The notes below the pieces were generated by a model. It made no database searches. It had not been told where the DNA came from and saw only the letters and a program-made list of their open reading frames with translations. The position numbers were made by a program, and so were the translations under genes. From an uncultured Bacteroidales bacterium (lineage in GTDB: Bacteria > Bacteroidota > Bacteroidia > Bacteroidales > UBA932), in assembly GCA_947630665.1 (NCBI GenBank), contig CANRID010000025.1:1-37939 (forward strand): a stretch of 37,939 nucleotides of DNA, written 5' to 3'. How positions within the stretch are numbered: the first letter of the stretch is position 1; every line of letters begins with the position of its first letter. Below are positions 1-37,939 of the stretch, in pieces.

Positions 1-59
1 ATATCCGTATGCTGCTTGTCTTCATTCTGTCAATCAACTTCCGTCTCTCAAACGGGCCA

Positions 60-89
60 CAAAGATACATATCTTTTTTTATCCCGCAA
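60..89 (-). promoter_or_regulatory. Leftward promoter for a gene outside the window
   Basis: On the - strand, TATCTTTG (60-67) matches the Bacteroidetes -7 consensus TAnnTTTG, and a TTG (87-89) lies 19 bases upstream, the usual -33 distance. It would transcribe leftward into a gene beyond base 1. The T-rich stretch at 72-120 lies around and upstream of it. Seen by motif only; no start site is demonstrated. Confidence 0.5.
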
Positions 90-213
90 TTTTTTTTCGA
101 ATTTTTTTCAAAAATTTTTTCACTCTTTGTTTTTGCAGCTTTTGAATCTGATATTTCGCCCCATTTTCCGGGATGTAGTTTAGGTTTGCCGCAGTTCCTA
201 TTAAAGAAAATGC

Positions 214-221
214 TATATTTG
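214..221 (+). promoter_or_regulatory. Promoter -7 box for the DUF1848/Sel1 operon
   Basis: TATATTTG matches the Bacteroidetes -7 consensus TAnnTTTG and sits 24 bases before the chosen ATG at 246. A TTTG at 185-188 could be the -33 element, but its 25-base spacing is longer than usual. The region 90-213 holds no convincing coding sequence. Confidence 0.45.
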
Positions 222-245
222 TCATATTCTAAAACACATGGTTCA

Positions 246-1274
246 ATGGACGTAAAGAAAATAACCATACGGCGAGAAAACGGCGAAACCATCGAGGCGC
301 AGGCTCCCGTAATCGTTTCGGCGAGTCGTTCAACGGACATACCTGCATTTTATGCAGACTGGTTTCTGCATCGGTTGAAAGTAGGATATTCCGCGTGGAC
401 AAATCCGTTCAATGGAGTACGCAGTTATGTTGCTTACGATCATACGCGCCTGATTGTCTTTTGGTCGAAAGATCCCAAACCGCTGCTCGATGCGGGCGGA
501 TGTCTCGACTATCTCGCTGAACGAGGTATCAACTGCTATATTCAATACACGCTCAATGATTATGTTGCCGAGAAGTTGGAATGCGGCGTACCGCCGGTGC
601 AGGAGCGTATCGACACGTTCCGTCGGCTGGTAGATAAATTGGGCTTCGGCAAAGTGATCTGGCGTTTCGACCCGATGATTCTTACGGAGCAAGTCGGCAC
701 GGAGGAGATTTTAGAAAAAGTCGGACGGATTGGCTCCCAACTGAAAGGATATACCGAAAAATTGGTATTCAGTTTTGCTGATATCCGAGCATATCGTAAG
801 GTGCAAAACAATTTGAATAACAATCACATTCGTTATCATGAGTTCGAAGAAGAAGATATGCTCGCCATTGCCCGAGGATTATCGGAATTGAACTGTAACT
901 GGGGCTATACGCTTGCTACGTGCGGCGAAAAGATAGATATTGAATCTTTCGGCATCATACACAACAAGTGCGTAGATGACGACCTGATGATTAAATATTT
1001 CCGTGATGACAAAAAATTAATGGACTATCTTGGCGTGGAGATTGTCAAGGGCGACCTGTTCAATCCGACCGATACGATTGTCAAGCATCGCAACAACAAG
1101 GATAAGGGCCAGCGGCTCTTTTGCGGCTGCATCGCCAGCAAAGACATCGGAGAGTACAACACCTGCCCGCACTTATGTGAATATTGCTATGCCAATGCAA
1201 GCAAGGAAACGGCTGTCTGCAATTGGGAGCAGCACCGGAACAATCCTTATGCAGAAACCATTACAGGAGAATAA
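246..1274 (+). CDS. DUF1848 family protein with C-terminal CX3CX2C cysteine motif
   Basis: A 342-residue protein recognised as DUF1848 from its N-terminal VSASRSTDIPAFYADWF motif, the IVFWSKDPKP segment and the C-terminal cysteine block. Cysteines at about 293, 295, 307, 311 and 314 include CPHLCEYC, the CX3CX2C spacing used by radical-SAM enzymes to hold a 4Fe-4S cluster, here at the C-terminus. The biochemical function of the family is not known to me. The frame is open from base 9, but the residues before 246 are T-rich, low-complexity sequence containing a promoter-like box, so the ATG at 246 is preferred. The next gene starts 3 bases after the stop, so the two are almost certainly co-transcribed. 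Confidence 0.85.
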   Translation: MDVKKITIRRENGETIEAQAPVIVSASRSTDIPAFYADWFLHRLKVGYSAWTNPFNGVRSYVAYDHTRLIVFWSKDPKPLLDAGGCLDYLAERGINCYIQYTLNDYVAEKLECGVPPVQERIDTFRRLVDKLGFGKVIWRFDPMILTEQVGTEEILEKVGRIGSQLKGYTEKLVFSFADIRAYRKVQNNLNNNHIRYHEFEEEDMLAIARGLSELNCNWGYTLATCGEKIDIESFGIIHNKCVDDDLMIKYFRDDKKLMDYLGVEIVKGDLFNPTDTIVKHRNNKDKGQRLFCGCIASKDIGEYNTCPHLCEYCYANASKETAVCNWEQHRNNPYAETITGE

Positions 1275-1277
1275 ACC

Positions 1278-3377
1278 ATGGCGAAATTTATTTCTGGAAC
1301 ACAACCTACGACCGGACAATCCAATGATGCACTCATCATCGAGCAAGCAACCAATTATGCCTTTACATTGCAAAAACAGAAGGTATCCTTCGCGACGATT
1401 CGCGAAACCTCATCGGTGTTTTATCGGATGCTACCGGACGAAATACAGACACAATTGTTCGAGGATATTTCGCGCGGTGTCTGCCCGTTGGACTCCGAAC
1501 CCTGTTTGAATACCTATATGTTTGCTCTCGGCAAGATGCACAACGCCAAACTACGCCGGGCATACGACCATTTGTCTGCGGAATTTCGGCAGAACAGCCT
1601 TGTGGACATCGTGGATTACGGATGCGGTCAAGGCATGGGGTGTATCTGCTATGCCGATTTCCTGCGAGAGAACGGTCTCCGGCAACGGGTACGGCGGGTG
1701 ATTCTGATCGAGCCTTCGCGTCTGGCCCTTGCCCGCGCTGCGCTGCATGTGTCGCTGCTCTTTCCCGATGCTGAGTTGAAAACCGTATGCAAAGGTTTCG
1801 ATGATTTAACCGTCAACGATCTGCCATCGGACCCGGAGGTTGCCACCCTGCATATCCTGTCGAATGTGCTGGATCTCGGCGACCGCTTTTTCCGGCTGAA
1901 CGATTTTTCAGACTTGGTGGCACAGTCTCTCAAGGGCCGTAATGAATTTGTTTGCGTGGAGCCATTGTTCAATGGCTATAATAAGGATGACAAACCCTAT
2001 GATTTCTTTGAGCGAGTAAACATCAAAATCTATTTTGATGTTCAATATGGAAAAAATGAATTTGTTCCGGGTGAACAATGGACTTGTGCTATTCTTTTAG
2101 GCGTGGTAAACAACGATAAGATTGTTACCAGGAACAAAAGGAAACGAATAGTAGGGATTTCAACCAGGAACATGAGATCATTGGAATCATTAATGGTCCT
2201 GATGGGAGATGGAATCAACATCTTACCGGCAGAGAAAGAAGGCGAGTACAGGTTCACCTGCGGAGAGCTGCAGGGTCATGTAGCCGAACCTGCGGCCGTG
2301 AAGATGTTGCAGGAGAATGACTTGGATCCAGCACATTACCAGTTTATCGAAGTCAAGGACGAGAGCGGCAAGTGGATCCCGAGCATACGGCTAGGCTATA
2401 CGGAAGCGGTGAAATGGTATCGCAAAGCGGCAGAGCAAGGCGATGCCGATGCTCAATACCAATTGGGTAAATGCTATGATTATGGGCGAGGCGTAACACA
2501 AGACTTCACGGAAGCGGTGAAATGGTATCGCAAAGCGGCAGAGCAAGGCGATGCCGATGCTCAATACCAATTGGGTAAATGCTATGATTATGGGCGAGGC
2601 GTAACACAAGACTTCACGGAAGCGGTGAAATGGTACCGCAAAGCGGCAGAGCAGGGCCATGCCGTTGCTCAACACAATTTGGGCTATTGCTATGATGAAG
2701 GGGAAGGCGTACCGCAAGACTATACGGAAGCGGTGAAATGGTACCGCAAAGCGGCAGAACAAGGCAACGCCGCTGCTCAATGCAATTTGGGCTATTGCTA
2801 TGATGAAGGGCAAGGCGTAACACAAGACTACACGGAAGCGGTAAAATGGTACCGCAAAGCGGCAGAACAAGGCAACGCCGCTGCTCAAAACAATTTGGGC
2901 TTTTGCTATGTTTATGGGCGAGGCGTAACACAAGACTACACGGAAGCGGTAAAATGGTACCGCAAAGCGGCAGAGCAGGGCCATGCCGTTGCTCAACACA
3001 ATTTGGGCTTTTGTTATGAGAAGGGGCTAGGCGTAACACAAGACTACACGGAAGCGGTAAAATGGTACCGCAAAGCGACAGAACAAGGCAACGCCGCTGC
3101 TCAAAACAATTTGGGCTATTGCTATGATGAAGGGCAAGGCGTAACACAAGACTACACGGAAGCGGTAAAATGGTACCGCAAAGCGGCAGAACAAGGCAAC
3201 GCCGCTGCTCAATACGATTTGGGCTTTTGTTATGAGAAGGGGCTAGGCGTACCGCAAGACTACATGGAAGCGGTAAAATGGTATCGCAAAGCGGCAGAGC
3301 AAGGCCATACCGCTGCACAACGACGGAAAAGAGATATCACGGTGACTATAATACAGTCAAGACACCCGAAAAAGTGA
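1278..3377 (+). CDS. Methyltransferase-like protein with C-terminal Sel1 repeats
   Basis: A 699-residue two-part protein. Residues about 100-240 resemble a class I SAM-dependent methyltransferase: VDYGCGQGMG (near 111) fits motif I, and ILIEPSRLALARA fits the following acidic strand. Residues about 375-690 are nine Sel1-like repeats of 36 residues (core TEAVKWYRKAAEQG, then NLGxCYxxGxGV), the last incomplete. Sel1 repeats form alpha-helical solenoids that usually bind other proteins, so this may be a methyltransferase with its own scaffold; substrate unknown. It starts 3 bases after the DUF1848 gene, suggesting a joint function. It converges on the pigment operon with only 12 bases between stop codons. 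The last 20 residues leave the repeat pattern abruptly, as if repeat-array recombination had shortened the end. Confidence 0.8.
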   Translation: MAKFISGTQPTTGQSNDALIIEQATNYAFTLQKQKVSFATIRETSSVFYRMLPDEIQTQLFEDISRGVCPLDSEPCLNTYMFALGKMHNAKLRRAYDHLSAEFRQNSLVDIVDYGCGQGMGCICYADFLRENGLRQRVRRVILIEPSRLALARAALHVSLLFPDAELKTVCKGFDDLTVNDLPSDPEVATLHILSNVLDLGDRFFRLNDFSDLVAQSLKGRNEFVCVEPLFNGYNKDDKPYDFFERVNIKIYFDVQYGKNEFVPGEQWTCAILLGVVNNDKIVTRNKRKRIVGISTRNMRSLESLMVLMGDGINILPAEKEGEYRFTCGELQGHVAEPAAVKMLQENDLDPAHYQFIEVKDESGKWIPSIRLGYTEAVKWYRKAAEQGDADAQYQLGKCYDYGRGVTQDFTEAVKWYRKAAEQGDADAQYQLGKCYDYGRGVTQDFTEAVKWYRKAAEQGHAVAQHNLGYCYDEGEGVPQDYTEAVKWYRKAAEQGNAAAQCNLGYCYDEGQGVTQDYTEAVKWYRKAAEQGNAAAQNNLGFCYVYGRGVTQDYTEAVKWYRKAAEQGHAVAQHNLGFCYEKGLGVTQDYTEAVKWYRKATEQGNAAAQNNLGYCYDEGQGVTQDYTEAVKWYRKAAEQGNAAAQYDLGFCYEKGLGVPQDYMEAVKWYRKAAEQGHTAAQRRKRDITVTIIQSRHPKK
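2400..3320 (+). repeat. 108-bp coding tandem repeat (Sel1 array), 8 full copies plus a partial ninth
   Basis: Units start at 2400, 2508, 2616 and every 108 bases up to 3264. Copies 1 and 2 (2400-2507 and 2508-2615) are identical by eye; later copies differ by a few bases. Near-identity at the DNA level points to recent expansion, and the number of copies is likely to vary between strains. Long antisense open frames here are a by-product of the repeat. Confidence 0.95.
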
Positions 3378-3389
3378 AGCCAATATCCG

Positions 3390-4685
3390 TTACCGCAGAT
3401 CTATAAATTTTATACTTTTCCGACTCATTGCCGGCATCTGGATCTTCGATATTTCTTCGACCGATTCGAAAACTATATCCGGCGCTACGCGCACTTTGGA
3501 GCGGAATATATCTTTTATATGCTTCACAAATTCATCCGAACGGTTCACGCTGCCTATTTTAATCTGGAGCTGGTCGGTCCCCAAGGAGTTCGTATATACC
3601 TCTACTACATAGTTGGTAACATCCGGTATATTATCCAGTATATCGAACAGAATCGGCGGATATAATGTCGTCCCCTTGAATTTTATCATTTGTCCCTTGC
3701 GCCCTATCACCGAACTCAAACGTGCGCTGTTCCGCCCGCATTTGCATGGAGTGCTGTATCGGATGCAGATATCCCCCGTCTTGAATCGCAGCAAAGGCAT
3801 CCCCTCCACACCCAAGGTCGTTATGGTTACCTCGCCGCTTTCTCCGTCGGGAACGGGATTATTATTTTCATCCAGCATCTCGACAATTATCAAATCGCAC
3901 GGGATATGCCCGCCGGCATGTTCGGAACATTCCGTAAAAGAGGTCTGCATCTCGGTAGAGGCATACGTGGAGTAAAGTTCAATATTCGGCCATCTTTCCA
4001 TGATTTTTTGGCCGAGCGTAGTCATCTCTCCATCCGGCTTGCGGAGTGCCTCGCCAATACAGATGGCGCGTCGCAGTCCGCTTGCATTACAGTCTATTCC
4101 GTTCTTTTCCGCAAACTCGACCATTTTTATCAAAAACGACGGTACGACCATACAAGCCGTCGATTTCACTCGGAAAATGGTATCCCATTGTAGTTCGGGT
4201 ATTCCGTTGCCGACCCTTACCACTCCGCAGCCCAGTTCGCGGGCGCCGAGGAAATATGCCAAACCGGCCATGAACCGGCGGTCGATTGTCGTCATAAGCT
4301 GCATTATATCCTCTTTCGTGCAACCTGCCATAATGAAAGAACTGGCCTCATTGTAGGCAAGACGCTGCAAGTCATTCTCTGTCAAAGCAAAGGTAACCGG
4401 ATCGCCCAATGTCCCCGAGGTGGTGACAAAGTCAATCATTTCGGATTTGGGGACACAGAAAAAATCCTCGTTATATTGCTGCAAGTCCTGTTTTGTCGTT
4501 ACCGGAACATTGACCAGATCGCCGATCGAGCGGATATTGCCGATGTCGATGCGGTTCTCATGGAACATCCGGCGGTAGAAAGGCGAGTTCATTGCGAGAT
4601 AATGCAAGGTCTCCGACAAACGTGCATTCTGAAAATCAGATATTTCAGAGGGATTCTTATAGTGCAGCTCTCTATTTCTTATCAT
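3390..4685 (-). CDS. Adenylate-forming ligase, phenylacetate-CoA ligase-like
   Basis: A 431-residue ANL-superfamily enzyme, about the length of PaaK-type ligases. Visible motifs are the phosphate loop TSGTLGDP (89-96), YSTYASTEMQ (A5), RFKTGDI (A7) and the hinge IGRKGQMIKFKGTTLYPP. It would activate an aromatic or phenylpropanoid acid as the acyl-AMP and load it onto CoA or an acyl carrier protein. Given the ammonia-lyase in the same operon, 4-coumarate is the likely substrate, playing the part of the starter-activating ligase in aryl polyene or flexirubin clusters. It is the last gene of the operon, overlaps the previous gene by 14 bases and has no evident terminator in the 12 bases before the convergent gene. 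Ligase class is sure; substrate is inferred. Confidence 0.88.
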   Translation of the reverse strand: MIRNRELHYKNPSEISDFQNARLSETLHYLAMNSPFYRRMFHENRIDIGNIRSIGDLVNVPVTTKQDLQQYNEDFFCVPKSEMIDFVTTSGTLGDPVTFALTENDLQRLAYNEASSFIMAGCTKEDIMQLMTTIDRRFMAGLAYFLGARELGCGVVRVGNGIPELQWDTIFRVKSTACMVVPSFLIKMVEFAEKNGIDCNASGLRRAICIGEALRKPDGEMTTLGQKIMERWPNIELYSTYASTEMQTSFTECSEHAGGHIPCDLIIVEMLDENNNPVPDGESGEVTITTLGVEGMPLLRFKTGDICIRYSTPCKCGRNSARLSSVIGRKGQMIKFKGTTLYPPILFDILDNIPDVTNYVVEVYTNSLGTDQLQIKIGSVNRSDEFVKHIKDIFRSKVRVAPDIVFESVEEISKIQMPAMSRKSIKFIDLR

Positions 4686-6345
4686 GGCGCTTTAATTTTT
4701 TTTCAATGTTTATTTTAGTTGACCGGTGAGGTATTTCCTTTGTCAATGCCAGCTCCCAATATGTTTTAGCCGGCCCGACATGATTTTGTGACAGTTCATA
4801 ATCACCAGCCATATCGTACACCAAATAGTAGTTGGGATTATTATCGATATACGTTTCCAGAAAATCGGAAGGCAATACAATATGTTGCTCTATGGCCTGC
4901 CGCAATTCCGCAGTCTGCCGTCTGAATGACTCCACCCTGACCAAGTCATGCTGCAGGAAAAGAGTGTCGGCAGGTATGCGTTCACTCTCTATTGCATTAG
5001 AGGAAATGGCGGCATCTTCGGAGGCGAATATTTCATTAAGGTCATAGCATAAAAAAGCACCGCACTGCCATGGCGACGTGGAAACCCACATCTTCAGTTT
5101 CTCGGGTTCAAATATCACAGAATGATGTGCGATGAACTGGTTAATGCTTTTCTCGTTAGTCAGGCCAATATCTTCGTTCTGCAGGCCGTATCTGTCGCGC
5201 AGGATACCGACACTTTTGGTTGCATCCAACGGTATATTGGTTTCAATCAGTTCGGACAGCCTGTCAAACCTGTATTTACTATCGGAAGAAGCAATATTTT
5301 CTACATTGTATTTGTTATCTGCAAAGTGTCCCGACTGGTAATGGTTAGTGCAAATGATATGGTTGGAGCCGGTCGTATAGAGCTGGATATCGTCCGGAGT
5401 CTTTTCAATTATAACGGCCCGCCCGTCATGCGCCGATGCGGCGAGCAAGGATTCTGAAACGAATGTCCGGCATGTGCGGGCAATATCCATTGCCTCGTCA
5501 ATATTTTTAGCATACTGCAAGATATGACGCACAAGCAATGAAATGGGCATTGCGGTAGAGGTCGGGATGGCGCCTTTCGCGGCGTTGATAGTTATTGCCA
5601 GACCGCATTCGTTCATTCCGGAAACCACCCCCATCATGCCGGGCCATGTTACCGATGCGTATTTATACCCTGAAGCCGGGTTTACAAACAGGACTATCTT
5701 GTTTTTGGCAAAATCATCGCCCACATAAAAATCGAAATTCCGGCCCAGTATCAGATCTCCGTCCGCACTTTCCGCGCCCCAGGCGGCAAAAGAGCTGCAA
5801 CCCACCAACATATATTCCTGCATCGCGTGTCCGATGTCGTGGGCGGCGTGATAATTCAGCTGCCGGGCATACGGAGTTCCATAGGCATCGTACTCTTTGC
5901 TGCAAGACAGGGACATGGCATATATCTCCTCTAAATATTCGGCCGGTATATGCTGCACCATATTACGGTTAAAAATGGCTATGAACTTATGCAGAATACT
6001 TATATATCGTTCCGATGGAATCATCTGACGAATCCGATCTACGAATACCCGCTCCTGATTCTGCAGAAGATCTTTTGACATCAGGCCCAATACGGCACCG
6101 CGCTCGGATGCCGGACCGGAAATTCTTGCCTCCCATAATCCGTCGGGATTAAGAAGAAGATAATTGCCACCGCAAATTCGCAGCGAATCGCTCCACCGGG
6201 TCAATGGATAATCGGATAATTCAACCGAAACATCGGGTGCCTTGAATTTGTGTAACGCCGAATAATAGAGGCCTGTCGTTACGGATAACAACAGGACGAC
6301 TATAGCTGTCAGGCAAAGAAGGAATATTTTTAAAAATCTACGCAT
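4672..6345 (-). CDS. Membrane-anchored C45-type Ntn hydrolase/acyltransferase
   Basis: A 557-residue protein with one N-terminal hydrophobic helix (about 5-29), either a signal anchor or signal peptide, so the rest should face the periplasm. The core resembles the C45 family (acyl-CoA:6-aminopenicillanic acid acyltransferase-like Ntn hydrolases). VGCSSFAAWG places the probable nucleophile at Cys183, followed by GDLILGRNFDF (197-206) and GMMGVVSGMNECGLAI. Classical members free an N-terminal Cys by self-cleavage; if that happens here, about 182 residues would form the first chain. Enzymes of this type occur in Bacteroidetes pigment clusters, where a role in acyl transfer or ester cleavage is plausible but unproven to me. 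Overlaps neighbours by 14 and 8 bases. Confidence 0.75.
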   Translation of the reverse strand: MRRFLKIFLLCLTAIVVLLLSVTTGLYYSALHKFKAPDVSVELSDYPLTRWSDSLRICGGNYLLLNPDGLWEARISGPASERGAVLGLMSKDLLQNQERVFVDRIRQMIPSERYISILHKFIAIFNRNMVQHIPAEYLEEIYAMSLSCSKEYDAYGTPYARQLNYHAAHDIGHAMQEYMLVGCSSFAAWGAESADGDLILGRNFDFYVGDDFAKNKIVLFVNPASGYKYASVTWPGMMGVVSGMNECGLAITINAAKGAIPTSTAMPISLLVRHILQYAKNIDEAMDIARTCRTFVSESLLAASAHDGRAVIIEKTPDDIQLYTTGSNHIICTNHYQSGHFADNKYNVENIASSDSKYRFDRLSELIETNIPLDATKSVGILRDRYGLQNEDIGLTNEKSINQFIAHHSVIFEPEKLKMWVSTSPWQCGAFLCYDLNEIFASEDAAISSNAIESERIPADTLFLQHDLVRVESFRRQTAELRQAIEQHIVLPSDFLETYIDNNPNYYLVYDMAGDYELSQNHVGPAKTYWELALTKEIPHRSTKINIEKKLKRHDKK

Positions 6346-7843
6346 TGCTAATCTTTTTTGTCAAGTATTCTGTCCCGACAAGTTCTCCACAGGTTACTAA
6401 GGCAGATATGGAAGTTCCCAAACAGCCATGGACGTTTATGCTCTGCCCCGTCAAATAAAGATTCGGGATTTTCATCTTTACCGGCAGATAAGCGGCAAGG
6501 GGATTATGGTAGTCCTTTAATACGCCATACGCGCTTCCGTCGGGAGTTCCCGTATAATCTCTGTATGTAAGGGGAGTTGCCGTATATACCTTTTCGATAT
6601 ATGGACGAAGCTCCGGATGGAACCGGCAAATATAATCTATTATTGTCTCACTATAGTGCAATTTGAACGCTTCATACTCTTCTCCACGCTTTCCCGTCTG
6701 TGTGTCCCGCCACCGCTCCACCCGCCGTTTATCCATTGGGATCAGGATTGTAATTACCTCGGTATAACCGCTGTCGATACTGCCCGGTTGTGAAATAACT
6801 ACCATAAAAGGCAGATCGCAGCCTTTATATCGCCCCTTGTCGATAGACCACACATCATCGGTATTGTAATACCAGCGGTTGCTGTTGATATACGGTACGG
6901 TTCCGGGGCGCAGCAACAGGTAGGTCGTAAAAAAGCCGTATGTATTCGACAAAGAATTCATCCTTGTATGGAATGATTTTCTTATAACGGAATTATCGCA
7001 TAGCAAAGCCATGGTAGAGGCGGGATGCAGCGACGATATCACATTTTTCGCATAGATGCGTTCCCCTCCCTTGAGTTCGACATAATCTGCATACGACCCG
7101 CTGATATGGATTTGAATGACCTCCGAGGATCTTCTAATCTCGCCATGGTTGCTGCAGATCCGTTCCGCCAATCTGTCGGCCAGCTGTTGCGAGCCGTCCA
7201 CGAAACAACTGCATCCTTCGATATTGGAGCCGGTGATTATGCCATGTTCATATAGGGAAGTCGTATTCCGGTTGCCGGCATACAAAGCATTCGTACCGGC
7301 GAGCACATTCCTTAAAACAGGGTCTTTTACGCAAGCGCCAATCGTTTCGGCAGCGGAAAGCGACATATATTTCATACATTCGTTGAAATCCGCGATTTTG
7401 CCCTGTTTCAACATTTGCGGCGAAATCAACCGACTGATATCCTGCAATATCCGGCAATATCGTTTAAGGCCTTCCTGTTCATCGGGGAAATCGGCTGCTA
7501 AAGTATCTACAAACCGCTCGTAACCCATCGCGTGCCGATATTCCTTTCCATTCGACAAATATATGCGTTCAAATCCGGATTCATCCAACGCGTGCAGCCG
7601 CAGAGAATCAAATATATCCAGATACTTCAAATACAAGTGCATAATCTGGCCTTCGCGCATGCTTCCCACATAGTGCATCCCCGTGTCGAGTATGCGGCCG
7701 TCGCGATGAAACGACTGCAGGCAACCCCCGACCGTGTGGTGGCGTTCAAGCACGAGGACCTTCATCCCCTCTTTACTTAAAATTGCGCCGCAGAACAGTC
7801 CGCCCAATCCGCCTCCGATAATGACGATATCATATCTCTCCAT
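6338..7843 (-). CDS. FAD-dependent oxidoreductase, phytoene desaturase/CrtI-like
   Basis: A 501-residue flavoprotein. The N-terminus has the dinucleotide fold (DIVIIGGGLGGLFCG, about 5-19), then LERHHTVGG, and the C-terminus has the closing FAD motif (NLYLTGQSINVHGCLG...). Overall layout and length match the phytoene desaturase/retinol saturase-like family. In a carotenoid pathway these enzymes desaturate or isomerise polyenes; here no carotenoid synthase is present, so it more likely modifies or isomerises the polyene or the aryl head. It overlaps the C45-type gene by 8 bases and the exporter gene by 14 bases. Family assignment is firm; reaction is open. Confidence 0.82.
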   Translation of the reverse strand: MERYDIVIIGGGLGGLFCGAILSKEGMKVLVLERHHTVGGCLQSFHRDGRILDTGMHYVGSMREGQIMHLYLKYLDIFDSLRLHALDESGFERIYLSNGKEYRHAMGYERFVDTLAADFPDEQEGLKRYCRILQDISRLISPQMLKQGKIADFNECMKYMSLSAAETIGACVKDPVLRNVLAGTNALYAGNRNTTSLYEHGIITGSNIEGCSCFVDGSQQLADRLAERICSNHGEIRRSSEVIQIHISGSYADYVELKGGERIYAKNVISSLHPASTMALLCDNSVIRKSFHTRMNSLSNTYGFFTTYLLLRPGTVPYINSNRWYYNTDDVWSIDKGRYKGCDLPFMVVISQPGSIDSGYTEVITILIPMDKRRVERWRDTQTGKRGEEYEAFKLHYSETIIDYICRFHPELRPYIEKVYTATPLTYRDYTGTPDGSAYGVLKDYHNPLAAYLPVKMKIPNLYLTGQSINVHGCLGTSISALVTCGELVGTEYLTKKISNA

Positions 7844-10800
7844 AAAGTTGCTTTTTACGAAATATGTACAAGGTTTCGGAACTGTCCTTATCGCATCTGC
7901 GTATTTGCAGACTAAGACTGCTGGCCTTCGCGAACTCCTTCATTTTCATCGAATCTATAAACGACAGGTTTCCGGTCGTTTTATTGAATTTAATAATTTT
8001 CGTTGACCATTTTTCCGTATTTTCAATTTTGGCATGCCTCTGCGAATCAGAAGCGTCGCCGTCCCGAACCAGTATCATCCCGTTTTCGTTGAGACGGGAT
8101 GCCGCTTGGGAAAGTACCGAGAGCTGCGTCCGGGAATCTACATAATGCAGACTGTCATTGAATATGAACGCATCCGCAAACGGCAATGCCACTTCCCGCA
8201 TATCCGCATTTTCAAAGTGTATCCGGCCATTGCACAGAAAACTGTTTTTCGCCAATTCTATCTTATCGGGATCATAGTCGATTCCCAATATTTTACGTTC
8301 CGGGGCGAGAGTCCCCAACATAAAACACATTTGTCCGTATCCGCATCCGACATCCACGACCGAGGCATTGCGCGGAATAAGCCTGTCCCACAAGTCATAA
8401 TAACCGTCTATCCGGCACTTCACCCTCATATACCATTCGAGTACAGGGCCTTTATAGATATAATTCTTAATCAGCGCATCCCTGAAATACGCGTTGTCCG
8501 TCCGGCCGTATATATCGTTGATTCTCGCATACTCCTTAGCGAACCATTGTCTGCAATATTTTGATTTTTCCCGATACGTGTCTCCGAATGAGCTGCCGGC
8601 AGAGCTGAAACGTTTCATTATATTGGCAACGATCAGCCCTCTTTTTATATGGAAAGGCTGGCTTTTAGAAGATATCTGCCCAGTGCCATACAACACGATG
8701 GGGATTATGTCGAGATTGAATTTTTCGGCTAAATAGAATCCCCCCTTATGAAACCTCCGGACAGTACAATCCGCCGAGCGTGTGCCTTCAGGGAAAATCA
8801 CGATGGAATATCCCGCCTCGATCTGTTTTTGCAATGAACCGGCAAGGGCGTCATACCCGTCATCGATATTCTGGAAGCCGGCATAACGAACTATCCGTCC
8901 GAAGAATGGAGAATTCCAAACCCAATGGTTGGTAACCATCACGATTTTGGGCGTGGTAGATAACAACAACAAAATATCGATAAACGATTGATGGTTCGCT
9001 ATGATGAGTGAAGGCCTTTCAAATGTCTCTCCATATGGATTGTTCCGTATTGTTTTGACTGTCAGCATTGTATTAAGGAACAGCCGCGTAAAGGAATATA
9101 TGATATCATGGATATGGTCTTTTTTCTTCTGCCGCTGGATGGGAAGTATGGCGAATATGGCCATACACAACTGTATGGCTACGCAGCCGACAAAGAAATA
9201 CAAGAAACAATATAGGGTATTGAGAAGCGACAAAAAGGTATAAGGGAACCCGCCTTTCCGCGTCTGCGAACTGATAAGCAGCCGGAACAGGAACGGCTGG
9301 ACGGTATAGGCAACTATGACAACCACGCATAATCCGAGTACCGAGATGAATGCGATGGATTTAAGAGCCGGATGTTTAGCGAAGATCATTACTCCCATCC
9401 CGACAATGGCAGTAAAGGCGGAGAAGAAAATCGCGGTTTTATGAGCGCCCAAAAGTTTTTGTCCGCATTTGTACTCCTGGAGCAGGCCGTCCATTATGAA
9501 TATGCTGAAATCGTCTCCGATACCGAAGATGAATGTCGCCAGGATGATGTTGACCACATTGAACCTGATATCAAAAACAGCCATCAGTCCCAGAATAATC
9601 ACCCAGCTGATACACATCGGCAGGAATGTCAGCAGCGTAAGTTCCAATCGGCCATACGAGATCAGCAGGGCGACAAAAACGATCAAAGACGATATGAGCA
9701 GGATATAATTGAAATCATTTACCGTACTCTCGAGCATGGACGAGGAGAACCAGGCACGGTCAACAACCACCGTTCCGGGAATTTCCGAGACGGCCGCATA
9801 GACTTCCCCTTTCGCGTCTTCATCGAGCAGAATCCTGCTAATCAGCATTTTTGAAGAATCGCTTACCTCAATCCACTCCCGCAGGGCAGGAACATCGCCT
9901 ATCTCGTTTTGGGTATAGTCGCATAGGGAAAACTCTTTTCCCAGCAATTCTTCAAACCGCGAAAAGGCATCTTCCCGGAAGCCTGCCGATCGGGCATATT
10001 TGTTTACCGACTCTATTGTCGCTTCGCGGTTTTTATCCCAAAAGGCATTCCATTTTGCAATGCGCATACGCTGCTCGTCCGGTGAAATGACAAAATTGTC
10101 GAGCAATACACAGTCTTTGATTTTCGCCTCGCTTTTATAAGTTTCCAATGTTTTGCCGAGCGTCTCGTATCGCTCCGTCAGATCGGTGAGATTATCAGCC
10201 GACGATACCAAATAGATGCTCTTTGCCGCATCGCCCGTCGTCTCTCCTACCCTCGTGGCCGCCTGTTGGAGACCGGCAGGCATATAGTTGAGACTCGACA
10301 TATCGGCATCGAAACGCACATCGTTGTAGAAAAACAGACAGACGACCGTCAATACGCCGAACAGCAAAACAATCCATTTGTTATCTTCATACGAATAGGC
10401 ATTTCCGCGCTCAATGAAATCCAACAGGCGGCTATGCTTTTTATTGTCGAACTTCCCGATAAAATGAGGTAGAAAGACAAGACAGCAGAATGTCGTTCCG
10501 ATCAGGACAAAAACGCTGAACAGGCCTATATCATGCAACAGTGCGGACGAGGTGAACATCAATGCGGCAAAGGCCCCGATGGTGGTAAGGCAGCCGATAG
10601 TCAACGGAGATGCCAGATCGGCTATTACCTGACGAGGGTCATTCGTGTGATTGAGGTGAGAGATAAAATGGATCGAATAACTCAGAGCCACCCCGAGGAC
10701 TACGGCACCCGCACCGATGGCGATTGCCGATATGCTCCCCTGAATCACCCATGCCGCTGCCAGTGCGAACAAAACGCCGAATGCCGGAGGAACGATGATA

Positions 10801-11669
10801 AGCGGAATAGACCATTTGTTGCGAAAGGACCAGAATATTACCAGCAGGATAATTAAAAGGGCCGTGCCAAGAGTAACCGTAGTGTCTTTTTTTATTTGAC
10901 GTGCATTATATACGGCAACGACAGGGCCGCCGATGCACGTTATATCCGTTTTATCGGTCGATGCCGCCCGTGCCGCCTTATCTAACAGCTCTACCAAATG
11001 TTCATTGTCTCCCGTATCGCCCATTCCGTATGCAGGGTCGATGAACACAAGCATGGAGGACATATCCTTTGTAAAGATCCTGTCGGCATACAGCTCATAT
11101 TGCACATTAGAGTCGAACTGTTCGAATTGACGCAGCAGATGGGAGCCGATATTCAGAGGATCGCGCATAATGACATTCCCGACAGCCATTCCCGATGCCG
11201 ATACCAACGTCGAATAAGCGTTCGCCACCGCATTGCCGATATTACGGTCCGTTACCGCATCCGCCATCCTGTCATAATCATCGGCAGACAGGAATATAGG
11301 AAGATGCGAATAGATGAAATCGACGCACTTCTCCATGGCAGACCCGTCGATACCGTCCGTAACAGACAAAATGTATCCGGCCTCGACAGCCGGTTGAAGA
11401 TGGTCGATAAAGATATCCGCCGCTTCAATCATCTCATCCGGATCATCGCCGGATACCGAAACCACGATCTTGTCTTTGATTTTCAGATTATCGAAAACCG
11501 AACTCTGCGCCTTGTCTTTCCCGTCGGTGAAGAAACCGGTAATATTCTCATTAAACGTTATCCGGGATGCCAGGCAGGAAAATATCAGAATGCAACAGGA
11601 GATAACCGTCCATAGCGCAGCCGGATGTTTTTCAAATTTTTCGTATATCGACAAAAATAATCTACTCAT
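7830..11669 (-). CDS. Three-domain protein: MMPL exporter, lysophospholipid acyltransferase, methyltransferase
   Basis: A 1279-residue fusion. Residues 1 to about 800 are an MMPL/RND-type exporter: an N-terminal helix, a periplasmic loop, a helix bundle near 260-420, a second loop, and a second bundle with the MMPL motif IFGIGDDFSIF. Residues about 850-1050 are a PlsC-type acyltransferase with NHQSFID (HX4D, near 890) and FPEGTRS (near 957). Residues about 1085-1270 are a class I methyltransferase with VDVGCGYGQ (near 1105). Exporter, acyl transfer and methylation in one chain suggests the polyene is finished at the inner membrane as it is exported. The same domain order is, from memory, annotated in other Bacteroidetes as a trifunctional protein. 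Overlaps neighbours by 14 and 8 bases. Confidence 0.9.
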   Translation of the reverse strand: MSRLFLSIYEKFEKHPAALWTVISCCILIFSCLASRITFNENITGFFTDGKDKAQSSVFDNLKIKDKIVVSVSGDDPDEMIEAADIFIDHLQPAVEAGYILSVTDGIDGSAMEKCVDFIYSHLPIFLSADDYDRMADAVTDRNIGNAVANAYSTLVSASGMAVGNVIMRDPLNIGSHLLRQFEQFDSNVQYELYADRIFTKDMSSMLVFIDPAYGMGDTGDNEHLVELLDKAARAASTDKTDITCIGGPVVAVYNARQIKKDTTVTLGTALLIILLVIFWSFRNKWSIPLIIVPPAFGVLFALAAAWVIQGSISAIAIGAGAVVLGVALSYSIHFISHLNHTNDPRQVIADLASPLTIGCLTTIGAFAALMFTSSALLHDIGLFSVFVLIGTTFCCLVFLPHFIGKFDNKKHSRLLDFIERGNAYSYEDNKWIVLLFGVLTVVCLFFYNDVRFDADMSSLNYMPAGLQQAATRVGETTGDAAKSIYLVSSADNLTDLTERYETLGKTLETYKSEAKIKDCVLLDNFVISPDEQRMRIAKWNAFWDKNREATIESVNKYARSAGFREDAFSRFEELLGKEFSLCDYTQNEIGDVPALREWIEVSDSSKMLISRILLDEDAKGEVYAAVSEIPGTVVVDRAWFSSSMLESTVNDFNYILLISSLIVFVALLISYGRLELTLLTFLPMCISWVIILGLMAVFDIRFNVVNIILATFIFGIGDDFSIFIMDGLLQEYKCGQKLLGAHKTAIFFSAFTAIVGMGVMIFAKHPALKSIAFISVLGLCVVVIVAYTVQPFLFRLLISSQTRKGGFPYTFLSLLNTLYCFLYFFVGCVAIQLCMAIFAILPIQRQKKKDHIHDIIYSFTRLFLNTMLTVKTIRNNPYGETFERPSLIIANHQSFIDILLLLSTTPKIVMVTNHWVWNSPFFGRIVRYAGFQNIDDGYDALAGSLQKQIEAGYSIVIFPEGTRSADCTVRRFHKGGFYLAEKFNLDIIPIVLYGTGQISSKSQPFHIKRGLIVANIMKRFSSAGSSFGDTYREKSKYCRQWFAKEYARINDIYGRTDNAYFRDALIKNYIYKGPVLEWYMRVKCRIDGYYDLWDRLIPRNASVVDVGCGYGQMCFMLGTLAPERKILGIDYDPDKIELAKNSFLCNGRIHFENADMREVALPFADAFIFNDSLHYVDSRTQLSVLSQAASRLNENGMILVRDGDASDSQRHAKIENTEKWSTKIIKFNKTTGNLSFIDSMKMKEFAKASSLSLQIRRCDKDSSETLYIFRKKQLYGEI

Positions 11670-12843
11670 ATTTTTTCCTGTTACATACTATCATTATAAG
11701 CCAAGACACGCAGCAAACGACAAGCCCCGATACCACAGCCAGGGCCAGACTGCCTGTAATGTATTGCGTCAATGACATTCCGATGTTTTCAATAGAAATG
11801 GAATCGAGCGTAAACGGATTGTCGATTCCCAGAATCGCCGCACCGAATACGACACTGCCGTACAGTATGAACGGAATCATGGGCGGAATGCTTATGTTCG
11901 AAAATACCAACGCGACCACCTTGTTCAAACGCATGAAATGGGCCGTTACGGCAGCAAATATCATTTGATAGCCCCATAGCGGTATGATACCGCAGAATAT
12001 GCCCCATCCCATTGCGCACGCCATCCGGAAATTACTGTCGGGACTATGAAGGACCTGCTTGTCAAAGAAATTACGGATATTTTCTTTCGTCATAGCCCGC
12101 ATAAATCTCCATGGGTAGTAAAAAAGCAGGGCGCATATCACCAGAACAGAGTTCAACAGGCTAATCCGTGTAAAATCCGTTAACGGCCTGAAATGCGATA
12201 CACGTTCCTCCACAGGGGGGTAATATACCTTCACGGGAACATTCTCGACCTGTATCCCTTTCCAGGCTGCACGGACAATGATCTCCACTTCAAAATCGTA
12301 GTGTCTGGTGACAAACCGCATATCGCGCAATTGGCGCAACGGATAGAGCCGATAGCCGGATTGTGTGTCCGCCAGTGTCTGTCCGGTCTCCACCTTGTAC
12401 CAGAAATTCGAGAACTTGTTTGCGAATGTGTTTTTCGACGGCATGTTGTCAGCCGTCAGATTCCTGGCACCTATAAGGAGCGAATGGGGCGCCTGTTCTA
12501 TGCGGTCGATGAATGCAGGAATATCATCCGCAAAATGCTGTCCGTCCGCATCGATTGTAATGGCATAATCATACCCTGTTTGGGCCGCTGTTTTCAAAGC
12601 CTGTTTGAGAGCGTACCCCTTACCGCGATTCTTCTTGTATGTGATTATCCGGATATTGGAAAAAGATGAAAGGATATTGGCCGTATCGTCTGTCGATCCG
12701 TCATTTACCACTAAAATATTATCCGAATACCCCGCGACATCCGATAGTACCCGCGCAATGGTCCCGGCGTTGTTGTAGGTCGGAATAACGACAACGCATT
12801 TCAAGGTATTTACGCGCTCGCGGTATTTGTCGGGAAGGGTCAT
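11662..12843 (-). CDS. Family 2 glycosyltransferase fused to a DUF2062 membrane domain
   Basis: A 393-residue protein. The N-terminal half is a GT-A family 2 glycosyltransferase: VVVIPTYNNAGTI (17-29), VVNDGSTDDT (45-54) and IDADGQH (97-103, the DXD-type metal site). Residues about 225-245 form a membrane segment. Residues about 265-390 match DUF2062, with GWGIFCGIIPLWGYQ and several hydrophobic helices. It probably adds a sugar, or a dolichyl-phosphate-type activated sugar, to a lipid acceptor at the cytoplasmic face of the inner membrane. In this operon it could glycosylate the pigment lipid anchor. Acceptor and sugar cannot be read from the sequence. Overlaps by 8 and 4 bases. Confidence 0.85.
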   Translation of the reverse strand: MTLPDKYRERVNTLKCVVVIPTYNNAGTIARVLSDVAGYSDNILVVNDGSTDDTANILSSFSNIRIITYKKNRGKGYALKQALKTAAQTGYDYAITIDADGQHFADDIPAFIDRIEQAPHSLLIGARNLTADNMPSKNTFANKFSNFWYKVETGQTLADTQSGYRLYPLRQLRDMRFVTRHYDFEVEIIVRAAWKGIQVENVPVKVYYPPVEERVSHFRPLTDFTRISLLNSVLVICALLFYYPWRFMRAMTKENIRNFFDKQVLHSPDSNFRMACAMGWGIFCGIIPLWGYQMIFAAVTAHFMRLNKVVALVFSNISIPPMIPFILYGSVVFGAAILGIDNPFTLDSISIENIGMSLTQYITGSLALAVVSGLVVCCVSWLIMIVCNRKKYE

Positions 12844-13193
12844 TTCAAGGTGGCTTTTAGCTTTAATATAATATCGTCACCGCATTTTACCGTGCCGCAC
12901 AATTTCCCGTCGGGGCTGAGGGAGAAATCGAATAGTACCTCTATCCCGACAGACGGCAGCAATGCGGAAATGAACTTGCACTCCTTAATATCCGCATACT
13001 CCATATCGCGTCCCGTGACAGCCGAGGCACATTCGCGAACCAGCGCAAGGGTAAATACGCCCGGCACAACGGGCTGCGAGGGGAAATGTCCCTTATAGAC
13101 AGGATGGTCCGGCAATAACTCTGCCATTGCCTTGAATCCTTCGTCATCTGTATCCAAGAAGCGAAGCTTGCAGAAGCTGTCAACCCATTTCAT
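12840..13193 (-). CDS. Hotdog-fold 3-hydroxyacyl-ACP dehydratase-like protein with His but no Glu
   Basis: A 117-residue single-domain hotdog protein with GHFPSQPVVPGV (35-46), the FabA/FabZ active-site loop, giving His36. In FabZ a Glu follows the His by 14 positions; here that position is Ala50 (the nearest Glu is 54). It would remove water from 3-hydroxyacyl-ACP during polyene extension, perhaps only when paired with the second hotdog protein at 18890-19300, which has the Glu but not the His. It resembles ApeI-like dehydratases of aryl polyene clusters. It overlaps both neighbours by 4 bases (ATGA). Confidence 0.8.
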   Translation of the reverse strand: MKWVDSFCKLRFLDTDDEGFKAMAELLPDHPVYKGHFPSQPVVPGVFTLALVRECASAVTGRDMEYADIKECKFISALLPSVGIEVLFDFSLSPDGKLCGTVKCGDDIILKLKATLK

Positions 13194-13816
13194 TTTATAT
13201 CGAATAAGGATGGTGCAATGTCTGTATTATATTGTACGTCATAGAATCTGTATTGGAGGAAATCGCCTGTCGCATCCGTCATCTTCATCATTTTCAACGA
13301 CATGTCTTTCCTGTCAAAGACAAGTAGCGTTTCCGGTGCCTTTTTGCCGGCCCGACTCCGCAGCGGCAACAGTTTCAGGATAAATTCGTCTCCCTTTGCC
13401 GTCACCTCCGTCTTAAAACCGGATGTTATCTGCGAAGCATCTCCGGAGATACAGGCGGACAGCATCCTGTTCAGATTTTTCAGCATGGGATTGGAGCTGG
13501 CTTTGGTAGCATTTACATGGCCGTTCTGCTTGATTTCAAACATCGTGGAAGTGATTTTTATGTAATCTCCGTCTTCAAATGCGAGCAGGACATTATACGG
13601 TTGGAGGAAATAATATTTGCCGTTCTTGTCCGCATCCCGTGCAAGCACGGCGGCTGAACGTGTCTGAATGAATTTGCACTCGATGCTTTTTACATCACGG
13701 CATTTTTCTTTTAACTCCAGTGCGAACAGTTCATCCGAATCACCATTCTGTGCCATAATGCTCGCCGGCATGATCGCAAGCAACGGGACGAACCGTAATA
13801 ACTCTTTAATTTTCAT
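13190..13816 (-). CDS. LolA-like periplasmic lipid/lipoprotein carrier
   Basis: A 208-residue protein with a signal peptide (about 1-22, ending SIMA before QNGD) and the layout of outer-membrane lipoprotein carriers of the LolA/LolA-like fold: an incomplete beta-barrel with strands such as YYFLQPYNVLLAFEDGDYIKI and a C-terminal FLQYRFYDVQYN. LolA-like proteins are regular members of aryl polyene and flexirubin clusters, where they are thought to help carry the lipid-like pigment across the periplasm. It sits between the dehydratase (4-base overlap) and the deacetylase gene (11-base overlap). The housekeeping LolA should be elsewhere. Confidence 0.75.
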   Translation of the reverse strand: MKIKELLRFVPLLAIMPASIMAQNGDSDELFALELKEKCRDVKSIECKFIQTRSAAVLARDADKNGKYYFLQPYNVLLAFEDGDYIKITSTMFEIKQNGHVNATKASSNPMLKNLNRMLSACISGDASQITSGFKTEVTAKGDEFILKLLPLRSRAGKKAPETLLVFDRKDMSLKMMKMTDATGDFLQYRFYDVQYNTDIAPSLFDIK

Positions 13817-14504
13817 ATTTTTCTATATCAAAAAGTTTATCTAACGTAACCACTTGCATATTGCGGGCCTTTATCTCCTTCAACACGGACTCTAATAATA
13901 CATCCGCATCCTTGCATCTGTCATGAAGCAGCAAGACAGCCCCGTTGTGCAACTTCCGTCCAATGCGTCTGCATACCTCCGTTCTGTCCCGTCCCTCAAA
14001 TGTATCGAACGACCTGACACTCCAGCCAATGGCTTGCAGGCCGCAATACCGGACCGCCTTCCCGATAACAGGATTCGTTACGCCGAATGGCGGACGGAAC
14101 AGTTTCATCCGTACTCCGGCCATATTCCCGACAGCATTTTGCGTATCCTCAATCTCTTTCCGTACAGAACGGCCGCCCGACAAGGGGAACATAACCGAAT
14201 GAGTATATGTATGATTCCCGACAATGTGGCCGTCATTGACAATCCGCCGCACGATGTCGGGATACTTGCGCACTTTCCCGCCCACTAAAAAGAAGGCGGC
14301 TTTCACGCCATATCTATCCAGGACATCGAGCAGACGCGGAGTCATAACGGCATCCGGACCGTCATCGAAGGTCAGTGCGACAAAAGGTTCGTCCGTGCGT
14401 TTGCGGCACAGCGTTTTCAGATATACACCGCTTCCGATATCTGCCGATGCCCACACGAAAAAAGCTGCAACAATTCCTACTATGACTATCAGTGTCCAAT
14501 ACAT
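13806..14504 (-). CDS. Polysaccharide deacetylase (NodB domain, carbohydrate esterase 4)
   Basis: A 232-residue protein with an N-terminal membrane helix (about 3-20) and a full NodB domain: TFDDGPD (45-51), GNHTYTH (96-102, metal-binding His98 and His102), RPPFG and a late VLLLHD. All family motifs are present, so it should be an active metal-dependent deacetylase. These enzymes remove N-acetyl or O-acetyl groups from sugars. Next to a glycosyltransferase in the same operon, it may deacetylate an N-acetylhexosamine on the pigment or its anchor; that is inference. Overlaps neighbours by 11 and 16 bases. Confidence 0.85.
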   Translation of the reverse strand: MYWTLIVIVGIVAAFFVWASADIGSGVYLKTLCRKRTDEPFVALTFDDGPDAVMTPRLLDVLDRYGVKAAFFLVGGKVRKYPDIVRRIVNDGHIVGNHTYTHSVMFPLSGGRSVRKEIEDTQNAVGNMAGVRMKLFRPPFGVTNPVIGKAVRYCGLQAIGWSVRSFDTFEGRDRTEVCRRIGRKLHNGAVLLLHDRCKDADVLLESVLKEIKARNMQVVTLDKLFDIEKYEN

Positions 14505-15307
14505 TTCAAAACCATCACTGTCTGTCTATCGCCGCCGTGTCTGTCATAAATTATGACCCGCTCTGCGCCTTCGGCGATTTTCCGCACTCCTTCGGCAAAC
14601 AACCGTGCCGGAACAACAGGAAACAATCCCACGTCTTCCATATCATTTGTAAGAAGGACTGCATCATCGCCCCCGGAATAACTTTTCATACAATTCTCTT
14701 CGGTAATCGGTCCGGACAAAAAATCCATGCACGACAACTCTGCAATAGCGGAATCCGTAGGCATTGCCGTCAAGGTCGTGAAAACAGAACCTTCACGGCA
14801 AGTACCGTGCCGCCAAAAGCCCATCCGCTCCATAATTCTGTATTGCGAAGGCGTCTGCTCGTCAAACGCCCCGACAAGCACCCTGCGGCTCTGCGAATCG
14901 GCCATGCGCATAAGCGCATCCAACAACGCATCTTCGAAACCGCAATCGCGGTTGACATAGGTTACATTGTAACAATGGTTGTGCCGCAACATGGCAATCT
15001 GTCCGCCTGCCGTATTGAAAGTCGATTGGATAAACGGAGCAGGATTGAGCAGCTGTTCGCTGTCGGCGATCATATTTCTCAAAAAGCGTTCACTGTCGGA
15101 CAGGCACCCTAAACCGGTGGCTGTAATGATAGCATCTATACCGTCGATGCCATCCGTGCCCCCTGCGCATTCGATTGCAGTCATAACAGCCGATTTAAGG
15201 ATCCTGCTCATGCGGCGGCGCAATCCTGCATCGGGTATCAGTTCCTTGATATCCGATGTCACCTGTTTATCGGTTACGATATTCTCGACGAAGCATTCCA
15301 TATCCAT
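14489..15307 (-). CDS. Ketosynthase-like protein without catalytic Cys (PF13723 type)
   Basis: A 272-residue protein resembling the half-length beta-ketoacyl-synthase-like family found in aryl polyene clusters. Recognisable segments are DAIITATGLGCLSDSERFL and PFIQSTFNTAGGQIA, the latter at the place where a ketosynthase has its Cys loop but with Asn-Thr instead of Cys. It is much shorter than a full ketosynthase (about 400 residues) and should not condense by itself. A role as a chain-length-factor-like partner for one of the active ketosynthases is the likely explanation. It shares one base with the following full ketosynthase gene and overlaps the deacetylase gene by 16. Confidence 0.7.
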   Translation of the reverse strand: MDMECFVENIVTDKQVTSDIKELIPDAGLRRRMSRILKSAVMTAIECAGGTDGIDGIDAIITATGLGCLSDSERFLRNMIADSEQLLNPAPFIQSTFNTAGGQIAMLRHNHCYNVTYVNRDCGFEDALLDALMRMADSQSRRVLVGAFDEQTPSQYRIMERMGFWRHGTCREGSVFTTLTAMPTDSAIAELSCMDFLSGPITEENCMKSYSGGDDAVLLTNDMEDVGLFPVVPARLFAEGVRKIAEGAERVIIYDRHGGDRQTVMVLKCIGH

Positions 15308-16482
15308 TACTTTGCAAACACCAGCGATGAACAGTTTCCGCCAAAGCCGAATGAGTTCGACAAGACATATTTTATATCCTTGCCCTCTGCAAATTCACAT
15401 ACAGGGACAGGCCCTCTCCCATCAATCGGCTTTTTAAAATTGATATTCGGATACAGCAATCCGTATTTCACTGCGAGCGAAGAGAAAACCGCCTCGATTC
15501 CTCCGGCAGCGGCAAGTGTATGTCCTGTGAACCCTTTTGTCGAACTGAACGGCGGAATATGGCTGCCAAAAAGCCGTTGCATTGCAGCCCCCTCCGAAGC
15601 ATCGTTGTTAGGCGTTCCCGTACCGTGGACATTGATATACCCGACTTGCGAAGGTTCAATGCCGGCAACGGCAAGCGCGTCGGACATGGCTAAATATGCG
15701 CCCTCACCATCTGCTGACGATGCCGTCTGATGATACGCATCATTGCGGTTGGCATATCCGGCGAGAGTGCAGTACGGATCCGCCGCATCCTCCCCGCGCA
15801 GCAGCACGACATAACCGGCACCTTCCCCCAGATTCAATCCCGCGCGGCTTTCGTCAAAAGGACGGCAAGGCTTTTCATCTAAAATCATCAACGACTTGAA
15901 ACCGTTGAGCGTAAATGCGCTTAACGCATCCGTCCCGCCGGCGACCACACAATCAGCCACTCCGTGACGTATGAGCCTCGCCCCCGTCATAATCGCATTG
16001 GCAGCCGATGAACAGGCCGTACTTATGGTAGTCCTGTACCCCTCGATTCCGCAATATCGGGCTATGGCATCGGTGCCGGCGCCGCAGTCGTGCATACGCA
16101 CATCGCGCAATCTGCCACGCGATTCATCGGCAATAAACTCCCTGAAAAAGTTTTCTGTCAGATCCATGCCGCCCACCGAAGTCGCCGATACTATGCCTAC
16201 GCGCAACCCTTGCGGTATCCTTGCGTCATTCATAGCCTCCCGGACAGCCGATATGCCAAGAAGCGCAGTGCGCGACAGATGACAGTCAATAGGGATATTC
16301 AACCGGCGGTGAAGCTCGTCATTTGTCAGAGCAACCTCGCCTACGGGTATTTTGTTGCCGGTACGAAGTATCGAAGGCGATGGCGCGATACCGCTTCTGC
16401 CCTCACGCATAGCCGCGATATTCGCATCGACGCCCGAACCGAGCGCCGAAACTAAACCTACTCCGCCGACAACTATTTTCAT
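15307..16482 (-). CDS. Beta-ketoacyl-ACP synthase (KAS I/II type)
   Basis: A 391-residue complete ketosynthase. The nucleophile is Cys157 in TISTACSSAANA; the two active-site histidines lie in NVHGTGTPNND and STKGFTGHTLAAAGG; the C-terminus has NSFGFGGNCSS. It would condense malonyl-ACP with the growing acyl chain. It is placed directly beside an acyl carrier protein gene (1-base gap) and the Cys-less ketosynthase-like gene, suggesting a functional trio. Which extension step it performs cannot be seen. Confidence 0.9.
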   Translation of the reverse strand: MKIVVGGVGLVSALGSGVDANIAAMREGRSGIAPSPSILRTGNKIPVGEVALTNDELHRRLNIPIDCHLSRTALLGISAVREAMNDARIPQGLRVGIVSATSVGGMDLTENFFREFIADESRGRLRDVRMHDCGAGTDAIARYCGIEGYRTTISTACSSAANAIMTGARLIRHGVADCVVAGGTDALSAFTLNGFKSLMILDEKPCRPFDESRAGLNLGEGAGYVVLLRGEDAADPYCTLAGYANRNDAYHQTASSADGEGAYLAMSDALAVAGIEPSQVGYINVHGTGTPNNDASEGAAMQRLFGSHIPPFSSTKGFTGHTLAAAGGIEAVFSSLAVKYGLLYPNINFKKPIDGRGPVPVCEFAEGKDIKYVLSNSFGFGGNCSSLVFAK

Positions 16483-16483
16483 C

Positions 16484-16738
16484 CTATTTGCGATTTTGCA
16501 TAATATACTCCGCCAAAGTCTTTACCGAATAGAAAATCGGTTTCGCTTCAGCCGAATTTTTCAGTTTGATCCCGTAAAACTTTTCCAATATCAGAATTAT
16601 CTCCAATGCATCTATCGAATCTAAGCCCAAGCCGTCTCCAAACAGAGGAGCCTCGGCATCGATGTCCTCAGGAGCAATCTCTTCGAGGTTCAGTTCCTCG
16701 ATCAAGTGTTCTTTTAATTCTTGAATCAGTTGTTCCAT
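16484..16738 (-). CDS. Acyl carrier protein
   Basis: An 84-residue acidic helical protein with GLGLDSIDALE; Ser41 is the expected 4'-phosphopantetheine attachment site. The N-terminal half is rich in Glu and Leu, as in dedicated carrier proteins. It is one of two carrier proteins in the operon and lies between two ketosynthase genes (1- and 2-base gaps). It probably carries the growing polyene; division of work with the second carrier (21285-21530) is unknown. Confidence 0.92.
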   Translation of the reverse strand: MEQLIQELKEHLIEELNLEEIAPEDIDAEAPLFGDGLGLDSIDALEIILILEKFYGIKLKNSAEAKPIFYSVKTLAEYIMQNRK

Positions 16739-16740
16739 AG

Positions 16741-18453
16741 CTATTGTATCCTTAACAATTTAAGATTTACATTCCAGTTCTCGCCCAACTTGTCGCACCA
16801 GCCGCATATCGCTATGTCGGCTTTGTCGTCGGCTATCACATGGCGGGCATACTCTTCGGACAGTCCGCTGTCGGCATCCTCGATAAAGAAAGTATTGTCG
16901 CCTTGAAATTTGTGCCGGATGCAGACTTCTCCCGCCGCGACATTGGGCAGCGTATAGACGAATACGGCAGGCGAAGCCCCCTCGGGCAGATGCCGGTCGA
17001 TAATGTGTTGATGTTCCGCATCCGTTTCCAACGACGAAACCGAGTTGGCGAGAATAATCGCCCTGCGTGCCGGCTCATAAATCGTCAAATCGAAATTTCG
17101 CAGCAGGTTTTCCGTGGCAATATATACCGCCTTGCACAAGTCGCTCATCTTGAAAAACTTCATATTCGGCTCGCCAAGCCGTTTGTACTCGGCCCGAATA
17201 AATTCGCCAAACGGCTGTTCTGATTGCGGAAGCGAATATTCACCGGCAACGGCCACATTCCGTTTTGTACATTCGGCCGCCGGTTTTCCCGATGGCTCCG
17301 GTTTTCCCGACGGTTCCGCTTGTTCCATTTGTTCCGATTCTCCGGCCTCCAATACGATGGAGGCATTGCATCCGCCGAACCCGGAGGCCGTTTTCACGCA
17401 ACGCGCCCCATATATCTTCTGCTCCCCGGGCGATACCGATACATTGACGGATGTCCCTTGTTTTTCGTATCCGAGTGTCCCGAATATCTTGCCCCGCCGC
17501 AGTTCCTCGATACATATTATGGTCTCGACAACTCCCGATGCACCGAGCGTATGTCCGATGTACCCTTTTACCCCGTTCAGAGGCGTGCCACCCAATCCTG
17601 CCAATGCAACCGCCTTGCTCTCCATCTCATCATTATACAGCGTCGCCGTTCCGTGCGTGTTTACGAATCCGATTTGCGAGGGCGTTACATTCGCCTGTCT
17701 CATGGAAGCCTCGATTGCATAACAGAGTCCGTCTCCCGTGCGCGAGGGACCCGAAATATGGTTTGCATCATTGGTGACGGCTCCGCCCGTAAGCCGCACC
17801 AACGGCCGCGTTGCATAATTCACATCAGTCGTCAGCACGACAGCTCCGCAGGCCTCCCCCAATGTAAGTCCGTCCCGCCCGGCATCGTACGGACGGCACG
17901 GATTCGGGCTTATGGACTTGAACGAAGCGAAGCCCGATGTTATAAACTCGGACAACACATCGCAACCGAGAATGACAGCATGACGCAGAGGTCTGTTTAT
18001 CAACATATCTCGCGCCACGACAAATGCCGAAACTCCTGAAATGCAGGCATTGGATATAACAACCGGACGGTTTGCGCAACGGAAGCGACCGGCAATACGC
18101 ATTGCCGTGTTATACAGATAGGCCCGTTCCGGTATGGCATTGGATGATGCAGCCCCCTCAAGCAACCCGACATCGCCTTTGGTCGTGGAGAGGACCAGCT
18201 GCGTATCGGAGTCAGAAAGACGTATTCCCGATTCAGCGAGCACCCTTTCCAGTTGAGATACGGCAAGGGTTTCGAACCGCGTTGCTCCATCGGCGGCATC
18301 GATCCCGTCGATAACGCCTGCATTCATTCCGAACCGCCCGCTATATCGCAGACCTCCAACGCCTTTAGACATGGCATCAAGAGTAGCCGTCTTGTCGCCT
18401 AACGCCGTAAGCAGGCTCATCGCGCCAAAATATATGTTTACCGTTTCAGCCAT
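16741..18453 (-). CDS. Beta-ketoacyl synthase fused to a second ketosynthase-like (chain-length-factor-like) domain
   Basis: A 570-residue protein from the ATG at 18453; the frame extends to 18495, but that start would overlap the previous gene by 58 bases, against 16 for the chosen one, and the conserved sequence begins at NIYFGAMSLL. Residues about 1-370 are a complete ketosynthase with Cys137 (SNACISG), His267 (NTHGTAT) and His301 (GYIGHTLG). A linker with the repeated unit EPSGKP follows, then about 170 residues ending in a segment, LPNVAAGEVCIRHKFQGDN, that resembles the ketosynthase region around the active site but has no usual Cys loop. This looks like a ketosynthase carrying its own partial chain-length factor. 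Overall length is well above the usual 400-420. Confidence 0.82.
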   Translation of the reverse strand: MAETVNIYFGAMSLLTALGDKTATLDAMSKGVGGLRYSGRFGMNAGVIDGIDAADGATRFETLAVSQLERVLAESGIRLSDSDTQLVLSTTKGDVGLLEGAASSNAIPERAYLYNTAMRIAGRFRCANRPVVISNACISGVSAFVVARDMLINRPLRHAVILGCDVLSEFITSGFASFKSISPNPCRPYDAGRDGLTLGEACGAVVLTTDVNYATRPLVRLTGGAVTNDANHISGPSRTGDGLCYAIEASMRQANVTPSQIGFVNTHGTATLYNDEMESKAVALAGLGGTPLNGVKGYIGHTLGASGVVETIICIEELRRGKIFGTLGYEKQGTSVNVSVSPGEQKIYGARCVKTASGFGGCNASIVLEAGESEQMEQAEPSGKPEPSGKPAAECTKRNVAVAGEYSLPQSEQPFGEFIRAEYKRLGEPNMKFFKMSDLCKAVYIATENLLRNFDLTIYEPARRAIILANSVSSLETDAEHQHIIDRHLPEGASPAVFVYTLPNVAAGEVCIRHKFQGDNTFFIEDADSGLSEEYARHVIADDKADIAICGWCDKLGENWNVNLKLLRIQ

Positions 18454-18893
18454 TTCCTTTTCCACTCTTCGAAAAACGACGGATTGTTCAGACACATATT
18501 CCCCTCCGAATCGATGAATACCTGAACCGAACTTCCGCGAACAGCGATCTCGCCATCCGTATTTCTGCGGATTTCATATTCGAAACAGAGTTTCGCGGCC
18601 TCGGTTTCGATATAACGTATTTCTACGGTCGCCGTCTCATTCATCGTCAACGGACGCAGATATTGCAGCTGCAAATCCACAATGGGAGCCGTATATCCGT
18701 TGGCATAAAAATCCATATATCCGATTCCAGGATACATAAGGCCAAAAGCCTCGCGTCCGTCTTCAAAATAACGGACATACTCGCCATGCCATACGATCTG
18801 CATCGAGTCCACTTCGCTGAAACGGACCTTTATCTCTGTCTTTGCAGTCAGAGCCGCCTTGTTTTTTCCTATGTCCCTCCTACGTCTGATCAT
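18438..18893 (-). CDS. Acyl-CoA/acyl-ACP thioesterase, 4HBT hotdog family
   Basis: A 151-residue protein from the ATG at 18893, chosen because it gives a 4-base ATGA overlap with the preceding gene; the frame is open to 18950 but that part only shadows the neighbour. The sequence RFSEVDSMQIVWHGEYVRYFEDGREAFG is the 4-hydroxybenzoyl-CoA thioesterase signature region, with Asp in the position of the usual catalytic acid. It would hydrolyse a thioester, either releasing the finished acyl chain or editing blocked carrier proteins. Thioesterases of this family are normal in aryl polyene clusters. Confidence 0.85.
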   Translation of the reverse strand: MIRRRRDIGKNKAALTAKTEIKVRFSEVDSMQIVWHGEYVRYFEDGREAFGLMYPGIGYMDFYANGYTAPIVDLQLQYLRPLTMNETATVEIRYIETEAAKLCFEYEIRRNTDGEIAVRGSSVQVFIDSEGNMCLNNPSFFEEWKRKWLKR

Positions 18894-19300
18894 TGCTTCA
18901 AATAGATTTTCATCCGGCAAGTGGCAATACAATTGCCATCGACACAACAATGCGCTTCGATAAGCGATATATTGAACACCTCCTGTACGATCTCGATTAT
19001 AGTTTCAATCGTATCATCCACTTTGGGATGGGCAAGCAGGTGAAAGTCATTGACAGACCCGATATATCCCAACGGAACCTCCTTACGGGCCTCGCGGCAT
19101 ATATATCCGATCCGGGCGGCAGCCGATTGTGCAATATGCTCTATCACACCGCATTCGTCCATCACGCCTTTCTCGACAAATATATTGTCGGCACGCACAG
19201 TGAGTCGTGAGCGCGACACATTTTGTCCCTCCATTCCAAGGAACTCGTCAACCATTACAATAGGCGCCCGCTGCGGTATGAGTTCGGATATTTTATACAT
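18890..19300 (-). CDS. Hotdog-fold ApeP-like dehydratase partner with Glu but no His
   Basis: A 136-residue protein recognised as a hotdog dehydratase-like protein from LIPQRAPIVMVDEF at the N-terminus (FabZ-like opening) and GVIEHIAQSAA at the central helix. Glu54 aligns with the FabZ catalytic Glu, but the residue 14 positions before it, where FabZ has His, is Ile40. Alone it should be inactive or poor as a dehydratase; with the 117-residue protein at 12840-13193 it could form a heterodimer with one complete site. ApeI and ApeP dehydratases of aryl polyene systems are known to act as a pair. Overlaps neighbours by 4 and 8 bases. Confidence 0.75.
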   Translation of the reverse strand: MYKISELIPQRAPIVMVDEFLGMEGQNVSRSRLTVRADNIFVEKGVMDECGVIEHIAQSAAARIGYICREARKEVPLGYIGSVNDFHLLAHPKVDDTIETIIEIVQEVFNISLIEAHCCVDGNCIATCRMKIYLKQ

Positions 19301-20393
19301 TTCTCTTTTTGCAAACCATTATAGAATGCCCCAGTCCCAAACCGTCTGCCATTTTCTCCACCTCCAAACCGGCAGTCTCCACACAGCGGCGCATATCGTC
19401 CGAATGGTACATCTTACTGTTTCCGTTGGCCATAGCCGTAAAATACAGGCTTGTAAGGGTCAGGCAATAAGCGGCTGTCTCGAACCGTTGACGGTCCCAG
19501 AATGTCTCCATTATATAGAGCCGCGTATCATTGTCCATAACGTTGGCGGCACGACGGCAAATACCGGTAACCTCCTGTTCGGAAAAACAATCGAGGAACT
19601 GGCTCATCCAAATGACATCGAAATGCGCCGCCGGAAATGCCGCATGCTCATCCAGCAGATTACATCCATAGCCGTCAATCCGTTCCGCCCCCGGCTTGCC
19701 TGCTGTCTGTTTCCTCATCATTTCAAGTTGCTGCGGCAAATCCATGACGGTTACCCGCACCTCCTTGTCATAGGCCACGCACCGCATTGCCCAACGTCCG
19801 GTATTTCCCCCGACATCCAGCAACCGCCCGACCTTGCGGCCTCCATCGAACACTATTTTCAACGCAGCCTCGAATGCCCCGTCGGAATAGAAATGGTCGA
19901 AACCGAACCAGCTCTTCTGCACCTGTTCGGGCAGACTCGAAAGCCCTTCATAGATTGTCGGCCACGGGCCGAATACTTTCAGACCTTCGGGCTTGCCATT
20001 TATCAGAGACTCCTCTAAACGGAACAGGCCAAGGTAGTTGACATCGTGATTGAAATTCAGATTGGCGCGGGCCATATCATCGTTGAGAAGAAACCATCCC
20101 GCTTTCGACAACGTGTAGCTATCCCCCTCTACCAACACCGTACCGATCGACAGCGAAGCCTCCAACAGCACCTGTGCGGCATATTCGGACAAGTTAGCGT
20201 GACGGGCTATTTCGGTTTGCGTCGCACCTTCTCTGTGTTCGGACAGATATTCCAGAATGCCGAATTTCAGCATCAGCCGAGAAACCTGGAACACTACGGG
20301 CGCAAAGGCAATCTCCTGTGCCCTGCGCTGGGCTTCGAGGGCGCTCTGCTGTTCGTGCGAATATATTTTCTCAAGCGATGGGGTCAATTTCAT
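19293..20393 (-). CDS. SAM-dependent O-methyltransferase-like protein
   Basis: A 366-residue protein with the architecture of plant/bacterial small-molecule O-methyltransferases (acetylserotonin O-methyltransferase-like): an N-terminal winged-helix dimerisation region (about 40-110, GILEYLSEHREGATQTEIA) and a C-terminal Rossmann domain with LLDVGGNTGRW (motif I), VTVMDLPQQLE and DVIWMSQFLDCF. A substrate such as a phenolic hydroxyl on the aryl head, or a carbon of the ring, is plausible by cluster context. It starts 11 bases after the acyltransferase gene and overlaps the next gene by 8 bases. Confidence 0.82.
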   Translation of the reverse strand: MKLTPSLEKIYSHEQQSALEAQRRAQEIAFAPVVFQVSRLMLKFGILEYLSEHREGATQTEIARHANLSEYAAQVLLEASLSIGTVLVEGDSYTLSKAGWFLLNDDMARANLNFNHDVNYLGLFRLEESLINGKPEGLKVFGPWPTIYEGLSSLPEQVQKSWFGFDHFYSDGAFEAALKIVFDGGRKVGRLLDVGGNTGRWAMRCVAYDKEVRVTVMDLPQQLEMMRKQTAGKPGAERIDGYGCNLLDEHAAFPAAHFDVIWMSQFLDCFSEQEVTGICRRAANVMDNDTRLYIMETFWDRQRFETAAYCLTLTSLYFTAMANGNSKMYHSDDMRRCVETAGLEVEKMADGLGLGHSIMVCKKRNV

Positions 20394-20404
20394 AACATAT
20401 GTTT

Positions 20405-21292
20405 TTATTCGTTCCAGAAATTGTAAAAATTAAACCATTGCCTCGGATATCTTTCCAGCAAATGCTCCAACGAGGCAGCGTACTGTTCAAGTAACGCGAC
20501 AGGTTTGTCGTGTCCGAGGGCAGGTTCCGAAAAAATAAATCTATACGTCCGGTTCTTCTCCCTCATTGCATAATGGAAGACGACCGGAACCCGGCATTTG
20601 GCAGCTATCTTGAACGGACCCGACGGCATAAGTGCTTCGGCCCCCATAAACCGTGTCCGGAAAGTCTCTTTTTCATTCATGTACCTGTCCCCGTTAAAAC
20701 ATATATATTCGCCATTGTCGAGAGCTTCCTTTATCTGCAGGATAAGAGCCAAAGGATCCTGATTGACTGGTATTATCTTGAAGTTGTTTTCATCTTCGCT
20801 GTTATCCTCAATAACCCGCTTTATCCGTTTATGCTCATTGTCCAGCATTACGATATTTATCTTCTTACCGTACTTGCCAAAAAATACCGACCCGGTTTCC
20901 CAACATCCGACATGAGCTCCAATCATAACCACACCTTGCCGTCCATCGATAATCTCAAGAAACCGCTCATAATTATCGAATTGGAAATTATAGCGTTCAA
21001 CAAGACCTGCTTTCAGGGCCATACGGTCAATCAGGGTCTGGCCAAAAATATAGTAATGTCTGTACAGCTCTGTAACAGACTTTAACCGGCCAAGCCTCCG
21101 TTTGCCGCGATTATATTTCCATATAGCGGCAGTAGCCTTGGGAGCAAACGGGATGAAATAAATAACGATAAAGGCCAGAAAGCCATATGCGAATCCAAGC
21201 CCCAGCCATTTTATGGAATAGACAAAAAACAGATAGCCGAAACGGCCGCCCCTCGATTTCCCATTCCATCGCCTATCGTTATTATTACTCAT
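20405..21292 (-). CDS. LpxL/HtrB-like lysophospholipid acyltransferase
   Basis: A 295-residue protein with an N-terminal hydrophobic segment (about 26-50) and an LpxL/HtrB-type acyltransferase domain. AHVGCWE gives the HX4E pair (His127, Glu132), followed by CFNGDRYMNE and MPSGPFKIA. Members transfer acyl chains from ACP to lipid acceptors at the inner membrane. Here it may esterify the aryl polyene to a glycerol- or sugar-lipid anchor. It is the second acyltransferase of the cluster, distinct in motif (HX4E) from the HX4D domain fused to the exporter. Confidence 0.85.
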   Translation of the reverse strand: MSNNNDRRWNGKSRGGRFGYLFFVYSIKWLGLGFAYGFLAFIVIYFIPFAPKATAAIWKYNRGKRRLGRLKSVTELYRHYYIFGQTLIDRMALKAGLVERYNFQFDNYERFLEIIDGRQGVVMIGAHVGCWETGSVFFGKYGKKINIVMLDNEHKRIKRVIEDNSEDENNFKIIPVNQDPLALILQIKEALDNGEYICFNGDRYMNEKETFRTRFMGAEALMPSGPFKIAAKCRVPVVFHYAMREKNRTYRFIFSEPALGHDKPVALLEQYAASLEHLLERYPRQWFNFYNFWNE

Positions 21293-21530
21293 TCAACTTG
21301 CGCCATAACATTTCATAGAAGTCGGCAAACGTTGCAACGCCGACAAAATCGGGGCCTTTAAGGGTTATCCCGAAATTTTGTTCGACCAGAACCACGACAT
21401 CCACAAGGTCAAGGCTATCCAATCCGAGCGTATCTTTCAAAGAGGCATCAGGCACTATATCAGACTCCTCTATCTCGAACTCTTCAGCCAATATGACCTT
21501 TGTCTTTTCAATCAATTCTTCTCTTGTCAT
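21285..21530 (-). CDS. Acyl carrier protein
   Basis: An 81-residue carrier protein, LKDTLGLDSLDLVD, with Ser39 as the phosphopantetheine site, and a typical acidic helix I (VILAEEFEIEESDIVPD). It overlaps the ketosynthase gene upstream by 23 bases and the acyltransferase gene downstream by 8 bases. It is the second carrier protein of the operon and the closer one to the starter and ketoreductase genes, so it may receive the aryl starter; that is inference. Confidence 0.92.
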   Translation of the reverse strand: MTREELIEKTKVILAEEFEIEESDIVPDASLKDTLGLDSLDLVDVVVLVEQNFGITLKGPDFVGVATFADFYEMLWRKLNE

Positions 21531-22758
21531 CTTCCCGTTTATGTTTTTTTATAATTAGCGTTGCATTTGTTCCCCCGAATCCAAAGGAATTACTCATATA
21601 CATATCGAATGCCTTATCTACCCGTTCACGAGGGATATTCAGCATAGCCGATGCCTCGTCAGGTTCTTCAAAATTAAGATTAGGCGCGATAAAGTCGTTA
21701 AGCATCATCAGCGTTGAATAAACTATTTCGCTTGCACCTGCCATCCACATTTCATGACCGGTATATGATTTTGTCGAAGTAACCAATGGCCGGCATTTGC
21801 CGAAAACCTCGGCAATGGCGCGGGCTTCATTCTTGTCACCCACCGGTGTAGAGGTTGCATGGGCATTCACATAGGAAATATCTCCGATATCGACCCCCGC
21901 ATCGCGTACAGCCATCAGAAGCGATCTTTTCGGGCCATCGACATTCGGCACGGAAATATGCTCGCCGTTGGAGGAAAACCCATATCCGATGACTTCGGCC
22001 AAAATTGCCGCCCCTCGTTTCAATGCGGACTCATAGCTTTCGAGAATTATGGTAGCCGCGCCCCCGCTGGGCACAAGCCCGTCACGGTTCTTGTCAAAAG
22101 GCCTCGATGCTTTCGCGGGTTCATCCTCCCGTGTCGAGAATGCACTCAGCGCATCAAAATTTCCCATCGAGTATTTGTTGACCTCTTCAGCGCCGCCGCA
22201 AATGACACACTCCTGCAAGCCCTGTTTAATCAGCATATATCCTAATCCGATGGCGTGCGCGCCACTGGCACAGGCTCCGGAAACGGTAAAATTGATTCCC
22301 CGCAAATTGAAAATGGTGGACAGATTCATCGTCAGCGTCGAATTCATCGACTGGAATATGTTTCCCGACCCGACAAGCACCGTATTCTTCTTTTCGCGGA
22401 TAATGTCGGCCCCCGTTACCACCGCCTCGGCACTGCTGTCGTTTCCGTAGAGAATACCCACCTCATGGGCCGCCAGAAAACCGGCATCGATACCGGCCTG
22501 TTCCAAAGCCTCTGCAGTTGCGACATAGGCATAATGGCCGTGTTCAGGGAGACACAACCTTTGACGTCGGTCGAGTTTTCCCTTCAAATCCGGTTTCTCC
22601 AGTATGCCGGTAAGTGCAGAACGATACCCCATAAGCTTTCTCTGCGGGTCGATGCCTATACCGGACCTCCCTTCATAGAGAGACTTGCAAACCTCGTCCT
22701 TATTCTTCCCGATGCAGGAATATATACCCATTCCCGTTATAACGACACGGTTTCCCAT
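21508..22758 (-). CDS. Beta-ketoacyl-ACP synthase (KAS I/II type)
   Basis: A 416-residue complete ketosynthase: Cys163 in TVSGACASGAHAIG, His residues in NAHATSTPVGDKNE and STKSYTGHEMWMAG, and the C-terminal NSFGFGGTNATLI. It begins 2 bases after the ketoreductase gene and overlaps the carrier-protein gene by 23 bases. It could catalyse the first condensations or the repeated extension with malonyl-ACP. A basic tail (KKHKREDDKRR) occupies the overlap with the carrier protein gene. Confidence 0.92.
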   Translation of the reverse strand: MGNRVVITGMGIYSCIGKNKDEVCKSLYEGRSGIGIDPQRKLMGYRSALTGILEKPDLKGKLDRRQRLCLPEHGHYAYVATAEALEQAGIDAGFLAAHEVGILYGNDSSAEAVVTGADIIREKKNTVLVGSGNIFQSMNSTLTMNLSTIFNLRGINFTVSGACASGAHAIGLGYMLIKQGLQECVICGGAEEVNKYSMGNFDALSAFSTREDEPAKASRPFDKNRDGLVPSGGAATIILESYESALKRGAAILAEVIGYGFSSNGEHISVPNVDGPKRSLLMAVRDAGVDIGDISYVNAHATSTPVGDKNEARAIAEVFGKCRPLVTSTKSYTGHEMWMAGASEIVYSTLMMLNDFIAPNLNFEEPDEASAMLNIPRERVDKAFDMYMSNSFGFGGTNATLIIKKHKREDDKRRID

Positions 22759-22760
22759 AG

Positions 22761-23498
22761 CTAAACGTAAACTCCTCCGTTAATTGATATTACTTCGCCC
22801 GTAATGTAACCGGCAGCATCCGACACAAGAAAAGCGGCCAGATCAGCCACCTCTTCCGGTGTGCCGAACCGTCCGACGGGTATCATCTTCTTCAACTCTG
22901 CCTCGTCCAGATCCGCCGTCATATCACTTTTTATAAATCCGGGCGCGATAGCATTTACCGTAACTTTTTTCTTGGCCACTTCCTGAGCCAAAGCTTTTGT
23001 CGCGGCAATCACGCCTCCCTTTGCCGCCGAATAGTTAACCTGTCCGGGCATACCTTTAATTCCCGACAGCGAGACGATGTTTATTATGCGTCCCCATTTC
23101 GCCACAAGCATATTTTTCAGCAGCGGCTGCGTTACATTATAAAATCCGTCCAACGATACCGACAACACTTTGTGCCAATCATCTTCCGGCATCCACATCA
23201 ACAAATTATCCTTTCTGATACCGGCATTGTTCACCAACACCGAAATATAATCTCCCTCGTGCCGCCGGTGCCATTCTGCCAATGCCGCCTGCACCGCCAC
23301 GCCCTCCGCCACATCGAATTGCAGCAGCTCTCCGTCACTGCCCGTCTCACGAATCCGTGCCAGTGTATTTTCCGCCTCAGTGCGGTTAGACGCATAATTG
23401 ACGATGATCCGGTATCCGTCTTTTGCAAGCCTTACCGCTATGGCACGGCCTATGCCACGGCTTGCACCTGTAACGAGGGCATATCTGCTCGCATTCAT
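22761..23498 (-). CDS. 3-oxoacyl-ACP reductase (FabG-like SDR)
   Basis: About 245 residues, a classical short-chain dehydrogenase/reductase: TGASRGIG cofactor loop, NNAG, and the catalytic Ser-Tyr-Lys set in SLSGIKG and NYSAAKGG. It reduces the 3-keto group after each condensation using NAD(P)H. The ATG at 23498 gives a 4-base ATGA overlap with the ammonia-lyase stop codon; an ATG two codons earlier (23504) is also possible. As the only ketoreductase in the operon it should serve every extension cycle. Confidence 0.9.
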   Translation of the reverse strand: MNASRYALVTGASRGIGRAIAVRLAKDGYRIIVNYASNRTEAENTLARIRETGSDGELLQFDVAEGVAVQAALAEWHRRHEGDYISVLVNNAGIRKDNLLMWMPEDDWHKVLSVSLDGFYNVTQPLLKNMLVAKWGRIINIVSLSGIKGMPGQVNYSAAKGGVIAATKALAQEVAKKKVTVNAIAPGFIKSDMTADLDEAELKKMIPVGRFGTPEEVADLAAFLVSDAAGYITGEVISINGGVYV

Positions 23499-25033
23499 CG
23501 GCATTCTCCTTTCAACAGTTTTTCGATTCGTTCAATCTCCCTGTATTTGGGAGTATCATCCCTAAATGCCGGCACAATCGCGCGGATATCATCATACAGC
23601 TTGCGGGTTGCCGGAGCGAGCTTGTCCGCCATCTTAAGGCAATCGACGGCCTGCACCAGCGCCATCATCAATATCGAGATAACCTGAAAACCGTTCTCAA
23701 TCACGTGTTTGCAGATGAGCGCCGAGTTGGTGCCCATACTTACAATATCCTGATTGTCGTTGTTGTTCGGAATAGAGTGAACATACATCGGGTTCGACAG
23801 CGTCTGACTTTCGGCCGTCGTGGAAGTCGCCGTAAACTGCGAGGCCTGCAAACCGTAGTTCAGCCCCAATACTCCCATATTCACAAAAGGCGGCAAGATG
23901 CCGTTAATCCGGTCATGGAACAGATAGTTCATCTGCCGTTCCGCCAGCATTGTCATTTTGGTTACCGCTATTTTCAGTTTGTCCATCTCGAAAGAAACGT
24001 AATCGCCGTGAAAATTACCGCCGTGAATGACCGTCTTGCCCACGGGATCGACAATAGGATTGTCATCTGCCGAATGGAACTCATCGAGCAACACCTTCAT
24101 AGCATTCCGAATCTCATCCGACACAGGTCCCAGTATCTGCGGTACGCAGCGTAACGAATAGTAAGGCTGTACCTTGTGTTCGAACACCTCGTCATCGGTG
24201 TGCTGCCGGTACAACTCTTCTTCACGGTTGCGCATCGCCTTACTTCCTGCTGCGATTTCGCGCATCATAGCCGCTACGCTCCGCTGTCCGTCATGCCGTT
24301 TCAGTCCGTTCAATGTTTCCGACATGAAATCGTCGTATGACGCCGCTATTTCGTTCATCATAACGGAAGATTTCACAGCATAGCCGAATAATCTGTCCGC
24401 CAGCACGAGATTGACAAGACCGATACCTGTCATAACAGCCGTACCGTTCGTAACCGCCAAGCCTTCACGAATGTACATCCGTAGAGGTTGCAGGCCGAGT
24501 TTGGCGAACACCTTGCCTGTCTCGCATCGTTCCCCATTGTAAAACACTTCTCCTTCGCCGATTAGCGCCAATGCCAGATGTGCCAGCTGTACGAGATCTC
24601 CGCTGGCGCCGACGCTGCCGTGTTCCGGAATTACAGGATATATCCCGTAGTTCAGGAAATCGACAAGCAGGTTACATACCTGAGGATTAACGCCAGAGCG
24701 TGCTTGCAGAAACGTCATCAGGCGGGCCAGCATAGCGGCTCTTACATATATGACCGGCAACGGATTGCCTGCACCTGTCGAATGGCTGCGAATTATATTA
24801 TATTGCAGTTGTTTCAGGTGCGAGTCATTGATGCGCCACTGGGCCATCGGTCCAAACCCGGTATTGATTCCATATATGATCTTATCCTGCGAAAATTCTT
24901 TCAGAAAAAGATAACACTCGTTGACGGATTCAATATCCGCTTCTGCAAGTTCTATATGATAATTGGAAAATATTATTTTCTCTATCGCATCTAATGAAAG
25001 ATCCTTCGAAACTTTACAAATAGTTTTTCTCAT
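23495..25033 (-). CDS. Aromatic amino acid ammonia-lyase, probably tyrosine ammonia-lyase
   Basis: A 512-residue lyase of the HAL/PAL/TAL family. The MIO cofactor forms from Ala143-Ser144-Gly145 (GSVGASGDLVQLAHLA); Tyr54 lies in IYGINTGFG; NNNDNQDIVSMG is also conserved. The selectivity segment reads IIRSHSTGAG (81-89). From memory the F. johnsoniae tyrosine ammonia-lyase has the same RSHS setting and long stretches almost identical to this protein. It would convert tyrosine to 4-coumarate, the aryl starter. No histidine-utilisation gene (urocanase, imidazolonepropionase, formimidoyl hydrolase) is nearby, which argues against histidine ammonia-lyase. Second gene of the operon, 22 bases after the 188-residue protein gene. 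Confidence 0.85.
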   Translation of the reverse strand: MRKTICKVSKDLSLDAIEKIIFSNYHIELAEADIESVNECYLFLKEFSQDKIIYGINTGFGPMAQWRINDSHLKQLQYNIIRSHSTGAGNPLPVIYVRAAMLARLMTFLQARSGVNPQVCNLLVDFLNYGIYPVIPEHGSVGASGDLVQLAHLALALIGEGEVFYNGERCETGKVFAKLGLQPLRMYIREGLAVTNGTAVMTGIGLVNLVLADRLFGYAVKSSVMMNEIAASYDDFMSETLNGLKRHDGQRSVAAMMREIAAGSKAMRNREEELYRQHTDDEVFEHKVQPYYSLRCVPQILGPVSDEIRNAMKVLLDEFHSADDNPIVDPVGKTVIHGGNFHGDYVSFEMDKLKIAVTKMTMLAERQMNYLFHDRINGILPPFVNMGVLGLNYGLQASQFTATSTTAESQTLSNPMYVHSIPNNNDNQDIVSMGTNSALICKHVIENGFQVISILMMALVQAVDCLKMADKLAPATRKLYDDIRAIVPAFRDDTPKYREIERIEKLLKGECR

Positions 25034-25055
25034 AAAGCAGCCTGTTCGAAAATCG

Positions 25056-25622
25056 TCAGGAGAACAGTTTCTTGTCTTTTATCATCTCATAGACCGGATG
25101 TATCCAAAAATTACGCAGGCCAAAGCCGCCCGCTTTTTTCGTAACCCGTTTGGTATATACTATATTCCGTGTCGCTATGTCGAAGAATACAATATCGAAT
25201 GTCCCTTTCGCGGCTCTCTTGTCGAGCATACGGGCTATCAGGATCATGCCTACCCCCTCTTTGTGAGGCAATGAATATGCCGAAACCAAATCCTCTGCCT
25301 TCACATCCGAAATTTCCCTCTCGCGCATCTCGGATCTGTCCATCTTCTGAGTCTTCTCCGTTATCATTGTAACATCCGTTTCTACAGGACATTTAACCAA
25401 TTGCGAAAAATCGTATTTGGCAGATTCCTTTACAAGCAGGTCGTTGATACCCATAAACGCACCGACAAAAAGATCATCATCTTCCTGGGCACCGGCAACC
25501 CTCACTTCGGAAAAATCAATGCCATAAAAATGCACCAGTGTAGTATTCAAATCCAACTTTTGCCCGAACACAGATAAAGATGAGGCAAAAAATACAAGTA
25601 ATACGGTTATTGTCTTTTTCAT
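25056..25622 (-). CDS. Secreted hypothetical protein at the head of the pigment operon
   Basis: A 188-residue protein with a clear signal peptide (about 1-20, cut after SVFG before QKLD), so periplasmic or outer-membrane associated. The C-terminal GGFGLRNFWIHPVYEMIK and the regular beta-like segments (GMILIARMLDK, TFDIVFFDIATRNIVY) suggest a compact domain conserved in Bacteroidales, but I do not recognise a named family. It lies 22 bases before the ammonia-lyase gene in the same direction and is probably the first intact gene of the operon. No -7 box was found in the 70 bases before it, so it is likely transcribed from the promoter near 25910. Confidence 0.75.
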   Translation of the reverse strand: MKKTITVLLVFFASSLSVFGQKLDLNTTLVHFYGIDFSEVRVAGAQEDDDLFVGAFMGINDLLVKESAKYDFSQLVKCPVETDVTMITEKTQKMDRSEMREREISDVKAEDLVSAYSLPHKEGVGMILIARMLDKRAAKGTFDIVFFDIATRNIVYTKRVTKKAGGFGLRNFWIHPVYEMIKDKKLFS

Positions 25623-25692
25623 TTTTATAATTATTTGTTTTAATATGACTTTGTTTTAAATATGACGGATTTTCATTTTCCCGAAACATTAA

Positions 25693-25891
25693 TTACTTTT
25701 TCGCTTTCGCATGCTTCATACTGGCTATTAGATTGTCATACGCGAGCTGAAGTCTTGCCTTATCCGACCAGCCCTGATTATTTCCTATCTCATCGAATTT
25801 AACCACACATAAGGTTTCTCCTGTCTTTATACGCAAATACATTGGGAGCAAACAATGTCGCAATAAATACAAAAAACAAATGTTTTTTCAT
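25693..25891 (-). pseudogene. Frameshifted small secreted protein gene in the operon leader
   Basis: Starting from ATG at 25891 the frame encodes a good signal peptide (MKKHLFFVFIATLFAPNVFA) but stops after about 30 codons. In the +1 frame a sensible peptide continues (RIKTGETLCVVKFDEIGNN, then about 25 more residues ending KHAKAKK) to a stop at 25693-25695. The two frames differ by one base, so a single insertion or deletion seems to have split a gene of about 65 codons. Runs of A and T close to the start are possible slip sites. It could also be a sequencing error, or the second frame could start at its own ATG within the overlap. Confidence 0.5.
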
Positions 25892-25909
25892 TATTTAAAA
25901 TTTTCCGCA

Positions 25910-25940
25910 CAAAAATACGCAAAAACGTTTGTCTTAGCAA
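25910..25940 (-). promoter_or_regulatory. Probable promoter of the pigment operon
   Basis: On the - strand, TATTTTTG (25910-25917) fits TAnnTTTG, and a TTG (25938-25940) is 20 bases upstream, the normal -33 spacing. It lies 18 bases before the ATG of the frameshifted small ORF and about 290 bases before the first intact gene. No other good -7 box was found between it and the operon, and the following genes overlap so tightly that one long transcript is likely. Confidence 0.5.
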
Positions 25941-25990
25941 TATTTATATGACAGAATATGGAATCGCCGGGTTTTCGGGCGGGTCCGGGT

Positions 25991-26686
25991 TTATTTTGTC
26001 ATAAACGTTTCCAGATGCTCTAAGGCGGATTTTATGGCCGCTATTTTGTTGCGGTACATCTGCGAAGACTGGATGCTCGGGAGCTCGCGCACGAAGAGAC
26101 GACCCTCGGGTCGTGAAAGTACACGTTCCCAGTATTCGCGCAGGACTTCGCTTTTTACGCTGGAATGCCCTTCTTCGCCATGAAAGATAGCGTTGCGCAT
26201 GTCACTTTTCTTGTCCAGATAGTCGTCGTAAATATTTACGAGGGATTGAACGCCACGGTAGGCCCGAATCAGACTCATGATAAGGTCACCGTCGGAAATT
26301 TCCGTCAGCAGACCGCCCTCACGCAATGCGGCCATGGCATCGGTGGTGAACTCGAAAAATATGGAAGTGAGGGGTGCCAAACCCAAAACGTCCAATGAAT
26401 CTTGCGACAGGGTCTCGGGATGGCGGATGTGGCGTGCCATGTAGCGGCAGGCGCGCTTTTCGAGACGGATGCGCTTGTACATTCCGGAGGACGCCTTCAG
26501 ATTGACCTGCAACTCTTCCCTGACAAGGGTGAGCGACTGAAGGATGCGGGTATGCTTCGATCGGCTGTCTAACCATGCGGCCAGTCCGATAGAGAGGAGG
26601 ATACCCAGCACGGTGGCGTAGAAAGAAGGGAGAAAAGTCGATGCACCAGGACGGTGCAGTTCTTTGATTCGTTGGATTAATTTCAT
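25991..26686 (-). CDS. Hypothetical single-pass membrane protein
   Basis: A 231-residue protein with one hydrophobic helix near residues 18-38 (FYATVLGILLSIGLAAWL) and a long soluble helical part rich in Arg and Glu. No family is recognised. The ATG at 26686 is preferred over a TTG at 26719 because the latter is inside the -7 box. GC content is high (55-65% in the 60-base blocks I counted), like the start of rlmD and unlike the pigment operon. It has its own divergent promoter. Confidence 0.7.
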   Translation of the reverse strand: MKLIQRIKELHRPGASTFLPSFYATVLGILLSIGLAAWLDSRSKHTRILQSLTLVREELQVNLKASSGMYKRIRLEKRACRYMARHIRHPETLSQDSLDVLGLAPLTSIFFEFTTDAMAALREGGLLTEISDGDLIMSLIRAYRGVQSLVNIYDDYLDKKSDMRNAIFHGEEGHSSVKSEVLREYWERVLSRPEGRLFVRELPSIQSSQMYRNKIAAIKSALEHLETFMTK

Positions 26687-26716
26687 GGCAGCACGTCGGT
26701 TCAGTGTTTTCGGAGT

Positions 26717-26724
26717 CAAAGGTA
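26717..26724 (-). promoter_or_regulatory. -7 box for the membrane protein gene
   Basis: TACCTTTG on the - strand, matching TAnnTTTG, 30 bases before the chosen ATG. It is divergent from, and has the same eight bases as, the + strand box at 26745-26752. No clear -33 element was seen. Confidence 0.45.
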
Positions 26725-26744
26725 CGAAATTACATGAATCTTTC

Positions 26745-26752
26745 TACCTTTG
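26745..26752 (+). promoter_or_regulatory. -7 box for rlmD
   Basis: TACCTTTG matches TAnnTTTG and lies 18 bases before the ATG at 26771, leaving a short leader. The overlap of this box with the TTG at 26750 argues against that earlier start. Confidence 0.5.
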
Positions 26753-26770
26753 TACCGAAAAACAGAGCGT

Positions 26771-28183
26771 ATGGCAAGGAAAAAAGCGAATTACCCCCTC
26801 CTTGAGGGACTCGAAATCACGGCGCTCGCCGCCGAGGGCAAGGCCATGGGACACTGGAACGATGTCGTGGTCTTTGTGCCGATGACCGTTCCGGGCGATG
26901 TCGTCGATGTGCAGATCCGCTGCAAGCGGCGCCGCTACATGGAGGGTTTTGTCGTGCGCTACGTACGGAAGTCCGCACAGCGTGCCGAGCCGTTCTGCGA
27001 GCATTTCGGCGTCTGCGGAGGATGTAAGTGGCAGATCCTCCCCTATGCGCAGCAATTGAAGTATAAACAGCAGCAGGTGGCGGATCAGCTTTCCCGGATC
27101 GGGCATTTGGAGTTGCCGGAAATAATGCCGATTTTAGGATCTGAAAAGACCCGTTATTACCGCAACAAGCTGGAATTCACTTTTTCCAATAGAAGGTGGA
27201 TTCTGCCGGAGGAAGATATAGATGCCTTGTCGGAGACGGACCGGCTGGGACTCGGATTCCATATCAGTAATTTTTTTGACAAGGTATTGGATATTAAAGA
27301 GTGCCATTTACAACCCGAACCCTCGAATGCAATAAGAATGTTTATCCGGGAATATGCCGTAGAGAAGGGTCTTTCTTTTTTCGATCTGCGCGAGCAGACC
27401 GGTTTTTTGCGGAACATGATCATCCGGACTTCCTCTACGGGGGAAACGATGCTGATCGTGGTATTCGCCTACGAAGACAAGGAAAAACGGACGGCTTTGT
27501 TAGAGGCTGTCGGGAAGAGGTTTAAGGAAATAACGTCCCTGCATTATGTAATTAACGGAAAACGGAACGATTCCATCGCGGATTTGGAATGTGTGCGGTA
27601 TGCGGGGGAAGAATGTATTTATGAGCGAATGGAGAATCTGAAATTCCGGATAGGTCCCAAGTCTTTCTATCAGACCAATTCGGAGCAGGCATACCGCCTT
27701 TATTCGACGGTGCGGGAGTTTGCCGGGCTGAAAGGGGATGAAATCGTATATGATTTATATACCGGGACCGGAACCATCGCGCTGTTTCTGTCGGGAAAGG
27801 CAAAGAAAGTGATTGGAATCGAATATGTGAAGGAAGCGATCGAAGATGCCAGGATCAATGCCCGGGACAACGGAGTGGAGAATTGTTTTTTCTATACGGG
27901 AGACATGAAGGATATGCTTACGGAGGAGTTTATCGGGCAGAACGGCCGGCCGGACCTGACGGTGCTGGACCCTCCCCGTGCCGGGATTCATCCGGATGTA
28001 GCTAAAGTTTTGATAGAAGCTGCACCTCGTAAGATAGTGTATGTGAGTTGCAATCCTGCCACCCAAGCCAGAGACTTAGCCTTGCTGTCAGAAAAATATC
28101 ATATTACCAAAGTGCAGCCTGTGGATATGTTTCCCCATACGCACCATGTGGAAAATGTGGCGGCGTTGGAATGGAAGGATTAG
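26771..28183 (+). CDS. rlmD: 23S rRNA (uracil-5-)-methyltransferase, RlmD/RumA type
   Basis: A 470-residue class I methyltransferase of the TrmA/RlmD family that makes 5-methyluridine in RNA. It has an N-terminal TRAM-like domain (residues 1-65), an iron-sulfur cluster set (FCEHFGVCGGCKW, C-x5-C-x2-C, with a fourth Cys in KECHLQP), DLYTGTGTIALFL (SAM site), VLDPPRAGIH and the catalytic Cys in YVSCNPATQARDL. The ATG at 26771 was chosen over the TTG at 26750. Oddity: the first 290 bases are about 63-67% GC, while sequence after about 27120 is about 38-47% GC by hand count, a sharp change within one intact gene. RlmD against RlmCD or TrmA cannot be told with certainty. Confidence 0.88.
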   Translation: MARKKANYPLLEGLEITALAAEGKAMGHWNDVVVFVPMTVPGDVVDVQIRCKRRRYMEGFVVRYVRKSAQRAEPFCEHFGVCGGCKWQILPYAQQLKYKQQQVADQLSRIGHLELPEIMPILGSEKTRYYRNKLEFTFSNRRWILPEEDIDALSETDRLGLGFHISNFFDKVLDIKECHLQPEPSNAIRMFIREYAVEKGLSFFDLREQTGFLRNMIIRTSSTGETMLIVVFAYEDKEKRTALLEAVGKRFKEITSLHYVINGKRNDSIADLECVRYAGEECIYERMENLKFRIGPKSFYQTNSEQAYRLYSTVREFAGLKGDEIVYDLYTGTGTIALFLSGKAKKVIGIEYVKEAIEDARINARDNGVENCFFYTGDMKDMLTEEFIGQNGRPDLTVLDPPRAGIHPDVAKVLIEAAPRKIVYVSCNPATQARDLALLSEKYHITKVQPVDMFPHTHHVENVAALEWKD

Positions 28184-28215
28184 CATCCCGACAGTGCAGC
28201 GTCCCGATATTGGAA

Positions 28216-28227
28216 ACGGAATTCCGT
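28216..28227. repeat. 12-bp perfect palindrome between rlmD and mnmE
   Basis: ACGGAATTCCGT is a perfect palindrome 33 bases after the rlmD stop. It could be a short hairpin or a binding site; no T-run follows, so it is not a typical intrinsic terminator. The rest of the 88-base spacer is AT-rich. Confidence 0.4.
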
Positions 28228-28271
28228 CAACCTCTTACAGTCAATATTGTTATTAAATAAAATTTCAGAGA

Positions 28272-30047
28272 ATGTCCGTAGATAATCAAACCACAATAGC
28301 CGCGTTATCCACACCTCAGGGGCCGGGCGCTATCGGAGTCATAAGGGTCAGCGGAAAAGACGCCATCGGGATTGTCGATTCCGTATTCGTACCGCATAGC
28401 GCTTCGGGGAAACCAGGAAGAGGGCTGAAAGATACGCCCGCCTATCGGCTTCGTTACGGGTCTATCTATAACGGAGACAAGTTGTTGGACGATGTAATAG
28501 CGGCGGTCTTCAGGGGACCCCGCTCCTACACCGGCGAAGACAGCGTGGAGATTTATTGTCACGGTTCCAATTATATTATCCGGGAAATTCTGATGTTATT
28601 GATTTCCAAAGGGGTGAAAATGGCAGGCCCGGGAGAATTTTCCAAACGCGCTTTCCTGAACGGGAAATTGGATCTTGCTCAGGCGGAGGCCGTTGCGGAT
28701 CTTATTGCATCCGAAACTTCAACTGCCCACCAGGTGGCGATGCAACAGATGAAGGGAGGGTTTTCCCAGGAACTGAAACAGATGCGGGATTCTCTGCTGA
28801 ATCTTGTTTCCCTGATGGAGCTGGAACTGGATTTCAGCGAGGAAGAAGTGGAATTCGCGAACCGGGAGACCTTGAACGGATTGCTTTACGAAGTGGAAAG
28901 CAAAGTGGATAGTCTGATCGAATCCTTTACTTTAGGTAATGTCATTAAAAACGGTATTCCCGTGACGATTGCCGGTGCGACCAATACAGGGAAAAGCACC
29001 TTGCTCAATACGTTGCTCGGAGAGGAAAAAGCGATCGTATCGAATATTCACGGAACGACCCGCGACATTATAGAAGATACCATTAACATCGGGGGCATGA
29101 TGTTCCGTTTTATCGATACGGCAGGCATCCGGGACACCAAAGAGATGATAGAGATTATGGGGATCGAGCGCACCTATCTGAAATTGAAACAGGCCTCGGT
29201 GGTGATGATGGTGCTGGATGCGACCCGTCCGGAATATTTCCGGGAAAGCCTGACGAATTTAAGGAATCGTTTGAATAAGAATAAGCAAAAGGTTATTATT
29301 CTGATAAATAAGGCGGATATGATTGAGCCGGCTTTCGGCTCCATTTCCACGACCGTGGATGTCTCCGATATTGCCAGCTACAAGCAAAGCAAACCGCTCC
29401 GGGATCAGATCGAAACGATCGAAAAGCTGTGGGTTGAAATGGACGGAGGAAACGGATATGGTCTTGAGGCTGGTCGGGATAGTTCCGGCGGAAAGACAGG
29501 ATCGGTTGAAGGTCCGGGTGAAAGATCGGGCGAGACCGTACAGACAGGCACGAAAAACATGAGCCTCCCGACAGAGAACGGCAATCGTATCATCGGTATT
29601 CTGCCCGGCCGGGATCCTGTCGGGAAAGAGAGCGATTCCTCAATACGGAATCGGCCAAAGGTGAACCAGGCCCCGACCGGAAATGCAGAAAATGCGAAAA
29701 ACAAAAATTCTGCCGGCAATACTTCCACATTGATAGCGGTATTGCCTGTGTCAGCGAAACATAAACTTGGGATCAAACAGCTTAAAGAATTGTTAGTCAA
29801 TTCACAAAAAGAGATATCCGTACATCCCGATGCCACTTTGGTCACCAATATACGGCATTATGAAGCGCTGATCGGCGCACAGGCGGCCTTGGATCGCGTG
29901 GAAGACGGTCTGAAAGAAAACCTCCCTACCGATCTGGTGGCGCAGGACATCCGGGAAGCCCTCTATCACCTGGGCAGCATTATAGGAGAAATCAATACCG
30001 AAGAAATCCTCGAAACCATATTCGGCCGGTTTTGTATAGGTAAGTAA
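28272..30047 (+). CDS. mnmE: tRNA modification GTPase MnmE with a low-complexity insertion
   Basis: A 591-residue MnmE (TrmE), which with MnmG makes the cmnm5 modification of tRNA wobble uridines. Signatures: N-terminal folate-binding domain (TTIAALSTPQGPGAIGVIRV), G1 ATNTGKST, G2 GTTRD, G3 DTAGI, G4 NKAD (near 345), G5 SAK (near 492), and the C-terminal FCIGK with its essential Cys. The family is normally about 450-460 residues. The extra about 110-130 residues lie between G4 and G5 (bases about 29340-29735) and are rich in Gly, Ser, Asn, Thr and Arg, so probably disordered. All GTPase and C-terminal motifs are kept, so the protein should be functional. It starts 88 bases after rlmD. Confidence 0.95.
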   Translation: MSVDNQTTIAALSTPQGPGAIGVIRVSGKDAIGIVDSVFVPHSASGKPGRGLKDTPAYRLRYGSIYNGDKLLDDVIAAVFRGPRSYTGEDSVEIYCHGSNYIIREILMLLISKGVKMAGPGEFSKRAFLNGKLDLAQAEAVADLIASETSTAHQVAMQQMKGGFSQELKQMRDSLLNLVSLMELELDFSEEEVEFANRETLNGLLYEVESKVDSLIESFTLGNVIKNGIPVTIAGATNTGKSTLLNTLLGEEKAIVSNIHGTTRDIIEDTINIGGMMFRFIDTAGIRDTKEMIEIMGIERTYLKLKQASVVMMVLDATRPEYFRESLTNLRNRLNKNKQKVIILINKADMIEPAFGSISTTVDVSDIASYKQSKPLRDQIETIEKLWVEMDGGNGYGLEAGRDSSGGKTGSVEGPGERSGETVQTGTKNMSLPTENGNRIIGILPGRDPVGKESDSSIRNRPKVNQAPTGNAENAKNKNSAGNTSTLIAVLPVSAKHKLGIKQLKELLVNSQKEISVHPDATLVTNIRHYEALIGAQAALDRVEDGLKENLPTDLVAQDIREALYHLGSIIGEINTEEILETIFGRFCIGK

Positions 30048-30055
30048 ATATTTGA

Positions 30056-30078
30056 TTATCAATTAATTAAATTGATAA
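30056..30078. terminator. AT-rich inverted repeat after mnmE, possible terminator
   Basis: TTATCAATT (30056-30064) and AATTGATAA (30070-30078) form a 9-bp stem with a 5-base loop, 8 bases after the mnmE stop. The stem has only two G-C pairs and no clear T-run follows, so termination is uncertain. Confidence 0.3.
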
Positions 30079-30142
30079 TAATTGATTAATATGGCATTCT
30101 TTACGGGCGCTGTTTTTGTTGTTCAAGTATCGTTGATAATCG

Positions 30143-30373
30143 TTGCCAAGCCTTTTTACGCCATTTTTGTACCTCCTGTGTACCTTGCCACGAAAATCCG
30201 AAGATTATCGTTGGCAAGATTGTGGAGAATGTTTCTCCCCAAACAAAATTAGTGGCAAATGGGCAATCCCTTGATTTAGCCGAATGTTCGATTCTATAGG
30301 CAGATTGTAATTTACTAAGAAGAATTATATAAGATCATTTGCCAATGAGCGCAACAATTACTATATTTGGCAT
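30143..30373. promoter_or_regulatory. Set of TTGCCAA/TTGGCAA half-sites upstream of hipBA
   Basis: Direct-orientation sites TTGCCA(A) are at 30143, 30185 and 30339; reverse-orientation sites TGGCAA or TTGGCA are at 30211, 30253 and 30367. Spacings are 42 (30143 to 30185), 42 (30211 to 30253) and 28 (30339 to 30367). The last pair brackets the -33 and -7 boxes of the hipBA promoter, as expected of an operator for the HTH antitoxin. The remaining sites could be further operators. The 375-base spacer (30048-30422) holds no convincing gene. Confidence 0.45.
30338..30369 (+). promoter_or_regulatory. Promoter of hipBA
   Basis: TTTG (30338-30341), 20-base spacer, TATATTTG (30362-30369): a near-ideal Bacteroidetes promoter. 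The hipB ATG is at 30423, 53 bases downstream. Inverted half-sites TGCCAA (30340-30345) and TTGGCA (30367-30372) overlap both boxes, consistent with autorepression. Confidence 0.65.
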
Positions 30374-30422
30374 ATTATTTTAAGTGATAAATAAATATAT
30401 TGTCTTTTTAGCATAATATATT

Positions 30423-30734
30423 ATGGAATATAGCTTTGACATTTTCGACAAGAATCCTGAACGTCTGGCAACAATTTTGGCAGAAAACTGTCGTAAGCGC
30501 CGACTTGATAAAGGCCTGAGCAGGCGTAGCCTCTCTGAAATAACAGGCATCCCGGAACCGACACTCGAGCGTTTTGAGACCAAAGGAAAGATATCTCTTG
30601 GGGCATTCCTGAAATTGGTTGTTGAATTTGGCTGGTTTGACGAAATGAGTATCATTATGAGTAAAAGCAAGTTCACCACAGGAGAGGAACTTGAGACTAT
30701 AAATAAGAACCAGGGAAGACAGAAAGGGCGATGA
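30423..30734 (+). CDS. hipB: HipB-like HTH antitoxin
   Basis: A 103-residue XRE-type helix-turn-helix protein. The segment ILAENCRKRRLDKGLSRRSLSEITGIPEPTLERFE has the usual pattern of this DNA-binding domain (about 18-60). A Lys/Arg-rich C-terminus follows. It overlaps hipA by 4 bases (ATGA at 30731-30734), the standard arrangement of HipBA modules, in which HipB binds the toxin and represses the operon. Promoter half-sites are a good candidate for its operator. Symbol by context and domain, not by close similarity to the E. coli protein. Confidence 0.8.
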   Translation: MEYSFDIFDKNPERLATILAENCRKRRLDKGLSRRSLSEITGIPEPTLERFETKGKISLGAFLKLVVEFGWFDEMSIIMSKSKFTTGEELETINKNQGRQKGR

Positions 30735-31858
30735 AAGATATTCTAAAAATAACAGTTTCATTAGAGGAACGTACTGTCGGTACTTTGCAGATGACACCTG
30801 AAAGAGACCGATGTGTGTTCGAGTACGACAAGAATTGGATTGCAAGTGGGTTCGCGATATCTCCATGGGAATTGCCACTCCAGACAGGACTCATATACTC
30901 AAAGGAAAATAGCTTTGGTGGCGGATTTGCTGCATTTGAAGATAGCATGCCGGACGGCTATGGACTTTACCTGCTTGACAGAATGCTTCGTCGTGAAGGC
31001 CGTTCATTGGGCGAACTATCCCCTCTTCAGAGGCTATCGCTGGTTGGCAGTTCCGGAATGGGCGCACTTTGCTATAAACCTGAAGCTTCCAAAGAGCATA
31101 TTGCCTCCATCACAGACAACGACTTTGACGAGCTTCAGCGTAAAGCTCTTGATGTACTCTCTGAGAAAAGCGATACTGAGACATCTTTCTTGTACTACAA
31201 TAGCCGTAATTCAGGTGGAGCAAGGCCCAAGGCGGTATATAAGGCTGCTGACGGATCTGACTGGATAGTAAAATTCAGACATATTTACGATCCCTCAAAT
31301 ATTGGTAAGATTGAATATCAATATATGAAGACCGCACAGAAATGCGGAATTGATATTCCGGAAATCCGTCTCGTCAATGACCGCTACTTCGCAATCAGAA
31401 GGTTCGATATAAGGGAGGAACAACGTATCCATACACTCACTGCAGCAGCCCTTCTACAGTCCGATTTCCGCATTCAGAGCATAGATTATGTAAACCTCCT
31501 TGCTCTGACCGGTTACCTTACTCAAGATCCGGTACAGGTGGAGCAGATGTTCCGTAGAATGGTTTTCAATGTCGTATGCGCCAACAAAGACGATCACGCC
31601 AAGAACTTCAGTTTCCTCTGCGAAAACGGCAAATGGACACTTGCCCCTGCATACGACATTACCTACTCCCCGGAGGGCACCGGAGGCGAACATGCAACAT
31701 CTGTCAACTATTCGGGCAATCCAAGCCTTGAAGACATCATTTCTGCCGGCACAGGCATCCGCATAAGCAGAAAACGCTGCATTGAAATTATTGAAGAAAT
31801 CGAATCTGTCTGCAATGCAGAACTTGATACTGATAAAATAGTAAAAATTAAAGGTTAA
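30731..31858 (+). CDS. hipA: HipA-family serine/threonine kinase toxin
   Basis: A 375-residue protein with a HipA N-terminal domain (about 1-110, containing FGGGFAAFEDSMPDGYG) and a HipA-like kinase C-terminal domain. The kinase has SGGARPKA (glycine-rich loop), CANKDDHAKNFSF (catalytic loop, near 283) and LAPAYDITYS (metal-binding Asp, near 305). All catalytic residues appear present. In E. coli HipA phosphorylates glutamyl-tRNA synthetase and stops growth; the target here may differ. It is shorter than E. coli HipA (about 440 residues). HipA-family kinases also occur as solo or defence-linked genes, so a role beyond persistence is possible. Confidence 0.88.
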   Translation: MKDILKITVSLEERTVGTLQMTPERDRCVFEYDKNWIASGFAISPWELPLQTGLIYSKENSFGGGFAAFEDSMPDGYGLYLLDRMLRREGRSLGELSPLQRLSLVGSSGMGALCYKPEASKEHIASITDNDFDELQRKALDVLSEKSDTETSFLYYNSRNSGGARPKAVYKAADGSDWIVKFRHIYDPSNIGKIEYQYMKTAQKCGIDIPEIRLVNDRYFAIRRFDIREEQRIHTLTAAALLQSDFRIQSIDYVNLLALTGYLTQDPVQVEQMFRRMVFNVVCANKDDHAKNFSFLCENGKWTLAPAYDITYSPEGTGGEHATSVNYSGNPSLEDIISAGTGIRISRKRCIEIIEEIESVCNAELDTDKIVKIKG

Positions 31859-31896
31859 TAGTAAGCATTTGATATGCCGTAGCTCTCTTTGTCGGT

Positions 31897-32052
31897 ATGC
31901 TTGATACGCCAGCCGTATCTACCGGAGATGGTGACGGAGGTTCGCAAAGCGACCTTCCGGGCGAGACAAGGACGAGGACGACCTGCAATGGGTCCGCCGC
32001 TGTACCCGTGCTGCTACCCTCCTATTGGGCAAGAAACCAAGAACAGGATTAA
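31897..32052 (+). CDS. Short GC-rich ORF of unknown origin
   Basis: A 51-residue frame from ATG 31897 to TAA 32050-32052, unusually rich in Gly, Asp, Thr and Pro (opening MLDTPAVSTGDGDGG). Its DNA is visibly richer in GC than the AT-rich sequence on either side, suggesting an inserted fragment. A second short frame starts at about 32065. No family is recognised; it may be a leftover of a mobile element. Coding status is unproven. Confidence 0.3.
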   Translation: MLDTPAVSTGDGDGGSQSDLPGETRTRTTCNGSAAVPVLLPSYWARNQEQD

Positions 32053-32104
32053 AACGATAAAGTTATGGTACAAGCACACAAAAAGCGGCTTCTTCGTGCA
32101 ACAG

Positions 32105-32686
32105 CTAATAATTCCCCGGCTTTGCCGGATATGGGGAAAAATACTTTATAAATCTGGAAAATCTGTAGACTTTTTTATTCCCCCCCCCGGACACACTTTT
32201 TGGAACAGTATCATCGTTTTGTACGTAATTGCAGGAAAACAATAATGTCGCTAAATCCAATTGATCAGTATGGGAAAAATACATCAAACGTTCGTTAAGC
32301 ATCAGCACTGAGCGGAATATATCATATTCAAAATCTTCTATTTTCCCGTCATTTCTATATTCTTGTATCGGAATAGAAAAAGCCACACGCATCAGTTCTA
32401 ATGCCGATTTTATTGTACAATAGCAAATTCTACTTTGTCTTGATGAATTAAAACATTTCGAAATCCTATTGTTTAAGTCGGAAATACGCTTCTTACTAAC
32501 ATCTGAGAAAAATGTGTTTTTAGTATCAGGTATAAAGGCGGCATTACCATAATTATTACATAGCACATGACAACAACGAACAATATACTCACGATTATAC
32601 TTCGTTAGTAGGGCCCGCACATCTAAGTCATTTTCCCTTGGGAACAAATCATGAAACTCAAGAATTTTTTGAATCGTATATTCCAT
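32105..32686 (-). CDS. Hypothetical protein, probably truncated, with a G9 tract near its 3' end
   Basis: A 193-residue frame of unrecognised family, mostly helical and rich in Asn, Arg and Cys. About the first 160 residues read as normal protein (to QLDLATLLFSCNYVQND). After that the sequence becomes unlike the rest, including VSGGGNKK encoded by nine consecutive C on the + strand (32180-32188) and a tail ending in KPGNY. It appears to be the 5' part of a longer gene joined to foreign sequence. It follows the first DUF4143 ATPase gene by 84 bases in the same direction. Function unknown. Confidence 0.5.
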   Translation of the reverse strand: MEYTIQKILEFHDLFPRENDLDVRALLTKYNREYIVRCCHVLCNNYGNAAFIPDTKNTFFSDVSKKRISDLNNRISKCFNSSRQSRICYCTIKSALELMRVAFSIPIQEYRNDGKIEDFEYDIFRSVLMLNERLMYFSHTDQLDLATLLFSCNYVQNDDTVPKSVSGGGNKKVYRFSRFIKYFSPYPAKPGNY

Positions 32687-32770
32687 TCTCCATTACAAAT
32701 AAGCAAGATGAATTTATCTATAACTCAAGTCGAATTAAAACCTTTAAGTAGACTTGTATTAAAAGCGACT

Positions 32771-34180
32771 TTACTTCATCCCCGTGTTCATATAAACGTT
32801 CAATAAACTCACATCAACATCAGGAATGATAATGTCTGTAAGTTTGTCGTCAACAAGAAATCCCATATAAAGCGGAATAGTGAGTATATCTCCATCACGT
32901 CCTACATTATATTGCCCCAGCTTGATTGCATTTTTAACATGATACACGTCCTTGTTTTTAAGAACTGTAGTCACGCTTTTTGACTTACCTGTTTTTGCCT
33001 TAATTTCAAGGATAACACATTCGCCTTTGAATCTTACCAGAAAGTCCAATTCAAGTCCGCTGTCCTTATGAAGATAGTATAGTTTTTGACCTGATTTACA
33101 TAGAAAATCCGCCATCAGATTCTCAAAGATAGCTCCCTTGTATCCAAGAAGATTACCCTTTAGAATATCTGCCTGTGTGCCATAGTCAAGCATTGCTACA
33201 AGGAGGCCTATATCGGTCGTGTACACTTTGAAACAGTTTTTGATGGAATTTCCCTCTAACGGCAGTTCCGTGGTCTGTATGTTATAGCATCTGCGGACGA
33301 TCCCGGCATCCTCCAACCATTGAATACTACCGATGTATTGAGAAGACCTTCCTCCCTTTTTTACAACTGAATACTGGAATTTCTTGTACTCTTTAGCCAA
33401 TTGCTTCGGAATAGATTCAAAACATTCACGGATATTGGGTTTGTCTGCATCATCTGCATATTTGACCATATCCTCTTCGTATTCGGCAATAAGATTTCGC
33501 TGTAACTTATATATTAGTTCGATATTCTTGGTTTCAAGGAAACAATTCACCACTTCCGGCAAACCTCCAACAATGACATATCTGTACAGCAGCTCCATCA
33601 TGGCCTTATGAACCCCCTCGGGAACAACCTTCTCGTTTTCAAAGCATAATTTTACAGAATCAATAACCGCCGGACTGATACCGTTTGCCCATAGAAACTC
33701 TTCAAAATCCAACGGGTACATGTCTATCACGGTTTCGTATCCGACAGGAACTGAATCTTGTCCTATATCTTCTTTCTTTTTCTTACTTTGACCGTAGCCT
33801 TTCACTCCCAAAAGAGAACCTGTGGCGATAACATCGAAACGTCCGTCTATATGGAATGACTTCAAGGCAGTCCTCGCTTCCTTACATTCTTGAATCTCAT
33901 CAAGAATAATGCAGGTTTTCCCTTCAATGAAACGACTGCCCTGGATCAAAGCAGAGAGGTTGAGAATGATAGTATCAACATCTATATTGCCGGTAAAGGC
34001 AGACTTCTTGTCTGGTTCAAGAATGAAATTCATATAGACCACACTATCATAATTCTCCCTTGCGAATTTCTGGACAATATATGTCTTTCCGCATTGGCGG
34101 ATACCTTTTATTACCAAAGGCTTTCTGTCCTCAGACTGTTTCCAGTTGGCTAAATATGTTTCTATTTTCCTTTTAAGCAT
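32771..34180 (-). CDS. AAA ATPase with DUF4143 domain
   Basis: A 469-residue protein of the AAA_14/DUF4143 family. Walker A is GIRQCGKT (26-33), Walker B is IILDEIQE (91-98). The C-terminal DUF4143 part contains GLELDFLVRF and CVILEIKAKTGKSKSV, a PD-(D/E)XK-like Asp...Glu-X-Lys pattern, so a nuclease-like fold is likely. The family is very common and multi-copy in Bacteroidales; its function is not established to me. Upstream (34204-34350) lie a -7 box and a periodic ACACTTTTTC array. A second member is at 36292-37650. Confidence 0.88.
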   Translation of the reverse strand: MLKRKIETYLANWKQSEDRKPLVIKGIRQCGKTYIVQKFARENYDSVVYMNFILEPDKKSAFTGNIDVDTIILNLSALIQGSRFIEGKTCIILDEIQECKEARTALKSFHIDGRFDVIATGSLLGVKGYGQSKKKKEDIGQDSVPVGYETVIDMYPLDFEEFLWANGISPAVIDSVKLCFENEKVVPEGVHKAMMELLYRYVIVGGLPEVVNCFLETKNIELIYKLQRNLIAEYEEDMVKYADDADKPNIRECFESIPKQLAKEYKKFQYSVVKKGGRSSQYIGSIQWLEDAGIVRRCYNIQTTELPLEGNSIKNCFKVYTTDIGLLVAMLDYGTQADILKGNLLGYKGAIFENLMADFLCKSGQKLYYLHKDSGLELDFLVRFKGECVILEIKAKTGKSKSVTTVLKNKDVYHVKNAIKLGQYNVGRDGDILTIPLYMGFLVDDKLTDIIIPDVDVSLLNVYMNTGMK

Positions 34181-34203
34181 GGCACAACTTTATTCTTTAA
34201 TGA

Positions 34204-34211
34204 CAAAATTA
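34204..34211 (-). promoter_or_regulatory. -7 box of the first DUF4143 ATPase gene
   Basis: TAATTTTG on the - strand fits TAnnTTTG, 23 bases before the ATG at 34180. It is directly joined to the first ACACTTTTTC unit (34211-34220). Confidence 0.45.
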
Positions 34212-34350
34212 CACTTTTTCGGGCGAATAAACCAAAGTTTGATACATTTTTTCAAGCGAATAAATCGAATTCGTCACACTTTTTCCAACGAATCAGACTC
34301 CATTTAAACACTTTTCCATCAAAATTGAAGCTTGAGAACTACACTTTTTC
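34211..34350. repeat. Five-unit ACACTTTTTC array with 32-33 bp period
   Basis: Units at 34211 (ACACTTTTTC), 34244 (ACATTTTTTC), 34276 (ACACTTTTTC), 34308 (ACACTTTTCC) and 34341 (ACACTTTTTC); spacings 33, 32, 32, 33. The first three also share CGAAT three bases after the core, twice continuing as CGAATAAA. About three helical turns per unit would place a bound protein on one face of the DNA. It lies immediately upstream of the ATPase promoter. Confidence 0.8.
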
Positions 34351-34365
34351 ATGAAATCAGCAACT

Positions 34366-34413
34366 TTACTTTATCCCCGTATTCATATATACACCAATTA
34401 AAGTAAAGTCAAA
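34366..34413 (-). pseudogene. Remnant 3' end of a lost DUF4143 ATPase copy
   Basis: On the - strand the frame reads FDFTLIGVYMNTGIK then stop. The intact ATPase ends VSLLNVYMNTGMK at 32771. The shared VYMNTGxK end, and the DNA similarity continuing into the stop codon (CTTTACTT before ATCCCCGT), show that a related gene once ended here. An in-frame stop (34414-34416) precedes it; nothing else of that gene is visible. Confidence 0.65.
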
Positions 34414-34848
34414 CTAAGGAAAAAAGAGATGACTTTGCCAAACAGATTAACCGATTTGCCGAAGTTCTCAAATAATACAACCTATTTTGTATTTTGGCTG
34501 CAAAATCTTCGAGAATGCATCTTGCTTTTAGTTGATATCTGTTGGTAAAAATCCCACTTTTTTCGTGCCTTCGCAACGGATAGAAAACAGAGACTTCTGA
34601 TGGGAAAAAGGAGGTTTTCCCTTTGGTTCTGATTCAAAAGGAAAGATATAGTTTTGGGTCTGAAAAAAGCGAGAAAAGGCTTTTCTGCTGTTTAAAACAC
34701 AACTATTTCACGTTCAAGCTGTTTAGCATACCACATGGGGACAGTTCGGTCAATTTATTTATCCCTAATAATTGTCTGCAACCTTTCATATCAAAAAATA
34801 AGTCCATAGATAATTCGTTAACTCATGCAGAAAATAGTGTAAGTCGTT
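34414..34848. other. Intergenic DNA with no convincing gene
   Basis: After the ATPase remnant, a + strand frame ends KQINRFAEVLK at a stop near 34475, perhaps another decayed coding tail. A 7-bp stem, GGGAAAA (34602-34608) with TTTTCCC (34615-34621), lies about 230 bases past the FRG gene stop and could be a weak hairpin. The + strand frame 34623-34892 looks random. Nothing else is recognised. Confidence 0.5.
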
Positions 34849-36255
34849 TTAATCATCTATATATATCATTTTTTCTTCATCGCTGGGCATAAACACCCGT
34901 CGCATACGAAATGGTTTTACAGCCTGATCAACTTTATTTTTTAATAAAGCGCGTTTCTCTAGTGACTCGGGCAAACTGGTTGCTACATTTTTTAGCACTC
35001 TGTCAAATGCTGTTACTTTTCCATTGGAGTCTGGAATTGTTTGAGGACGTGCAGTGTCAAACGACCAGCCTACAATAGAAAGATCTTCGTTCAAGGTGAT
35101 ATTTATGCCCGAGGTATATCCTTCCACACACGGATATCCTCCTTGTATTGTTTGAAGGAGCAGCTGTTGCCCCATGCTAGACAATGTCATAACAGGAGAA
35201 TTCCTGTCTTCTAAACGCATAGATCTATGAACAATTTGTTGGAGAAGAGGTAACTTCAACTCTTTCTCAAACACTTCATTCAATAATTTACTTTCCGACG
35301 CACACAAATGCCAAGGTGCATTACCTGAGAAATGAATACCGATATCATTCATTCTACGCTGCATCTTACCCAAAGATTCTCCATGTCCATAGCGTTTGTT
35401 TGTTAAGGCCAGAGCATCAACTGTAAACACAGTTGTATCTCTTATTAAGTGTGTTTGATCAACGATAAAATCCTTTTCCCAGATATTCCGCTGATTAATC
35501 ATCAAGTTATAATATTCCTCAGAATCTTTCCTGCTATATGAAAATGAATATAGATATCCTTTGAATGGATTATTCTCCCTAACATGGAACGAAAAGCCGC
35601 ACTGAGAGCCTGGTCGTTTAAATGGTTGTAGACCAATCACTCTCAAATCTTTTTTTAAGAAATTTCCAGCTGTTTGAGCGTCACATCCAGTGATTTCATT
35701 TATAACAGGAAATGCATACAAATATGAGACATACTCCTTATCATCAGATTTCGGATAATAACAATCACTCTTTGAATCATAATCGCACATAGCGAAGAAC
35801 AGCGCTGTGTGAACATCACTGGTCAAATCCAGCACATCAGTCAATAGCCCATAATGCTGCGCCAATCCCACATAATCTACTGCCAATTTTTCCTGCTCAA
35901 AGAAACGCACAGCTGGATATTGTTTGAGCATAAGTTCAAACTCAACTACTCTCATCCGTTCAAGAAATAAGTGGTCCGCATCCCTTTTTTGACGCGAAAG
36001 GGTTGGTAGACACTGCTGAAAGAATAATCCCTGACCACGAAACAGGAATGCATAATCGCAAGCTGTCGGCACCAAGATATATCCTCCTTTATCATCCGAC
36101 AAAAGTTCAAACTGCCCTTTGGACGCAGTGAAACGTTCATCCCCCAAAAAGGAATCACGAGTCTTCTGAAAACGATTTATAGCAGATAACAACTCAGCCG
36201 GACTCGCAAAGTGCTGCTCCGGCGGCATAAAGTCATATGGGATTTCTATTTCCAT
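34849..36255 (-). CDS. FRG-domain protein
   Basis: A 468-residue protein with the FRG domain in its N-terminal third: YAFLFRGQG (FRGQ at 72-75) and GLAQHYGLLTDVLDLTSDVHTALFFAMCDY (about 130-159). The remaining 300 residues show no recognised domain. FRG-domain proteins have been linked to mobile and defence-like regions, but I know of no defined biochemistry. It begins 36 bases after the second DUF4143 ATPase gene in the same direction, so the two probably form one transcription unit. Confidence 0.8.
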   Translation of the reverse strand: MEIEIPYDFMPPEQHFASPAELLSAINRFQKTRDSFLGDERFTASKGQFELLSDDKGGYILVPTACDYAFLFRGQGLFFQQCLPTLSRQKRDADHLFLERMRVVEFELMLKQYPAVRFFEQEKLAVDYVGLAQHYGLLTDVLDLTSDVHTALFFAMCDYDSKSDCYYPKSDDKEYVSYLYAFPVINEITGCDAQTAGNFLKKDLRVIGLQPFKRPGSQCGFSFHVRENNPFKGYLYSFSYSRKDSEEYYNLMINQRNIWEKDFIVDQTHLIRDTTVFTVDALALTNKRYGHGESLGKMQRRMNDIGIHFSGNAPWHLCASESKLLNEVFEKELKLPLLQQIVHRSMRLEDRNSPVMTLSSMGQQLLLQTIQGGYPCVEGYTSGINITLNEDLSIVGWSFDTARPQTIPDSNGKVTAFDRVLKNVATSLPESLEKRALLKNKVDQAVKPFRMRRVFMPSDEEKMIYIDD

Positions 36256-36291
36256 TTACACAAAATTTTGGACGGTGTCGAATTCTTAAAC

Positions 36292-37650
36292 TTAAAAGTA
36301 CAGATTCTCTTTTTCCGGTGCCTTGTTCTCCAGAAACATAACATAATAGATCGGGAGATAAAGGATATTTCCTTTTGTCTTTATTTCTCTTTCGTTTGAA
36401 AGAACAATAGATGAAACAATATGGTAGTCCTGCACTGCCATCAGGTTGTCCAATGCACTATGAACTGTATAATTCTTTCCGGATTTAACCTCGATAGGCA
36501 GGACGCTCATAGTACCGCTGTCATCAACAAGAAAATCAACCTCCCCTTTCTGCTTATTGTCGTAGTAGAACAATTTTTTATAATGCGCTTTCAGTTCCTG
36601 GGCAACAGCACTTTCATATACAGAGCCAAGATTAACGCCGGCAATGTCGTTCAGTATTGGCTGGATATTGTAATGATACAACTGGAGACTCAGCATTCCT
36701 ACATCATTCATATACAGTTTCAACAAATTTTTCTGCTGGGATTCTGCCAGGGGATATCTCGGATTGCTGATTGCATGGGTTGCTATCGTAATACCGGAAT
36801 TGATCAGATACTCAAACTCTTCCATGTAATTGCTGAATCTGTCGCCTTTCCTGTCCAATATATCTTTTGCCACAATCCGCTTCTTCTTGTTCTCCATCTG
36901 AGAAGGAATCATATCATAGATACGGCGGATATACAGTTTCTTAGCAGCGTCTTCTTCGTAACGGGAAGCATCGATGCCATACAATTCTCTGATAGCTTCC
37001 TGAACCTCTCTCACTTTGACGATATTATGACTATTCAAATATTCATTGACCGCATCCGGCATACCTCCCACGAGAAGGTATCTTTTGAAAAGACTTAGCA
37101 CTTTATCGTGAACCTCCGGGGCCAAAGGCTGTTTCTGCTCAAAGGATTTTCTCAGATGCGTAATCGCATCCTCTCCGAAATCATTTGCAATCAGGAATTC
37201 TTCAAAGTCCAGCTGATACATTTTCCTGGAAATAATACTTCCGACTGGAACCGAGACTGTCTCTCTCAATGCAATTCCCAGCAGGCTTCCACTGCAGATA
37301 AACCGATACCGGTGTTCTTGCCTCAAGAACTTGAGCATAGTCAAAAATTGCGGATAATGCTGAATTTCATCAATGAAGACCAATGTATTTTCATATCTGT
37401 CCAGCTTGGATCCTGCAACCATACTTAAGTTCAGGTAAAATTCTTCCGTGGTGCGGACGTTCTTGAATATCTTGTCACCGGCATCGTCTTCCACGAAATT
37501 TATCTCCACATAGTTGCCATAGAGTTCTGTCCCTACATCTCTTATGATGTAAGACTTGCCAATTTGCCGCGCCCCTTCAATAAGGAGAATCTTGTCCTCA
37601 TTGGATCTGAGGTGGTCATCTATATATGATCGGATCTTTCTGTACAGCAT
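36292..37650 (-). CDS. AAA ATPase with DUF4143 domain
   Basis: A 452-residue member of the AAA_14/DUF4143 family. Walker A is EGARQIGKS (25-33), Walker B LVFIDEIQHYPQ, and the C-terminal part has GEVDFLVDDSG and LPIEVKSGKNY, again a D...E-X-K nuclease-like pattern. It resembles the ATPase at 32771-34180 in layout but diverges strongly in sequence, so the two are not a recent duplication. Its promoter region (37684-37700) has the same -7 box joined to an ACACTTTT motif. Confidence 0.88.
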   Translation of the reverse strand: MLYRKIRSYIDDHLRSNEDKILLIEGARQIGKSYIIRDVGTELYGNYVEINFVEDDAGDKIFKNVRTTEEFYLNLSMVAGSKLDRYENTLVFIDEIQHYPQFLTMLKFLRQEHRYRFICSGSLLGIALRETVSVPVGSIISRKMYQLDFEEFLIANDFGEDAITHLRKSFEQKQPLAPEVHDKVLSLFKRYLLVGGMPDAVNEYLNSHNIVKVREVQEAIRELYGIDASRYEEDAAKKLYIRRIYDMIPSQMENKKKRIVAKDILDRKGDRFSNYMEEFEYLINSGITIATHAISNPRYPLAESQQKNLLKLYMNDVGMLSLQLYHYNIQPILNDIAGVNLGSVYESAVAQELKAHYKKLFYYDNKQKGEVDFLVDDSGTMSVLPIEVKSGKNYTVHSALDNLMAVQDYHIVSSIVLSNEREIKTKGNILYLPIYYVMFLENKAPEKENLYF

Positions 37651-37683
37651 TACTTCTACACTTTTCTAAGAGATTTCATATTG

Positions 37684-37691
37684 CAAATATA
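37684..37691 (-). promoter_or_regulatory. -7 box of the second DUF4143 ATPase gene
   Basis: TATATTTG on the - strand matches TAnnTTTG, 33 bases before the ATG at 37650. It adjoins ACACTTTTCC (37691-37700) exactly as at the first ATPase gene. Confidence 0.5.
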
Positions 37692-37773
37692 CACTTTTCC
37701 ATAGAAATAATTCTTTTAATTCAACACTTTTTCTATCCCTCCGTGTCTACTTTAACGAGAGCAGCACTTTTTC
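37691..37773. repeat. ACACTTTTYC motifs upstream of the second ATPase gene
   Basis: Copies at 37691 (ACACTTTTCC), 37724 (ACACTTTTTC) and 37764 (GCACTTTTTC), spacings 33 and 40. The first spacing equals that of the array before the other ATPase gene. Three copies only, so this is a shorter or decayed version. Confidence 0.6.
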
Positions 37774-37805
37774 GGCAGCAACAACAAATAGCTGATTATT
37801 CTAAT

Positions 37806-37844
37806 GCCAAATTACTGAAAAATATCAGGCCAAATTACTGAAAA
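37806..37844. repeat. 16-bp perfect direct repeat
   Basis: GCCAAATTACTGAAAA occurs at 37806-37821 and 37829-37844, separated by 7 bases. Period 23. Function unknown; it may be a pair of binding sites or a trace of duplication. Confidence 0.75.
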
Positions 37845-37897
37845 TTTGAAATCTTTAGTATTACAGTAAGCATTCGGAGAAGTACGACTGTTAGTTT

Positions 37898-37933
37898 GTG
37901 TTAGTGGCATGTAACTTTGCGGCTACTAACACG
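37898..37933 (+). promoter_or_regulatory. Inverted repeat around a -7-like box at the right edge
   Basis: GTGTTAGTGGC (37898-37908) and GCTACTAACAC (37922-37932) pair with one mismatch. TAACTTTG (37912-37919) in the loop fits TAnnTTTG, and T-rich bases (from 37934) follow at the window end. It could be a promoter with an operator for a gene beyond the window, or an intrinsic terminator on the + strand. The cut-off sequence does not allow a choice. Confidence 0.35.
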
Positions 37934-37939
37934 TTTTTT

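What the first reader, a model, noticed from the sequence alone, without database searches (positions are those of the whole stretch)
3390..25622. Aryl-polyene-type pigment operon with its own coumarate supply and no dialkylresorcinol branch
The operon holds ammonia-lyase, ligase, two carrier proteins, ketosynthases, reductase, dehydratases, acyltransferases, methyltransferases, exporter and LolA-like carrier. Families and order fit aryl polyene/flexirubin systems (established knowledge). No DarB-like KAS III gene is present, so the product is probably an aryl polyene lipid or glycolipid rather than a flexirubin diester (inference). The glycosyltransferase plus deacetylase suggest a sugar-containing anchor.
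Basis: partly seen in the sequence, partly recalled or inferred. Interest (0 to 1): 0.75.

Follow-up and report, generated by a model that had tools for sequence, protein, structure and literature searches.

The report
Aryl polyene pigment operon without resorcinol
This is a complete set of genes by which a gut bacterium most likely makes a yellow membrane pigment from tyrosine, of the flexirubin type but without the resorcinol half; such clusters are common in its relatives, so it is a good but fairly ordinary example.

Summary
The operon is real: 21 tightly packed genes at 3390-25622, minus strand, of the flexirubin flx type. Four proteins pass NCBI's flexirubin cut-offs (FlxA tyrosine ammonia-lyase, FlxB, FlxJ, FlxY coumarate ligase). 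DarB is absent from the held genome (93% complete); a DarA search gave only chance. That is usual: of sampled genomes with FlxA and FlxY, 54 of 90 (order) and 54 of 63 (family) lack DarB. Phocaeicola vulgatus ATCC 8482, complete, has counterparts of all 21 genes and no DarB. 14 of 21 proteins match E. coli aryl polyene (Ape) proteins, including anchoring enzymes: ApeJ is matched in two halves, ApeD by a domain of the exporter. Best reading: a tyrosine-started aryl polyene joined to a membrane lipid, not to dialkylresorcinol. A LolB gene is missing here and in the 13 of 23 named clusters most like it. New member of a known kind; product undetermined.

The parts
25056..25622 (-). First gene of the operon: small exported protein, 188 aa, unknown; relatives lie at the FlxY end of several other flx clusters
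   Evidence: No Pfam or NCBIfam match at E 0.001; 16 related ORFs in fetched loci; 22 bases from the next gene
23495..25033 (-). FlxA, tyrosine ammonia-lyase (tyrosine to 4-coumarate)
   Evidence: NF053541 841.4 bits, cut-off 700; ASGDL with the MIO tripeptide ASG at 143-145
22761..23504 (-). FlxB ketoreductase (ApeQ-like)
   Evidence: NF053542 410.4, cut-off 340; 50% identical to ApeQ
21508..22758 (-). Ketosynthase, best Ape match ApeR (initiation)
   Evidence: PF00109/PF02801; 35% to ApeR
21285..21530 (-). Acyl carrier protein (ApeF-like)
   Evidence: PF00550; GLDS site; ApeF best match
20405..21292 (-). LpxL-like acyltransferase, matches the acyltransferase half of ApeJ
   Evidence: PF03279; 28% over 234 aa to ApeJ, 1.7e-24
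19293..20393 (-). FlxJ methyltransferase (ApeB-like), probably methylates the ring
   Evidence: NF053543 610.9, cut-off 560; 45% to ApeB
18890..19300 (-). Dehydratase, FabZ-like (takes the place of ApeP by inference)
   Evidence: NCBIfam FabZ models below cut-off, no Pfam match; no blastp match to an Ape protein
18438..18950 (-). Thioesterase (ApeK-like); true start probably downstream of the listed TTG
   Evidence: PF13279; 34% to ApeK
16741..18495 (-). Ketosynthase with about 200-aa C-terminal extension; best Ape match ApeO
   Evidence: PF00109/PF02801; Cys, His and His motifs found; 29% to ApeO
16484..16738 (-). Acyl carrier protein (ApeE-like)
   Evidence: NF006617 92.8, cut-off 70; 52% to ApeE
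15307..16482 (-). Ketosynthase, best Ape match ApeO (elongation)
   Evidence: PF00109/PF02801; 34% to ApeO
14489..15307 (-). Short ketosynthase-like protein, possible chain length factor (ApeC family)
   Evidence: PF13723, also the family of ApeC; weak match to ApeC, E 0.002
13806..14504 (-). Polysaccharide deacetylase
   Evidence: PF01522; no Ape match
13190..13816 (-). LolA-like periplasmic carrier (ApeL-like)
   Evidence: PF03548; NF053544 113.9 against cut-off 125; ApeL matched by blastp 1.2e-05 and by family profile 1.2e-20
12840..13193 (-). Dehydratase (ApeI-like)
   Evidence: PF22818 28.0 bits, just under cut-off 28.5; ApeI match 2.7e-08
11662..12843 (-). GT2 glycosyltransferase with DUF2062 tail; matches the glycosyltransferase half of ApeJ
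   Evidence: PF00535 and PF09835; 34% over 232 aa to ApeJ, 2.4e-36
7830..11669 (-). Fused MMPL exporter (ApeM-like), PlsC-type acyltransferase (ApeD-like) and methyltransferase
   Evidence: PF03176, PF01553, PF13847; ApeM 1.4e-09 and ApeD 3.3e-13
6338..7843 (-). CrtI/carotenoid isomerase-like flavoprotein, role unknown
   Evidence: PF01593; TIGR02733/TIGR02730 below cut-off
4672..6345 (-). C45 autoproteolytic acyltransferase/hydrolase, role unknown
   Evidence: PF03417; NF040521 232.4, cut-off 85
3390..4685 (-). FlxY, 4-coumarate ligase, last gene of the operon
   Evidence: NF053551 693.4, cut-off 520

Best explanation
A complete flx-type aryl polyene operon that has no dialkylresorcinol arm. 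FlxA deaminates tyrosine to 4-coumarate and FlxY activates it. The type II machinery (ApeR-, ApeO- and ApeC-like ketosynthases, FlxB, two dehydratases, two carrier proteins) extends it to an aryl polyene acid, and FlxJ methylates the ring. An ApeJ-like pair (glycosyltransferase 11662-12843 and LpxL-like acyltransferase 20405-21292) and an ApeD-like domain join the polyene to a membrane lipid, probably a glycolipid. The MMPL part and the LolA-like carrier move it to the outer membrane, where it acts as an antioxidant pigment. Gene families, order and the lack of a DarB match are shown. The FlxA and FlxY reactions are taken from the characterised C. pinensis enzymes. The rest is inferred from family membership, and the anchor's chemistry is unknown.
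For: FlxA, FlxB, FlxJ and FlxY over curated cut-offs. Purified C. pinensis FlxA and FlxY make 4-coumarate and coumaroyl-CoA (PMC3992019). Same gene order, apart from single gains, losses and the moved first gene, as in G362, G145, P. vulgatus and P. faecium. No DarB match over 30 bits and no credible DarA in the genome. 14 of 21 proteins match E. coli Ape proteins at E 0.01 or better, ApeJ in two halves plus ApeD, ApeM, ApeL and ApeK. E. coli apeD and apeJ deletions give late intermediates that look unattached (PMC8253772, passages).
Against: The genome is 93% complete in 60 contigs, so a missed dar operon is possible. DarH and DarG were not searched in it (cap spent). Clusters with DarB carry the same anchor genes, so these genes do not prove a glycolipid. 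The LolA-like protein scores below the flexirubin cut-off and LolB is missing, so export is incomplete on paper. 7 of 21 proteins have no blastp match in the E. coli Ape set. No expression or chemical data were seen for this organism or its Bacteroidales relatives.
Confidence: 0.75

Rival explanations
1. A normal flexirubin cluster: the dialkylresorcinol operon is elsewhere in the genome, in the unassembled 7%.
For: In some relatives darB lies far from flx or on another contig (G170, G241, G242; G618). DarB is strongly associated with FlxY (40 of 44 DarB genomes in the order sample carry FlxY).
Against: Neither DarB nor a credible DarA in the held genome. The other three genomes of the genus with FlxA also lack DarB, one of them a single contig, though its flx genes are arranged differently. 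P. vulgatus, a complete genome with this kind of cluster, lacks DarB. 54 of 63 FlxA+FlxY genomes of the family sample lack it.
Confidence: 0.1
2. The operon makes a free or differently esterified polyene acid; the C45 enzyme (4672-6345), not the ApeJ/ApeD-like enzymes, joins it to an unknown alcohol or amine.
For: A C45 acyltransferase/hydrolase lies beside FlxY in G198 and G415 (with DarB) and in G362, P. vulgatus, P. faecium and Alistipes P5061 (without), and has no E. coli Ape match. The F. johnsoniae aryl polyene cluster also lists a 6-aminopenicillanic acid acyltransferase (PMC5932025, passage).
Against: ApeJ- and ApeD-like enzymes are also present, and their E. coli counterparts are proposed to act in anchoring. 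C45 enzymes can be hydrolases.
Confidence: 0.25
3. A decaying or silent cluster.
For: The LolB gene is missing, and the small exported gene sits at the other end than in P. vulgatus, P. faecium, Alistipes P5061 and G145.
Against: All 21 reading frames are uninterrupted and 15 of 20 neighbouring pairs overlap. Active-site motifs looked for in the lyase, three ketosynthases and two carrier proteins are present (one ketosynthase histidine read by eye). Loss of LolB is shared by 13 related clusters, so it is a stable feature.
Confidence: 0.1

Closest known systems
Flexirubin cluster flxA-flxY of Chitinophaga pinensis (PMC3992019)
   Same: FlxA, FlxB, FlxJ, FlxY families over NCBI cut-offs; the paper's text also lists ketosynthases, dehydratases, deacetylase, LolA, glycosyltransferase and exporter. 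The gene order of C. pinensis itself was not compared here.
   Different: No DarB and no credible DarA in the genome; no LolB2
Polyene cluster of Phocaeicola (Bacteroides) vulgatus ATCC 8482; BVU_1014 is noted in print as part of an aryl polyene cluster (PMC5850320, passage; locus tag not matched to coordinates here)
   Same: All 21 window genes have a counterpart, 20 of them in the same order; no DarB
   Different: Has LolB; the small exported gene is at the FlxY end; at least two unrelated ORFs inserted; 33-74% identical where measured
E. coli aryl polyene cluster apeA-apeR
   Same: 14 of 21 proteins match, including chain-building, anchoring and export enzymes
   Different: No match for ammonia-lyase, FlxY, C45, CrtI-like, deacetylase, one dehydratase and the small exported protein; starts from 4-hydroxybenzoate through ApeH (PMC8253772)
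Flexirubin-type clusters of the same family with dar genes (G198, G415)
   Same: Same flx order
   Different: A LolA-like gene, DarA candidate, DarB, DarG- and DarH-type and ABC genes follow FlxY; a B12 radical SAM enzyme stands in for FlxJ; a LolB gene is present

Membership tests
Flexirubin biosynthesis (flx plus dar) | FlxA tyrosine ammonia-lyase | tested here: met
   841.4 bits, cut-off 700
Flexirubin biosynthesis (flx plus dar) | FlxY coumarate ligase | tested here: met
   693.4 bits, cut-off 520
Flexirubin biosynthesis (flx plus dar) | FlxB reductase and FlxJ methyltransferase | tested here: met
   410.4/340 and 610.9/560
Flexirubin biosynthesis (flx plus dar) | LolA2 carrier of flexirubin type | tested here: inconclusive
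   113.9 bits, under the cut-off of 125
Flexirubin biosynthesis (flx plus dar) | LolB2 receptor | tested here: not met
   No match in the genome at E 0.001; none in the window with a family profile
Flexirubin biosynthesis (flx plus dar) | DarB ketosynthase | tested here: not met
   Best 29.6 bits against 550 in the genome
Flexirubin biosynthesis (flx plus dar) | DarA condensing enzyme | tested here: not met
   Query: DarA candidate of G198 (name from its place beside DarB and from recall; no family model matched it); only a 14.5-bit match, E 0.0127, with two stops
Flexirubin biosynthesis (flx plus dar) | DarG and DarH elsewhere in the genome | not tested
Flexirubin biosynthesis (flx plus dar) | Polyene-dialkylresorcinol ester product | not testable with these tools
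   Needs extraction and mass spectrometry
Aryl polyene (Ape) biosynthesis | Type II chain-building set: KS, KS with chain length factor, KR, DH pair, two ACPs | tested here: met
   Matches to ApeR, O, Q, I, E, F; ApeC weak at E 0.002; ApeP not matched by blastp, a FabZ-like protein is present instead
Aryl polyene (Ape) biosynthesis | Anchoring enzymes ApeD, ApeJ and thioesterase ApeK | tested here: met
Aryl polyene (Ape) biosynthesis | ApeH-type starter ligase | tested here: not met
   No ApeH match; FlxY instead
Aryl polyene (Ape) biosynthesis | LolB-like ApeN (DUF3261) | tested here: not met
   No match to ApeN among the 21 proteins; no DUF3261 among the 30 window ORFs scanned
Aryl polyene (Ape) biosynthesis | Outer-membrane polyene lipid | not testable with these tools
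   Needs chemistry

The most novel reading that the evidence does not exclude
In gut Bacteroidales most flx operons make an ApeJ/ApeD-anchored polyene glycolipid from tyrosine and not flexirubin; the dialkylresorcinol arm is a detachable module, and one widespread sublineage, this window among it, delivers the pigment to the outer membrane with a LolA-like carrier but no LolB partner.
Probability: 0.45. Interest if true: 0.45.

Novelty: new member of a known kind. Interest (0 to 1): 0.3.

Why it matters
If right, many gut Bacteroidales coat their outer membrane with a tyrosine-derived polyene lipid that cluster labels can blur with flexirubin. It would place the flexirubin resorcinol ester as an add-on to a lipid-anchoring pathway shared with E. 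coli aryl polyenes. The question can be tested at once in a culturable, sequenced gut species that carries the same kind of cluster. The specific window adds little that is surprising.

Tried and rejected
Lack of darB as an assembly gap: disfavoured by P. vulgatus (complete genome), a single-contig genome of the same genus (G630; its flx genes are arranged differently) and the tallies, but not excluded for this genome.

Glycosyltransferase and deacetylase as marks of a resorcinol-free product: rejected, both are in clusters with dar genes (PMC3992019).

The small exported protein 25056-25622 as a marker or substitute for the dar module: rejected. In the FlxY-side flanks fetched (some cut short by contig ends), relatives occur in 5 of 18 genomes without DarB and 6 of 16 with DarB (a 17th, G138, had only 42 bases and is not counted); in none of the 25 FlxA-side flanks. 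Its AlphaFold model is useless (pLDDT 40, two sequences), so no fold search was made.

FlxA alone as a measure of clusters: rejected. 25 of 80 FlxA loci have at most 2 of 5 core genes beside it (some loci are short) and G316 and G610 have FlxA away from any cluster; I therefore counted FlxA with FlxY.

The FlxA as a misread histidine lyase: rejected, the genome has a separate HutH (584.4 bits, cut-off 539.15) at 33% identity.

Bacteroides-type promoter motif (recalled consensus): no match before the operon, two elsewhere, and 31 of 100 shuffles have as many.

Limits: DarB was counted at E 1e-60, which is loose: 34 of 44 (order) and 1 of 12 (family) pass the curated cut-off, and 2 of 14 control genomes ring, none over it, so DarB counts may be too high. 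The genomes of the samples are related by descent and the Fisher tests are not corrected for that. The output was cut, so the FlxA end of the G394 listing and the start of the G393 listing were not seen.
Full report
What is there. The window is G000:C25:1-37939 of a 2.24-Mb genome in 60 contigs, 93% complete. From 25622 down to 3390 there are 21 genes on the minus strand; 15 of the 20 neighbouring pairs overlap and the others lie 1-22 bases apart. The next genes on both sides look unrelated: a Sel1-repeat protein on the plus strand ends at 3377, and a gene without a Pfam match ends 368 bases away. Four pass NCBI's curated cut-offs for flexirubin proteins: FlxA 841.4 (700), FlxB 410.4 (340), FlxJ 610.9 (560), FlxY 693.4 (520). 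The LolA-like protein scores 113.9 against 125 for LolA2 of flexirubin clusters, so that label is not met.

The coumarate supply. In Chitinophaga pinensis purified FlxA turns tyrosine into 4-coumarate, about 1000-fold better than phenylalanine, and purified FlxY makes coumaroyl-CoA (PMC3992019, parts 1 and 2 of 5 of the text read). The window's FlxA has the ASG tripeptide at 143-145 and an RSHS stretch at 82-85; that paper reports that FlxA resembles histidine lyases at motif 1. A second lyase in the genome is a histidine lyase by model (HutH 584.4 bits, cut-off 539.15), 33% identical. FlxA's role is thus well placed but not tested for this protein.

No dialkylresorcinol arm. The DarB model finds only 29.6 and 27.8 bits in the genome, both in one 336-aa frame on another contig, probably FabH (cut-off 550). 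A DarA candidate from G198, a genome of the same family, finds only a 14.5-bit stretch with two stop codons. That protein was called DarA by its place beside DarB and by recall: no family model named it.

How usual that is. Samples of genomes (asked for at 90% completeness or more) were searched with FlxA, DarB and FlxY, and the printed rows were intersected. Order, 392 genomes: FlxA 93, FlxY 99, both 90, DarB 44; of the 90, 36 have DarB and 54 do not; 40 of the 44 DarB genomes have FlxY. Family, 250 genomes: FlxA 66, FlxY 80, both 63, DarB 12; of the 63, 9 have DarB and 54 do not, and 7 of these 9 belong to one genus. DarB was counted at E 1e-60, a loose limit: 34 of 44 and 1 of 12 pass the curated cut-off, and two of 14 control genomes ring (Caulobacter vibrioides, Bacteroides ihuae), none over it. 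FlxA and FlxY ring in 1 of 14 controls each, B. ihuae. In the window's own genus 4 of 13 genomes have FlxA and none of the 4 has DarB; one (G630) is a single contig, but its FlxA and FlxY lie far apart and its cluster differs from this one. So DarB mostly goes with flx, but flx more often goes without DarB. Among 23 genomes reached through named FlxA loci (23 of the 80 loci kept), 2 have DarB at E 1e-20, neither over the cut-off. P. vulgatus ATCC 8482 (complete sequence) has counterparts of all 21 genes, 20 in the same order, and no DarB. The literature agrees: BVU_1014 of B. vulgatus is named as part of an aryl polyene cluster (PMC5850320, one passage), and polyene clusters with and without resorcinol genes are described across bacteria (PMC3949708, passages). 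I saw no structure for a Bacteroidales product in the listings of searches or in the passages read; preprints and most subscription papers are not held.

What it works like. The 21 products were compared by blastp (E 0.01) with the 18 E. coli CFT073 ape products (the ape letters were put on the genes from the table in PMC8253772). 14 of 21 match; FlxY, C45, the CrtI-like protein, the deacetylase, the FabZ-like protein 18890-19300, FlxA and the small exported protein do not. FlxB matches ApeQ (50%), FlxJ ApeB (45%); ketosynthase 21508-22758 matches ApeR best, 15307-16482 and 16741-18495 both match ApeO best, and the short ketosynthase-like protein matches ApeC weakly. ApeJ is one E. coli protein with a glycosyltransferase half and an acyltransferase half; here the first half matches the gene at 11662-12843 (2.4e-36) and the second the LpxL-like gene at 20405-21292 (1.7e-24). 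ApeD matches the acyltransferase domain of the large exporter and ApeM its transporter domain. E. coli apeD and apeJ mutants give late intermediates thought to be unattached polyene acids, and ApeD/ApeJ are proposed to attach the polyene to an anchor (PMC8253772, passages). I therefore infer lipid attachment by the same route. The structure of an aryl polyene lipid is in a preprint cited there (reference 32), which I did not see. The argument has a limit: clusters with dar genes carry the same enzymes, so flexirubin producers may also make such a lipid, or the enzymes may do something else there.

Differences within the kind. (1) LolB: G198, G145, G362, G415 and P. vulgatus have a LolB-type gene next to LolA in the flx cluster; the window has none. 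Within the genus, G627 has one, and G629 and G630 show none in the stretches fetched. Of 23 named clusters cut around the glycosyltransferase, the 13 whose glycosyltransferase is most like the window's (60-70%; labelled Alistipes, Bacteroidales, Candidatus Gallipaludibacter, P. faecium and B. mediterraneensis) all lack it, with LolA and the dehydratase seen in all 13; of the other 10 (52-54%), 8 have it and 2 were not covered (P. vulgatus has it in L140; B. neonati not seen). (2) The small exported protein lies at the FlxY end in P. vulgatus, P. faecium, Alistipes P5061 and G145 but opens the operon here; in B. neonati it lies upstream of FlxA. (3) Ring methylation: of 80 FlxA loci, 43 have FlxJ, 6 have a relative of the G198 B12 radical SAM protein (TIGR04072, 388.7, cut-off 360), none has both, and 31 have neither within the stretch.

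Verdict. The thing is a well-preserved member of a common class. Its value lies in offering a testable question in P. vulgatus: what is the polyene joined to when no resorcinol is made?

Noticed in passing
L100:5041-6420 and L022, L029, L043, L059, L062, L074: A B12-binding radical SAM protein (TIGR04072 over cut-off in G198) stands in the place of the FlxJ methyltransferase; in 80 FlxA loci the two never occur together (43 FlxJ, 6 radical SAM, 0 both, 31 neither).
   Followed up: partly
L038, L040, L042, L045-L049 and others; G316:C16 and G610:C41: FlxA-type lyase genes with at most 2 of 5 core flx genes near them (25 of 80 loci): the lyase alone does not prove a pigment cluster.
   Followed up: partly
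window 25056-25622 and 16 related ORFs (e.g. L141:8613-9188, L104:2292-2864): A family of small exported proteins tied to flx clusters, without Pfam or NCBIfam match for the window's copy, with a KAGGFGLRNFW stretch shared by the window and B. neonati copies.
   Followed up: partly
L146:9336-17423 (G626, same genus): A dialkylresorcinol-type operon (matches to the DarA candidate, DarB, DarG and DarH of G198, plus LolA, LolB, dehydratases and an exporter) in a genome in which FlxA and FlxY were not found.
   Followed up: no
L134-L139 (G630, G627, G629): Same-genus genomes carry differently arranged flx-like clusters with FlxA only 63-65% identical to the window's, less than several clusters of other genera, which hints at exchange or differential loss.
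   Followed up: no
window 28272-30047: MnmE seems to carry a low-complexity insertion of roughly 100 residues before its C-terminus (seen by eye).
   Followed up: no
window 30731-37650: HipA-like kinase, FRG-domain protein and two AAA_14/DUF4143 ATPases in a stretch whose genes have lower G+C (35-47%), possibly mobile or defence-related.
   Followed up: no
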